IMG/VR virus record: IMGVR_UViG_3300027849_000451
Span: 1 to 43,976 of that record
Source of the DNA: a virus
Reading direction: 5' to 3' (one strand)
Length of the DNA stretch: 43,976 nt
A program made the position numbers and the translations under genes. The number at the start of each line of letters is the position of its first letter. Positions within the stretch are counted from its first letter, which is position 1. The notes beneath the pieces are model-generated. The model made no database searches. It was not told where the DNA came from and saw nothing but the letters and a program-made list of their open reading frames with translations. Of the stretch, positions 1 to 43,976 are shown piece after piece.

Positions 1-3000
1 AGACTGATCGGTGACTGTAGACAAAAAGGCACAGCAATCCAGGACATGGGCTTACAAGAAGGCGCACAGGATCCAGGTAGTTTCTTACAGAACATGGTAG
101 ACACTATTAACGCTAACAGTCAAAAAGATCCAAATGGCTTCCCATACTTTACAGCTAGTGTAGATGACAGTGGTGTTATACCTGGGCTACTTCTCGGTAC
201 AGAAGCTGGTGACGGCATTGAATTAGAAGGCAGTTTCCCAGGACTACTAGAGAGTATGAACATTGACTCGGGTGCGTATATTCCTGAGATACCACCAGCC
301 ATTGATGTAGTCAGTGGCGGAGCAAGTGTCGGTGACGGTTTCAACGAAGACGGTACTCAACCTGGCACAGGTGGTACAGCAGGCGGTGGCGGAGCAGGTG
401 ACGGCACTGGTGGAGGCTTTGGAGTAGGCGCAGGAGCAGGTGACGGAACCAAAACTGGCGGACCTGACAGTGGTAAAGCAATTAGATTCCAAAGCAGAAG
501 CCCGTTTGCTATTGGTACAGCAATTGGTGACCTAGTACAATCCGGACAACTGTACAAATATGAACTAAGAAGATTAGATGGCGCATCACCTATTAGCATT
601 ACAGCAAGTGATGTTTCAGCTATACATGTTAACCCTTATGCATTACAAAGTCAGCGTATTAGTAACGATTTAAATGCAAATGGAACTGTTAAGGTCAATG
701 TAACGAGCTTGAGCAATGTGTGGGTTGATAACTATCAAAATACAAACAAGTGGGCTTATTTAGAAAGCGGTACAGTTATTAGACAACAAGAAAAATTAGT
801 AGACACTAAGTTCATTAGAGATGTATTTACATACGATGAAGATAGTGCAGAGAAAGAATTTGATATAGACTTATACGATCCGTTCAAAGGTATACTACCT
901 GGATTCATTGGCAAGGAAATTGACTTCCGAACTGAAAGAGATCCTGTTGTTTACGATCCACGTAAAGTAAAATACGGAAGAAAAGATGTAGGTCTTAGAT
1001 GGTGGGATACGTCCACATTACGTTATACATGGTATGAGCAAGGACCAGGCACTTACAGTTCGACTGGCTACAATAACTACGAGCGTTCACAAAATTGGGG
1101 AGAGATGTTCCCAGGTAGTAGAGTTGTAATTAACGAATGGGTTGAAAGCCTCACTGCTCCTAGTAATACAGATAACTTTATTACTGAGACACATGCAGAT
1201 AAAAACGGTAAACCGAAAACGTATTACTACTTCTGGCAGAGCGACTTGTCAATAGTTTCAGATATGGCTAGAGTTAACTTCCAGAAAGAGAGAAGCACAC
1301 TAGAATTAACAAGATTATTACAAGACATAGATTCAGAAAGAGTTGCATACTCCGGTATTATTTCACCTGACGCAATGGTTGTTAACACAATGGGCTCGTT
1401 AATTAGAACAGACGACAGCATTTTAAGTGTAAACTTCAAACGCAAGGAAAACGAAAATGCTCAGAAGCATACTAGTTGGACATTAGCAGGCGAAGGCGAC
1501 AGAGACGGTACTATACCAAATAACCTAAGCATGAAACTTATTGATAGTTTAGCAGGATATAACGGATTGGATCAAGCAGTACCGGGCTCAGGACTAAGTG
1601 TATCCGAAAGATACGGCTCTAAGTTTAGACCTAGACAAACAATGTTTAAAGATATTAAGAAAGCAAGAAAGCAAATGTTTGTTATTCTTAATGATATATT
1701 TAGACAACTGCAAATGGAAACAACGTTCTTAGATTGGAGAGATAATTTACCAACTGATTACGCACTCTTAGAAAGAGTTAACTGGTACGAGCAGATAAGA
1801 ATAGATAAAACAAATAATTCTAAAGTGTATTACGACAACACATATAAGCCATTGAGGAAAGTTGCAGATACAAAACAGTTTGGACTACTGAAAAATGTAT
1901 TAGACAAGAGTATTATCCAAGTACAAAAAGACGATAGTGCTAGATATACATTATACGAGTACAGTAAGAAGACTGATAAATTTACATTAATTGCAATGGA
2001 AAATGAAACTGTACGTTGGACTAACACTGTACACAGTTCAGGACAAAGTCTGGCAATAGGTAAAGAAGTAAGGTTAATATTAAACGCACTTTACAGTAAC
2101 GTATTTGTTAATACATACTCCGCACATTGGAACAAGTTCTTCTTTGAAATGTTGAAATACGCATACGCAGAACAAGGCGAATTAGATTATGCATTTAAAA
2201 CAACTTACTTGAAAATTGTAAAAGAAGAAACTGACCTTGTACCATTCAAAGGATTCAAGATTGATAACTTTGATAAAGCGGTTGAATACTTTAACGAAGT
2301 TAAGCCTTACAGTAGTAAGATTAGAAACTACAGTGATATTAAGAAAGCACCTGTAGAAATAATGTCAGGCAGTACGTCAGACTTTGATAGACCTCCGTTC
2401 TACGATGAAGGCTTAAAGGCTGTAAGGATCTTAGACAAGAATGTGCCAGCAGATGCGTTGACACTGTCTACAGATAAAGACTATACTGGCTTTAGCAATA
2501 CTCCTTCTAAGATAAGAAGTATGGATCAGACTATTGTGTTTGACAGAGTTAAAGGCGCATTGTATGAAAATACAACTGGCGGTAGTGTACAAACTATTGT
2601 TGCAGACGGAACAACATCAGTATTCAACTTAAACTTTGAAGTACAGGATTCGGATAGATTAGAGATTTTTGTAAACGGCAGGAAGATTGATAAGACATCG
2701 ACCAGTGCTAATACAACAGTAACAAACTATCTAGTTGACGTTGGTAATGCATTTATATCGTTTACAGATGAAGCAGGTGTTAACAATGCTGTGGGCTTAC
2801 CTGGCAACGGTGATAAAATTGAAGTTAAATATATTGACGGATTTGATCCTACATTAGAAACTATGAATGTGTCTATTGCTAAGAACATTGTTGCAATAGA
2901 AACTGCTTCTAATACATCTATTTCAAATACTTCGCTACAGTGGACAGCACCAGAACGTTTATGGAAGTTCAATCCAAGTGTGCGTACAGCAGTAACAAAT

Positions 3001-4224
3001 GCATTTGATTTAGCATACGGCGTAGGTGCAAGCTCTAACACTTCTATAACAACTAACATTAGTGTAGTCTCAGAAATGGTTAGCAGTGGTAACCTTACTA
3101 CAGCACTTAACTTAGTGAAGAGTAAAGTACATGCAACATTCCAAGGACAAGAGTTAGACGGAAACATATTTACTGATGTTGTTCCTGGAACGCATCCTAC
3201 AACACACTATACTGATACTAGAGGATTCGATGCTAATACTTGGGATGATGGATTGTTTGACAGAGAAGTTGAAGTTAATAACTTTGTAGGTGTGTTTAGT
3301 GAAGATTCACAAGGCAATGTTAATTACAGAGTTGACGATGAGACAGTATACGGATTTGATTCTGTAACGTTCCTCAAGTCGCAGTACGGTCCTGACAGAC
3401 CAGAAGAACTTATAGTTGTACAGCCACTAGAAACATTAGTAATGGATGTTATGACACAAGGTAACACGCAAATTAGTACAGACAGTACTGATGTACGCTT
3501 CATGGTGTTCATGGATATGTTTGGTCAAACAGAGTATTACAGACGTAATATTACACCACTAACTACAGTAACTAGCCCATTAGCAATTTGGGATACTGAA
3601 ATTATGTTTGCTGATGTTACTAAGATTCCAAATGCTACTAAGCAAGATAGATCAGTTATTTGGATTAACGGTGAAAGAATAGAATATGAGAACAAGAACT
3701 TAGCAACGAAGAGTATATCAGGTATTATTAGAGGCACTAAAGGCACAACACCTAATACTATTATACCAGTTGGCGCTGAAGTGTATAACGGAGAAGAATC
3801 TGAGAACATTAGATTACGTGATGCAAACGGGCTATTAGTTAGAGACCCTGAAGACTTTAACTGGATTAAACCAGTTGAGATATTCGATGACACAATTCCG
3901 TTTGATGATGATTGGGACGGCAGTGGTAACTTAACAGTAACCAGTGCTAATGTAAACTATGCAAACGTAACGTATGACGGTGATACAGATAATATTACAT
4001 ATGGCTTTGATAGTTCGTGGGATGGTTCGGGCACGTTTAATCCAACTGGTAGACCTGGCGGAAATAATAATTCAGTATTAAATTGGCCACTATTTGACGA
4101 AGATGAAGTTAATGGTTGGGACTCAGGCAATAAGACAGTTAAGGAAGCAGGTAGTATTACTGACAAAGGTACTGTTCTAAAATCGAATGTGAGTATAATT
4201 GACTTTTTACACAATTTTGAGTAG
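1..4224 (+). CDS. Very large virion structural protein, 5'-truncated by window edge
   Basis: The reading frame is open from the first base of the window, so the gene begins upstream; the first ATG (base 46) is probably internal. At least 1407 residues are visible. A Gly-rich linker lies about 105-140 residues after that ATG, followed by long beta-rich sequence with many W/Y-N-Y segments (for example VGLRWWDTSTLRYTWYEQG), which I associate from memory with giant structural proteins of marine T4-like phages. No enzymatic motif is seen. Position at the head of a block of fibre-like genes suggests a tail, baseplate or fibre component. It ends with TAG; the next gene has its own late-type promoter 38 bases downstream. 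The exact T4 counterpart is not identifiable by reading. Confidence 0.75.
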   Translation, partial: RLIGDCRQKGTAIQDMGLQEGAQDPGSFLQNMVDTINANSQKDPNGFPYFTASVDDSGVIPGLLLGTEAGDGIELEGSFPGLLESMNIDSGAYIPEIPPAIDVVSGGASVGDGFNEDGTQPGTGGTAGGGGAGDGTGGGFGVGAGAGDGTKTGGPDSGKAIRFQSRSPFAIGTAIGDLVQSGQLYKYELRRLDGASPISITASDVSAIHVNPYALQSQRISNDLNANGTVKVNVTSLSNVWVDNYQNTNKWAYLESGTVIRQQEKLVDTKFIRDVFTYDEDSAEKEFDIDLYDPFKGILPGFIGKEIDFRTERDPVVYDPRKVKYGRKDVGLRWWDTSTLRYTWYEQGPGTYSSTGYNNYERSQNWGEMFPGSRVVINEWVESLTAPSNTDNFITETHADKNGKPKTYYYFWQSDLSIVSDMARVNFQKERSTLELTRLLQDIDSERVAYSGIISPDAMVVNTMGSLIRTDDSILSVNFKRKENENAQKHTSWTLAGEGDRDGTIPNNLSMKLIDSLAGYNGLDQAVPGSGLSVSERYGSKFRPRQTMFKDIKKARKQMFVILNDIFRQLQMETTFLDWRDNLPTDYALLERVNWYEQIRIDKTNNSKVYYDNTYKPLRKVADTKQFGLLKNVLDKSIIQVQKDDSARYTLYEYSKKTDKFTLIAMENETVRWTNTVHSSGQSLAIGKEVRLILNALYSNVFVNTYSAHWNKFFFEMLKYAYAEQGELDYAFKTTYLKIVKEETDLVPFKGFKIDNFDKAVEYFNEVKPYSSKIRNYSDIKKAPVEIMSGSTSDFDRPPFYDEGLKAVRILDKNVPADALTLSTDKDYTGFSNTPSKIRSMDQTIVFDRVKGALYENTTGGSVQTIVADGTTSVFNLNFEVQDSDRLEIFVNGRKIDKTSTSANTTVTNYLVDVGNAFISFTDEAGVNNAVGLPGNGDKIEVKYIDGFDPTLETMNVSIAKNIVAIETASNTSISNTSLQWTAPERLWKFNPSVRTAVTNAFDLAYGVGASSNTSITTNISVVSEMVSSGNLTTALNLVKSKVHATFQGQELDGNIFTDVVPGTHPTTHYTDTRGFDANTWDDGLFDREVEVNNFVGVFSEDSQGNVNYRVDDETVYGFDSVTFLKSQYGPDRPEELIVVQPLETLVMDVMTQGNTQISTDSTDVRFMVFMDMFGQTEYYRRNITPLTTVTSPLAIWDTEIMFADVTKIPNATKQDRSVIWINGERIEYENKNLATKSISGIIRGTKGTTPNTIIPVGAEVYNGEESENIRLRDANGLLVRDPEDFNWIKPVEIFDDTIPFDDDWDGSGNLTVTSANVNYANVTYDGDTDNITYGFDSSWDGSGTFNPTGRPGGNNNSVLNWPLFDEDEVNGWDSGNKTVKEAGSITDKGTVLKSNVSIIDFLHNFE

Positions 4225-4261
4225 AAAAGAGTAAGAATTAAAACAATATATAATGAAAAGT

Positions 4262-4269
4262 GATAAATA
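4262..4269 (+). promoter_or_regulatory. T4-like late promoter octamer GATAAATA
   Basis: Exact GATAAATA, one base from the T4 late consensus TATAAATA. The octamer is followed by 5 bases and then ATG (4275). With T4 geometry (octamer at -13 to -6) transcription would start on the A of that ATG. Confidence 0.6.
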
Positions 4270-4274
4270 AGAAT

Positions 4275-4898
4275 ATGAACGATAGCAATGAAAAAGTTGA
4301 GGACGACATGAAAAATGCCAAACCAGTAGATGAATCAGCAGGTATTAAAATGTCAGGACACATCCTGATTAGAGATGTAGATACCGGCGAAGAACTTATT
4401 AATAAGAGAAACGCCATCCACTACGGCAACATGGCAAACATGATTGCGAACGCACTTACTAACCAAGCAGGTGCATACATTCACTTTATGGCTTTCGGTA
4501 ACGGAGCAACATCAGTTGACTCTGCTGGTAAAGTAATTTACAAAGCACCAAGAGTAAGTGAATCATACGAAAACAGTGCAACGTTGTATAGTAGAACTTA
4601 TGAGAAAGTAGTAAGTAACAACACAACAACAGATAAGATTGAAGTAATCACTGGCACCAGTTTTACAGATTTAAAAATTACTTGTACGTTAGGTTATAAT
4701 CAACCTGCCGGACAGGACGACTTCGATAGTAGCACTACTAACGAAGGTACTTATGTTTTTGACGAACTAGGTTTACTAAGTTACGCAACAGATCCAACGG
4801 ATGCTAAGTTGCTAACACATGTAATATTTCACCCAGTTCAAAAGAGTGCAAACAGAACAATTGAAATAATATATACTGTCAGAGTACAGTTAAATTAA
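4275..4898 (+). CDS. Virion structural protein (tail/baseplate-like)
   Basis: A protein of 207 residues when read from ATG 4275. A GTG at 4260 extends the frame, but the late-promoter octamer lies at 4262-4269, so a transcript from it could not include that GTG. ATG 4308 is another option and has a GAGGA sequence just upstream (4299-4303). The N-terminal 30 residues are polar. A conserved-looking block follows (SGHILIRDVDTGEEL, then NAIHYGNMANMIA and FMAFGNGATSVD), then beta-rich sequence ending in a segment that resembles a self-assembling strand (HVIFHPVQKSANRTIEIIYT). I recall similar proteins among structural genes of marine T4-like phages. It sits between two large virion genes, which supports a tail or fibre-tip role. 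The specific function is unknown. Confidence 0.7.
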   Translation: MNDSNEKVEDDMKNAKPVDESAGIKMSGHILIRDVDTGEELINKRNAIHYGNMANMIANALTNQAGAYIHFMAFGNGATSVDSAGKVIYKAPRVSESYENSATLYSRTYEKVVSNNTTTDKIEVITGTSFTDLKITCTLGYNQPAGQDDFDSSTTNEGTYVFDELGLLSYATDPTDAKLLTHVIFHPVQKSANRTIEIIYTVRVQLN

Positions 4899-4914
4899 TA
4901 GAGGATAAAAACAA

Positions 4915-6903
4915 ATGACTTATTCAGTACAAAATACAGATGGTTCGAAGACCATCAACGTAGCCGCTAGTCAGGTTAACTCTTCTTTCAGCGTTGCACT
5001 GGTCGGTAGAAATGTATCGGGATATGGACAATATTTTGTTCAAAACTCAATAAGACATTTAGAAAACTTTGCCAGTACATCAGCACCAACTCCTGATATT
5101 CCTTTAGAAGGTCAGATTTGGTATGATAAGACAGAAGACGTGATGAGAGTTTATGACGGCACAGGATGGCAAAGGCAAAGTATTACAGTATCGGCGGCGG
5201 CACCAAGCGGCGGTGTAGCTTCAGGAACTGCTTACTATGATACAGTAGACGATAAATTAAAAGTGCATAATGGAACTACTTTTGTAGATTCATCTTATGC
5301 AGGTAAAGTATCTAACGAGTACAGCGGAGTATCTAACGTAGGTAGTCCAAGCTCTTACGGTACTAGACTTAGATCAATGTATGTACCAGGCGAAGATGGA
5401 ATTTTCCATTCAGTTATGGCACTTATGTATGTGAATGACGGTAGCAACGGATTAGCAGGTTTCACTGGTGGTGAAAGCATTATGGCTATATTCAGTGACC
5501 ATGCATCATTTACTGTACAGGCTAACACATCATGGAAGATTGAAGGTTTAGCTGATACAAACATGTATGCACAAATGACAGATTCAGATGGTATCGGTGA
5601 TACTATTAAACCAGGTATGAACCTTAGAACAAAATATGCATCGACAGCTATTGCATTAGCAAACGTGGCAACACAGGCTGACAGAGCAAATGCTATCTTA
5701 ACAGGCGCAGGTGAAATTGATGCTAACATAATCATACACTCTGGCAAAAGTTATGTACCTACAACAACTGATAACGAAACATTGGGTGCGGCAGGTTCTA
5801 GATTTAGTGAAGTACATACTGACACTATCTTTATTGGTAACCCAGCATCTGCAACAGCACAATATATTAAGAAAGCAAAGACAGGTGGATCAACTAGTGT
5901 TGTTTTAGACATTGGTGAAAGTGATGCTCCTATTGATAACATTTATGTATCCAATATTACACTTGCTAATGGCGGTACTATTAGTGGTCTAAACATTGAA
6001 ACCTTTGGTTCTAACACAGCGGCAATTGACGAAGTTTGGGCATCTAATGTAATCGTTAACGAAGGCAATGTGTGGACAAATAACTTAGGCTTCTACGGAG
6101 ACTTAAGAAATCCAACAACAGGTAATATTGTTGTTGATGTTAGTGGCGATGCAGTTATTACGACAACTGGTGTAGCAACAGTATCAAACAAGACGTTTGG
6201 TAGTGATATACTAGTTACAGACAACAGCATTAACATTGGTAACGCAGGCACTAAGGTCGGCACTGTACACAGTTCAACATTCAGTGGTGTTGACGCAACA
6301 CTAAGTGGTACTGTTTCAGGTGGAACGGTAACTGACGGATCACTATCTAGTACATCAGGTACTATAACTGGTGGTGTAGCCGCAACGTTTAGTGGTGCAG
6401 TAGCAGGTGGATCATTAACAGATGGTACAGCAACTATTACTTCAGGTAATTTAACTGGTGGTGTAACAGCAACGTTCTCAGGTAACGTAGCAGGCGATCA
6501 CTTTAACGGTACAGCAACCTCGGCACAGTTTGCGGATTTGGCTGAGATATATTCATCCGATGTTGACTATGATGCAGGCACAGTTGTTAAGATTGGCGGT
6601 GACGCTGAAATAACACAGACTACAGGACCTGAAGACACTGAAGTATTTGGTGTAGTTTCTACTACCCCAGCATACTTAATGAACAGTGGCGCAACAGGTA
6701 TTCCAGTAGCATTAGCAGGACGAGTTCCAGTTAACGTAATTGGACTTGTTAATAAAGGTCAACGATTAACATCAAGTGACGTATCAGGCATTGCTTGTGC
6801 GGCAAATGATGACACTCCATTACAAGCAATCATAGGCAGGTCTTTAGAAGATAAAACTTCTGAAGGGCAGGGCGTAGTAGAAGCGGTAATTGGCGTTAAA
6901 TAA
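4915..6903 (+). CDS. Tail-fibre-like structural protein with Gly/Thr repeats
   Basis: A 662-residue protein with a ribosome site (GAGG) about 10 bases before ATG. The N-terminal part carries two copies of a fibre-type motif, IWYDKTEDVMRVYDGTGW and YYDTVDDKLKVHNGTTF (about residues 65-125). The middle is long and beta-rich. Near the C-terminus are 28-29-residue repeats of the form ATFSG-x-V-x-GG-x-L-TDG-T-x3-SG-x-LTGGV (about residues 460-530). The last 120 residues start with ADLAEIYSSDVDYDAGTVV and resemble the C-terminal domain I know from marine T4-like fibre/structural proteins. Alternating variable repeats plus a conserved tip fit a host-recognition fibre. Adsorption role is inferred from architecture and neighbours. 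Confidence 0.75.
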   Translation: MTYSVQNTDGSKTINVAASQVNSSFSVALVGRNVSGYGQYFVQNSIRHLENFASTSAPTPDIPLEGQIWYDKTEDVMRVYDGTGWQRQSITVSAAAPSGGVASGTAYYDTVDDKLKVHNGTTFVDSSYAGKVSNEYSGVSNVGSPSSYGTRLRSMYVPGEDGIFHSVMALMYVNDGSNGLAGFTGGESIMAIFSDHASFTVQANTSWKIEGLADTNMYAQMTDSDGIGDTIKPGMNLRTKYASTAIALANVATQADRANAILTGAGEIDANIIIHSGKSYVPTTTDNETLGAAGSRFSEVHTDTIFIGNPASATAQYIKKAKTGGSTSVVLDIGESDAPIDNIYVSNITLANGGTISGLNIETFGSNTAAIDEVWASNVIVNEGNVWTNNLGFYGDLRNPTTGNIVVDVSGDAVITTTGVATVSNKTFGSDILVTDNSINIGNAGTKVGTVHSSTFSGVDATLSGTVSGGTVTDGSLSSTSGTITGGVAATFSGAVAGGSLTDGTATITSGNLTGGVTATFSGNVAGDHFNGTATSAQFADLAEIYSSDVDYDAGTVVKIGGDAEITQTTGPEDTEVFGVVSTTPAYLMNSGATGIPVALAGRVPVNVIGLVNKGQRLTSSDVSGIACAANDDTPLQAIIGRSLEDKTSEGQGVVEAVIGVK

Positions 6904-6911
6904 GGTAAATA
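6904..6911 (+). promoter_or_regulatory. Possible degenerate late promoter GGTAAATA
   Basis: GGTAAATA differs from GATAAATA at one base, directly follows the stop of the preceding gene, and lies 37 bases before the next ATG (6949). Weaker than the exact copies elsewhere in the window. Confidence 0.35.
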
Positions 6912-6948
6912 GTAGTAATAACATAATATTGTATTGTAGGAGAAAACA

Positions 6949-7995
6949 ATGGCAAGTGGATCAACACTAACAGTAACAGGCGGAATTAACATGGTGCAGG
7001 TAGTAGCCGGCGACCAAATTGGTATCGCAGATTACAACAACATGGTAGCTAATGTATACAGACAGCTAGGCACGCCGGCAGATACAACAGTTGGGTCTTA
7101 CGCCGCCAGCAGTAACTACGGTTATAATCAATCTGTTGGTAGTTTAAACGCTACATCAGGTAGCTCAATTCAAGCAGTGAATAGTACAACAGGTTACAAG
7201 AACTTACAGGACGAAATACAGTCCTTAGCAACATTTTTAGGACACTCACTAAATTCATCTTCAGCTTCAGATAAAACTGCAGGCTCAACGTTGACTGCAA
7301 GTGATTGGTCTAACTTGATGGACGATGTTAAAGATGTGTTCGATGCAAGAAATGCAGTACCAAGTGGCAGTTTAACAACTGATGCAAGCGGTACAACAAG
7401 CAGAACAGCGGCTTGGGGTAGTTCATCCACTGCATCAATTACACATGAATTTACAGCAACTTTCGCAAGCGAAGCTCATTGTAGAGGCTTTTTTAACGCA
7501 GGCGGTGAAGTACTATTTACAGCAAGCAGAAGTGGTGGAACATCAGGCAGTTCCGCAGGAACTATTGGTTCACAGAACAGTAACTGGACAAGTACATTAA
7601 GTGCATTGGGAACATTGACATTTAGTTTAGACAACTTGGTTAGTTCAGGATCAACAGGTACAAGTGCTAGTAAAGGCTTTATGGAACTAACTACAGGCTA
7701 TGTACAAATGTATATCAAGTACGGTTCAGGTTCTTATGCAAGTAACTACTACCAACTACATGCTAAAGTAAACAGCACTACTAATCCAACTGTTATAACG
7801 TTTAAAGTTACAATGAGAGATGATCACGCACTAGGCAATGGCATCGGAGCAGATGGTGTTGACGGTAACTCAGATGATACTGTGGGATATGTAGATAGTG
7901 TAGACGGTACTATTACAAGTACTATCCAAACTAAACGTGCAAACAACGGTGTTGTTTTAACTGCACCAACGTACGGCGCAGTAAGCAATCTATAA
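6949..7995 (+). CDS. Virion structural protein, Ser/Thr/Gly-rich
   Basis: A 348-residue protein with a clear ribosome site (AGGAG, 6938-6942) ahead of ATG 6949. The first ~130 residues look helical and include GDQIGIADYNNMVANVYRQLG and LTASDWSNLMDDVKDVFDAR, which read as two related segments of the form xDYNN/SDWSNLM followed by a helix. The rest is Ser/Thr/Gly-rich beta sequence with few charged residues, as in fibre or decoration proteins. It is the last gene before a strong terminator, closing the structural block. I recall similar proteins in marine T4-like phage genomes but cannot name a T4 homologue. No catalytic motif is visible. Confidence 0.7.
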   Translation: MASGSTLTVTGGINMVQVVAGDQIGIADYNNMVANVYRQLGTPADTTVGSYAASSNYGYNQSVGSLNATSGSSIQAVNSTTGYKNLQDEIQSLATFLGHSLNSSSASDKTAGSTLTASDWSNLMDDVKDVFDARNAVPSGSLTTDASGTTSRTAAWGSSSTASITHEFTATFASEAHCRGFFNAGGEVLFTASRSGGTSGSSAGTIGSQNSNWTSTLSALGTLTFSLDNLVSSGSTGTSASKGFMELTTGYVQMYIKYGSGSYASNYYQLHAKVNSTTNPTVITFKVTMRDDHALGNGIGADGVDGNSDDTVGYVDSVDGTITSTIQTKRANNGVVLTAPTYGAVSNL

Positions 7996-8014
7996 AATTT
8001 AAATTAAAATAATT

Positions 8015-8046
8015 AAAAGCCAGTTCACAGTAACTGGCTTTTTTTT
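8015..8046 (+). terminator. Rho-independent terminator after the structural genes
   Basis: AAAAGCCAGTT / AACTGGCTTTT form an 11-bp stem around the 6-base loop CACAGT, running into an uninterrupted T tract to 8046. It lies 20 bases after the 6949-7995 gene and just before the next late promoter, so it separates the structural block from the metabolic block. Confidence 0.92.
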
Positions 8047-8050
8047 GACT

Positions 8051-8058
8051 GATAAATA
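8051..8058 (+). promoter_or_regulatory. T4-like late promoter octamer GATAAATA
   Basis: Exact GATAAATA, starting 5 bases after the terminator T tract. Five bases separate it from ATG 8064, so the predicted +1 is the A of that ATG. An in-frame ATG at 8058 overlaps the octamer and is therefore unlikely to be the start. Confidence 0.7.
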
Positions 8059-8063
8059 TGCTT

Positions 8064-8426
8064 ATGTCAACTAAACTATCAAAAGCATTAGAGTTTGCGA
8101 ATTATAGAACCACGCTCAATGTACAGCACAATGCCTTAAAGGCAAAAGTCCAGACACTATTAAGTTTTAGTATTAATGGTGGTACGTTTGAAATCTCACA
8201 AGAGCTTATAGCATTTGTGCAGACATTAATAACACAGGGGCATGTCAAAGCAATATTGCTAGATGTGTATAACAATCCAATCGAAATTGTCGGACTAGGC
8301 GATTTCTTAGACGAGATTTTATCAAGGTACTTTGAAGCTACAAATGAATATCATGCTGAATACACTAAGTTAAAGAAAAGCAGAAAGGTACATAAGTTGA
8401 TAGATTTAAATTTAGATGAAACTTGA
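8064..8426 (+). CDS. Conserved marine phage protein of unknown function
   Basis: A 120-residue, charged and mostly helical protein. ATG 8064 is preferred over ATG 8058 because the latter overlaps the late-promoter octamer. The sequence opens with LSKALEFANYRTTLNVQHNALKAK and closes with YFEATNEYHAEYTKLKKSRK. I recall short proteins with this opening beside structural genes in T4-like marine phages, but none with a proven function. There is no signal peptide or membrane segment. Its 3' end overlaps the next gene by 11 bases, so it starts the block that continues into the glycan-type genes. A small structural or assembly role is possible but unproven. Confidence 0.7.
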   Translation: MSTKLSKALEFANYRTTLNVQHNALKAKVQTLLSFSINGGTFEISQELIAFVQTLITQGHVKAILLDVYNNPIEIVGLGDFLDEILSRYFEATNEYHAEYTKLKKSRKVHKLIDLNLDET

Positions 8427-9111
8427 ATATATTTTTGATGTCGATGGTACATTAACTCCTAGCAGAGGCACAATAGATCCACAGTTTAAGAAAGAGTTTC
8501 TGGCATTCGCTAGAACACATAACGTATACCTTGTTACAGGCAGTGACAGACCAAAAACATTAGAGCAAGTAGGCGAAGAAATTTACAACAGTTGTAAACG
8601 TGTATACAATTGCTCTGGGTGTGATGTCTATGAGGGCTCTACGAATATAAGAGCATCGCATTGGATACTGCCTGAAGATGCACACACATGGTTAAGTGTA
8701 CAACTAACTGAAAGCAAGTTTAGCCTTAGAACAGGTTTACACTTTGAACATCGACCTGGCATGGTAAACTTTAGTGTGGTAGGACGTAATGCTAACACAG
8801 ACGAACGTGCAAGATATGTAGAATACGAAATATTCCAACCCGAGCGTAATCGTATAGCTGAAAACTTTAATGCATTGTTCCCAACATTACAAGCTCGCCC
8901 AGGCGGTGATACAGGTATCGATATTGCTCCATTAGGCTCAGACAAATCACAGATACTCGTAGACTTTCCTGTTATAAGCAACATAAGATTTTACGGTGAC
9001 CGTACAGATGTTGCTGGAAACGATTTCCCAATTGCATCACGTTTAAATCCATCGCATGTATATTCTGTAATAGGATGGGAACACACTAGAGGGTTTTTAT
9101 TAAATGAGTAA
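8416..9111 (+). CDS. HAD-superfamily phosphatase, phosphomannomutase-like
   Basis: A 231-residue protein. HAD motif I is seen as DVDGTLT (residues 8-14; nucleophile D8, general acid/base D10) and motif II as VTGSD. The segment RPGMVNFSVVGR (113-124) followed by ER, and the late block FYGDRTDVAGND (192-203), match the layout of eukaryotic-type phosphomannomutases (HAD-IIB), which carry R-x-GM-x-N-x-SP-x-GR and FGD-x-T-x-x-GGND. Length is close to that family (about 245). Established members interconvert mannose-6-phosphate and mannose-1-phosphate, the entry to GDP-mannose. In a block with glycosyltransferases that role is attractive, but a plain sugar-phosphate phosphatase is also possible. 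Overlaps both neighbours. Confidence 0.82.
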   Translation: MKLEYIFDVDGTLTPSRGTIDPQFKKEFLAFARTHNVYLVTGSDRPKTLEQVGEEIYNSCKRVYNCSGCDVYEGSTNIRASHWILPEDAHTWLSVQLTESKFSLRTGLHFEHRPGMVNFSVVGRNANTDERARYVEYEIFQPERNRIAENFNALFPTLQARPGGDTGIDIAPLGSDKSQILVDFPVISNIRFYGDRTDVAGNDFPIASRLNPSHVYSVIGWEHTRGFLLNE

Positions 9112-9988
9112 AGGCTTTTTAATGTTTGCACACAACAACGAGGAGATAGATTATCTCAAGTTGGCTGTGACAAACGCATACTTAATCAAAAAGAATTGCG
9201 GCATACATGATATCACAGTAGTAACTAATCAACACAGTTATGATTACACTACTGAAATACTCGGCAAAGAATTTGTACACCATGCAATATCTAATATTGT
9301 AATTACAGAAAAAGATAAAAACTTTAAACGTAGTAATACTAGGCTATACAAAGATACCAGTCATACAAGCAAGCCGTTGCCCTTCTACAACGTGGACAGG
9401 TGTGATGCATACAATATGTCGCCCTATGACGAAACTATACTAATAGACGCTGATTACTTAATACTAAGTGACACGTTAAACAGTTGTTGGGACCATGAAA
9501 ATGAATTTATGATGAACTGGTCATACGAAGATATAATGTCAGAACGTAATGACGACACTCTACGCAGATTAAGTCCGACAGGTATAACAATGTATTGGGC
9601 CACAGTAGTGTACTTTCGTAAAACAGAATTTGCAGAACAGATGTTTGAAACTGTTAAGCATGTTAGAGACAACAGAGAATTTTATCAAGACGTTTACAAG
9701 TGGCCCGGGTCACTGTACCGTAATGACTACAGTTTTAGTGTAGCGGCACACATGCTCGGCGGGTTTGTAGATAAAGGTATACCACAACTACCAGTACCAC
9801 ACTTATACAAAACATTTGATACTGATGACGTTCACAGTGCTCCAGCACTAAATGAACTCATTTTTTATCTAGAGAAACCTAAAAGTTTAGGCGACTTTAT
9901 GTTGTGTAGGTGGAGAGGACTTGATGTTCACGTAATGAACAAGTGGGCAATAAACAGAATAAGCAAGGAACTATTACGATATGTCTGA
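9104..9988 (+). CDS. GT-A type glycosyltransferase-like protein
   Basis: A 294-residue protein whose start ATG overlaps the previous gene by 8 bases. The N-terminus (GFLMFAHNNEEIDYLKLAVTNAYLIK) fits a nucleotide-binding Rossmann-like first half. MSPYDETILIDADYLIL carries a DxD motif (DAD, 115-117) of the kind that binds the metal and sugar nucleotide in GT-A enzymes. A later YFRKTEFAEQMFETVKHV helix and PVPHLYK segment fit the GT8-like layout. It is paralogous in architecture to the 11591-12454 gene (same SPYDET-[I/V]-x-[I/L]-D-x-D core). Probable cytoplasmic sugar transferase; donor and acceptor unknown. Confidence 0.75.
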   Translation: MSKGFLMFAHNNEEIDYLKLAVTNAYLIKKNCGIHDITVVTNQHSYDYTTEILGKEFVHHAISNIVITEKDKNFKRSNTRLYKDTSHTSKPLPFYNVDRCDAYNMSPYDETILIDADYLILSDTLNSCWDHENEFMMNWSYEDIMSERNDDTLRRLSPTGITMYWATVVYFRKTEFAEQMFETVKHVRDNREFYQDVYKWPGSLYRNDYSFSVAAHMLGGFVDKGIPQLPVPHLYKTFDTDDVHSAPALNELIFYLEKPKSLGDFMLCRWRGLDVHVMNKWAINRISKELLRYV

Positions 9989-10187
9989 TTTAAGAGATAA
10001 GATAAACAGTAGAATGGACCAGCTACAAGAATGGATGGAAAGTAACTATCACTTGAAGCACAGTGATAAAGTATACGAACACACATTAAACATCAGCAAG
10101 TTTTGGAGTGTCCTGTCAGAAGAAGACAGAGATTATATCCAGGCATCGCAGATGGCATGTGATGACAAAATTGAATGGAAGTTGTAG
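9981..10187 (+). CDS. Small conserved helical phage protein
   Basis: A 68-residue charged protein beginning at an ATG that overlaps the stop of the preceding glycosyltransferase gene by 8 bases. It reads as two or three amphipathic helices (DLRDKINSRMDQLQEWMESN and HTLNISKFWSVLSEEDRDYI). I recall short proteins of this type, with the W-x-VLS-E-x-D-[RK]-DYI segment, in T4-like marine phages. No function is known to me. Its last base overlaps the likely GTG start of the next gene. Confidence 0.65.
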   Translation: MSDLRDKINSRMDQLQEWMESNYHLKHSDKVYEHTLNISKFWSVLSEEDRDYIQASQMACDDKIEWKL

Positions 10188-11431
10188 TGATTGAAAAACT
10201 TGTACATTATTATACACATCAATCGCAGATGGAAGACCGTAGTATGTTTTACATTGGCGAGTTTGATAATAAATTTTGTACACATAATTTAGACCATTAT
10301 AATATTACCAAGTTAAAAGAATACGGCATTGAGGCAAAGTTGCGACAAGTTAAGTCATTTGTATTAAAGCAACTAATGGAAGCAAACGCCAGAAGAAATA
10401 ATATAACGTACATAGTAGATCTAGGTTTCAGAGTGTACCCTTGGTATGATATAGACTGTACAGAACTGGAAACAATGATTGACCAATTCGCAGACGTAAA
10501 AGGATTTGACAAATTAAAGTGGCGATTTTCAAACGGATATGATCTATACGGAGTAGGCGAACAAGAACGAATTGACTGGTTTAAACACGCAACAAGAAAA
10601 GTAAAACAAGAAAACATTATTATGGACTTGGTAAATTATGATGTAGTAGATGCATACAGGCAAGCATTACCAAACGCAACCATAAACTATTATTCTATAT
10701 ACTTTTCTAGAATGGTTTACAGTAACTTAGCCCACGACACTGTTTACGAACAAACAACAAATGCAAAACCATATCACATACTATCGCTGAATAACATTGT
10801 AAAAGAGCACAGAAATACAATTACTAATTTATGTAAGCAACATGAAGATAAATGCAAGTACACCTACGTAGGAAAGGATCCTTTCTCTGTGCGTGATCCA
10901 GACTTAAACATTGTGCAAGACAGACCGGATTATAAATTAATGAACTCTGCATACACATACGTTAGTACCGAAACATTTTTTGACCACACAGAAATATTTA
11001 ATTATGACCACGCACCTTATGTTTCTAGATTACACTCAGACGATATAACGTATGCATACATCACAGAGAAAAGTTTAAAGTCTGCATTTTTTAAATTACC
11101 AATGCTGATATGTGGATTACCCGGAAGTTTAAAAACATGGAAACGTTTAGGATTTGAAAGTTTTCCAGAGTTCTTTGATGAGTCATACGATGAAATGATA
11201 GATACTACACAACGAATGGATAAAGTAAAAGAAGAACTATTAAAGATAATACACACACCTACAAGTGTATTGCACGAACTTTTTACAAGTACAGCAGTGC
11301 AAGAAAAGTTAGAACGTAATCAACAAAAGTTTTTTGAACATTATAGAAATTATTTAAAGTACCATACGTTTAATTTTAACGAAGGTATACATCCGCTAAT
11401 GGATAAAGTTATGGAGAAACAACTTGGCTAA
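10187..11431 (+). CDS. Unknown phage protein with C-terminal ITEKSLK/GFESFPEF motifs
   Basis: A 414-residue protein if it starts at GTG 10187, which overlaps the preceding TAG by one base and has GGAAG upstream. An ATG at 10175 would give 418 residues with a 13-base overlap. The C-terminal third holds YAYITEKSLKSAFFKLPML, a Gly-rich turn, then LGFESFPEFFDESYDEM. The same arrangement occurs in the 21296-22636 gene, so the two are paralogues. The pattern TEK-[ST]-x-K followed by a hydrophobic strand and LG-[FY]-x-[ST]-F is also seen in phage proteins sometimes annotated as glycosyltransferase-like. A sugar-transfer role is only an inference from location between glycosyltransferases. Confidence 0.7.
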   Translation: MIEKLVHYYTHQSQMEDRSMFYIGEFDNKFCTHNLDHYNITKLKEYGIEAKLRQVKSFVLKQLMEANARRNNITYIVDLGFRVYPWYDIDCTELETMIDQFADVKGFDKLKWRFSNGYDLYGVGEQERIDWFKHATRKVKQENIIMDLVNYDVVDAYRQALPNATINYYSIYFSRMVYSNLAHDTVYEQTTNAKPYHILSLNNIVKEHRNTITNLCKQHEDKCKYTYVGKDPFSVRDPDLNIVQDRPDYKLMNSAYTYVSTETFFDHTEIFNYDHAPYVSRLHSDDITYAYITEKSLKSAFFKLPMLICGLPGSLKTWKRLGFESFPEFFDESYDEMIDTTQRMDKVKEELLKIIHTPTSVLHELFTSTAVQEKLERNQQKFFEHYRNYLKYHTFNFNEGIHPLMDKVMEKQLG

Positions 11432-11594
11432 AGCACCAGAAGTAGGCGACAGAATTATACATAACGAACCTGGGTTCAATAGAACAAACGAGGGTGTAGT
11501 TGAGCAATTATTGTCAATGCAGTTTACATATAGAACAGACAAAGACCAGTCTCGTTTTTGCTTATACAAAGAAGATTGGAAATTAATAAAATGA
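11424..11594 (+). CDS. Small conserved phage protein, TTG start
   Basis: A 56-residue reading frame starting at TTG 11424 with GGAG at 11413-11416. It overlaps the preceding gene by 8 bases and its TGA overlaps the ATG of the next gene. The frame fills a gap that would otherwise be empty. The sequence has VGDRIIHNEPGFNRTNEGVV followed by a strand-rich half ending RFCLYKEDWKLI, a compact SH3-like beta pattern. I recall very similar short proteins in T4-like marine phages. Function unknown. The exact fit between neighbours and the ribosome site make it a real gene in my view. Confidence 0.7.
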   Translation: MAKAPEVGDRIIHNEPGFNRTNEGVVEQLLSMQFTYRTDKDQSRFCLYKEDWKLIK

Positions 11595-12454
11595 GCAAAG
11601 GGTATATTGTAATTGCACAGAATAACGACACTGTTGATTATTTAGAACAAGCGTATGCACTCGCACTGAATTTAAAACTAACACAGGGCAACGTAAGCAA
11701 TCTGACGGTGTGTGTTGACACCAAGACTAAAGCATTAATACAACCAAAACACAAAAGAATATTTGACCATATTGTTGATATACCGTGGGAAGACCATGCC
11801 GCTGATGCACAGTGGAAAATTAATAACAAGTGGAAATATTATTACATGTCGCCTTATGATGAGACAGTTATACTAGATACCGATATGATATTCCCATATG
11901 ATGTAAGCCATTGGTGGGAACATTTATCTCAGAGAGATGTGTGGGCATGTACTAATGTAAAAACATACCGAGACGAATTAGTAAACGATTTGCACTACAG
12001 ACTAGACATGAAAAGAAACAATATGCCTAATGTGTACACCGCATTCTTTTACTTTAAGAAGAGCGACCTAGCAAGTGAGTTGTTCAAAATGATACAGATT
12101 ATTTTTGAGAATTGGGAACGTATGTATTACAAATACATGCCAAAGGGTAAGCCAGAATGGTTAAGTGCTGACGTGGCATTTAGTTTGGCTATACAGTTAC
12201 TAGGCATAGAAGATGAATGTACTATGGATCATATAACAGACTTACCTACGTTTGTACACATGAAAAGTTTTGTACAAAACGTGCCCACTAGCGAAATGGA
12301 AGATAACTGGACTGACAGTATTCCCACATATTATAAATCATATAACAATTTTAAAGTAGGTAACTTTCAGATAACACAACCTTTCCACTATGTAGATAAG
12401 ACATGGATGACTAAGGATAAAATACAACAGATGGAAATTGAGGTAAACAAATGA
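11591..12454 (+). CDS. GT-A type glycosyltransferase-like protein
   Basis: A 287-residue protein starting at ATG 11591, which overlaps the stop of the small gene before it. It is similar in layout to the 9104-9988 protein: an N-terminal GYIVIAQNNDTVDYLEQAYALA segment, then MSPYDETVILDTDMIFP with a DxD motif (DTD, 96-98), then YFKKSDLASELFKMIQIIF and a final helix-rich part. These features fit a GT-A, GT8-like sugar transferase acting in the cytoplasm. The gene before it in the same class uses DAD. Acceptor and donor cannot be read from sequence. The 3' end overlaps the next gene by 4 bases (ATGA). Confidence 0.75.
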   Translation: MSKGYIVIAQNNDTVDYLEQAYALALNLKLTQGNVSNLTVCVDTKTKALIQPKHKRIFDHIVDIPWEDHAADAQWKINNKWKYYYMSPYDETVILDTDMIFPYDVSHWWEHLSQRDVWACTNVKTYRDELVNDLHYRLDMKRNNMPNVYTAFFYFKKSDLASELFKMIQIIFENWERMYYKYMPKGKPEWLSADVAFSLAIQLLGIEDECTMDHITDLPTFVHMKSFVQNVPTSEMEDNWTDSIPTYYKSYNNFKVGNFQITQPFHYVDKTWMTKDKIQQMEIEVNK

Positions 12455-13056
12455 GTGAATTAACACCAGGCGAAAGACTAGCATTGGCAAAGAAAGAAAT
12501 TAAGGGCGATTACAAAGATGTAATAGTAGCAAACCAAGAACACACATACATGGTGTATCAGCCGGACGGTAACATACTATACAAAGGGTTAACAGAACCT
12601 GATATGTCAACGTATGTCGATTGCAAATCGTATAAGTTTAACACTCGGGATGTTGCTATAACTGACCAACAAGGTAAAAGTATTGCACAGTTTATTATAC
12701 ACGAAGACGAGCATGAGGTGTGCCATATTAAAGTACGAAGTTTAGAAGTTGCTAAAACAAAAGCATCTAGGGACTTCTTATCTGAGATAACATCAACTTC
12801 AAAAGCGTATGATATTTTATTCTCTACAACAAAGAACGATTGGAAGATTAGTAAAAATGCAAAGTTAGTATTGAAACAACCGATGAGTTTTTATGTTACA
12901 CCTCTCAAAGATCCGCATATCTTATTAGAACGTATAGTAGTAAGCCCTGAAATGTTTAAAGATAGTAATGTAGTAAAGATAAAACACAAAGATACGTTGC
13001 CAGAAGCGTATAGTGTGTACACTCACAAGATTTTCGAGAACTACAGTATTAAATAA
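12451..13056 (+). CDS. Phage protein of unknown function
   Basis: A 201-residue protein that begins in an ATGA overlap with the preceding gene. After a helical start (GERLALAKKEIKGDYKDVI) it is predominantly beta-type: TYMVYQPDGNILYKG, CKSYKFNTRDVAITD, KSIAQFIIHEDEHEVCHIKV. The C-terminal half is beta-type too and rich in lysine. No signal peptide, membrane helix or enzyme motif is visible. It is the last gene of its block: a late-promoter octamer begins at its stop codon region and drives the next gene. I do not recognise the family. Confidence 0.6.
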   Translation: MSELTPGERLALAKKEIKGDYKDVIVANQEHTYMVYQPDGNILYKGLTEPDMSTYVDCKSYKFNTRDVAITDQQGKSIAQFIIHEDEHEVCHIKVRSLEVAKTKASRDFLSEITSTSKAYDILFSTTKNDWKISKNAKLVLKQPMSFYVTPLKDPHILLERIVVSPEMFKDSNVVKIKHKDTLPEAYSVYTHKIFENYSIK

Positions 13057-13064
13057 GATAAATA
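13057..13064 (+). promoter_or_regulatory. T4-like late promoter octamer GATAAATA
   Basis: Exact GATAAATA immediately after the stop of the preceding gene. Predicted +1 near 13070 gives a 23-base leader containing CAGGA (13081-13085) before ATG 13093, so this one would make a conventional leadered mRNA. Confidence 0.65.
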
Positions 13065-13092
13065 TTGCTATAGCGAAACACAGGACACGCAC

Positions 13093-14097
13093 ATGGCAAA
13101 AATTGATGTTACCGAACTAGATATATTCTATATCAGTTATGACGAACCCAACTGCGAAGAACATTGGGCAGACTTACTAAACAAGGTGCCTTGGGCAAAG
13201 CGAGTACACGGAGTTAAAGGCTTCGATGCCGCACATAAGGCTTGTGCCGAGCAATCAGATACAGATAGATTCATTACCGTAGACGGTGACAACATTGTAA
13301 TGGATGACTTCTTCGAACAAGAACTTGACGTACCAGAAACCGACCATGATGGTAATGACATCAGCAAATGTATCTTTAGTTGGAATGCTAAAAACATTCT
13401 TAACGGATTAGTGTACGGTAACGGTGGACTTAAATGTTGGCCCACAGAGTATACTAAAAGCATTAACACACATGAAGCCGCAACAGACGGTGAGGGTATG
13501 GAGTTTTGCTGGAAGTTAGATTACATTCAACTTAACGACACATTTAGTGAAGTACACCAAACAGCAAGTCCTTTCCAAGCCTTCAGAGCAGGGTTTAGGG
13601 AAGGTGTTAAAATGAGTACTGACCAAGGTAAACGTGTAGCACCAGACGAGTTTAAAGAGAAGATTTGGTATGGTAACTACAACAGATTACAAACATGGTG
13701 CAACATAGGCAGTGATGTAGAGAATGGTATATGGGCTATCTACGGAGCAAGACTTGGTTGTAAAATGACAGTGCTTAGTGATTGGGACACTAACAAAATA
13801 TCAGACTACGAGTGGTTTAAAGATTTCTTTAATAACGAAGTTGCACCTGAGTTCGACGGATTAAATGATATGACTTGTCGTTATAGTAAATTACAATGGG
13901 ATAGTGCTATGCTACACAAAAGAGTTTGTAGCATAGGCAGAGAGTTAAACACAGACATAAACTCTATGATGTTGTTTGACCCCAGTAAGGAGATGTGTAA
14001 GTTCTTCAAACAAACTTATGTGAATCCTAGACGTTGGGGTGCAATGATTAGAGAGAAACAGATCCAGGACTTACTGGAAAAAGGTTTAATACAATGA
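13093..14097 (+). CDS. GT-A glycosyltransferase-like protein, single-copy relative of the repeat giant
   Basis: A 334-residue protein. The N-terminus LDIFYISYDEPNCEEHWADL is followed by VHGVKGFDAAHKACAE and RFITVDGDNIV, with a DxD motif (DGD, 64-66). Next comes SWNAKNILNGLVYGNGGLKCWP, a pattern typical of a phage GT-A family. The same order (HGV-x-G...AHKAC, then TVDxD, then a GNGG/GYGGVK strand) recurs in the last unit of the 1731-residue protein at 36490-41685, so the two are homologous. A long C-terminal half (FQAFRAGFREGVK onward) also matches that protein's C-terminus (STWRSAFRECVK). Probable sugar transferase; substrate unknown. Driven by the promoter at 13057. Confidence 0.78.
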   Translation: MAKIDVTELDIFYISYDEPNCEEHWADLLNKVPWAKRVHGVKGFDAAHKACAEQSDTDRFITVDGDNIVMDDFFEQELDVPETDHDGNDISKCIFSWNAKNILNGLVYGNGGLKCWPTEYTKSINTHEAATDGEGMEFCWKLDYIQLNDTFSEVHQTASPFQAFRAGFREGVKMSTDQGKRVAPDEFKEKIWYGNYNRLQTWCNIGSDVENGIWAIYGARLGCKMTVLSDWDTNKISDYEWFKDFFNNEVAPEFDGLNDMTCRYSKLQWDSAMLHKRVCSIGRELNTDINSMMLFDPSKEMCKFFKQTYVNPRRWGAMIREKQIQDLLEKGLIQ

Positions 14098-14252
14098 GAC
14101 AACTTTGGCGCCTTTGGGCTAAAGCCATTGGCGAAAAGGAAGGAACAACTGACGCTGAAGCAGACAAGATAGCATTAATCAGAACAGTAATTGTATTAGT
14201 AAATTTCATCACATGCTTTGTTATTATTGCAGGGAACATACATAATTGGTAA
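14094..14252 (+). CDS. 52-residue single-span membrane protein
   Basis: ATG 14094 overlaps the preceding TGA (ATGA) and the TAA at 14250-14252 overlaps the next ATG (TAATG). The protein starts MRQLWRLWAKAIGEKEG, then a charged helix, then a hydrophobic stretch (TVIVLVNFITCFVIIAGNI, about 31-49) long enough to cross a membrane. The C-terminus is short and polar. I recall short proteins with this W-x-x-WAKA-[IL]-GEKE opening in marine T4-like phages. Function unknown; an inner-membrane location is inferred. It is easily missed because of its size. Confidence 0.75.
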   Translation: MRQLWRLWAKAIGEKEGTTDAEADKIALIRTVIVLVNFITCFVIIAGNIHNW

Positions 14253-15889
14253 TGAGTATATACGACCAAGCCGCAGATAAGGCAGAAAAACAACTAGACG
14301 CTATTAGCCCTACTATGTGTTATGCAAAGTGGAGCCAAGTGTCTATGCACTTAACTAATGGCACAACACATAGTTGCTATCACCCACCTACACATAAAAT
14401 TCCATTAGAAGAACTAGCAAAGAATGTTTCAGCATTACATAATACAGAAGAGAAGAAAGACCAACGCAGACAAATGCTTAAAGGCGAGAAGCCGGACGGT
14501 TGTAGTTATTGCTGGAACATAGAAGACACTGGCGCAAGAAGTGACCGGGTATATCGCAGTGGCGAGTACTGGGCACAGGACAGTAAAGAAGATATTATGG
14601 ATGCTGGTGCTAGTGGCAATATTAATCCACGTTATGTGGAAGTAAACTTTAATCAAGCATGTAACTTTAAGTGTAGTTATTGTTCACCGCATTTAAGTAC
14701 AGCATGGCAAGAAGAGATTGACGAGTTCGGCGAGTACCCAACTACAGCACCGCACAACAATGTAGAGAGTTTAGATCGTAAAGGGCTTATGCCACTTAAA
14801 CTTAGCCAAGATAACAATCCTTATGTTACAGCGTTTTGGAAGTGGTGGCCTGAGATGTATAAGACACTACGAGTATTTAGAATGACAGGCGGTGAGCCGT
14901 TAATGGATAAGAATACTTTTAAGGTACTAGACTATGTACTAGACAATCCTAATAAAGATTTAGAGTTAAGTATAACATCAAACATGTGTCCTGTCAACGA
15001 TGCATTGTTTGTAAAGTTTTTGAATGCAGTTAAGAAGATGGACAATGTACAGCATGGCGCTGAAGTATATGTAACAGATCCGCTCGACGGCACTGACTGG
15101 CAAACATGGCAACATTCTATTATAGGTGAGGACGCAAAGCGTTACCACAGCAGTGAGCTACCTGTAATTGAGCGTGAAGCAATACCGCAGACATTCCTGC
15201 AAGTTGGACAGTGTGAGGAACAAGATAACAATAGTTTCACATACATATACGAATACAACGACAAAGCATACCATAACTTTAGTGTGTTCTGTAGTCTAGA
15301 CGGCTGGGGTGAACAAGCGGAGTATATGCGTAGTGGCATGGACTTCGATACTGTTTGGAATAACTGTCACAGGTTTTTAGACGAAACACGATTCACAAGT
15401 ATCAATTTCATTAATACATTTAACTGTTTAAGTGTAACAAGTTTTAAAGAATTCTTACAAGGCATACTAGACCTTAGAGAAAAGTGGAGCAAAGAGGTTC
15501 AGTACTCGATGGGCTGGGAAGTTCCTGAACAACGTATATGGTTCGATGTTCCATTGCTCCGAGCTCCTGCTTGGCAAAGCATACAAGTATTGCCAGGGCA
15601 GTATCAAGAGTATATGCAAGAAGCAATACAGTTTATGGAACAAAATAAAGCCAACGAAGAGTATGTAGATTACAAAGGCTTTAAGGATTTTGAGATAGCA
15701 AAGGTAAAGCGAAACTTAGAGTTTATGAAAGCAGAGCTACCACATGATAAACTAATAAGAGACCGTGCAGACTTTTATAAGTTTTTTACAGAACATGACA
15801 GACGAAGAAATACAAATTACTTAGCAACGTTTCCAGAGATGCACGACTTCTGGTTTATGTGTGAGGAAGCAGAGGCATTGAATGGATAA
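14252..15889 (+). CDS. Radical SAM protein 1 with N-terminal twitch-like cysteine region
   Basis: A 545-residue protein starting at ATG 14252; an upstream TTG (14246) is less likely because ATG 14252 forms a tight TAATG junction. The radical SAM cluster motif is CNFKCSYC (C137, C141, C144), which ligates the 4Fe-4S cluster that cleaves SAM. FRMTGGEPLMD is the GGE SAM-binding motif. Before the core, residues ~13-90 contain a second set of cysteines (MCYAKW, THSCYHPP, CSYCWNIED) resembling a half-SPASM (twitch) auxiliary cluster, here N-terminal. A ~90-residue insertion after the GGE motif, starting near DPLDGTDWQTW, distinguishes it from the others. Reaction and substrate unknown. Close in type to the 18215 gene. 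Confidence 0.88.
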   Translation: MSIYDQAADKAEKQLDAISPTMCYAKWSQVSMHLTNGTTHSCYHPPTHKIPLEELAKNVSALHNTEEKKDQRRQMLKGEKPDGCSYCWNIEDTGARSDRVYRSGEYWAQDSKEDIMDAGASGNINPRYVEVNFNQACNFKCSYCSPHLSTAWQEEIDEFGEYPTTAPHNNVESLDRKGLMPLKLSQDNNPYVTAFWKWWPEMYKTLRVFRMTGGEPLMDKNTFKVLDYVLDNPNKDLELSITSNMCPVNDALFVKFLNAVKKMDNVQHGAEVYVTDPLDGTDWQTWQHSIIGEDAKRYHSSELPVIEREAIPQTFLQVGQCEEQDNNSFTYIYEYNDKAYHNFSVFCSLDGWGEQAEYMRSGMDFDTVWNNCHRFLDETRFTSINFINTFNCLSVTSFKEFLQGILDLREKWSKEVQYSMGWEVPEQRIWFDVPLLRAPAWQSIQVLPGQYQEYMQEAIQFMEQNKANEEYVDYKGFKDFEIAKVKRNLEFMKAELPHDKLIRDRADFYKFFTEHDRRRNTNYLATFPEMHDFWFMCEEAEALNG

Positions 15890-16133
15890 GTTAATAAAAG
15901 CATTAAAGGAAGGCGTAGTAACAGTTGTGTTCGAAAAGATAGACACTAAGGAGATTAGGTCAATGGCTTGCACTCTAAATAGTGAAGTCGCAAATTTAAG
16001 TACGAGCATAACGAATCAATCACCTGACTGTTCTACAATTGTAATGTATGCATTAGATAGAAAGGCATGGAGAGATGTAAGAGTCAACACAATACAGAAG
16101 TGGTACATTGGGTACCCAGAGGAGAACACATAA
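15882..16133 (+). CDS. Small WYL_2/DUF2693-like protein
   Basis: An 83-residue protein whose ATG overlaps the preceding stop by 8 bases. It opens with LIKALKEGVVTVVFEKIDTK and ends with YALDRKAWRDVRVNTIQKWY. This is the layout of short phage proteins assigned to an Sm-like SH3 beta-barrel family (DUF2693/WYL_2): KALKEG, a beta hairpin, a T-x-N segment, a variable loop and a final DRKAWRxxRVxxI strand. Such proteins are often thought to bind nucleic acids or small ligands, without proof. It lies between radical SAM 1 and the SCP2-like gene, but no link to them is evident. Confidence 0.65.
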   Translation: MDKLIKALKEGVVTVVFEKIDTKEIRSMACTLNSEVANLSTSITNQSPDCSTIVMYALDRKAWRDVRVNTIQKWYIGYPEENT

Positions 16134-16456
16134 TGTTAGACTACGATAAAATTAAAACACAATTGGAAGAAAACTTCCAAGTACAAAAAGCAGATGGTAT
16201 TGATATTGACATTAATATTAATGTTATTAGTGAGACTAACGGTAAATTTTCTGTTAGTATTCACGACAAAGAATGTAGTATTGCACACAAGCAGTTAGAC
16301 AAATCAGATATCACTGTTGGGTTTGTTAATGAGGACACATTGTTAGAAATGTTCTTAGCAGGTGGCAATCCTATATCATTGGTAATGGGCGGCAAAATGA
16401 CGTTCAATGGCGACATGGCTAAAGGCAAAGAACTTAAAGGCTTGTTCGTCGAATAG
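16133..16456 (+). CDS. SCP2-like lipid-binding domain protein
   Basis: A 107-residue protein; ATG 16133 overlaps the preceding TAA (TAATG). The C-terminal half ITVGFVNEDTLLEMFLAGG, then MGGKMTFNGDMAKGKELKGLF, matches the end of SCP2 sterol-transfer domains: an acidic strand, a helix with -F-L-x-GG, then a GK-[ML]-x-[FI]-x-GD-M-x-K-[AG] segment. SCP2 domains form a hydrophobic pocket for fatty acyl or sterol-like ligands. The presence of such a domain close to metK and in a window with a desaturase hints at a lipid partner, but this is speculation. A 36-base gap follows before metK. Confidence 0.6.
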   Translation: MLDYDKIKTQLEENFQVQKADGIDIDININVISETNGKFSVSIHDKECSIAHKQLDKSDITVGFVNEDTLLEMFLAGGNPISLVMGGKMTFNGDMAKGKELKGLFVE

Positions 16457-16492
16457 TATAACTATTCTATATAAACTATAACGGAGAAATAA

Positions 16493-17593
16493 ATGTACGA
16501 ATTTACGAGCGAAAGTGTTAGTACTGGACATCCAGACAAGATAGCAGACTTAATTTCAGACAAGGTTGCTACTTACTTACTAGACAAAAACGTCACTCAC
16601 AGAGCGGCAATTGAAACACTTGTAACTACCAACATGGTAACGTTGGCGGGCGAATATAAATCGGATAACTTTGACAAAGATGTAATTGAGAAGATTGTCA
16701 GAGATACTGTAAAAGATATTGGTTACGAGCAAGACGGCTTCCATTGGAATACGTTAAGAGTGTATAATGAATTACACGGACAATCGCCTGACATCGCGAT
16801 GGGCACAGACGACTTTGGTGCAGGTGACCAAGGTATCATGTTTGGTTACGCATGTAACGAGACACCTGTCCATATGCCAAGTGCAATCTATTACAGTCAT
16901 GCAATATTAAAGTATATCGAGTCACAGAGACGTACTGGTGCGGATTGGATTGGCCCAGACAGTAAAGCACAAGTAACAATGGAATACAGTGACATTAACA
17001 CACCTGTCAGAGTCAGTAGAGTAGTGTGCAGTAGTCAGCACACAGAGGAATTTTCGCTAGACGTTACAAGACAGACATTGAAGGAGTTAGTTAAAATAGC
17101 ACTTGGCGGTGCCGGTGCGCCTATTGATGACCAGACGGAATATTTAATTAACCCAACAGGCAAATTTGTTATTGGTGGGCCTGACGGCGATACAGGACTT
17201 ACAGGGCGTAAGATTATTGTAGACACATACGGTGGCTATGCCCCGCATGGCGGCGGTGCGTTCAGCGGCAAGGACTGTACTAAGGTAGACAGAAGTGCGG
17301 CTTACATGGCACGTTACTTGGCAAAGAATATTGTGGCAAGTGGTAAAGCAGACAACTGTACTGTGCAACTAAGTTATGCTATCGGTGTTAAAGAGCCTAC
17401 TAGTGTGTATGTATATGCTGACGGTGATGTACGAAATGATATTACAGCAGAGATTAGGGCATTAGTTGATCTAACGCCTAAAGGTATTATCGATAAGTTT
17501 AAACTATTCGAGTTAGACCTTAGCGAAACTACAAACTACGGACACTTTGGCAAAGAAAGTATGCCTTGGGAAAACGTAGATTTGTTTGAATAA
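16493..17593 (+). CDS. metK: S-adenosylmethionine synthetase
   Basis: A 366-residue protein, slightly shorter than bacterial MetK (~384). Clear family motifs: FTSESVSTGHPDKIADLISD (H13, D15, K16 at the active site), GAGDQGIMFGYA (109-120), and GGGAFSGKDCTKVDRSAAY from residue 253, the phosphate-binding loop and Lys region. The enzyme makes SAM from ATP and methionine in the cytoplasm. GGAG (16483-16486) precedes ATG. The leader contains TATATAAAC, possibly a host-type -10, but no late octamer. It is flanked by genes for radical SAM proteins and is in the same window as a methyltransferase, so it likely supplies SAM during infection. Catalytic motifs are intact, so it should be active. Confidence 0.96.
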   Translation: MYEFTSESVSTGHPDKIADLISDKVATYLLDKNVTHRAAIETLVTTNMVTLAGEYKSDNFDKDVIEKIVRDTVKDIGYEQDGFHWNTLRVYNELHGQSPDIAMGTDDFGAGDQGIMFGYACNETPVHMPSAIYYSHAILKYIESQRRTGADWIGPDSKAQVTMEYSDINTPVRVSRVVCSSQHTEEFSLDVTRQTLKELVKIALGGAGAPIDDQTEYLINPTGKFVIGGPDGDTGLTGRKIIVDTYGGYAPHGGGAFSGKDCTKVDRSAAYMARYLAKNIVASGKADNCTVQLSYAIGVKEPTSVYVYADGDVRNDITAEIRALVDLTPKGIIDKFKLFELDLSETTNYGHFGKESMPWENVDLFE

Positions 17594-17605
17594 ATAACAT
17601 AATAG

Positions 17606-17613
17606 AGTAAATA
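17606..17613 (+). promoter_or_regulatory. Possible late promoter AGTAAATA, 5 bases from ATG
   Basis: AGTAAATA followed by TACAC and ATG 17619 repeats the octamer-N5-ATG geometry, with changes at the first two positions. An overlapping alternative, AATAAATA at 17589-17596 on the metK stop codon, would give a short leader instead. One of the two may be real. Confidence 0.35.
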
Positions 17614-17618
17614 TACAC

Positions 17619-18215
17619 ATGCCACACATTAAAAAAATTGCTATAACTGGCCATACTAAAGGTATAGGTAAAGAACTCTGGAATCGATTAGAAGACAGAG
17701 GTTTCGAGCTTAAAGGCTTTAGCAGGTCAAATGGTTACAACTTACAAAAAGTAAGTACATGCAAAAAAGTTGTAAAGGAAGCAGTCGAATGGAACGCTGA
17801 TGTATTTGTAAATAATGCATACGTTCCAGATAACCAGGTACGGTTAATGTATTTGATGTATGAGCAATGGCAAGAGAAACCTAGACTAATAATTAATATG
17901 GGTGCTACTAGTAGCGACAGTATTACGAACTTTAGTCAAATGGGTTACAATGCAGACTGGACGCCATATGTAAGTGACAAGGCTAGATTGGATTGGGCCA
18001 GCTTACAGTTAGCCAATATGCATAAACAGGGAAAGTGTAGAGTGAGTTTAGTTAAGCCAGGGTTTGTCGACACCGACAGTACAGCAGTGTTTAAAGACTT
18101 CGCAGAGGACTTTATGATGACCGCTGATAGTGTTGCTGAACAGATCGAATGGCTAATAGACCTAAAAAGACATGTACAAGTAAGAAACATAAGTTTCGAC
18201 GTAGGGAATATGTAA
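17619..18215 (+). CDS. Short-chain dehydrogenase/reductase
   Basis: A 198-residue protein, somewhat short for classical SDRs (~250). IAITGHTKGIGKEL carries the TGxxxGIG dinucleotide-binding motif (10-17). VFVNNAY matches the NNA strand, and PYVSDKARL has the catalytic Y117-x3-K121 pair. VSLVKPGFVDTD is the usual PG motif after the active site. Redox of a hydroxyl/keto group with NAD(P)H is the expected reaction, possibly on a sugar or acyl intermediate. The start lies 25 bases after metK and the stop overlaps the next gene (TAATG). The compact size suggests loss of surface helices, as seen in phage enzymes. Confidence 0.85.
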   Translation: MPHIKKIAITGHTKGIGKELWNRLEDRGFELKGFSRSNGYNLQKVSTCKKVVKEAVEWNADVFVNNAYVPDNQVRLMYLMYEQWQEKPRLIINMGATSSDSITNFSQMGYNADWTPYVSDKARLDWASLQLANMHKQGKCRVSLVKPGFVDTDSTAVFKDFAEDFMMTADSVAEQIEWLIDLKRHVQVRNISFDVGNM

Positions 18216-19897
18216 TGGTTAGAAAAGTAGACGAAACACACAGAGAGTTCAAAGCCAGGAAGATAGATACTGTAAGTGATTCCTTCTGTGGAGCAAAGTG
18301 GTTTAACGCAACGATATGGTTGGGTCACGGTGGAACAACCAGTTGTCATCATCCCCCAGCACACCAAATAGATACAGAAGAGATTAAAACAAATCCGTCA
18401 GCTATTCATAACACACGGCATAAAAAGAAAATGCGTGATATGATGCAGAAAGGTGACCGTCCAAAAGAGTGTGAGTACTGTTGGAAGATAGAAGACATGG
18501 GCCAAGACTCAGATGGTAATGAGCCAGTGTCAGACAGAGTTTATAAGACAGTTATCTACGAAGACGATGACTTGGATCTTATTGCAACATTAGATCCGCA
18601 AGAAGATGTTAATTTGAAAACAATGGAAATTGCTTTTGATAGAACATGTCAACTTGCATGTAGTTATTGTAACCCAGCATTTAGTAGTACATGGGTTAAA
18701 GATATCAGAACTAACGGTGGCTATCAAGGCATTAAGTCAGATGCTCGTGGACACTTTATTGATGATGCTCCGTATGCCGAACCGTATGCACGTGGTGATG
18801 TTAATCCGTATGTTGATGCGTTTTGGAGATGGTGGCCTGAACTAAGTAAGGACTTAGAAGAGATTAGAGTTACAGGTGGTGAGCCACTAATGACTCCTGA
18901 GATTTATAAGTTGTTCGACTGGTTCAAAGAGTCTGATGATCCAAACAAACATAAAATGCGTTTGGCAATTAACAGTAACTTAATGGCTAAGCCAGCATTG
19001 CTCGATAGGTTTATTGATGCAACACAGCACATTGAACACTTCCATGTGTACACTAGTAATGAAGCCTTTGGGCCACAAGCAGAGTACATCAGGGACGGAC
19101 TAGAGTGGGACGTGTGGACAAAACAGTTTGAACGTTTTGCCAGTGAGGCAAGGTACGAAGGTGTACATTGTATGATGACTATTAATGCATTATGCCTAGA
19201 CACTATTACTGAGTTTTGGGATTGGGTACTAACAATGAAACGTAAGTACGGACATCATGTTCCAGGCATTAGTGTAAACATATTGCGTTTTCCTAGTTTC
19301 CAGAGTCCACTGACATTACCAGATCACTTGCGTAAGATGTACCATGATGAGATTAGCGATTGGTTAGATGCAGTTAGAGCCAAAGGCGAGAAATCAGATA
19401 TTACAGGTGCAGAACTATTGCAACCTTGGGAGCAAGATCAAATTAGCAGACTAATAGAATATTTGGATGTTGTTAAAACTCCACATAGGAATACTGCTGA
19501 ACAACACTTACTACATCACGACTTTAAAGTATTTTACGAACAGTATGATGCAAGACGTGGATTTAATTTTAAAGAAACATTCCCTCGTATGGCAGAATGG
19601 TATGACAGTATTGAAGTACTAGACATCAGCGATGACCACGATATACAAGCACCGGATAGTGTGGGTGTAACAAATACACTGTATGCTAAACGTATTGTTA
19701 CAGAGGACGGTGAAGTTAAAGTTGTAGAAATGAAAGTACGTGGACGTCAAACAGGCGAAAGCGACGATGACTATGACGATGAGAAATATAAAAACGATCC
19801 AGACTACAACCCAAATATCAAACGTAAATCAGGTAGTAGTATAGGTTGGGACACTGAGACAGATGGACTCGGTGGGGCAGTCGATGCCGCGGATTAA
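18215..19897 (+). CDS. Radical SAM protein 2 with N-terminal twitch-like region and acidic tail
   Basis: A 560-residue protein starting at ATG 18215, with AGGG shortly upstream; an upstream in-frame ATG (18149) would lie deep in the preceding gene. The cluster motif is CQLACSYC (C145, C149, C152) and the GGE motif is RVTGGEPLMT. The N-terminal cysteines (FCGAKW, TTSCHHPPAH, CEYCWKIED) mirror those of radical SAM 1, including the HPP segment, so these two form a subgroup. The last ~90 residues form an acidic, low-complexity tail (GESDDDYDDEKYKNDPDYN) absent from the other seven, perhaps a protein-docking element. Substrate unknown. Confidence 0.88.
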   Translation: MVRKVDETHREFKARKIDTVSDSFCGAKWFNATIWLGHGGTTSCHHPPAHQIDTEEIKTNPSAIHNTRHKKKMRDMMQKGDRPKECEYCWKIEDMGQDSDGNEPVSDRVYKTVIYEDDDLDLIATLDPQEDVNLKTMEIAFDRTCQLACSYCNPAFSSTWVKDIRTNGGYQGIKSDARGHFIDDAPYAEPYARGDVNPYVDAFWRWWPELSKDLEEIRVTGGEPLMTPEIYKLFDWFKESDDPNKHKMRLAINSNLMAKPALLDRFIDATQHIEHFHVYTSNEAFGPQAEYIRDGLEWDVWTKQFERFASEARYEGVHCMMTINALCLDTITEFWDWVLTMKRKYGHHVPGISVNILRFPSFQSPLTLPDHLRKMYHDEISDWLDAVRAKGEKSDITGAELLQPWEQDQISRLIEYLDVVKTPHRNTAEQHLLHHDFKVFYEQYDARRGFNFKETFPRMAEWYDSIEVLDISDDHDIQAPDSVGVTNTLYAKRIVTEDGEVKVVEMKVRGRQTGESDDDYDDEKYKNDPDYNPNIKRKSGSSIGWDTETDGLGGAVDAAD

Positions 19898-21299
19898 ACC
19901 TACATGGGAGCATGGAGCCATGCACCCAGATTCAGAGAACAAAGTTTTTTGTACAGCACCATGGACACATACATACATTTCACCTCAAAGTGAAAGACGT
20001 ATGTGTTGTGCTAGTAGGGAAGAACATCAGTTTCAAAAACAATACATCGATGCTAGTAATGACGAAAGCACAGGCAAGTTTAAGGAAAGCGGTACTATTG
20101 CAGACTACCAGCCTGTTAGTCTAAAAGAACATTGGAACAGTCCGTACATGATGGACATCCGCAAGAAACTAATGGCAGGTGAAGAGATTGCACAGTGTAA
20201 TGTGTGCAACGATAGTGTACTAAGTCAGAGTACATACCGTCAGTGGTTCACAGGATTCTTGTTTGAGAAATATATAGACAAATGCTTTGAGGAGACAGAC
20301 GATGACGGACGTACAACTATGGACCCTATCAGTTTTGATTATAGGGTTAGCAATTTGTGTAACTTTAAGTGCCGTATGTGCGGTGAGCAACTTAGCTCGG
20401 CATGGGAAACAGAGAAGCGGCAGAATGACCATTGGACGCCTGAGAGCCAACCATTCATGGTACCCGAGAACAAAGAGATCATCCAGAAGTTCCAGAAGGA
20501 TGTAGTAGAAGAAGAATTTTGGGAAGCCATTAAAGCAGGTACAGTAGAAGAAATATACTGGGTCGGCGGTGAGCCGTTGATGTATGATATACATTGGAAG
20601 AGCATGGCAAGGCTTGCCGAAGATGGCAATTTAAGTAAAGTACACTTACGTTACAACAGTAATTTAAGTAGAGTACGCTATGGTAAAAATTACTTATACG
20701 ATTGGTTACCACAAGCAAAGGACTGGACTATGTGTGCAAGTATTGACGGCATAGGTAGGATAGGCGAGTTCATACGCACAGGTCTAATATGGGACGAGTG
20801 GGATAAGAACTTTAGGGAAGGTGTAGCATGTCCAGGTGGCGACAGCAAGATGCTTATGGACCTAACACTAACAGGCCCTGGACTATTTGGCTTGCGTGAC
20901 TTTGTTAATTATTCGTTAGAGTTAAATGTTAAAATTGAAACTAAGAATATGTTTGCATTCCATCCAGATGTAGTATTTACATTTATGAGTTGGCCCAGAC
21001 ATATCCTAGACAGAATAGTAAACAGTTTGCTAGATGACTTACGTCCTATTGTAACTGAAAAGCAAAGCACAGTAATAACTCAACTAGAAGCAATTCTAAA
21101 TACTCCTACATTCGGTGAACAGTTTCCAGACACACATGAGGAACAATTCTTTAATGGCAGACAATGGCAACAGACTATTGCTACTATTAGGAACGATGGC
21201 GCCGAAGGCGAGGCACTAACTATAGAAGAAATTTATAAGGCAGACGAAGAACTATACAACTGGTATACCAGACCTGACCCGAAGCACAACAGTCGATGA
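19884..21299 (+). CDS. Radical SAM protein 3 with N-terminal twitch-like region
   Basis: A 471-residue protein if it starts at ATG 19884 (14-base overlap with the preceding gene, GGTGGGG upstream). ATG 19863 and ATG 19920 are alternatives. The N-terminal cysteine region is FCTAPWTH, RMCCAS and CNVCNDS; the core motif is CNFKCRMC (C159, C163, C166) and the SAM-binding motif YWVGGEPLMYD. The FC-x-x-PW start, then CC, then C-x-x-C arrangement is shared by radical SAM 4-8. A long C-terminus follows the core. It probably catalyses a SAM-radical modification of an unknown substrate. Confidence 0.87.
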   Translation: MPRIKPTWEHGAMHPDSENKVFCTAPWTHTYISPQSERRMCCASREEHQFQKQYIDASNDESTGKFKESGTIADYQPVSLKEHWNSPYMMDIRKKLMAGEEIAQCNVCNDSVLSQSTYRQWFTGFLFEKYIDKCFEETDDDGRTTMDPISFDYRVSNLCNFKCRMCGEQLSSAWETEKRQNDHWTPESQPFMVPENKEIIQKFQKDVVEEEFWEAIKAGTVEEIYWVGGEPLMYDIHWKSMARLAEDGNLSKVHLRYNSNLSRVRYGKNYLYDWLPQAKDWTMCASIDGIGRIGEFIRTGLIWDEWDKNFREGVACPGGDSKMLMDLTLTGPGLFGLRDFVNYSLELNVKIETKNMFAFHPDVVFTFMSWPRHILDRIVNSLLDDLRPIVTEKQSTVITQLEAILNTPTFGEQFPDTHEEQFFNGRQWQQTIATIRNDGAEGEALTIEEIYKADEELYNWYTRPDPKHNSR

Positions 21300-22636
21300 T
21301 GACCGCGGATACTTATAGTGACCAGATGGTATGGGAGGCAGACCGTCTCTTGCGGGCACGACCTGACATGACACTTATTAAAGAAATGTATGTTGTGCAT
21401 GTAGATGATACTGGTGATGACATGGGCGGACTAGACAATCATAATGGTAATGGTCAAAGCGATAGCAACACAACGTTATGTGGCATAAGTCCACACTGCT
21501 TGGAAGGTGAGTACGATGATGCATTTGTCGGTTCTGTTATTATAGCACAGTCTGACAAAGAGGTCAAGAGAGTATGCGAAGCATACCCTGATATAAACAT
21601 ATACTATACCATAGGCATCTCTACATACCCGTATAACGACAAGAACGTTGACTACAGAGCATTGGGTAATAGATTAAATAAATTACAGCAACGTAACTTA
21701 CACATTGCATTTGTTAATGGCTGGGATATGTACCTAGACGAGTTTAAAGAGTTTGACAGGTGTAAGAAAATTAAAAACGAATTAGCAGAGTTTGACAACA
21801 CTAAACTTAAATTCTTAATGGCTAACTTTACAATATGCCAGAAGTACAAGGCGGCAATGCCCCATGCGGATGTACAGTACTACACAATATACCCTACACG
21901 AATTGCAGACAGTCCTGGCAAAGCATCTTGGCCCGATAGCATTATTAATAAGACTGGCAATAAATTACGATTTAAAAAGTTAGTGTGTTTAAATAATTTT
22001 ACCAAAGGCCATCGGTGTGCGGTAGTAGATACTATTACTCCGTATGCAAAAGACATCTACTATTCATATAGAGACAAGGGTATATATTTAAAGAAGGAAT
22101 CGGTTAATTCTCAAAGCAGGCATAAAGATGGTAGGTTCTTGCGTAACCAAGATAGTCCTCCGTACAGAGTTATATCAAGTGCGTATGCTTGGGTAGCCAA
22201 TGAGACATTCTTTAATAGTACGCATTCACCTACTCCATGTGGTGGTGACTTTGGTTGGGGTGAAGACCATGTTGGGCCGAAGGAAGTTACAGGATTTATA
22301 ACAGAGAAAACACTTAAAGGTTTCTTTTTTGAATTGCCTGTGTTCGTTGTAGGACTAGCCAGAACATATCAGCAGTTGCATAAAATGGGCTTCGAAACAT
22401 TCCCTGAGATATTTGATGAGAGTTTCGATAACATTATGAACGATGATGAACGTATAATAGCTATACAAAAGGAACTAGTAACTTACTTAGATACCCCTTT
22501 ACGAGAAACACATGAGCGATTCTTTAGTCCTATGGTACAAGAAAAGATAGCTCACAATAAAAATCTCATACTTACCATGGCAAAATCAGACCCGTTCAAC
22601 AGAACTGCATGGACGTATAAGTATCCAGACAAGTAG
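21296..22636 (+). CDS. Unknown protein, paralogue of the 10187 gene (TEKTLK motif)
   Basis: A 446-residue protein whose ATG overlaps the preceding TGA (ATGA). The C-terminal region reads FITEKTLKGFFFELPVFVVG, then KMGFETFPEIFDESFDNIM. This aligns with ITEKSLKSAFFKLPMLICG and LGFESFPEFFDESYDEM of the 10187-11431 protein. Both also share YAWVANETFF / YTYVSTETFF and a VCLNNFTKGHR / LSLNNIVKEHR strand. They are therefore paralogues. Function is unknown; a sugar-transfer role is inferred only from context and loose similarity to glycosyltransferase-like phage proteins. It closes its block, followed by 100 bases holding the next late promoter. Confidence 0.72.
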   Translation: MMTADTYSDQMVWEADRLLRARPDMTLIKEMYVVHVDDTGDDMGGLDNHNGNGQSDSNTTLCGISPHCLEGEYDDAFVGSVIIAQSDKEVKRVCEAYPDINIYYTIGISTYPYNDKNVDYRALGNRLNKLQQRNLHIAFVNGWDMYLDEFKEFDRCKKIKNELAEFDNTKLKFLMANFTICQKYKAAMPHADVQYYTIYPTRIADSPGKASWPDSIINKTGNKLRFKKLVCLNNFTKGHRCAVVDTITPYAKDIYYSYRDKGIYLKKESVNSQSRHKDGRFLRNQDSPPYRVISSAYAWVANETFFNSTHSPTPCGGDFGWGEDHVGPKEVTGFITEKTLKGFFFELPVFVVGLARTYQQLHKMGFETFPEIFDESFDNIMNDDERIIAIQKELVTYLDTPLRETHERFFSPMVQEKIAHNKNLILTMAKSDPFNRTAWTYKYPDK

Positions 22637-22677
22637 GAATCCTCAATCACAATCACAAATCGTTGATACATCTTAAT

Positions 22678-22685
22678 GATAAATA
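22678..22685 (+). promoter_or_regulatory. T4-like late promoter octamer GATAAATA ahead of a ~19 kb operon
   Basis: Exact GATAAATA in the longest gap of the window (22637-22736). Predicted +1 near 22691 gives a ~46-base leader with TTAGGAG (22724-22730) before ATG 22737. No later octamer was found in a gap until 42003. Confidence 0.65.
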
Positions 22686-22736
22686 TAAGAGTAGTTAACT
22701 CTACACACATTATTTAAATAAACTTAGGAGAACAAC

Positions 22737-24032
22737 ATGGCCTCAATCGGATTTATCGGAGTTGGCAAGTTAGGACAAGCCTGCGCCGAAATGGTCGCCG
22801 AAGTACATGATGTTGTTGGATTTGATATTAACCCTGTAGAGCCTGAAAACTTTGCAATGGTTGATAAGATGGAAGATGCTGTTAAAGGTAAAGACATTGT
22901 TTTTATTGCAGTACAGACTCCACATGATCCACAATATGATGGAAAAGCACCTACCAGCCATTTACCAAACAAAGACTTTGATTATAGTACAGTAAAGAAA
23001 GTCTTAAGCCAGGTGAATGCTGTAGCAACAAAAGACCAACTAGTAGTCCTTATTAGTACAGTATTACCGGGAACGGTAAGACGAGACTTCGTACAACTTA
23101 TTACCAATGCACGTTTCATTTATAATCCATACTTAATTGCTATGGGTACAGTTAAATGGGATATGGTTAATCCAGAAATGGTAATGATTGGAACTGAAGA
23201 CGGAAGTGAAACTGGTGATGCAAAACAGTTAATAGACTTTTACAATACAATTATGCAAAACGATCCCAACTATGTAATTGGTACTTGGGATGAAGTAGAA
23301 TGTATTAAAGTTTTCTATAACACATTCATTAGTGCAAAAGTAAGTTTAGTAAACATGATACAAGACGTTGCTCAGAAGGCAGGGAACATCAATGCAGAAG
23401 TTGTATGTGATGCACTTGCTAACAGTGGCAGACGTATTATGGGTCCAGGATATATGACACCCGGCATGGGCGATGGAGGTGCTTGTCACCCTAGAGATAA
23501 TATCGCTTTGCGTTGGATGGCAGAAGACTTGGACTTAGGCTATGACTTATTCGATGCAGTAATGCGTAGCAGAGAAGTACAAGCAGAGAACATGGCTAAG
23601 GAACTTATTAAGCACACATTGGATGACAAGCCTATTATTATAGTAGGCAAAGCATACAAGCCAATGGTTCCATACACAGCAGGCTCTAGCAGTATGCTTG
23701 TAGGTCATTATATAGAGAAAGCAGGTAACACCCTTTACTACTATGACGAACAAACAGGAGACTTACCTCCAGCAGAAGTACTAGGTCAACCAGCAGTATA
23801 CTTACTTGCACATAACCCAGAAGTCACTTACGGTGAGCAACTGGACTTCGTGTCTAAGTGGTACGGTGACCACAACGTAACAGATTGTGATACAGCATTA
23901 ACAGTTAAAACAGGTAACGGCACAGAGCTTTCGTTTGCAGAAGGCAGTGTAGTAGTTGACCCGTGGAGGAAGACTCCGAAGGCACCTGGCATAACAGTTA
24001 TACATTATGGTAACACAAGGGTAGACGTGTAA
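22737..24032 (+). CDS. UDP-glucose/GDP-mannose dehydrogenase family protein
   Basis: A 431-residue protein, a normal length. IGFIGVGKLGQA contains the GxGxxG NAD-binding motif (8-13). VFIAVQTPHDP and STVLPGTVRRDF match the Rossmann half of nucleotide-sugar 6-dehydrogenases. GGACHPRDNIALR carries the expected catalytic Cys (C250) in the place of the family's GGSCFPKD, with small changes. The C-terminal domain has IIIVGKAYKPMVPYTAGSS, the usual GxxYKP segment. Members oxidise UDP-sugars to uronates in two NAD-dependent steps. It probably makes an acidic sugar donor; the exact substrate cannot be told. It is the first gene of the long operon. Confidence 0.88.
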   Translation: MASIGFIGVGKLGQACAEMVAEVHDVVGFDINPVEPENFAMVDKMEDAVKGKDIVFIAVQTPHDPQYDGKAPTSHLPNKDFDYSTVKKVLSQVNAVATKDQLVVLISTVLPGTVRRDFVQLITNARFIYNPYLIAMGTVKWDMVNPEMVMIGTEDGSETGDAKQLIDFYNTIMQNDPNYVIGTWDEVECIKVFYNTFISAKVSLVNMIQDVAQKAGNINAEVVCDALANSGRRIMGPGYMTPGMGDGGACHPRDNIALRWMAEDLDLGYDLFDAVMRSREVQAENMAKELIKHTLDDKPIIIVGKAYKPMVPYTAGSSSMLVGHYIEKAGNTLYYYDEQTGDLPPAEVLGQPAVYLLAHNPEVTYGEQLDFVSKWYGDHNVTDCDTALTVKTGNGTELSFAEGSVVVDPWRKTPKAPGITVIHYGNTRVDV

Positions 24033-24761
24033 GTGAGTAGAGAGTTTACGGAGTCTGAATTGGTAATGATAGAGAAGCTAGACTCAGATCTAGACGTCTA
24101 TCCTACCGACTTCGATGTTGCCGTAGCCTTTGCCGACCAAGAAGGTTGGAAAGACTATTTAGACATAGTTGAGGACTTCGTAAACTTGCCTGCTAACAGC
24201 ACAGTATTAGAAATAGCACCGGGCAACGGTGCTTACCATAGACTTATAAACAACAGCGATATTAAAAAATATATCGGTGTCGAGCCGTTCACAGAGTGGT
24301 ATGAAAAATTAAACACAGATTTAGAATGGAAGCCAGAAACAGAGTTTCATAATTGTACTTACGAGGAATTTGTTACCCTCGAACCTATCGACGTATTAAT
24401 TTCAGCAGGACTATTTTATCATTTAGCAAGTCCTATACATTTTATAGAAACTATTGCAAATGAATATAAACCCGCCCTACTATACGTTGAGACAATTGGA
24501 CACTTAGATATTAGAAACATGCATGCCACTGGCAAAATTAGTTCACATGCACCTGAGATGTTAAACGTAGCAGGCAGTAGATATGCAGGACGTAGAGCTG
24601 TGCCATATAATAGCACATCAGATATTTCTACACTAGCACACTTCATCGAGTGTGTTGGATACAAATTGATAGATTTTAGAGACATTGAAACAACATCTTC
24701 GTCAAAATTAAATAGTTGCATTATGGAGTTTCATCGTTTAGGAGATAACGCATGGTCATAA
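24033..24761 (+). CDS. SAM-dependent methyltransferase
   Basis: A 242-residue protein from GTG 24033, placed directly after the previous TAA; ATG 24066 with GGAG upstream is an alternative start. TVLEIAPGNGAYHRL is class I methyltransferase motif I (ExxPGxG), KYIGVEP fits the acidic/ribose-binding strand, and DVLISAGLFYHLASP fits motif IV and the following loop. FIETIANEYKPALLYVETIG matches later core strands. It should transfer a methyl group from SAM, perhaps to a sugar or lipid in this pathway. The 3' end overlaps the oxygenase gene by 10 bases. Confidence 0.8.
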   Translation: MSREFTESELVMIEKLDSDLDVYPTDFDVAVAFADQEGWKDYLDIVEDFVNLPANSTVLEIAPGNGAYHRLINNSDIKKYIGVEPFTEWYEKLNTDLEWKPETEFHNCTYEEFVTLEPIDVLISAGLFYHLASPIHFIETIANEYKPALLYVETIGHLDIRNMHATGKISSHAPEMLNVAGSRYAGRRAVPYNSTSDISTLAHFIECVGYKLIDFRDIETTSSSKLNSCIMEFHRLGDNAWS

Positions 24762-25546
24762 CAGATCAAGAGATTTTAGATTACATTTTTAAAAAATGGG
24801 GCAAGCAAGAAGAGATGCGAGCCTTTAACGAACAGTATCGTTACACACCGCCTTACCCAACATTGCATGTTGAAGACTTTGTTCCGCCTCATGTAGCAAA
24901 AGCATTACACGAAGAAAGCAAGACTATACCTAAAGCATTTTGGACAACGTTCACTAGAGCTGACAGCTATATGGAAGAGTGCAATGACCTAGAAGAGGCG
25001 CCAGTTGCCAGAGCAGTAGTTAGTGCATTACACAGCAAGTCTTTCTTAACATGGTTAAGTAAAGTTTGTGACGTAGGTCATTTACTTCCTGATCCGTATC
25101 TTGTTGGTGCAGGGTATATGAAAAGTTATACAGGTGATAGTTTAAAAATACACACCGACTTTAATTGGAACGAGCAATGTCAAACACACAGAGCATTAAG
25201 TTTAATTTTATACTTTACACCTGAGTGGGACGAAGCATGGCACGGTGATTTACAATTTTGGGACTTCGAACGAACTGAAAAGATTGTAAGTTATCCACCT
25301 AAGATGGGCAACGTAGTAATTTGGAAGTATCACAAAAGAGGCTTCCATGGACACCCTAATCCAATTGCGTGTCCTGAAGATAGATTCAGAGCAGGCTTTA
25401 GATTATTTTACTATACTAGCGATAGTGTACATGATTGGAGAGATGCTCCACACAAAAGTTTATATTGGTATGACGGTGAGAAGAACCAGCCATATCACAT
25501 TGACGCAGAATACGGACACGGGAACTTAGATGCTAACGAAGATTAA
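24752..25546 (+). CDS. 2-oxoglutarate/Fe(II) oxygenase (prolyl-hydroxylase-like)
   Basis: A 264-residue protein. The facial triad is seen as KIHTDFNW (H134, D136) and the distal H199 in RGFHGHPNP; the 2-oxoglutarate-binding Arg is R217 in RAGFRLFYY. SLILYFTPEWDEAWHGDLQFWD fits the double-stranded beta-helix of P4H-like 2OG-FeII_Oxy enzymes. These hydroxylate or oxidatively modify peptides, sugars or lipids, releasing CO2 and succinate. Overlaps both neighbouring genes, so it is translated with them. It needs O2, whereas radical SAM enzymes are oxygen-sensitive; both in one operon is noteworthy. Confidence 0.86.
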   Translation: MVITDQEILDYIFKKWGKQEEMRAFNEQYRYTPPYPTLHVEDFVPPHVAKALHEESKTIPKAFWTTFTRADSYMEECNDLEEAPVARAVVSALHSKSFLTWLSKVCDVGHLLPDPYLVGAGYMKSYTGDSLKIHTDFNWNEQCQTHRALSLILYFTPEWDEAWHGDLQFWDFERTEKIVSYPPKMGNVVIWKYHKRGFHGHPNPIACPEDRFRAGFRLFYYTSDSVHDWRDAPHKSLYWYDGEKNQPYHIDAEYGHGNLDANED

Positions 25547-26534
25547 TGTTTGTAACAACGAACTAAACATACCTAGGTACGATAACCCGCTATTTTTACG
25601 ATGCGGTGAGAGTATCGATATCAGCGAAGTTGATGCCGCTGAGTTTAAAGGTGGGTATGCTTTACAAGATCCTCTGATAACATCTAAACTTATTGAGTAT
25701 TGCAGAAATGCTTTCCAAGATATATTTGTTGCAGATGGTAAACATAATATACAACAAGAATATAAAGAAGTATTCAGAGACTGGATTAACTCATCGAAAC
25801 TTAATCAGATTCATGGCTTAGATTTATTCCAGCATACAAGTATTACAAACGGTACCACAGAAGCATTCAGCATGTTTATGCAACGTCATAACAACAGACG
25901 TTTTAAGATTGCAAGAGGAGACTTTATGTTGCATAAGGTTGCTTGTAACTCGATGGATCTGGATTGGGAATGGTTGACAGAACATAATGCACTAGAGCCA
26001 GGTGATGCGTTAATTATTAGTTGCCCGTTCAGTGACACAGGCTGTAAACATCGCGAGATGGACGACTTGTTATTAACTGCATCAAGAATGGATGTGCCTG
26101 TATTAGTAGACATGGCGTACTTTGGTATGTGCGTTAACATAAATATAGACCTGACCCATAAGTGTATCGAAGAAGTAGTGTTTAGTTTAGGCAAGACGTT
26201 TCCTGTTATTGGTGCTAGAGCAGGCATTAGATTCCAAAAAGATGAGATAGATGATGCCGTAGTGTTTGCAAATCAGAACGGCATTGTTAATAACTTTGCA
26301 TGTAAGATAGGCGTGTTCTGTATGTTAAACTGGTCACCAGATTACATACCCCACAAGTATTATGATGCCTACTATGCTATGTGCTTACACAATGATTTAG
26401 AGGTAACTAACTGCGTTTTGTTTGCTACATCGCGAGATGCTAAATATTCAAGTATAAACAGAGGCAACAACAGCTCAAGACTGTGTGTCAGTAAATTTTT
26501 ATTAGAGAACTATAATGTCTACAAAGAAGAATAG
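25530..26534 (+). CDS. PLP-dependent aminotransferase-like protein
   Basis: A 334-residue protein with features of fold-type I aminotransferases. SITNGTTEAFSMF is the phosphate-binding turn, IISCPFSDTGCKHREMDDL matches the N-P-x-x-P-T-G-like region, VPVLVDMAYFGMC carries the Asp that pairs with the pyridine nitrogen (D194), and FSLGKTFPVIGARAGIRF carries the Schiff-base Lys (K222) followed by the G-x-R-x-G turn. It is short for the family (~380-400), with a reduced N-terminus. Likely transfers an amino group to a keto-sugar or related compound. Overlaps by 17 and 20 bases with its neighbours. Confidence 0.78.
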   Translation: MLTKINVCNNELNIPRYDNPLFLRCGESIDISEVDAAEFKGGYALQDPLITSKLIEYCRNAFQDIFVADGKHNIQQEYKEVFRDWINSSKLNQIHGLDLFQHTSITNGTTEAFSMFMQRHNNRRFKIARGDFMLHKVACNSMDLDWEWLTEHNALEPGDALIISCPFSDTGCKHREMDDLLLTASRMDVPVLVDMAYFGMCVNINIDLTHKCIEEVVFSLGKTFPVIGARAGIRFQKDEIDDAVVFANQNGIVNNFACKIGVFCMLNWSPDYIPHKYYDAYYAMCLHNDLEVTNCVLFATSRDAKYSSINRGNNSSRLCVSKFLLENYNVYKEE

Positions 26535-27930
26535 ATTCGGATTCGAATACAATGTCTGCGACACAAAGGAATTCTTTGATCCAGACTTTAAGTATTGCTC
26601 ATTGTTATGGAGCCATATTAGTAACGAGCCGGGCGGTACAGTAAGAACTTGCTGTATAGCAAAGGATAGAATTAAAGACGACCTGGGTAATGATTATAAC
26701 TTGGGCGAACACTCAATGCTTGAAATACTTAACAGTAACACAATGTTTGAAATGAGAAACAGAATACGTGACGGGCAAGACATACACAACTGTGAAACAT
26801 GTTGGGTAGACGAACGTAACGGCAAAGAGTCTAAAAGACAACAGTACAACAACTATTACAAAGAGTGGTACGGTGACGACTGCATTAACTTCCAAGATGA
26901 ACCGCATAGATTAATTGACGTACAGTTAATTTTTGATAACACTTGTAACTTAAAATGTAGAAGTTGTAATACAAACTACAGCAGTAAGTGGAGAGAAGAA
27001 TCCATAGACAGGAACATTCCGTTCTGGGAAACAACTGCTGAAATTAATATGAATGACATAGAGAGAAGTGCGTTCTGGAGGACCATGGATGAATGGACTG
27101 AAGGTGTAATGCGTATGGAGATTATGGGCGGTGAGCCGTTCTATATGAAAGAGTTTAAACAGTTCGTGGACTACTTAATTGAAACAGGTAGGTCAAAGAA
27201 TGTTGCACTAACATTAAGTACTAACGGTACTATTGCTGACAGGGACTTCTTAGCTAAGATGGTTGCCAACTTCAGAGACATAGCATTCAGTGTTAGCATC
27301 GACGGCATAGAAGATAAGTTTACATACTTAAGACATCCAGGCAAGTGGGACGTAGTAAAGGATAACTTAGACTACTATTACGAATTACACAACAGTGACA
27401 ACTCTGTATTCGTTCAGATAACGCACACGGTAACCGCACTAAATATAATGTACTTGCCAGAGTTCCATGAGTACTTCGAGACTACATATCCAAACTTTAA
27501 GATTTGGAATAATGCTGTACATTATCCTAAATGGATATCAGCGCCAGTACTCCCAGCAAAAGCAAAGAAGCTTATTACAGATAAGTTGCTACGACATAAT
27601 TGGTTATCTAAGTATAGAGACGAAGCCAATGCACTAGTAAATTTTATGAACTCGGCACTATATGAAAATGGCGATAGTGTAGTAGAAAGTTTAAAAGGAA
27701 AGTTTGATGCTGACAAGTTAAAGTTCTTTGATGAACGTAGCAGTCAGCAGAAGTGGACGATATTCAAATCTCAAATAGTGGGAGGAGATATATACAGGGA
27801 AGAAAACTTTGTAACAGTTTTCCCTGAACTGTATGACTTAATTAAACATGAGTTTGATTATGATGCAGAATTTGAAGCAGTGTCGACAGCAGGGTTCCTG
27901 CCAGTCAGTCAAGGGGAGTACAGCAATTGA
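26515..27930 (+). CDS. Radical SAM protein 4 with N-terminal twitch-like region
   Basis: A 471-residue protein beginning 20 bases inside the preceding gene. N-terminal cysteines are YCSLLWSH, RTCCIAKDR and CETCWVDE; the core is CNLKCRSC (C144, C148, C151), with SSKW after it as in other members. EIMGGEPFYM is the SAM-binding motif and VSIDGIEDKF is the later strand seen across the set. The stop TGA overlaps the TTG start of the next radical SAM gene, so the two are translationally coupled. Enzyme class is clear; the substrate is not. Confidence 0.9.
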   Translation: MSTKKNRFGFEYNVCDTKEFFDPDFKYCSLLWSHISNEPGGTVRTCCIAKDRIKDDLGNDYNLGEHSMLEILNSNTMFEMRNRIRDGQDIHNCETCWVDERNGKESKRQQYNNYYKEWYGDDCINFQDEPHRLIDVQLIFDNTCNLKCRSCNTNYSSKWREESIDRNIPFWETTAEINMNDIERSAFWRTMDEWTEGVMRMEIMGGEPFYMKEFKQFVDYLIETGRSKNVALTLSTNGTIADRDFLAKMVANFRDIAFSVSIDGIEDKFTYLRHPGKWDVVKDNLDYYYELHNSDNSVFVQITHTVTALNIMYLPEFHEYFETTYPNFKIWNNAVHYPKWISAPVLPAKAKKLITDKLLRHNWLSKYRDEANALVNFMNSALYENGDSVVESLKGKFDADKLKFFDERSSQQKWTIFKSQIVGGDIYREENFVTVFPELYDLIKHEFDYDAEFEAVSTAGFLPVSQGEYSN

Positions 27931-29171
27931 GTAATACATATTGCCCGCTACCTTGGAACCACTTAGCAACACACCCGCACGGTGGAGTTACACTATGTTG
28001 TATAAGTGACCATACTGATGGACTGAACCGAGCAAGGAATTTTAAAGAGGACTATAGTGAGTTCTTTGATTTAAATAAGCAGTCAGTTGAACAACACATG
28101 AACAGTGATTACTATAAAGAAGTTAGACTGCAAATGCTAAACGATGAAAAGCCAAAGGCTTGCATGAGGTGTTACGATGAAGAGGACAAAGGAATTAAGA
28201 GTAAGCGACAACACGAGGCCGAAGTATTTAAGCAGGGTTCCATTGATTGGGCATCCGAACTTACTAGTGCGGACGGGAGCATTCCTATGGATCTTCGTTT
28301 TGTTGAGCTTCGTCTTGGTAATGTGTGCAACGTTAGGTGTCGTACATGTAATCCTGCAAGTAGTTCTAAGTGGTTGGAAGACTATAAAGACATCGTGCAG
28401 AAGGCTGACTTCATCAACAAAGGATACCTAGGACTTAACTTCCCAGAAGATTTTAAGTGGGCAGAGGACGATAACTTCTATGATGAATTATTTGAAGCTT
28501 CACCTAACCTAGAACTATTATATATTAATGGCGGGGAGCCAACATTAATTAAACAACATTGGGCGTACTTACGAAAATTAGTTGACAGTGGCAGAAGCAA
28601 GAACGTTATACTATGGTATAATATTAATTGCACTATGCTACCACCTATTGCTTTAGAACTGTGGCCCGAGTTCAAAGAAGCAAGAATTTGTTTAAGCATT
28701 GATGACCTGGAAGACAGGAATGCTTTTATAAGAACAGGAACTAACTGGAATGCTGTATTAAAAACTATTGATACATTAAAGCAAAATCAAGACAAGTTAG
28801 TTCTACGAATAACACAAACTGTTAGTGCATATAATTATGCAACGTTGCCTGAATTCTTTAAATGGGCAGAGATGAATGGGATAGAGGTTGACATGAACTT
28901 CGTGTATGATCCTGATTACCTAAGTCCTGCGGTTATACCCGCTAAGGCTCGAGAGTTGATACATACAGAATTTAGAGAAGCATTAGGCAATGACCACAAA
29001 CTAGGAACCCTGTTGAGCATGTTTAACAACAGTGATTGGGATGAGTTAAAGTGGGAACAGTTTTGTCGTTATAACGATTTATTAGATAAGAATGATGAGA
29101 GTGACTGGAGACAGGCATTCGGTAAACTTGTAAACAAGGTAGAAGAAAGTGGATATACTAGCATTTACTAG
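27927..29171 (+). CDS. Radical SAM protein 5 with N-terminal twitch-like region (TTG start)
   Basis: A 414-residue protein from TTG 27927, which overlaps the previous TGA and has GGGGAG about 8 bases upstream. The N-terminus is YCPLPWNH, TLCCISDH and CMRCYDEEDKGIKSKR; the core is CNVRCRTC (C134, C138, C141) followed by SSSKW; the SAM motif is YINGGEPTLI. CLSIDDLEDRNAFIRTG is the strand-turn matching VSIDGIEDKF in radical SAM 4. This is among the more compact members of the set. It is followed by the desaturase-like gene with a 23-base overlap. Confidence 0.9.
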   Translation: MSNTYCPLPWNHLATHPHGGVTLCCISDHTDGLNRARNFKEDYSEFFDLNKQSVEQHMNSDYYKEVRLQMLNDEKPKACMRCYDEEDKGIKSKRQHEAEVFKQGSIDWASELTSADGSIPMDLRFVELRLGNVCNVRCRTCNPASSSKWLEDYKDIVQKADFINKGYLGLNFPEDFKWAEDDNFYDELFEASPNLELLYINGGEPTLIKQHWAYLRKLVDSGRSKNVILWYNINCTMLPPIALELWPEFKEARICLSIDDLEDRNAFIRTGTNWNAVLKTIDTLKQNQDKLVLRITQTVSAYNYATLPEFFKWAEMNGIEVDMNFVYDPDYLSPAVIPAKARELIHTEFREALGNDHKLGTLLSMFNNSDWDELKWEQFCRYNDLLDKNDESDWRQAFGKLVNKVEESGYTSIY

Positions 29172-29913
29172 ACCTAAACTCGTAGTGTTAAGATGCTTAA
29201 TGCATCTTGGACTGGCTACGGCTGTGGTACTAGGACCAAGCAACTACTTGTGGATATCACTTGTAGCATACTTTTGGTTTGCCAGTATAGGTAACAGTGT
29301 TGGACAGCACAGATACTTTGCACATAAGACATTTAAGACAAGCAAACTATGGGAACGTATTTTAATTGCTAGTGCTACACTGGCTAGTGTTAGTAGTGTG
29401 TTCGGATACATTGTAACCCATAGAGAACATCATAAGCACACAGACGATGGATTAGACCCCCACAGCCCGCACCATATGAGTACACTCCGTAGTTGGACAC
29501 TGGACTTAACTGATACAGGACGTTGGGACTTGCGTAATGCAAAAGACTGGATAAAGAACAAAGATGTAATGAATGCACACAAATACTTCTTTGCTTATAT
29601 ATTAATATATGTTATAATACTAGCACTCATTGATCCGATGTTAGTAGTGTATGGATATCTAGTACCAGCTAGTTTATGTGTATGGGCAACTGGTGCCTTC
29701 AACACATGGGGACATGGACACGGATTAAAGAGCCTGGGTTATAGGACTTGGGAAACAAAAGACAAAAGTGTTAATCATCATTTAGTTAACTTAATAACTT
29801 TCGGTGAAGGATGGCACAACAATCATCATAACAACCCTGGTGCATGGCATCAAGGTGAGAAGTGGTGGGAATGGGATTTAAACGCATGGATAATAAGATT
29901 AATAAAACAGTAG
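29149..29913 (+). CDS. Fatty-acid/acyl desaturase-like membrane protein (GTG start)
   Basis: A 254-residue protein starting at GTG 29149 inside the preceding gene. Three His boxes are intact: HRYFAH (54-59, HX4H), HREHH (91-95, HXXHH) and WHNNHH (H223, H226, H227), the di-iron ligands of membrane desaturases/hydroxylases. Hydrophobic segments near residues 15-50, 65-85, 145-185 fit four membrane spans. EGWHNNHHNNPGAW is typical of acyl-CoA desaturases of bacteria. Desaturation of host or pathway acyl chains is the likely reaction. It is set between radical SAM 5 and 6, with overlaps on both sides. Confidence 0.88.
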   Translation: MDILAFTRPKLVVLRCLMHLGLATAVVLGPSNYLWISLVAYFWFASIGNSVGQHRYFAHKTFKTSKLWERILIASATLASVSSVFGYIVTHREHHKHTDDGLDPHSPHHMSTLRSWTLDLTDTGRWDLRNAKDWIKNKDVMNAHKYFFAYILIYVIILALIDPMLVVYGYLVPASLCVWATGAFNTWGHGHGLKSLGYRTWETKDKSVNHHLVNLITFGEGWHNNHHNNPGAWHQGEKWWEWDLNAWIIRLIKQ

Positions 29914-31184
29914 AAGAAATAAAGAAGTTAGCAGAAGGTGAAGCGTTCTGTATCCTGCCGTGGATACACATGCACCCTTGGCCCGATGGCAGAGTGTTTA
30001 CATGTTGCTTGAGTGAGCATGACTCACCTATCGGTAACTTGAACGAGATGGACCTAGATGAATGTTACAACAGTGATAACATGAAGTCGTTTAGATTAGA
30101 CATGCTCGACAATAAGAAAGTATCTAACTGTAATAGATGTTATGAGCTAGAAGAAGTAGGACATGATACGTTGCGTAAGAGAAGCAACGATGAATTCATA
30201 TTTGAAAAGTACGGCTTACATGAAGACAAGTCGCCTATTGTACAAAAGACAAAACTGGACGGCAGTTTAGACGAAGTACATTTAACTTACATGGACATCC
30301 GGTTCAGTAATATATGTAACATGCGTTGTAGAACATGCGGTCCTGATTTAAGTAGTCAGTGGTTTGAAGAAGCAGTTGACAGCAAATTTAATAGAACTCC
30401 CGAACAAAAGATATTACAGATAAGAAAAGGTAATACTGCATTCATGGAACAGTTCGATCCGTACTTGCACACAGTAGAGAAAATTTATTGGGCAGGTGGT
30501 GAGCCATTGCTTATGGACGAGCATTGGTACATCATGAACAAGTTAGTTGAGATGGGTAGAACAGATGTACGAATATTTTACAACACTAACTTTAGTAAAC
30601 TAACATATAAGCAAGAAGATGCCGTTGAGCTTTGGAAGAAGTTTGAGCATGTTAGCATCGGTGCTAGTTTAGATGCAGGATGGGAGAAGGGCGAGTACTT
30701 GCGTAAGGGAACTATCTGGTCTGACACAATGGCAAACAGAGAACGCTTAAAGCAAGAACTACCACAACATGACTTTAACATCAGTTGTACTGTTAGTATA
30801 TTTAATGTGTTAGATGTATGCGACTTCTACAGGAAGTTATGCGATATAGAATTTATAGAACCAAAAGACTTTGGAGTTAACATCTTACTAGGTAAGCATG
30901 TACACAGAGCAACAGTATTGCCACTGCACATGAGACAGCGAGCAATAGAACAGATTAAAGAAACGTTAGCATGGATCGAAGGCAAAGACCAAGTAGGTCG
31001 TGCAACAGACACGTTCAACAGTTTACTACAGTTTATGGAAGGTGACGACAGCCACTTGCTATCAGACAGTATGCAGGAAGCAAAAGAGATGGACAGGTTC
31101 AGAGCAGAGACATTGTTTGAAGTGTTCCCTGAGCTGAGCGACATAAGTTCATACTACAATGAAGGTGAACCTTTTGGCGAATAG
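29886..31184 (+). CDS. Radical SAM protein 6 with N-terminal twitch-like region
   Basis: A 432-residue protein from ATG 29886 (28-base overlap with the desaturase gene); ATG 29862 would add 8 residues. N-terminal cysteines are FCILPWIH, TCCLSEH and CNRCYELEE. The core is CNMRCRTC (C144, C148, C151) followed by SSQW, and YWAGGEPLLM is the SAM-binding motif. The region after the core contains EKGEYLRKGTIW, matching the YLRHPGKW/FIRTGTNW block in other members. Enzyme class is clear; substrate unknown. Confidence 0.9.
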   Translation: MDNKINKTVEEIKKLAEGEAFCILPWIHMHPWPDGRVFTCCLSEHDSPIGNLNEMDLDECYNSDNMKSFRLDMLDNKKVSNCNRCYELEEVGHDTLRKRSNDEFIFEKYGLHEDKSPIVQKTKLDGSLDEVHLTYMDIRFSNICNMRCRTCGPDLSSQWFEEAVDSKFNRTPEQKILQIRKGNTAFMEQFDPYLHTVEKIYWAGGEPLLMDEHWYIMNKLVEMGRTDVRIFYNTNFSKLTYKQEDAVELWKKFEHVSIGASLDAGWEKGEYLRKGTIWSDTMANRERLKQELPQHDFNISCTVSIFNVLDVCDFYRKLCDIEFIEPKDFGVNILLGKHVHRATVLPLHMRQRAIEQIKETLAWIEGKDQVGRATDTFNSLLQFMEGDDSHLLSDSMQEAKEMDRFRAETLFEVFPELSDISSYYNEGEPFGE

Positions 31185-32400
31185 ACCAGAACATTTTTGT
31201 ATACTACCTTGGATAAACCAAGAAGCTCGTACTAACGGAGAGATAGGTGTGTGCTGTGTTATGCAGGAGACTGTACCAGACATGAACCTAGCAGATGGCG
31301 CCACACTTAAAGATGCCTGGGAAAGCAAATGGTTAGCAGACTTGAAGGGAGACTTCTTAGCAGGAGAGAAACCTAAGGCATGTTACAACTGCTGGAACGA
31401 AGAAGACGCAGGCATTGATAGTAAACGTTTACGAGAACTTAGAAAGTTTGCACACCACGTGGATAACTTGGAGCATGCCAAACCAAAGAGCATGGATTTA
31501 AAATTAGGAAACATTTGTAATACTAAGTGTAGAATATGTACAGGCTTTGCAAGTAGTCAGTGGGTGCCAGAAGAAATAGAACGTGACGGTGAGTCTAATC
31601 AGTTTGCACAACTGATGGGTAGGCTAGGACGTTGGCCCGAACTAAATGAAAAGTTCTGGGAAGACATAGAAAGTCAAATCGAAGAAGTAGAGAGTTTAGA
31701 ATTCTTTGGCGGTGAGCCGTTCTTAATTAAAAGACATTTCGATATACTACAGACATTAGCAGACAAGGGCAGAGCAAAGGATATAACATTAAGTTATAAT
31801 ACTAATGGTTCTATATACCCTGCACAACATATGGACTTACTTAAACAGTTTAAAGATGTGCAAGTGTTCTTTAGTATAGACGGCACAGGTGATAGGTTTA
31901 ATTATATTAGACACCCACAGCAGTTTGATGAAGTAATGGAAAACTATTGGAAGTTCAAAGCAACAGATTTTATTAGAACAAACATTTTTTATACAGTTAG
32001 TATATTTAATATTATGTATATGGATGAGTTACTAGAGTACCAAAAAGAACATAACATTGAAACTGAAATACATTTCAATATGGTATATGTTCCGCAACAC
32101 ATTAGTCCTAAAGCATTACCTAAGAAAGCCAAAGAAGCCGTTACAGCAAAGTTTAAAGACCATAGCGATCATAGAATACAAAGCACACTAAACTTTATGA
32201 ACCAGGAAGACTACACAGGCTACATGGATGAGTTTGTAAGACAGACTGCATTCAGTGATAGGTATAGAGACGAGAGTATTGCTAGTACCTTCCCTGAGTT
32301 ATACAAGTATGTTAGACCATGGTTCGAGAAAGAAGATGTAATGGCATTACAAGAACAAATGCAATTTTTAAAAGCAGGTAATAAACATGACAAGTTATAG
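31159..32400 (+). CDS. Radical SAM protein 7 with N-terminal twitch-like region
   Basis: A 413-residue protein, ATG 31159, 26-base overlap with the preceding gene. N-terminal cysteines: FCILPWIN, GVCCVMQE, CYNCWNEEDAGIDSKR. The core is CNTKCRIC (C120, C124, C127) followed by SSQW; EFFGGEPFLI is the SAM motif. FSIDGTGDRFNYIRHP is the strand-turn shared with radical SAM 4. MVYVPQHISPKALPKKAKE near the C-terminus matches FVYDPDYLSPAVIPAKARE of radical SAM 5, so these two are close relatives. Confidence 0.9.
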   Translation: MKVNLLANRPEHFCILPWINQEARTNGEIGVCCVMQETVPDMNLADGATLKDAWESKWLADLKGDFLAGEKPKACYNCWNEEDAGIDSKRLRELRKFAHHVDNLEHAKPKSMDLKLGNICNTKCRICTGFASSQWVPEEIERDGESNQFAQLMGRLGRWPELNEKFWEDIESQIEEVESLEFFGGEPFLIKRHFDILQTLADKGRAKDITLSYNTNGSIYPAQHMDLLKQFKDVQVFFSIDGTGDRFNYIRHPQQFDEVMENYWKFKATDFIRTNIFYTVSIFNIMYMDELLEYQKEHNIETEIHFNMVYVPQHISPKALPKKAKEAVTAKFKDHSDHRIQSTLNFMNQEDYTGYMDEFVRQTAFSDRYRDESIASTFPELYKYVRPWFEKEDVMALQEQMQFLKAGNKHDKL

Positions 32401-33688
32401 TAAAACATTCTGTCCTTATCCGTGGATACACATAATGACACAGCCTAGTAGTACTATTAATATATGTTGTGTTGCTACAGGTCAAATTAAAAAGGATGAC
32501 GGTAGCATACTAATGCTAAACAAGGGTGACGATATTTCTACAGTATGGAATAACAATCACTATCGTAAGATTAGAAAGCAAATGATAGAAGGCGAACGTG
32601 TCGATGGTTGCCAACCTTGCTACGAACTAGAGGACTTGGACATACCAAGTTACAGAGAGAACTACATTAAAGACTGGATGGGGTTCCACCGTAATGCAGA
32701 TCAAATAAAAGAAATAATAGACAAGAGTATTGTAAATGATTATGTTGTAGAAGAAGCACCACAGTACTTAGACTTTAGACTAGGAACACTATGTAACTTA
32801 AGATGTAGAATGTGCCAGAGTCAAAACAGCAGTGCAATCTACAAGGAGTTACAAGATGAAGAATTATACACCCAAGAAGAAAGACAGTTTGTCGTGGATA
32901 CAAGTCACTGGGGTGACTTTAGTGATTACACTCAGCCTTGGTTTGATGATCCTGGCTTCCTTTCAACAGTCGAAGAATGGTTGCCTAATGTCAATAGGCT
33001 ATACTTCACCGGCGGTGAGCCCACTATTATACAGCGAGTGTATTGGATCCTCAACAAGTGTATCGAACTCGGAATAGCAAAAGATATTGACTTAGTGTTT
33101 AACAGTAACATGACTAACATACAGCCTAGGTTCTTAGAAACCATAGGACAGTTTAGAGATGTATTAATGTGTTTAAGTGTAGACGGCTATGCTCAATACA
33201 ACGATTACATTAGAAGTGGAAGCACATGGAGTGTTATCGACAAGCACATCAGAGACTATGCTGATTCAGAAGTAGTGGGTAACATTTTGTTTAGTCCTGT
33301 TATACAAATATATAACATACTAAACATCACAGACTTACTTGACTATGCTGAAGAGATATCTAATGAGAGTGGACGTAGGATTGATATTAGTTTCTTATTA
33401 AACAACTATCCAAAGTGTTTAGACATTAGAAACTTACCACAGAACATACGTGACGTTGCTGTACAGAGATTAGAGTCTTGGTCAGCAACAAGCAAGTACT
33501 TTGATGCAGACGAACGTAACAAGCAGACTGTGTTAGGATTAATTAAAGCATTGAAAGAATCGTACAACGATGACAGTGAACAACAGATGGAAGTATTCAA
33601 ACAGTACACGTTACTACTTGACAGCAAACGTGACCAGAGTATTAAAGAAAGTATACCTGAACTATGGGAGTTGCTAGATTGGACGTAA
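32387..33688 (+). CDS. Radical SAM protein 8 with N-terminal twitch-like region
   Basis: A 433-residue protein, 14-base overlap with the preceding gene. N-terminal cysteines: FCPYPWIH, NICCVATG, CQPCYELED. The core is CNLRCRMC (C136, C140, C143) followed by SSAI rather than SS-x-W, a small departure from the other members. YFTGGEPTIIQ is the SAM motif and CLSVDGYAQYNDYIRSG the following strand-turn. It is the last of the five closely packed radical SAM genes in this operon, ahead of the SGNH-hydrolase-like gene. Confidence 0.9.
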   Translation: MTSYSKTFCPYPWIHIMTQPSSTINICCVATGQIKKDDGSILMLNKGDDISTVWNNNHYRKIRKQMIEGERVDGCQPCYELEDLDIPSYRENYIKDWMGFHRNADQIKEIIDKSIVNDYVVEEAPQYLDFRLGTLCNLRCRMCQSQNSSAIYKELQDEELYTQEERQFVVDTSHWGDFSDYTQPWFDDPGFLSTVEEWLPNVNRLYFTGGEPTIIQRVYWILNKCIELGIAKDIDLVFNSNMTNIQPRFLETIGQFRDVLMCLSVDGYAQYNDYIRSGSTWSVIDKHIRDYADSEVVGNILFSPVIQIYNILNITDLLDYAEEISNESGRRIDISFLLNNYPKCLDIRNLPQNIRDVAVQRLESWSATSKYFDADERNKQTVLGLIKALKESYNDDSEQQMEVFKQYTLLLDSKRDQSIKESIPELWELLDWT

Positions 33689-34413
33689 GCAATAAGCAAT
33701 GGTTATACGTTAGCGGCTGTAGTCATTTAGCAGGTAGTGAGGTTGTCGAGCAAGGTAATACTGCTAGGACTAACGAAGCAGTTGGCTTAGTGTGGCCCGG
33801 ACTACTAGCAAAGGAATACGAGTTAAACTATATTAATCAATGTATGCCAGGTGCTAGTAATGATTACATAGTTAGAAGTACTATGCAGTTTGTTTCTAAG
33901 TGGATAGCACAGGGCAGAGACCCTAGTGAACTATTAGTTGTAATCGGCTGGAGCACTAACGAACGTATGGAGTTTACACACGAACACGATGGGCATACTC
34001 AACACTATCATTGGGCTAACGGCTGTGACTATAAGTCTTTTTATAAAGACGGGCAAGGTCCTAACTTTAAAAATTGGTTTAAAGCCTTACAACTATATCA
34101 TACCGACTTTGACTTCGGAATGACCAAGCGTGTAATAAATATTACTCTACTAGATACATTCTTAAAAAGTGTAGGAGTAGAGTACATACAAACGAACAGT
34201 TGTGCAAAAATGGACCAAGGACAGTGGGAGTTTTTGAATATAGAACATCTGAAGGACGCATTTCCTTTTGAAACGTTCTTTGAACCATATGATAGTTTCG
34301 TGGATCAATATAAAGATGATTACCCAGAACACTTTTCAGATTGGTTACATGCAGATGCGTATATACATGAACAGTACTATAGCAAATTTAAATCACAACT
34401 AGCAGGAATGTAA
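33664..34413 (+). CDS. SGNH/GDSL hydrolase-like protein
   Basis: A 249-residue protein; ATG 33664 lies 25 bases inside the previous gene, with TTG 33679 as an alternative. LYVSGCSHLAGSE carries the nucleophile-type Ser (S20, in place of GDS), MPGASNDYIV is block II, VVIGWSTNERMEF replaces the GxND block III, and SDWLHADAYIHEQYY has the D226-x-x-H229 dyad of block V. These are the features of SGNH esterases/acyltransferase-like enzymes. It probably hydrolyses or transfers an ester (for example acetyl) on a glycan. No signal peptide, so it acts in the cytoplasm. Confidence 0.75.
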   Translation: MGVARLDVSNKQWLYVSGCSHLAGSEVVEQGNTARTNEAVGLVWPGLLAKEYELNYINQCMPGASNDYIVRSTMQFVSKWIAQGRDPSELLVVIGWSTNERMEFTHEHDGHTQHYHWANGCDYKSFYKDGQGPNFKNWFKALQLYHTDFDFGMTKRVINITLLDTFLKSVGVEYIQTNSCAKMDQGQWEFLNIEHLKDAFPFETFFEPYDSFVDQYKDDYPEHFSDWLHADAYIHEQYYSKFKSQLAGM

Positions 34414-34414
34414 A

Positions 34415-34633
34415 ATGAGTAAAGACGAAATGAATGGATTAGGTAAGACAACTAAGGTCGTAGACCAAGGTGACTTATACGGCAATCCAATAGTAGACGA
34501 AACAAAGAAACCAAACACAGTACAGGATGTGGATCTAGACCTTGATGACGTTGAGCTTTCGGAAGAGGAAGAAGCGATGTTAAAGAAGAAACTTGATAAT
34601 ATCAGGAAGAACGATCCCTTTATATATAGATGA
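34415..34633 (+). CDS. Small acidic protein
   Basis: A 72-residue protein starting one base after the previous stop and ending in an ATGA overlap with the carbamoyltransferase gene. It is strongly acidic in the middle (DVDLDLDDVELSEEEEAML) with a short Lys/Arg-rich end (KKKLDNIRKNDPFIYR). The N-terminus is Gly/Lys-rich and probably disordered. There is no Cys and no leader-core pattern that would make it an obvious RiPP precursor. Function unknown; an adaptor for a neighbouring enzyme is possible. Confidence 0.65.
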   Translation: MSKDEMNGLGKTTKVVDQGDLYGNPIVDETKKPNTVQDVDLDLDDVELSEEEEAMLKKKLDNIRKNDPFIYR

Positions 34634-36198
34634 GAATATTAGGAATTAGCAGTATGTTTCATGACGCAAGTACTTGTGTTATTGAAGACGGGCAGATATT
34701 ATTTGCTGGACATGCCGAACGATATAGTCGTGTAAAGAACGACCCGTTTATAAACCAGAAACTTATGAAGGACACATTGAAACACGGCTTGCCTGATGTT
34801 ATTGTTTTCCACGAGAGCAGTAAACTAAAGCAGAAGCGTAGACTGAAACAAATGACTTGGAGTAGTATTAAGTCTGTGTTTACAGAACCTACTGCGGAAG
34901 AATGGATTGCAAAATACTATCCACAGCTAAAAGGTATTCCAGTAACTAACTGTCTACATCATGAGAGTCATGCCGCGGCAGGAGTGCTAACTAGTGACTT
35001 CGACGAAGCGGCTGTAATGACTATCGATGCTATCGGTGAAGAACAAACAGCAACAATTTATAAATGGTCTACACAACGAGGCGGTTCAACTAGGCTGGAC
35101 TTAATGCACGAAGTTAAGTTTCCAAATAGTTTAGGATTGTTCTATAGTGCTGTAACAGGTGCTGTAGGTTTAAAGCCTATGGAAGATGAATACATACTAA
35201 TGGGCATGGCGGCATACGGCAAGCCTCTGTATGTAAATAAAATTAACAACGAATTATTTAAACACCCACTAACTGAAACACGGCATGGACAAATAGACGG
35301 CGATGTAAGAACTGCTATGGAAACTATTGACATGAGCAAAGGATTGCCTAAGAACTTTATGAGTGCTGAAGCATTAGCAGACGAGCAAGTACAGTTTGAC
35401 TTAGCCGCAAGTGCCCAGGTGGTGTGTGAACAACGTATTATGGCTTACGCAAAGTTAGCCAAAGAGTATACACAAAGTAATAACCTTGTGTTTATGGGAG
35501 GGTGTGCATTAAACTGTGTAGCAAACGCTAGACTATATGACCTCTATCAGAACGTACACATTATGCCTAACCCAGGTGACGCAGGCTCCAGTTTAGGAGC
35601 CGCGGCACTTTATTATTATAAAGCCACAGGTAACAGAGTTAATTGGGAAACACCTTTCTTAGGTTATACAATTAACGGAGCCTGGCCCAAAGAAAAGTTC
35701 CTTGCAAGTTTACGCAAAGGAGAAATATTTGGCGTTGCAAATGGTGCCGCAGAGTTCGGACCAAGAGCATTAGGCAACAGGAGTTTGTTTGCTGATCCTA
35801 GAGGGGAACTAATAAAGGATCAAGTAAATGAAATTAAACGTAGACAAAAGTTCAGACCCTTTGCTCCAATTGTTCTAGAGGAACATGCAAGTGATTGGTT
35901 TGAAATGCCGGGAGGCAAACTCGACTCACCTTACATGCAGTTCATTGCTAAGTGTAAGAGACCAAACGAGATACCTGCAGTTGTACATGGGGATGGTACA
36001 AGCAGAGTGCAAACAGTTAATAGGAAGAGTCATCCAGAACTATACCATGCTATGAGACAATGGCATGCTGAGTCCGGGTGCCCTATTGTTCTTAATACAA
36101 GTTTAAATATTAAAGGACAGCCGATTGTGAACACAGCAAAAGAGGCAGAGGAATTTGCCAAACACTATAAGGTCCCTGTACATGTACGAGATGACTAA
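34630..36198 (+). CDS. NodU/CmcH-family carbamoyltransferase
   Basis: A 522-residue protein (family usually 550-600). MRILGISSMFHDASTCVIEDG is the N-terminal ASKHA-fold start, CLHHESHAAA (H110, H111, H114) carries the His motif that binds metal/ATP, and MTIDAIGE follows. The C-terminal YrdC-like domain has GVANGAAEFGPRALGNRSL, KFRPFAPIVLEEH and CPIVLNTSLNIKGQPIV, all conserved blocks. These enzymes add a carbamoyl group, made from carbamoyl phosphate and ATP, to sugars or antibiotics. Homologues occur in other marine phages to my knowledge. It likely decorates the glycan made by this operon. Confidence 0.93.
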   Translation: MRILGISSMFHDASTCVIEDGQILFAGHAERYSRVKNDPFINQKLMKDTLKHGLPDVIVFHESSKLKQKRRLKQMTWSSIKSVFTEPTAEEWIAKYYPQLKGIPVTNCLHHESHAAAGVLTSDFDEAAVMTIDAIGEEQTATIYKWSTQRGGSTRLDLMHEVKFPNSLGLFYSAVTGAVGLKPMEDEYILMGMAAYGKPLYVNKINNELFKHPLTETRHGQIDGDVRTAMETIDMSKGLPKNFMSAEALADEQVQFDLAASAQVVCEQRIMAYAKLAKEYTQSNNLVFMGGCALNCVANARLYDLYQNVHIMPNPGDAGSSLGAAALYYYKATGNRVNWETPFLGYTINGAWPKEKFLASLRKGEIFGVANGAAEFGPRALGNRSLFADPRGELIKDQVNEIKRRQKFRPFAPIVLEEHASDWFEMPGGKLDSPYMQFIAKCKRPNEIPAVVHGDGTSRVQTVNRKSHPELYHAMRQWHAESGCPIVLNTSLNIKGQPIVNTAKEAEEFAKHYKVPVHVRDD

Positions 36199-36490
36199 CA
36201 CCAGCGGAATATATTCAGCAAAGGAACTTTCAGATATGTCACGTGAACCGTGGCAGTGGGATCCTTCATTAAGTCCAGAAGAATGCATGATGTGGAAAAT
36301 GAAAAACAAATGCCATGTATGTGGTATTGATCCTCGGTTCCACAGAGACGACTGTGAGTTTAGTAGTATACAATTGCACTGGGCTTATACTAGTATAGAA
36401 CGAGAACTAGAAAATGCAATGCCACTCCCTTCTCTAAGTGATGTATCGAGTGACCGACTAATAGCTACTATTAACGAGCTTAACAAATAA
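36191..36490 (+). CDS. Small CxxC protein, possible zinc binding
   Basis: A 99-residue protein if it starts at ATG 36191 (8-base overlap); ATG 36182 is an alternative. NKCHVCGIDPRFHRDDCEF has two Cys as CxxC, then a His and a Cys, which could bind zinc. Before it, WQWDPSLSPEECMMWKMKN is a helical segment with another Cys. The C-terminal half is a mixed helix. The stop TAA ends on the first base of the next gene's ATG. I do not recognise the family; a nucleic-acid or protein-binding role is possible. Confidence 0.6.
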   Translation: MTNTSGIYSAKELSDMSREPWQWDPSLSPEECMMWKMKNKCHVCGIDPRFHRDDCEFSSIQLHWAYTSIERELENAMPLPSLSDVSSDRLIATINELNK

Positions 36491-39400
36491 TGTACGATAT
36501 ATTTTACATTGGTGAGAACACATCACTAAAAGAAAGGCTACCGTTTGCCAGTCAGGTTAACGATGTAGACAGCATTAAATCAAATACAAGAATGTACTGG
36601 ATAATTGATTCCAATACTAAAATAACCAATTGGGAAATTTTCGACTTTAAACCTGATACTCACACAGAGAAGTATCAGCATATATGGAAGTGGAACCAAG
36701 AGAATTACGGCGGGGTAAGTCTATTACCTAAACGTGAGAACACAGAAACTGTATGGCATAACAAAGTAGTATGTAAGAAATACTTCGACACATTGTTTGA
36801 AGATGCACCAGGGAATTACTTTGCAGAGAATCCTAACAGTACACACGTTTGGTGTGTGGATAGTGAATATGTCTTAGGGGAAGATATTGATTGGGCACCA
36901 GGGAACTTCGAACCCGATTTCATTCACAGCTTTCACTTACGTGGACAGCTAGAACATAAGTATCCTAAACAAGAAGGTGGCGTTAAGTTGTTCCCACGTG
37001 ATTGGGAGTCAGCTGATACAAAGTATCACAAGTTCCTAGATACCAATGTTGCATACCCAGTGTACTACACAAAGGATGTGGAACGTTATGCACAACGTAA
37101 TACATTCCAGACTGACTATGTTTGGTTAGTAGACGCACAGTACATGCCTAACTTGCACACATTCGATTGGGTACCTAATCCGTTTGAAGCTGATATGATA
37201 CATGCATTCAAAATGCCGTACCAGTTACAAGAGAAGTATCCAGATGCTATGGGTGGTATTAGATTAGTACCGATGGCATGGAGTAAGGCAGAGACTAAGA
37301 TACACAAAGCATGTCCAGTAGAAGACGAAGCCTACGATGTATTTTATGTAGACGAGGATGAGTTTACAGCAGACACATACAGTGAGTATGCTGAACGTAG
37401 TAAAACGGAATGGTTCTGGATAGTAGATAGGGATCATATGTTTAATGGTAAACTATTATATGTACCTAGTGTACACGAACGTGAATACATACATGTGTTT
37501 AAGATACCTGGACACTTAGAAGAACGTTATCCACTAGACGTAACAGACGCATGGGACAACCGATGCGGTGGTGTGCGGTTAGTACACAAAGACTTTGATA
37601 TCACAAAGCATAAGCACCAAGAAGATATATGTCCTGTACGGTATGATATATTTTATGCAGACGATATTAATGATTATGAGACTCCAGCAAGGAAGAGCAG
37701 AACGAAAATGTTCTGGCTTGTAGACAGTGAACATCAAATTAATGAGGATTTTAAATATGTACCACAACGATATGACCAGAAGTGCATACAGGTATTCAAG
37801 TTTCCGAATGACTTGGAACACAAATACCCCAGAGCAGTTACAAATATCAGCGACAACAGAGCAGGAGGTATCAAACTTGTACCGGTCAATGGGAACGGCG
37901 ATACCAAATACAACGACCAAAGCCCCGTCGGTGGTAAGACATACCCCATCAGATTTACTGACACATCAGATGAACCACTTACTGAAGATAGTTGGATAGT
38001 ACCTACAGCGTTTGAAGATGCTGTTAGTGTTATACCGTGGCAACCTAACGTGTTTGAAAAGAACACACAGCATGTATTTGCTAACGGACTATTAAAATGG
38101 ATGCCAGTTAATTGGAACGGAGATGTTAAAGAGCATGACTTCACTCCAATAGTAATGGATATAAAGTTTGAGAAGTTTGAATCGTACGAGCTCGGGTTGT
38201 TACTAAGCAGTTTTAATTGGTTCTGGGTAGTTGATCCAGACGTAACTGTACTAGAGACATTCGATTTTGACTTCCAACCTAATGTGTTTGACGAAGGTAA
38301 GTCACATGTATGGCAGAAACTAAATCCAATTACCAATAAGCAGTATGACTATGGTGGTGTTAGTTTAAGGCATAAGGATGAGAAGAAAGGTAGACCGAAG
38401 TATATCAGAGAACCTGCTTGTATGCAACAAGAGTTTCCGGTGTACCATGTACAGCCTAATGAACTAGTAGGTGGCTTAGACGGCGTCTACGAGAGTCTAG
38501 CACTACAAACAAGCACCAGCATGATGTGGGTAGTAGATGGCGCAGTTGCGTTAGACACAGACTTTGACTTTAGTTACTACCCTACGCATTATGACAACGA
38601 TGTTGTTCATGTATGGGAACATGAAGGTAGTAGTAGAGCAACAGGTGTTAGACTATTGCCAACTAATATAAAATATACTAGTGCAGAGCAAATTATAGAG
38701 AACAAGTTTGATCGACTTAAAGAGATGCCTAAGGTAGCGAGTAAAGAACCTACGTGGCCCTGTGAACAATTAACAGATGTAACTGTTGCGGGAGTACAAA
38801 AAATACTAGACAAGCATAGCGATACACATTATGTTTGGACAGTCGATCCTGATGTAGAACAAGACAACGACATTATAGCAGAAAGCATTATACCACATGA
38901 ACAGTTCATCGACAGTGTGCATGTTTGGAAAACATCTGTAGGTGCAGGTGGTCTTAGACTATGGCCCACAACATATGATACCAGCAACCTAACTGATGAA
39001 CAAGTGCTAACCAGTAGCATACCTGGACAATTAATTATAGATGCTGTGGCAGGAGAACATAAAGATTATGCTGTGTGTTATTTGAACAGCAATAGTAGTT
39101 TGCTAGAACAGATAAATCAATTCAGTGACCAATGTGAAAGTAATATGTTTTGGGTAGTTGATCCACATATTGAACTAATGGCTGACTGGACGTTTGATTA
39201 TGTGCCTAACAGATGGGAAGGACAAGTTGTACACATATGGCAACATGAGGGTAGCAGTAAGCACAGCGGGGTTAAGTTAATGCCCAAGGGTACTTACAGT
39301 AAGCAAGAGGTTAAAGAAAACAGTTATGTTAAACTAAAAGAAATAACTAGTGTGGCAAGTAAAGATCCTATATGGCCCATTGAACAATTAGAAAGCATGA

Positions 39401-41685
39401 CTAGTAAAGAGATACAAGGCGTATTAGCCAAGCACAATGATGTAAGTTATGTGTGGACTGTAGATCCGGACATCGAATTAGACGATAATATCATTAAACA
39501 AAGTATTATTCCACATACAGATAACAGTTTAGTTGTTCATGTATGGAAAAGAACAGACAATGAAGGGCTAGTTATAGGACATGGAGGGCTTAGACTATGG
39601 CCTACATCATATGATGCTAGTCAGTTAAGTGATGACCAAGTACTAACATGCAGTATTCCAGGACAATTAATACTAGATGCCGTAGCAGGAGAACAAAAAG
39701 AATACAGTATTTGTTATTTAAATAATGAATCTGCTATACTAGAACAGATAAACGAGTACAGTAGTCAGTGTGAAAGCAATATGTTCTGGGCTGTTGATCC
39801 TTATGTTGAACTAGCAAAGGGTTGGAAGTTTGATTATGTGCCTACTAAGTGGGAGGAGCATGTAGTTCATATATGGCAACATGAAGGTAGCAGTAAGCAA
39901 AGCGGAGTTAAGCTAATGCCTAATAGGACATATACTAAACAAGAGGTTAAGGACAATAGTTATGTTAAACTAAAAGAGATCTATAACATAGCAAGTAGAG
40001 ATCCTATATGGCCTGTAGAACAATTACATGACCTTACTAGTGAGGAAGTACAAGCAATCATAGCCAAGCACAAAGACGTAGGCTATGTGTGGACAGTAGA
40101 TCCAGACATAGACTTAGATGCAGACATTATTGCACAAAGTATTATGCCACACACTGACAACAGCAACATCGTTCATGTGTGGAAGAGAACAGACTCAGAC
40201 GGCTTAGTTATCGGACATGGCGGCATAAGGTTATGGCCTACAAGTTATGATGCTAGTCAGTTAAGTGATGAGCAAGTGTTGACTTGTAGTATACCTGACC
40301 AGTTAATATTAAATGCTACTGGTGGTGCACAAAAAGAATACCCTATCTTCAATCTAGATGCAGAAGAAGATATACTAGAACAACTTGCAGACTTTGATAA
40401 TAGATGTGAGAGTGCTATGTACTGGGTCGTCGATCCATGGGTTACTGTAGCAACAGACTTTAAATTTGATTTTATTCCTACTAAGTGGGAAGAAGATGCA
40501 GTACATGTGTTCCAAGACTCTAACGAAGACTTCAGAAGTATTAGATTAATACCACGTGGAACGTTTAATCTCATGCAGTACGACATTAAACAAATAGTTA
40601 ATAACAGTTTTAATACACTTAAACAGGTTTATACCGTAGCAACGTTACCCACATACTGGAAACAATACACGTTAAACACAGACATGGGTACACATAAACA
40701 ACATTTAGAACACATTCAAGCAGAGAATGATGATTGGTTCTACACAATAGATGATGATGTACAGCCGTTAGAGCAGTTTGTATTCGCACATACACCTCAA
40801 CTAGACAGTTTATACAAGACTCATGTGTGGCAAAGAACCAATTCACGCACAGGTTTAACACAAAGTTACGGTGGAGTTAGGCTATGGCCCAACCCTATTA
40901 GCTCAGTTATGAGTGAAGTAACCTCTGAAAAGATAAGATTAAACAAAATGGATGCAGGCAAACTACAGTATGTTAAAGAGCCAGCAAGTATTATAACACC
41001 TTATACAGTGTTCATGCTCAGTTATAAGGAAGATGAATCAATGGTTCAAGCACACATAGATGTTATTCAAGCAAAGGATGGTATTGATGTTGTGCATGTT
41101 AGAGGTGTAGAAGGTATCTTTAATGCACACAAGGCATGTGCTACACAGTGCAATACTAAAATGTTCTGGGTAGTTGATGCTGATGCACTAGTAAGCGATG
41201 ACTTTAACTTTGAATACATACCAGATGTGTATGACCAAGACGTTGTGCATGTGTGGAACAGTCGTAATCAAGTTACAGGCGAAGAGTACGGCTATGGTGG
41301 AGTTAAACTGTTTAACACACAGCAAGTAGCAGATGCTACATCGTGGGGACTGGACTTTACAACAGGACTTAGCAAACGTTTTAAATCAATGCCGCAGGTT
41401 AGTTGTGTAACAAACTTTAATGTAGATGCACACAGCACATGGCGTAGTGCGTTTAGAGAGTGTGTTAAGTTAACACTGAGTGTTGATCCAGATGCTCAAC
41501 GTAGATTAAGCAGTTGGTTACATCCACAGCCAGATGCACAGTTTGTTGCAGAAGCAGAAGCAGGCGCTGAGGCAGGCTATCAGTTCGCTTTAAAGAACAG
41601 AGATGACCCTGCTGTATTAAATAACATAAACGATTATACTTGGCTGGAGACGGAATGGACAAAGTTGAAAAGTATCTCAGAGTAA
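36490..41685 (+). CDS. Giant 1731-residue protein made of ~16 glycosyltransferase-core-like repeats
   Basis: The protein consists of about 16 units of the pattern W-x-VD-x-[DE], a hydrophobic strand, P-x-x-[WY]-x-x-x-x-VHVW, then GGVRLxP. The Trp (or aligned residue) falls at about 37, 121, 212, 310, 409, 502, 579, 680, 783, 888, 989, 1100, 1201, 1312, 1418 and 1560, a spacing near 100. Units with intact DxD (DRD, DPD, DDD, DAD) alternate with units with DPH, DPY or DPW. The last unit (EGIFNAHKAC, FWVVDADALV, GYGGVKLF) and the C-terminus align with the DGD glycosyltransferase at 13093. It has no signal peptide. Whether it is a multi-site transferase or a repeat scaffold is unknown. Overlaps both neighbours by 1 and 31 bases. 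Confidence 0.85.
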   Translation: MYDIFYIGENTSLKERLPFASQVNDVDSIKSNTRMYWIIDSNTKITNWEIFDFKPDTHTEKYQHIWKWNQENYGGVSLLPKRENTETVWHNKVVCKKYFDTLFEDAPGNYFAENPNSTHVWCVDSEYVLGEDIDWAPGNFEPDFIHSFHLRGQLEHKYPKQEGGVKLFPRDWESADTKYHKFLDTNVAYPVYYTKDVERYAQRNTFQTDYVWLVDAQYMPNLHTFDWVPNPFEADMIHAFKMPYQLQEKYPDAMGGIRLVPMAWSKAETKIHKACPVEDEAYDVFYVDEDEFTADTYSEYAERSKTEWFWIVDRDHMFNGKLLYVPSVHEREYIHVFKIPGHLEERYPLDVTDAWDNRCGGVRLVHKDFDITKHKHQEDICPVRYDIFYADDINDYETPARKSRTKMFWLVDSEHQINEDFKYVPQRYDQKCIQVFKFPNDLEHKYPRAVTNISDNRAGGIKLVPVNGNGDTKYNDQSPVGGKTYPIRFTDTSDEPLTEDSWIVPTAFEDAVSVIPWQPNVFEKNTQHVFANGLLKWMPVNWNGDVKEHDFTPIVMDIKFEKFESYELGLLLSSFNWFWVVDPDVTVLETFDFDFQPNVFDEGKSHVWQKLNPITNKQYDYGGVSLRHKDEKKGRPKYIREPACMQQEFPVYHVQPNELVGGLDGVYESLALQTSTSMMWVVDGAVALDTDFDFSYYPTHYDNDVVHVWEHEGSSRATGVRLLPTNIKYTSAEQIIENKFDRLKEMPKVASKEPTWPCEQLTDVTVAGVQKILDKHSDTHYVWTVDPDVEQDNDIIAESIIPHEQFIDSVHVWKTSVGAGGLRLWPTTYDTSNLTDEQVLTSSIPGQLIIDAVAGEHKDYAVCYLNSNSSLLEQINQFSDQCESNMFWVVDPHIELMADWTFDYVPNRWEGQVVHIWQHEGSSKHSGVKLMPKGTYSKQEVKENSYVKLKEITSVASKDPIWPIEQLESMTSKEIQGVLAKHNDVSYVWTVDPDIELDDNIIKQSIIPHTDNSLVVHVWKRTDNEGLVIGHGGLRLWPTSYDASQLSDDQVLTCSIPGQLILDAVAGEQKEYSICYLNNESAILEQINEYSSQCESNMFWAVDPYVELAKGWKFDYVPTKWEEHVVHIWQHEGSSKQSGVKLMPNRTYTKQEVKDNSYVKLKEIYNIASRDPIWPVEQLHDLTSEEVQAIIAKHKDVGYVWTVDPDIDLDADIIAQSIMPHTDNSNIVHVWKRTDSDGLVIGHGGIRLWPTSYDASQLSDEQVLTCSIPDQLILNATGGAQKEYPIFNLDAEEDILEQLADFDNRCESAMYWVVDPWVTVATDFKFDFIPTKWEEDAVHVFQDSNEDFRSIRLIPRGTFNLMQYDIKQIVNNSFNTLKQVYTVATLPTYWKQYTLNTDMGTHKQHLEHIQAENDDWFYTIDDDVQPLEQFVFAHTPQLDSLYKTHVWQRTNSRTGLTQSYGGVRLWPNPISSVMSEVTSEKIRLNKMDAGKLQYVKEPASIITPYTVFMLSYKEDESMVQAHIDVIQAKDGIDVVHVRGVEGIFNAHKACATQCNTKMFWVVDADALVSDDFNFEYIPDVYDQDVVHVWNSRNQVTGEEYGYGGVKLFNTQQVADATSWGLDFTTGLSKRFKSMPQVSCVTNFNVDAHSTWRSAFRECVKLTLSVDPDAQRRLSSWLHPQPDAQFVAEAEAGAEAGYQFALKNRDDPAVLNNINDYTWLETEWTKLKSISE
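36595..41300 (+). repeat. About 16 tandem ~100-codon protein repeats
   Basis: Coding repeats inside the giant gene, with unit spacing of 77-111 codons and one of 142. Conserved core: W-[VIT]-VD, P-[TN]-x-[WY], VHVW/HIW and GGxRLxP. Early units have diverged strongly; unit 6 (near residue 502) has lost the VD-x-D. See the second repeat entry for the young part. Confidence 0.8.
38521..40960 (+). repeat. Higher-order tandem repeat of ~212 codons (4 copies)
   Basis: The aligned codons for MMW/MFW/MYW start at 38521, 39145, 39781 and 40417, giving periods of 624, 636 and 636 bases. Copies 2 and 3 are nearly identical in protein over long stretches (VVHIWQHEGSSK, SGVKLMP, YVWTVDPDI, GGLRLWPTSYDASQLSD), so the last duplications are recent. 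Each copy holds two ~100-residue units, one with DPD and one without. Confidence 0.85.
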
Positions 41686-41804
41686 GAATAGATATGCTGT
41701 GTGAAGAACGACTTAAGAACGATAACGAAGTTGCTCACATGGTGCTCGACAGTTCGGTAAGTGAGCTAGTCACAGTGTTAGAGATGATAGAGAGATTACA
41801 GTGA
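41655..41804 (+). CDS. 49-residue helical protein
   Basis: ATG 41655 lies in the end of the giant gene with GGAG at 41646-41649 and a 5-base spacing. It runs 49 codons to TGA 41802-41804, which overlaps the GTG start of the next gene. The product (MDKVEKYLRVRIDMLCEERL at the start, LVTVLEMIERLQ at the end) is one or two amphipathic helices. It fills an otherwise empty 115-base gap in an operon without gaps, which supports it as a real gene. Function unknown. Confidence 0.65.
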   Translation: MDKVEKYLRVRIDMLCEERLKNDNEVAHMVLDSSVSELVTVLEMIERLQ

Positions 41805-41983
41805 GACGAGGTAAGCCTAGAGCACCCAGTTTGGTTAAGTCACCTTGTATCAAAGTGTGTAAGTTTGATGACAGCGGAGAGTATTGTGTTGGCTGTTTTA
41901 GAACTGCTACAGAGATGCGTGACTGGTACACAATGACTGATGCAGAAAAGAATACAGTATTAGAGAGAATACATTTAGGTTAA
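41801..41983 (+). CDS. DUF1289-like cysteine protein (GTG start)
   Basis: A 60-residue protein from GTG 41801 (GTGA overlap with the preceding stop). SPCIKVCKFDDSGEYCVGC, followed by FRTATEMRDW, is the typical DUF1289 signature: SPC-x3-C, a short acidic loop, C-x-x-C, R-T-x-x-E-[IM]-x-x-W. Four Cys suggest a metal or Fe-S site. The domain is widespread in Proteobacteria and present in some phages; its role is not established. It is the last gene of the long operon. Confidence 0.85.
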   Translation: MRRGKPRAPSLVKSPCIKVCKFDDSGEYCVGCFRTATEMRDWYTMTDAEKNTVLERIHLG

Positions 41984-42002
41984 AGCAAACTTTTTTGACT
42001 TA

Positions 42003-42010
42003 GATAAATA
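42003..42010 (+). promoter_or_regulatory. T4-like late promoter octamer GATAAATA
   Basis: Exact GATAAATA. Five bases (TAAGT) separate it from ATG 42016, so the predicted +1 is the A of the ATG. The upstream CTTTTTTGACT resembles the sequence before the octamer at 8051. The T tract is preceded by only a 4-bp stem, so it is at best a weak terminator. Confidence 0.7.
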
Positions 42011-42015
42011 TAAGT

Positions 42016-42531
42016 ATGCGTTCACTTATGCTATTTGCATCAATATTATTTTCTATTACAACCTTCGCAACAGACCTAACACCCAGCCAGAAACAATTTA
42101 TTGTCTGGGGAGAACCTTGTTGCTACTCAGCAGAAATTATCGAAGATGTTCTTGCACAACAACATGTTGACACATTTCAACCCAAGGTTATTTTAGACTT
42201 ACCACCGTTTATAGAACCAGCAACTAAATTGCAGTGGGCAATGTTTTATACCCTACAAATATTAGACATATACTCAACAGATAGAGCAATACAATATAGT
42301 TGCGTTAAAGAAGTTAATCCTTTACTAGGCAAAACACCGACATCAACAGAGATAATAGCACTGAAAGTAATTCTGATTGGTCCTGCATTATATTATGCAC
42401 ATAAGCATGACGTAACAATAACAGAAACGGATTTACAGCTATCAAATTTGGTAATAGGGGCTGTGGTTGCTAATAACTTTGACGTATATTCTCAAGCAAA
42501 AAAGCGAGACGACTGTATTAAGATACGATAA
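42016..42531 (+). CDS. Exported/membrane protein of unknown function
   Basis: A 171-residue protein. The N-terminus MRSLMLFASILFSITTFATD reads as a signal peptide, with cleavage likely after TFA (about residue 18). A later region ILDIYSTDRAIQYSCVKEVN then PLLGKTPTSTEIIALKV, followed by a hydrophobic VILIGPALYYAH and LSNLVIGAVVANNF, resembles the DUF5658-type membrane domain (ENPLLG-like turn between two helices). No leader is predicted before ATG, since the late octamer sits 5 bases upstream. It may act in the envelope during late infection; function unknown. Confidence 0.7.
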   Translation: MRSLMLFASILFSITTFATDLTPSQKQFIVWGEPCCYSAEIIEDVLAQQHVDTFQPKVILDLPPFIEPATKLQWAMFYTLQILDIYSTDRAIQYSCVKEVNPLLGKTPTSTEIIALKVILIGPALYYAHKHDVTITETDLQLSNLVIGAVVANNFDVYSQAKKRDDCIKIR

Positions 42532-42534
42532 ATA
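42527..42534 (+). promoter_or_regulatory. T4-like late promoter octamer GATAAATA
   Basis: Exact GATAAATA spanning the end of the preceding gene's stop codon. GTACT (5 bases) separates it from ATG 42540; predicted +1 is the A of that ATG. Confidence 0.7.
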
Positions 42535-42539
42535 GTACT

Positions 42540-43976
42540 ATGAAATGGCTATATAGCGGATGGGCTGTGGCTGTTAGTATTGTACTTCTTACCTTACTAA
42601 AAATTGCAGACCCAACACCAGTACAAAGTTTACGCAGTCAAACATTTGACGCATATCAGCAACTCGACGAAGTTAAGCAAAGCAACGAAGTTGTTGTGTT
42701 AAACATCGGTGAACGAAGTTTACAACAGTGGGGACAATGGCCATGGCCAAGACAGAACATAGCACAACTAGTATCGGATTTGAGGACGAAGAACGCTGGA
42801 ATAATTGGTTTAACGATTTTGTTTCCAGAAACGGACCGATTTGGCGGGGACGCAGTTTTGTCAAGTTGGATCTCGGACAACGGAGTGGTTTTGTCCCAGA
42901 CCCCATCTGGCAGAGGAATAAAGAGTACAGGTCCTCATATTGGTACAGCAACGATAGGCCCAGTATCCGCTACGGACTACTTGCTGACATGGCCGAATCT
43001 CGTAACGAATATTGAAGTACTAGAGAAGTCTGCGGCAGGCATAGGCGTAGTAGCAAGTGCTCCACAACCAGATAACCAAACACGAACATATCCATTAGCA
43101 GTTGGCGTTGAGGGGAAAATATACCCTAGCTTTGCTATTGAGATGCTTAGAGTATACACTAGCAAGCCTAGCTACTATTTAAAGACATCTGAGATAGGCG
43201 TACAAGAGTTTGCCGTGCCACCGTTTGACCCAATAGTAACTACCCCAACTGGTACAGCATATATACGTTTTAATAATACTTTCGAAGAACACGAATACAT
43301 AGATATAAACAGTTTACCTGACTTAGGTGGAAAGTTTGTTATTGTGGGTGTTAGTGCAGAAGGCGTTGCCAATCCGGTACCCACACCTAGAGGCAACGTA
43401 TTACCACAGCTTATACAAGCGTCTATGCTACAGAATTTTATAGATGGTAGTAACATCACTCGTAGCGAGCTATCGTTGCTTACAGAGCTTCTGTGTGCGT
43501 TCTTGAGCATGTTACTAATAGGCTATGCAATGTATCGTACACCTGCGTGGGCAGGATTGCTAACAACCGTTGCTATTATAAGCGGAATTGTGTATTATAG
43601 CATTTATTCTTACACAGCAAACTTAGTTTTGTTTGATGCTACATTTGCAGTGATAGCAAGTTTCTTAATTTTTACGCAGGCAGGGTTTAATAACTTCTGG
43701 ATACAGTTTAAATTAAGATCAGAAATACAGAAACAATTTGCTGGATATGCTTCACCTACTGTGGTGCGTATGCTACAAGAGAATCCAGACTTAATTAAAC
43801 AAGGCATGAAGAAAGAAGTTAGTATATGCTTTTCAGACTTACGTGGCTTTACTCCACTAGGTGAGAGCTTTGGCGATGATGTACAGGGCTTAACAAAAAT
43901 GATGAATGAGTATATGGATGCTATTACACAACCTATACTTGATGCAGACGGCATGGTGATTAAATATATCGGCGAT
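42540..43976 (+). CDS. CHASE2-domain class III adenylate/guanylate cyclase, 3'-truncated by window edge
   Basis: A frame of 479 codons open to the last base of the window. The N-terminus (KWLYSGWAVAVSIVLLTLLK) is a membrane span. The next part has the CHASE2 signature: VVLNIGERSLQQWGQWPWPR, then a helix and IIGLTILFPETDRFGGD. Three hydrophobic spans follow at about 313-385. SICFSDLRGFTPL then starts the class III cyclase domain with metal-binding D433. The frame ends at KYIGD, whose D479 fits the second metal-binding Asp; the rest of the catalytic domain lies outside. Such proteins convert ATP or GTP to cAMP or cGMP in response to periplasmic signals. Completeness of the catalytic core cannot be judged here. 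Confidence 0.9.
   Translation, partial: MKWLYSGWAVAVSIVLLTLLKIADPTPVQSLRSQTFDAYQQLDEVKQSNEVVVLNIGERSLQQWGQWPWPRQNIAQLVSDLRTKNAGIIGLTILFPETDRFGGDAVLSSWISDNGVVLSQTPSGRGIKSTGPHIGTATIGPVSATDYLLTWPNLVTNIEVLEKSAAGIGVVASAPQPDNQTRTYPLAVGVEGKIYPSFAIEMLRVYTSKPSYYLKTSEIGVQEFAVPPFDPIVTTPTGTAYIRFNNTFEEHEYIDINSLPDLGGKFVIVGVSAEGVANPVPTPRGNVLPQLIQASMLQNFIDGSNITRSELSLLTELLCAFLSMLLIGYAMYRTPAWAGLLTTVAIISGIVYYSIYSYTANLVLFDATFAVIASFLIFTQAGFNNFWIQFKLRSEIQKQFAGYASPTVVRMLQENPDLIKQGMKKEVSICFSDLRGFTPLGESFGDDVQGLTKMMNEYMDAITQPILDADGMVIKYIGD

Follow-up and report, generated by a model that had tools for sequence, protein, structure and literature searches.

Why would a phage carry eight radical SAM genes next to the genes of its tail, and what might their products make? 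Radical SAM enzymes perform difficult chemistry, and a phage lineage that keeps eight of them under strong selection by tail-fibre-like genes must benefit somehow. The window, that is, the whole stretch of 43,976 nucleotides analysed here (IMG/VR record IMGVR_UViG_3300027849_000451), probably belongs to an uncultured phage of the jumbo type, its very large size being judged from the nearest long relative. The virion structural protein at the left end of the window has kin in 57 phage records, with 24-29% identity in the 30 rows listed; it is related to jumbo-phage proteins, PA5oct giving the best match and RaK2, 121Q and Atu_ph07 weaker ones (features in Table 1).

Table 1. Features of the window, with the evidence for each label
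Feature	Position	Strand	Evidence and remarks
Virion structural protein	46..4224	+	phrog_10938 'virion structural protein', E 6e-65
Tail-fibre-like protein	4915..6903	+	phrog_19602 'tail fiber protein', E 1e-10
GTa, glycosyltransferase-like (putative), GTb paralogue	9104..9988	+	label from DxD-type motif and GTb; conserved position
GTb, glycosyltransferase-like (putative)	11558..12454	+	conserved position
o13093, GT-A-type fold by model, directly before rA	13093..14097	+	model pLDDT 87; D64/D66 motif
rA, N-twitch radical SAM, HPP subgroup	14252..15889	+	NF033640 329 bits; omega 0.055
metK, SAM synthetase, accessory not core	16493..17593	+	TIGR01034 428.5 bits
rB, N-twitch radical SAM, HPP subgroup	18215..19897	+	NF033640 320 bits; omega 0.037
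rC, N-twitch radical SAM	19884..21299	+	NF033640 292 bits; SPASM PF13186 at residues 30-116 of 19863 frame; omega 0.042
UDP-glucose/GDP-mannose dehydrogenase family	22737..24032	+	PF00984, PF03721
Methyltransferase-like, accessory	24033..24761	+	PF08003
2OG-Fe(II) oxygenase, accessory	24752..25546	+	PF13640
Class I/II aminotransferase family, accessory	25530..26534	+	PF00155
rD, N-twitch radical SAM	26515..27930	+	NF033640 289 bits; SPASM match; omega 0.057
rE, N-twitch radical SAM	27927..29171	+	NF033640 351.5 bits; SPASM match; omega 0.054
Fatty acid desaturase family, accessory	29149..29913	+	PF00487
rF, N-twitch radical SAM	29886..31184	+	NF033640 364 bits; SPASM match; omega 0.049
rG, N-twitch radical SAM, modelled	31159..32400	+	NF033640 345 bits; model pLDDT 93.3, pTM 0.90; omega 0.052
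rH, N-twitch radical SAM	32387..33688	+	NF033640 338 bits; omega 0.045
DUF6071 protein	33664..34413	+	PF19547
72-aa protein, N-terminus variable, C-terminus conserved, ends DPFIYR	34415..34633	+	no PHROG match
Carbamoyltransferase, NodU/Nol kind	34630..36198	+	PF16861, PF02543; phrog_1601 'Nol-like carbamoyltransferase'
1731-aa protein, 15 copies of [FYVM][WY]x[VI]D motif about 100 aa apart	36490..41685	+	no Pfam match

The eight frames that a first-pass annotation had assigned to radical SAM enzymes are all present where it placed them, and all eight products exceed the cut-off of the N-twitch family NF033640 (N_Twi_rSAM), with 289-364 bits against a cut-off of 170 and E < 1e-85; the Pfam Radical_SAM cut-off is reached in six of them and SPASM (PF13186) is found in four. 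The frames are real, but four open reading frames listed (14246, 18149, 19863 and 29862) begin slightly upstream of the starts first proposed (14252, 18215, 19884 and 29886); for rB the start at 18215 is favoured because many of its orthologues align only from about residue 18-22. The CxxxCxxC and GGE motifs, the latter as GGEP, occur in 8/8, so that the SAM-binding residues have not been lost, and the extra N-terminal cysteine set appears in the alignment as four N-terminal cysteines in every copy. In the wider family (663 HMM matches, of which 610 passed a filter of complete frame, ≥330 aa and ≥100 bits, leaving 426 distinct proteins) the three CxxxCxxC cysteines and the twitch cysteines C14, C32 and C75 are kept in 426/426, C78 in 425/426 and the motif E in 423/426, a conservation that is partly built in, since these proteins were picked by score. 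The overlaps of 4-28 bases agree with the coordinates, and the genes are linked as described, but the tandem array is interrupted by four genes between rA and rB (metK and an SDR among them), by five between rC and rD, and by the desaturase between rE and rF. The proposed HPP subgroup was borne out: rA and rB show 35% likeness across roughly half their length and are sisters among the eight in the tree.

It had also been proposed that the eight are an amplified enzyme set. They are linked, co-inherited and non-redundant, but not recently amplified, since the copies are only 21-35% alike (the rA-rC pair gives no BLAST match) and the types split before the related phages diverged. A recent amplification is rejected on account of this low likeness together with the one orthologue that each copy has in other phages, as seen both in pairwise comparison and in a tree of 240 cluster representatives of the 426 family proteins. 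All eight types are found on 18 of 19 related contigs, three of these with one extra copy, and the nineteenth contig ends inside rB. These 19 are the contigs common to a 29-locus set and to the rB-relative set (rB has 456 relatives in viral_contigs); as L083/L084 and L086/L088/L106 give identical rows, the number of distinct contigs is about 16, and the 29-locus set likewise comes down to about 25. Fifty records were picked by hand from the two sets, and counts in them are among the matches listed. Purifying selection is strong on all eight genes (omega 0.037-0.057 against the nearest relative with all eight); dS approaches saturation in rC and rD, and in comparisons with two more distant relatives most of the values were not computable. 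A check for unrelated transfers found none; the eight genes travel as a set. The copies might instead be redundant hitch-hikers with no joint role, in line with one bacterial phylum that also holds many copies, 94/290 genomes having at least one gene above the NF033640 cut-off (at most six candidates per genome were scored, so that copy numbers are lower bounds). However, one orthologue per type in 18/19 contigs, a conserved order and an omega near 0.05 throughout make this explanation very improbable. Judged by their sequences, the eight enzymes differ from one another, and as a set they are old and have been maintained. The comparisons support a linked, non-redundant set of twitch-type radical SAM enzymes in a phage, the pattern to be expected of a multi-step pathway. 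That they perform 'successive radical steps' on one product is something we infer.

The company of the set bears on what this product might be. The order str2, tail-fibre-like gene, GTa, GTb, o13093, rA holds in 9/9 hand-picked records, and the run GTa, GTb, o13093, rA, rB in 66/69 loci. All nine records thus place tail fibres and glycosyltransferases together as in a host-recognition cluster, an assignment that depends on one weak tail-fibre match, with three phrogs lacking an assigned function scoring above phrog_19602, and on the modelled GT identity of o13093 alone. The o13093 model, built from the window copy and 34/64 orthologues, has its best Foldseek match, a weak one (E 1.3e-3), to a fucosyltransferase, and its VIA Z reaches 9.2, where a Z of 9 barely exceeds the tool's 'common' level; D64 and D66 are invariant in 35 sequences, and the profile gave no match among PDB sequences. 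GTa and GTb are 24% identical (E 1e-13). The C-terminal unit of the 1731-aa protein resembles o13093. Among the sugar-handling genes, the UDP-sugar dehydrogenase is present in 27/29 loci, the other two beginning inside rE at contig ends, and the carbamoyltransferase, which is under the NodU equivalog cut-off (142 vs 1000 bits), in 28/29, the exception being cut by a contig end.

Eight radical SAM enzymes beside tail-fibre-like and sugar-handling genes suggest synthesis or remodelling of an unusual surface sugar by the phage. We tentatively favour, at somewhat short of an even chance, the reading that the set tailors a glycan linked to host recognition, on the basis of the family and its residues, the N-terminal twitch with its BtrN match, the model, orthology, selection, the tail-side position, the sugar-gene company and the literature. 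Each enzyme would bind a [4Fe-4S] cluster at CxxxCxxC and, in the N-terminal twitch, a single auxiliary cluster, would generate a 5'-deoxyadenosyl radical and would act on its own position or bond in a glycan carried by a nucleotide or a lipid, candidate reactions being dehydrogenation, deoxygenation, epimerisation and C-C or C-S bond formation. Glycosyltransferase-like enzymes would assemble the glycan, and carbamoylation, plus methylation, hydroxylation and amination in this phage, would complete it. Its destination might be the tail of the phage, or it might serve to remodel the surface of the host; host recognition would be affected either way. Should the product prove to be a glycan of the tail or host surface, there would be a direct link between unusual sugar chemistry and host range. 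Several observations count against this glycan reading: GTa and GTb have no Pfam match; a five-type core persists in more distant jumbo records, but copy number varies in these arrays by best hit (four rB-like genes in G034, two rG-like in G045), and no UDP-sugar dehydrogenase was found in the stretches of them examined. Radical SAM steps are also known in phage base hypermodification, and the enzymes might make modified bases that protect the phage DNA. However, the dUMP hydroxymethylase and base kinase expected for such modification are not among the matches of the window genes searched (the window being a fragment), and the tail-fibre-like neighbourhood does not point that way; we consider this highly unlikely.

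The accessory genes allow a further reading, in which the radical SAM enzymes serve host metabolism during infection through a pathway for lipids, cofactors or other small molecules. The desaturase, SDR, methyltransferase and metK nearby would fit it, as would an Fe-S carrier in 4/12 records, and a similar gene set was read in 2017 as Fe-S metabolism (PMC5332604). However, the desaturase, SDR, metK and methyltransferase are absent from many arrays that bear the radical SAM genes, and a fixed place beside tail-fibre-like genes is unnecessary for such a role, which leaves auxiliary metabolism rather improbable. With regard to the single genes, metK was considered as the module's supplier of SAM; it is a plausible helper here but has no general tie to the radical SAM genes, being present in 3/12 records searched, while an N-twitch radical SAM gene occurs at 5/80 phage metK loci (80 of 443, many of them short). 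The Fe-S carrier (PF01521) was likewise set aside as a constant partner, being present in those 4/12 records and missing from the nearest long one. The results for both genes count against the glycan reading.

The fold does not decide the substrate class, as far as the rG model goes, its best matches being peptide, sugar and nucleotide enzymes alike. The core of this model, which was built from 46/90 representatives, gives Z 11.8 with anSME, BlsE and viperin and 10.8 with DesII, in a comparison that covers part of the radical SAM families, and the N-terminal domain profile matches the BtrN twitch (E 9e-5; 4e-4 in a second search). BtrN, BlsE and DesII, radical SAM enzymes with sugar-type substrates, resemble the window enzymes at fold level beyond this twitch profile match, and the stretch matched in BtrN is C-terminal (residues 184-260 of 270), whereas it is N-terminal in the window. 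A wider radical SAM profile has its best PDB sequence match in 8vpo (E 4e-11), which carries no functional name. A viperin-type antiviral role was rejected, since NF038283 gives 19-37 bits in seven of the eight, under a cut-off of 180, and no match for rB.

The same comparisons are relevant to the possibility that the set acts on peptides, as SPASM/twitch peptide maturases do, with either virion proteins of the neighbouring tail or a small peptide of ribosomal origin as substrate. The solved folds matched at the radical SAM core include anSME, SkfB, SuiB and the sactipeptide enzyme 5wgg (Z 10.3-11.8), there are many weak matches of the eight to peptide-maturase models, the adjoining tail-fibre-like and structural genes are Ser/Thr-rich (S+T 0.22 and 0.28), and the module includes a small protein whose C-terminus is conserved. 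In those four peptide-acting enzymes the SPASM/twitch domain is C-terminal. No precursor peptide tied to the radical SAM genes was found, the small protein being the frame examined as a candidate. Against the peptide reading, among 53 loci of the small protein with both flanks, a carbamoyltransferase is present in 48 and an N-twitch radical SAM in 20 (within the stretch around the locus), and 27 of the 29 loci with a carbamoyltransferase and without a family radical SAM likewise lack any frame that combines CxxxCxxC with GGE. To our knowledge, eight different maturases on one peptide would be unusual. We regard peptide modification as rather unlikely.

As an observation in its own right, the tiny protein ending DPFIY[K/R] tracks the carbamoyltransferase rather than the radical SAM genes. 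A RiPP reading based on the 72-aa protein at 34415 first seemed strong, and the wider scan tied the protein more to the carbamoyltransferase. The DPFIY-type motif scan gave 121 matches, at least three of them chance frames (L271 +, L277, L293 -), and no such peptide in nine phage-collection stretches (L211, L334-L341), eight of which lie around carbamoyltransferase matches. A search with the peptide gave no match, a result of little weight as the query is of low complexity and the BLAST filter was on.

Returning to the tailored glycan, its fullest version would be a virus-encoded radical pathway in which eight non-redundant N-twitch enzymes make a carbamoylated glycan of new chemistry, which would sit on the tail of the phage itself (or on the host envelope) and set host recognition, as a conserved module of a jumbo-phage clade with no close cultured member in the searched collection; taken as a whole, this is doubtful. 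rB had no match among 50,697 phage records, whereas rG matched Vibrio phages in 39 records (21-24% identity), including KVP40 and its kin, and rF three records. Vibrio phage K566 (OZ196521.1) has five more distant family genes in 17.4 kb, two of them above the NF033640 cut-off; identity to rF and rG is 23-24%, and no carbamoyltransferase is annotated in the stretch examined. This phage could make the question genetically tractable. In the cultured pelagiphage Mosig, genes annotated as molybdenum cofactor enzymes adjoin a carbamoyltransferase, but its radical SAM-like genes are outside NF033640, a family search of the genome giving no match. Bacterial family runs adjoin GT2 and DegT aminotransferase genes at some loci and housekeeping genes at others (20 hand-picked neighbours), and the latter count against the glycan reading.

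The name of the NF033640 family itself states no function, no phage-focused literature on proteins of this type was found, as judged by title, and no description of this module was recognised in the open PMC papers searched. Nevertheless, the first-pass claim that no described system has this shape is too strong, since related gene sets are reported in two papers (PMC5332604; PMC7029224). The relevant section of the 2017 report describes the T4-like marine virus TARA_ERS488813_N000010 (183 kb) with 12 radical SAM genes, a case of many such genes in a single marine phage, and states no family, order or orthology for the 12 (PMC5332604). A 2020 study of pelagimyophages describes host-recognition clusters that combine tail fibres with glycosyltransferases, some of them also carrying radical SAM cassettes, and that usually include LPS-type genes such as UDP-glucose 6-dehydrogenase (PMC7029224). 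As described there, that island is hypervariable and non-syntenic (PMC7029224), whereas the content of the window module is neither, its order and eight types being conserved. Runs of radical SAM genes are already known in phages and bacteria, and the conserved eight-type set is a variant of such runs.

Each of the eight genes that the first-pass annotation had named as twitch-type radical SAM enzymes (rA to rH) is a genuine and complete frame in the IMG/VR virus record (43,976 bases, class linear), and their family membership is borne out by their HMM scores: NF033640, the family of twitch domain-containing radical SAM proteins, has a curated cut-off of 170 bits, and the eight reach 289-364 bits. 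When aligned, the eight proteins retain four N-terminal cysteines (C14, C33, C75, and C78), followed by CxxxCxxC, GGEP, N216, S239, and R251. Across 426 distinct family proteins, which were HMM hits from the collected loci filtered by completeness, length, and score, no variation occurs at the three cysteines of the core motif, the two glycines, C14, C32 (the second N-terminal cysteine site in this wider alignment), C75, or R251; C78 is present in 425 of them and the glutamate of GGE in 423. Pfam SPASM matches the N-terminus of four of the eight, and positions 40-105 of the rA-rH profile match the C-terminal part of BtrN (E 9e-5), as does a wider radical SAM profile (E 4e-4). Since this stretch is N-terminal here whereas it is C-terminal in BtrN, the domain order is reversed relative to BtrN. 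In the structure model of rG (pLDDT 93.3, pTM 0.90), compared by Z score and with Foldseek, the core resembles anSME, BlsE, and viperin (Z 11.8) as well as SkfB, MoaA, and DesII (Z 10.8-11.3); the modelled core is a radical SAM fold, which leaves the substrate unnamed.

Features of the region (rA to rH by start position)
Feature	Positions	Remark
Structural protein	46-4224	
GTa	9104-9988	putative glycosyltransferase
Paralogue pair	10175-11431, 21296-22636	30% identity
GTb	11558-12454	putative glycosyltransferase
o13093	13093-14097	protein directly before rA
rA to rH	14252, 18215, 19884, 26515, 27927, 29886, 31159, 32387	N-twitch radical SAM
metK	16493-17593	
Small protein	34415-34633	72 aa, C-terminus IRKNDPFIYR
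Carbamoyltransferase	34630-36198	NodU/Nol kind
1731-aa protein	36490-41685	
Incomplete frame	42540-43976	at window end

The set was previously described as amplified. However, the copies share 21-35% identity with one another in local alignments against 87-97% for orthologues in the nearest phage with all eight, which indicates an old set rather than a recent amplification. In a FastTree phylogeny of 240 representatives each copy falls in a separate clade, with support of 92-100 for five copies, 57 for rF, 56 for rG, and no value for rH. By best hit, all eight types occur in 18 of 19 contigs (about 16 different ones, since some look alike), three of the 18 having one extra copy, and the nineteenth contig stops inside rB. 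Omega, measured against the nearest relative, is 0.037-0.057 for every one of the eight copies; in rC and rD synonymous change is close to saturation.

The common order in related contigs, of which individual ones may show fewer members, is a tail-fibre-like gene, GTa, GTb, o13093, rA, rB, rC, a UDP-sugar dehydrogenase, rD, rE, rF, rG, rH, the small protein, the carbamoyltransferase, and the 1731-aa protein. All nine records examined preserve the arrangement between the structural genes and rA, and 66 of the 69 loci with both GTa and rB have GTa-GTb-o13093-rA-rB. Of 29 loci, 27 contain the dehydrogenase and 28 the carbamoyltransferase; in the exceptions the contig is truncated before those genes are reached. 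The five distant records G045-G049, 207-354 kb long, preserve the rA, rB, rC, rF, and rG types, as judged by best hit only, and two of them have an extra copy; no UDP-sugar dehydrogenase was seen in the examined stretches of distant arrays. Best hits in another distant record (G034) comprise four rB-like copies and lack the rH type. Genes for metK, SDR, methyltransferase, oxygenase, aminotransferase, and desaturase are inconstant across arrays. metK is widespread in phages (443 relatives in viral contigs), and an N-twitch radical SAM gene accompanies it in five of 80 loci fetched from these. The paralogue pair recurs in array contigs. The incomplete frame looks, by its sequence alone, like a CHASE2-type sensor with a cyclase domain.

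What the sequences show is membership of the family, residues kept intact, linkage of the genes, selection, their position, and the company of sugar genes. The largest inference drawn here is a glycan pathway, in which rA to rH would cleave SAM and probably carry an auxiliary cluster, a sugar would be the substrate, each step may have its own enzyme, and the product could affect host recognition. o13093 is modelled with a GT-A-type fold (pLDDT 87), and in a second structural comparison most of the 50 rows, with Z scores of 7.7-9.2, belong to glycosyltransferases or nucleotidyltransferases; by the tool's own guidance such values are only modestly above chance arrangements, and the Foldseek E-values are weak. 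The 1731-aa protein has an o13093-related motif, [FYVM][WY]x[VI]D, 15 times at a spacing of about 100 residues; over 254 alignment columns, the unit at its C-terminus shares 29.5% identity with o13093. Together, this glycosyltransferase-like evidence supports the glycan pathway.

The C-terminal DPFIY[K/R] of the small protein is conserved. A pattern scan gave at least 120 stretches, and in 54 of 55 distinct motif hits in the collected loci the protein continues for exactly one residue after the motif. Among the matches listed, 86 have 1.5 kb or more of downstream sequence available, and 80 of these show the carbamoyltransferase; of the 53 with both flanks available, it is present in 48, and an N-twitch radical SAM gene lies within the stretch in 20. 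Therefore, the small protein belongs with the carbamoyltransferase; it could be a subunit, carrier, or substrate. Its N-terminus is variable, it lies directly before the carbamoyltransferase in many viral contigs, and the pairing occurs with or without N-twitch radical SAM genes; the two genes are possibly an undescribed unit.

The structural protein has matches in 57 phage records, the best in PA5oct-type jumbo phages (28-29%), followed by the RaK2, 121Q, and Atu_ph07 types. As the nearest long relative, with nine family genes within its array, has 339,794 bases, the phage is probably of jumbo size. The search with rB gave 456 relatives among viral contigs and no match among 50,697 phage records; in the bacterial genome collection, a search reaching close relatives only gave one, on a contig of 83.9 kb from a Bacteriovoracaceae assembly, and this contig has eight family genes. 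More distant members occur in Vibrio phages, rG matching 39 records at 21-24%; Vibrio phage K566 (L211, OZ196521.1) has five at 19995-37392, one annotated as hypothetical and four as 'radical SAM domain-containing'. Family members are frequent in the phylum to which the Bacteriovoracaceae assembly belongs: a copy scoring above the cut-off is present in 94 of 290 genomes. Since the bacterial loci examined contain runs of up to seven family genes, such runs are not a phage invention as such. Loci L366 (2569-9974) and L368 (5235-15017) have runs of five and seven on mixed strands.

The conserved eight-type module, its tail-fibre-like adjacency, and its five-type core were not found among the papers listed by searches of open PMC papers. 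Viral genes with radical SAM domains have been reported as auxiliary genes (PMC7150976, PMC9301287). A 2017 paper describes 12 radical SAM genes in a T4-like marine virus (PMC5332604), and one from 2020 describes radical SAM cassettes in the pelagimyophage host-recognition cluster, noting that freshwater pelagimyophages are without them (PMC7029224). In Pelagibacter phage Mosig (L341, MT647606.1), the annotation places molybdenum cofactor enzymes near VrlC, in one cluster with an aminotransferase, a methyltransferase, and a carbamoyltransferase; these molybdenum cofactor-annotated genes are not of the radical SAM family found in the window.

Follow-up and report, generated by a model that had tools for sequence, protein, structure and literature searches.

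A complete GT-A domain preceded by an array of degenerate GT-A-like units in a phage protein

Introduction

Tandem repeat proteins usually take non-enzymatic folds as their building blocks. Chondroitin polymerase K4CP joins two full-size GT-A domains, both active. Collagen lysyl hydroxylase/glycosyltransferase LH3 places an active GT-A domain and a GT-A-like AC accessory domain, whose function has seemingly been lost, in one chain; this accessory domain is glycosyltransferase-like and carries DxD-type motifs but is apparently not enzymatic (PMC6082870). On the genomic side, the biosynthetic clusters of jumbo cyanophages include glycosyltransferases, carbamoyltransferases and 2OG oxygenases, as reported by Iyer et al. 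2021 (PMC7824862). No description of a GT-A repeat array was found in the open-access literature.

The window analysed here, a record of 43,976 bases from a large marine phage, encodes a long protein (the array protein) that resembles each of these systems in part. With K4CP (2z86) it shares the tandem placement of GT-A domains in a single chain, but where K4CP has two complete and active domains, the array protein has one domain that is complete by sequence, together with degenerate units. As in LH3, an inactive GT-A-like domain lies beside an apparently active one, judged from the sequences and as a resemblance in manner of working only. LH3 differs in having one full-size accessory domain, compared with 8-17 mini-units in the array family, and in that its chain also includes a lysyl hydroxylase (2OG) domain; the array protein shows no sequence similarity to LH3, with no Pfam hydroxylase match and no PDB sequence match. 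Glycosyltransferases, carbamoyltransferases and 2OG oxygenases are shared with the jumbo cyanophage clusters, whereas the text of that paper does not mention radical SAM and its relevant passages describe no glycosyltransferase repeat array.

The architecture is very likely one complete GT-A domain with an array of pseudo-GT-A units. The full reading preferred here, a GT-A enzyme with a single active site plus a non-catalytic array that serves as a scaffold for an acceptor or glycan, is given a probability of about 0.5.

Units of the array protein

The open reading frame (Table 1) begins with ATG, has no internal stops and encodes a protein of 200 kDa with a predicted pI of 4.8 and no transmembrane-like segment. 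The first-pass annotation had described a 1731-residue protein of about 16 repeats spaced near 100 residues, and this description stands. An HMM seeded on the array protein finds 16 stretches, the cores of units of ~100 aa, and a second HMM, trained only on the units of relatives with the window excluded, recovers the same 16. With the latter model 15 units have iE values of 1e-9 to 1e-26 and scores of 23-76 bits; the degenerate unit 6 reaches 2e-4 and 7.6 bits, against 7.5 bits for the best of 200 shuffled copies. Chance repetition as the source of the units was rejected on these shuffles. Core-to-core spacing is mostly 86-110 residues and is larger around unit 6 and before the last unit. TRF found no tandem repeat in the DNA; either the divergence between copies or the length of the period exceeds what that program can handle. 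The DxD motif is intact in units 4, 7, 9, 11, 13, 15 and 16, in agreement with the earlier count of about seven.

Table 1 Features of the array gene and its neighbourhood (window coordinates; aa, residues of the array protein).
Feature	Positions	Strand	Basis or remark
Single-domain GT-A relative (334 aa), homologue of array C-terminal domain	13093..14097	+	BLAST, hhalign
Radical-SAM/SPASM and sugar-modification cluster	14246..34413	+	Pfam, PHROGs
NodU-like carbamoyltransferase	34630..36198	+	Pfam PF02543/PF16861, PHROG 1601, synteny
Small ORF (111 aa) between carbamoyltransferase and array gene; 1-base overlap with array start	36155..36490	+	
ORF of array protein	36490..41685	+	1731 aa
Unit 1 core (aa 30-82), N-terminal block	36577..36735	+	unit HMM
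Unit 2 core (aa 116-172)	36835..37005	+	unit HMM
Unit 3 core (aa 205-264)	37102..37281	+	unit HMM
Unit 4 core (aa 303-368), D-R-D	37396..37593	+	unit HMM
Unit 5 core (aa 402-465)	37693..37884	+	unit HMM
Unit 6, degenerate remnant (aa 508-532)	38011..38085	+	weak in both unit HMMs; iE 2e-4, 7.6 bits
Unit 7 core (aa 573-630), odd type, DPD and GG retained	38206..38379	+	unit HMM
Unit 8 core (aa 673-726), even type, without DxD	38506..38667	+	unit HMM
Unit 9 core (aa 775-829), odd type, DPD	38812..38976	+	unit HMM
Unit 10 core (aa 881-934), even type	39130..39291	+	unit HMM; 71% identity with unit 12
Unit 11 core (aa 981-1041), odd type, DPD	39430..39612	+	unit HMM; 75% identity with unit 13
Unit 12 core (aa 1093-1147), even type, duplicate of unit 10	39766..39930	+	unit HMM, pair identity
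Unit 13 core (aa 1193-1253), odd type, duplicate of unit 11	40066..40248	+	unit HMM, pair identity
Unit 14 core (aa 1305-1356), even type	40402..40557	+	unit HMM
Unit 15 core (aa 1411-1469), odd type, DDD	40720..40896	+	unit HMM
Complete C-terminal GT-A domain (aa 1491-1731; unit-16 core aa 1553-1611)	40960..41682	+	hhalign, domain alignment; invariant H, DAD, GGVK, FRECVK

The complete C-terminal domain and the upstream units

A kinship between the repeats and the single-domain DxD protein encoded at 13093 had been proposed from motif order, and profile comparison bears it out. The last ~230 residues of the array protein are homologous to the 13093 family (hhalign 99.7%, E 1.9e-25, 209 columns, 29% identity), and the two proteins match directly in BLAST at E 7e-13. 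Standalone proteins of ~230-290 aa in other phages and a few bacteria are further homologues of this domain. An alignment of 40 complete domains has invariant or near-invariant positions in H, DxD, GGxK and FRExxK, with DxD, the metal/nucleotide-sugar binding motif, invariant across all 40. DxD, H and the FRE motif are each present in the last domain of 36/36 members of the array family.

The units upstream of this domain follow another pattern. None of them has the FRE motif (0/356), and the residues common at the H position do not include H. When odd and even classes are set by counting back from the C-terminus, DxD is found in 57/97 odd, 1/78 even and 34/181 N-terminal units, and GG is retained in 82/97 odd units; both the odd and even classes are blurred by proteins with extra N-terminal-type units in mid-array. 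The alternation of DxD first noticed in the C-terminal part of the window protein is in this way a family-wide property. The distance from the first strand to DxD is ~30-38 residues in upstream units compared with ~62 in the complete domain, and a strand-helix segment of the donor half is missing; upstream units have neither a complete donor-binding half nor the conserved catalytic-domain residues. A profile of the complete domain matches single repeat units independently, with E down to 3e-18. By these sequence features the upstream units are derived from GT-A glycosyltransferases but are not members of that class as enzymes. The earlier picture of 16 equivalent repeats gives way to one enzyme and 15 degenerate units, with the invariant residues confined to the last; 16 equal catalytic units were rejected because catalytic residues are lost upstream. 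The description as an array of GT-A half-domains holds for the shortened upstream units but fails for the last, which is a complete GT-A domain.

Standard family models do not capture these proteins. Pfam GT2 models (PF00535, PF13641) reach 16 bits at best, below the gathering cut-off of 23.3, and match at most 5/40 complete domains at E<=0.1. Pfam and PHROGs scans of the array protein and the 13093 protein gave no significant family, and a PDB sequence search with profiles A2, A3 and A6 returned nothing related. Other phages have 2 or 3 single-domain genes from this GT-A family side by side (L074:3247-6076 and L072:7986-10800), one s13-like and one like the array C-terminal domain.

The predicted structures resemble GT-A enzymes. 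An AlphaFold model of a nine-unit homologue (1014 aa, locus L104), built from a 30-sequence alignment, has a pLDDT of 83.3 and a pTM of 0.49; the predicted units appear fairly confident and their mutual arrangement does not, and with this pTM the overall shape of the array is not given by the prediction. All top PDB matches of this domain-containing model are GT-A proteins, with K4CP first, followed by LH3 and Mimivirus R699, although the search does not indicate the matching part of the query; further matches include HddC and a PBCV-1 glycosyltransferase, among others. Units 11-12 of the window protein (aa 940-1172) were folded from a 50-row alignment of the two-unit module, the whole-family mid-array alignment (A4) being too shallow. 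This model (pLDDT 90.0, pTM 0.77) has the topology beta-alpha-beta(DxD)-beta-alpha-beta-beta-alpha-beta in each unit. Its listed PDB matches are mostly GT-A but weak (best E 0.009, TM about 0.2-0.3). Neither model pointed to a fold unrelated to GT-A. Its best matches in the viral library, at TM about 0.5, are BFVD entries A0A6J5LK21 (804 aa, E 6.6e-8) and A0A6J5L5L5 (1076 aa, E 7.9e-7), unannotated proteins of uncultured Caudovirales phages that, by fold similarity to the module, are probably further array proteins.

Distribution and evolution of the family

The search for homologues with other repeat numbers, suggested at first pass, found array homologues in 40 IMG/VR loci; the complete ones have 997-1953 aa and 9-18 units. 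Distant phages have 1, 2, 3, 4 or 6 units, and the complete domain is C-terminal in nearly all of them; in L180 and L193 the sequence continues beyond it. Two long ORFs with few divergent units detected, L182:2-4303 (1434 aa) and L180:5041-8214 (1058 aa), are possibly other fusions; L180 has an additional FRE-type motif upstream as well as sequence past the glycosyltransferase domain.

The first five units and the last units are positionally orthologous across the family, and the middle expands. In the window protein, the unit pairs 10/12 and 11/13 exceed all other pairs in identity, which points to recent duplication of a 212-aa two-unit module. In the closely related L107 the array is one module shorter, at 14 units; the L107 array protein is 71% identical to that of the window, compared with 87-96% for most genes of the cluster. 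Omega values of about 0.05-0.2 show that purifying selection acts on the repeats, at a level similar to that on the glycosyltransferase domain, and decay of a dead gene was rejected on these values. Array units are gained and lost as two-unit modules and are maintained by selection.

The complete-domain family comprises at least 595 confirmed stretches in IMG/VR. A tblastn search of INPHARED (~50,000 phage records) with seven family members gave no match, and a genome scan with profile A1 found nothing; near records may have been omitted from both searches. A genome scan with profile A6 recovered relatives in Bdellovibrionia, Photorhabdus and others. The complete domain was observed on bacterial contigs (L208-L223) from Bdellovibrionia/Oligoflexia MAGs, Photorhabdus, a Neomarinimicrobiota MAG and a Rickettsiales MAG, adjoining radical SAM genes on some of them; part of these occurrences may be phage sequence.

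Genomic context

Jumbo phages such as PA5oct and XaC1 have virion proteins similar to the product of the first gene of the window, and the contig of one relative spans 339,794 bases. The array gene lies at the end of a biosynthetic gene run, whose radical-SAM cluster also encodes SAM synthetase, UDP-sugar dehydrogenase, methyltransferase, 2OG oxygenase, aminotransferase, desaturase and DUF6071 proteins. A carbamoyltransferase gene lies upstream of the array gene in 37/37 homologous loci examined, usually next to it or separated from it by a single small ORF; in L006 three ORFs intervene. Radical SAM genes occur near distant relatives in at least 37/69 viral and at least 9/16 cellular loci, many of these loci being short, and in Photorhabdus a single-domain relative lies between GT4 and GT2 genes.

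Several other features of the neighbourhood were recorded. A number of the radical SAM enzymes of the cluster (19863-33688) have a SPASM-like domain N-terminal of the radical SAM domain (for example 30-116, then 162-272), the reverse of the usual domain order. A 418-aa protein at 10175-11431 has no Pfam or PHROG match; its relatives lie directly upstream of the carbamoyltransferase in several loci (for example L084, L088 and L104), and it is distant from it in the window. Downstream of the array gene, at 42016-43976, are a DUF5658-like ORF and a CHASE2-domain ORF that runs off the contig end. Neither has a counterpart in homologous loci, which have a ~230-aa gene there instead. The two ORFs may have been acquired, or may be host sequence that became joined to the end of the contig.

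Function of the array

Probably the array protein is a single-site, cytosolic glycosyltransferase encoded by a jumbo-phage-like virus. Homology and the invariant residues suggest that its C-terminal ~230 residues would act as a DxD-type GT-A domain transferring sugar from a nucleotide-sugar donor. The 15 upstream units would form a long non-catalytic scaffold for the acceptor or growing glycan, a role put forward tentatively, at a little under even odds. The glycan held by the array would be carbamoylated and otherwise modified, as the product of the neighbouring gene cluster, and the scaffold would let the single C-terminal site act on an acceptor that is long or multivalent. By analogy with jumbo cyanophages, which carry sugar-modification clusters with carbamoyltransferases and 2OG enzymes, the product could plausibly be a modified surface glycan or a small glycoconjugate. 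More speculatively, array length might set the reach or length of the product; that the protein represents a new class of repeat protein, its enzyme core recycled as a tandem binding module to make an arm or ruler whose unit number, altered in two-unit steps, determines the reach or length of a phage glycan, is a doubtful extension.

The retention of DxD in 57 and GG in 82 of the 97 odd units lends some weight to a different reading, an assembly-line polymerase in which odd units are extra active sites that add several sugars in sequence; polymerases with two GT-A active sites do exist, and one of them, K4CP, is the top fold match. This is quite improbable, since DxD is gone from 40% of odd units, the FRE motif occurs in no upstream unit, H is not common there, and the strand-helix segment of the donor half is absent. 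The GT-A-like domain of LH3 persists with DxD-type motifs without apparent activity, so that DxD in odd units is no proof of catalysis. Both motifs are nonetheless kept above the level of simple decay, so some odd units might, on this sequence pattern, still bind metal or nucleotide. Among the functions guessed at first pass, then, the lost catalytic residues speak against many active sites in one chain, the best fit would be a scaffold or a sugar-binding role, and a DNA binder found no support.

In a further reading, the array may bind not a glycan but the cluster enzymes (carbamoyltransferase, radical SAM), channelling one substrate between them. Fixed linkage of the array gene to the carbamoyltransferase, and linkage to radical SAM genes that extends to many distant relatives, speak for such a docking platform, but gene linkage alone is no proof of contact and repeat number is more variable than cluster composition seems to require; multi-unit arrays are also found in loci where no carbamoyltransferase is seen, though those loci are short. 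Docking is on balance unlikely. Least probable of all is a part of the particle derived from an enzyme, structural or binding a receptor or glycan. The array does evolve faster than its neighbours, as the comparison with L107 indicates, its repeat number varies, and virion genes lie within the same window; against this, the array gene terminates a biosynthetic rather than a structural gene run, a complete conserved transferase domain is present, and no tail or fibre family in Pfam or PHROGs is matched.

In this family an enzyme core was cut down and repeated as many as 17 times in front of a single complete copy. Present-day intermediates with 1, 2, 3, 4, 6 and 9-18 units make the path of origin testable. 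The finding also points to a widespread, unnamed family of viral glycosyltransferases that often lies near radical-SAM genes and, in the array group, always near a carbamoyltransferase, and whose products are therefore probably unusual phage-made glycans.

Follow-up and report, generated by a model that had tools for sequence, protein, structure and literature searches.

An 'adenylate cyclase' encoded beside curli and FecR genes has already been published for pelagiphages (Wittmers 2022, PMC9599517). In the isolates Melnitz and HTVC008M, the gene order is CsgF-CsgG-curlin-FecR-curlin-like-cyclase, with the FecR and curlin domains assigned by Pfam. The gene analysed here lies at the 3' end of a 43,976-base virus fragment in IMG/VR, and the whole of this stretch is called the window below. 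The gene type is known; four features are apparently new, namely the swapping of catalytic halves, a late control that is probably leaderless, a catalytic type with Ser in place of Asn, and the missing receptor.

The gene encodes a CHASE2-class III nucleotidyl cyclase and occupies positions 42540..43976 on the + strand, where the 5' 479 codons of ~685 are present and the reading frame is open at the contig end. The match to phrog_35576 spans all 479 residues (E 4.7e-109). The first transmembrane helix (residues 7-23; 42558..42608, +) was placed using hydropathy and an AlphaFold2 model of L005, a full-length relative 90% identical to the window part of the cyclase. A CHASE2 domain (PF05226; residues 15-325; 42582..43514, +), predicted to be periplasmic, scored over the cut-off (E 1.1e-38 / 2.2e-36), and three transmembrane helices follow in the L005 model (residues 312-400; 43473..43739, +), the last entering a cytoplasmic linker; one helix before and three after the domain is the layout of a CHASE2 sensor. 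The linker and the start of the class III cyclase catalytic domain (43734..43976, +) were located by alignment with full-length relatives, the domain opening at about residue 421 (FSDLRGFT ... KYIGD) and being cut by the contig end. The window's cyclase stretch by itself is too short to score for Guanylate_cyc (PF00211), which is over the cut-off in full-length L005 (E 3.7e-17, residues 423-606), L031, and L058. The L005 model (pLDDT 86.5) runs from a transmembrane helix through a mixed alpha/beta CHASE2 domain, three transmembrane helices, and the cyclase core to three C-terminal helices. Its core matched Pseudomonas aeruginosa CyaB (3r5g; TM-score by target 0.89, rmsd 2.1) and also Spirulina CyaC in structure comparison. 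The CHASE2 domain, the transmembrane helices, and the start of the catalytic domain bear out the first-pass annotation, which had described a membrane sensor joined to a class III cyclase.

A T4-type late promoter box, GATAAATA, is found at 42527..42534 (+), sharing bases with the preceding gene's stop codon, and is followed by 5 nt and then the ATG at 42540. In T4, the late promoter is a box of 8 bp located roughly one helical turn 5' of the transcription start (PMC2988020), so the predicted +1 would be the A of the cyclase ATG or a neighbouring base. TAAATA stands exactly 5 nt before the ATG of an ORF five times in the window (0.36 per other gap), 11 times in HTVC008M (112 kb examined; 0.72 per other gap), and seven times in other regions of related contigs (0.38). 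The window starts with this geometry are 4275, 8064, 17619, 42016, and 42540; the TAAATA before the ORF at 42016 (42005..42010, +) belongs to a second leaderless-type late promoter. Upstream of the cyclase, TAAATA was kept at the exact 5-nt spacing in 30 of 40 distinct sequences. In the 35 upstream sequences not ending in GAATG, on which bits were computed, the box columns held 0.9-1.8 bits and the flanks about 0.1, with variable sequence further upstream; a NATAAATA box is conserved at promoter distance, as in a T4-type late gene. All 11 sites in HTVC008M fall on annotated gene starts, including those of CsgF, the cyclase, tape measure, DNA end protector, head completion, baseplate, and tail completion genes, and the late assignment is supported because the geometry coincides with the baseplate, tape-measure, DNA-end-protector, CsgF, and cyclase starts of this phage. 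In the related contigs, all seven sites fall in the stretches that follow the cyclase (L167/L168) and none is in the 60 kb upstream of curli. The late octamer at 42527 with leaderless geometry, noted in the first-pass annotation, is real given the gap-5 enrichment and the conserved box columns, and expression of the cyclase is probably late and leaderless. Leaderless geometry as a general T4-like trait was ruled out using T4 and S-PM2, which have one gap-5 site each, neither on an annotated start. A literature search, incomplete in coverage, found no report of the TAAATA-N5-ATG geometry. Late promoters of pelagimyophages were not predictable by earlier authors (PMC7029224), and the gap-5 rule offers a simple finder of late genes in these phages.

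The explanation judged probable on balance is that the window comes from a large T4-like marine myovirus with a late membrane cyclase, probably cAMP-making, that reports envelope or curli state. Transcription dependent on gp55 would start on the cyclase start codon late in infection, and the periplasmic CHASE2 domain would read an envelope signal, most likely from FecR/curli components or from the state of the envelope. The transmembrane bundle would carry the signal to a dimeric cyclase, which would make a cyclic nucleotide, most likely cAMP, and this would act on a target late in infection, perhaps to tune how much surface fibre is made or when lysis occurs. A late sigma factor resembling gp55 was found in related contigs only, among them a 340-kb contig of a relative. 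Against this explanation stand the Ser at the transition-state Asn position of the type-A enzymes described below (a change usually lowering activity), the lack of a PF00027 receptor in 13 phage records and its near-absence from the SAR11-related family sampled, the window's lack of any FecR or curli gene in 42.5 kb upstream, and a window catalytic core that is present only in part.

A more specific role was outlined by Wittmers 2022 (PMC9599517), namely that the cyclase is a dedicated regulator of phage curli (type VIII secretion), with FecR and CHASE2 sensing the fibre or pore and cAMP adjusting curli; this is held here as a tentative possibility. It is favoured by the CsgF-CsgG-curlin-FecR-curlin-cyclase order in many relatives as well as isolates, by a matching order in a bacterial chromosome, and by FecR, which all 17 tested relatives with 4.3 kb or more of upstream sequence carry (15 of the 17 also have CsgG); the tested relatives without FecR have 3 kb or less upstream. 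However, curlin, FecR, CsgG, and CsgF gave no convincing tblastn match in the 42.5 kb upstream of the window cyclase (two short matches to the curli/FecR queries in the window had E 0.004 and 0.025), and a FecR profile search of the window gave no match, so the CsgF, CsgG, curlin, and FecR genes upstream of the cyclase that mark the pelagiphage curli/FecR/AC module were not found within the window. A dedicated curli regulator is also disfavoured by the island genes, up to 9.4 kb of them, between FecR and cyclase in relatives (distance about 1.6 to 9.4 kb), by the cyclase having its own promoter, none of the gap-5 type having been seen ahead of CsgF when two contigs of the jumbo group were inspected, and by the 13 phage records examined, where no cyclic-nucleotide receptor to act on curli was found. 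An ORF of 1074-1077 aa without family match lies between curli/FecR and cyclase in L039, L040, and L048-L051.

The bacterial order is that of L085, a Caulobacteraceae MAG contig in which CsgF-CsgG-curlin-curlin-FecR-CHASE2 cyclase follow one another at 992-7046; a peptidase-like and then a TonB-receptor-like ORF, by reading of the sequence, come after the cyclase. A FecR gene next to a CHASE2 cyclase gene is a recurring arrangement in alphaproteobacteria. In the abstract of PMC9599517, FecR and cyclase are stated not to lie within bacterial curli operons; from the L085 operon it follows, contrary to that statement, that they can belong to one. The cellular CsgF-CsgG-curlin-FecR-cyclase operon is apparently new.

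Where relatives have curli/FecR, the window has radical-SAM/SPASM and sugar-modification genes upstream of the cyclase, and two of its ORFs belong to cluster 19, a family found inside the curli region of L023/L027-L030. Either an island has grown between curli and cyclase in the window phage, or curli has been lost. Because none of the genes was found in the 42.5 kb, the sensor may work without FecR/curli, or those genes may be located past the contig end. Window positions 14246-33688 contain eight related ORFs, of which most score as radical SAM and several have SPASM; with an adjoining S-adenosylmethionine synthetase gene (16493-17593), they form a possible peptide- or sugar-modifying island. 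A nodulation-type carbamoyltransferase (34630-36198), a UDP-glucose dehydrogenase (22737-24032), and a phosphomannomutase-like gene (8416-9111) are putative surface-glycan modification genes. A 1731-aa ORF at 36490-41685 had no Pfam or PHROG match and is partly related (about 30%) to the window ORF at 13093-14097, with several matching places, as if repeats.

The catalytic half of the cyclase has a history separate from that of the sensor. L005 and Melnitz are 35% identical in the sensor but 81% in the catalytic half, which shows a swap; the sensor and catalytic values are 72% and 37% for L005 and L058, and 80% and 41% for L005 and L031. In a sliding-identity comparison, the switch falls at about residue 385-400, immediately after the last transmembrane helix. 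At least 8 changes are required to explain how the three catalytic types are distributed over a tree of 48 distinct sensors; the well-supported branches demand a minimum of 6 for type A and likewise for type B. When bacterial sequences were included, the tree of the sensor and that of the catalytic half placed the phage rows differently. The catalytic halves have been exchanged six times or more within a single sensor lineage, which is apparently a new observation. Over about 1 kb of sensor sequence, L017 and L031 show 100% nucleotide identity, and their catalytic halves are unrelated; this may be a very recent swap or an assembly chimera, and the pair was not taken as sole proof of swapping because one of the two could be a chimera.

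The cyclic-nucleotide-binding receptor domain PF00027 was found in none of 13 phage records. Among 60 genomes from a SAR11-related family, 2 had it and 58 did not, and class III cyclases were also present in 2 of the 60, one of them being L122 itself in a phage-like context; the family is that of the Pelagibacter MAG holding L122 and may not include the window phage's host. The receiver screen covered PF00027 and class III cyclases. L084, L122, and L127, filed as Pirellulales, Pelagibacter, and Rickettsiales MAGs, look like phage, with genes related to those of Melnitz and HTVC008M. The SAR11 bacteria that a known relative infects apparently have no standard receptor for the signal, and the lack of PF00027 in phages and most SAR11-related genomes is apparently new. 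A tRNA search of the window for a hint of the host found none. The earlier suggestion that the phage may alter host cAMP/cGMP late in infection, or sense periplasmic conditions, is no more than plausible; for SAR11-related hosts, an alteration of host cAMP signalling is unlikely because cyclic-nucleotide-binding proteins and class III cyclases are mostly absent (2/60 each). A circuit private to the phage was also considered, in which the late leaderless cyclase would signal in receptor-less hosts and be read by a phage or host protein, the catalytic halves being traded and the swapped halves possibly differing in product or output under a constant envelope sensor; this is regarded as rather unlikely.

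Both metal Asp residues (433 and 479) and Lys475 are present in the window sequence itself, and D433, K475, D479, and R560 are invariant across 81 full-length phage relatives. The second substrate residue and the transition-state residues are beyond the contig end and, for the window, were read from relatives. Asp549/Ser556 occurs in 39 of the 81 (type A), including the window's nearest relatives and Melnitz, and Ser or Thr549 with Asn556 in the other 42; the transition-state Asn is thus Ser in all type-A relatives and kept in the rest, with an invariant Arg. Reading the full catalytic core, a check proposed in the first-pass annotation, was possible through these relatives, and the metal Asp, Lys, and Arg residues are kept, but the closest ones have Ser at the transition-state Asn position; of the missing catalytic residues that the first-pass annotation named as refuting it, a single one is thus affected. 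The enzyme of the window clade could on this account be a weak or dead cyclase retained for nucleotide-binding signalling or as a dimer partner, as the substitution in 39/39 type-A relatives would suggest. That the remaining catalytic residues are invariant and the catalytic half is under purifying selection makes this quite unlikely. Between the window and L005 cyclases, dN is 0.07 and dS 0.53, and other pairs gave similar ratios in both halves (dN/dS about 0.1 in the sensor as well as in the catalytic half), indicating purifying selection on the gene. In addition, Ma1120 of M. avium, which has Ala in place of the transition-state Asn, is active, and Asn put there nearly abolishes its activity (PMC4215837), so Ser556 is no proof of lost function. 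For an active enzyme, as in the favoured explanation, the predicted product is a cyclic nucleotide, probably cAMP because of the Lys together with the Asp/Thr/Ser pair.

Directly 5' of the cyclase is a gene for a DUF5658-like protein of 171 aa (42016..42531, +; E 4e-5, just under the cut-off), preceded by a small ORF of 60 aa (41801..41983, +) common to the window and L005. A homologue of the 171-aa protein holds the same place in many relatives, although this neighbour is not constant. The frequency of this neighbour and the match of PADLOC PycC models to the catalytic domain would fit anti-phage signalling turned to superinfection exclusion, with a Pycsar-like pyrimidine cyclase and a neighbouring effector, but PycC matches are expected of any class III cyclase and no TIR or other effector family was recognised among the scanned neighbours. 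PycC enzymes are not known as CHASE2 sensors. A Pycsar defence cyclase, having generic matches only, was rejected as very improbable.

The 80 IMG/VR relatives kept are 63-90% identical to the window cyclase, and in nearly all of them the genes 3' of the cyclase are on the opposite strand (convergent). A 208-aa unknown protein, a Nudix protein, a T4 gp15-type tail sheath stabiliser (phrog_11196, PF16724), and the virion structural protein phrog_11591 recur after the cyclase. The isolate homologues are 44% (Melnitz) and 32% (HTVC008M) identical over the window part, and in five isolate genomes, the cyclase adjoins baseplate/tail genes. On the sequence evidence, the cyclase is a phage gene, because relatives run on into T4 gp15 and virion structural genes and not into a bacterial chromosome; the latter had been named in the first-pass annotation as what would speak against a phage gene, and T4-type tail/structural genes are there instead. 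A bacterial contig, or a chimera in which a bacterial signalling gene was joined to phage sequence, is hardly credible: although the window is a fragment without a capsid gene and CHASE2 cyclases are mostly bacterial, about 80 viral contigs carry the cyclase with conserved tail genes adjoining (which rules out a bacterial origin), the five isolates agree, and the last three window genes match relatives.

CHASE2-type phage cyclases are widespread in the sea. The tie of the cyclase to the late programme, its modular traded catalytic half, and the missing obvious receptor provide testable handles. If the cyclase is active, an unrecognised cyclic-nucleotide target would be expected in some of the ocean's most abundant infections because PF00027 is missing from the phages examined and most SAR11-related genomes.

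Among known systems, the pelagiphage 'adenylate cyclase' (HTVC008M AGE60353, Melnitz QZI95054; PMC9599517) is a full-length homologue with the same CHASE2-cyclase layout, and the position between curli/FecR genes and structural genes is shared with the pelagiphage module. Unlike the pelagiphages, the window belongs to a different and probably jumbo group (a 340-kb contig of a relative carries a diverged gp23), has no curli/FecR within 42.5 kb upstream, and has a cyclase that possesses a late promoter of its own, with an island between it and curli. The alphaproteobacterial CHASE2 class III cyclases beside FecR (L085 from Caulobacteraceae, Bradyrhizobium, Thalassospira) have the same domain order, the catalytic residues seen in types B and C of the phages, and, in L085, CsgF/CsgG/curlin as well, but they are only about 30-34% identical to L005, and the Asp/Ser catalytic pair was seen in no sampled bacterial row except L084, itself in a phage-like context. 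P. aeruginosa CyaB (3r5g), Spirulina CyaC (1wc1), and Ma1120 share the fold and the metal, Lys, and Arg residues and differ in the sensor domains; Ma1120 likewise is without the Asn and active, with Ala where the type-A phage enzyme has Ser. The late promoters of T4 and cyanophages (TATAAATA / NATAAATA) are alike in box sequence and in the gp55-type factor, whereas the boxes of T4 and S-PM2 are mostly 23-29 nt before the ATG and the gap of 5 in the window puts the predicted +1 on the ATG.
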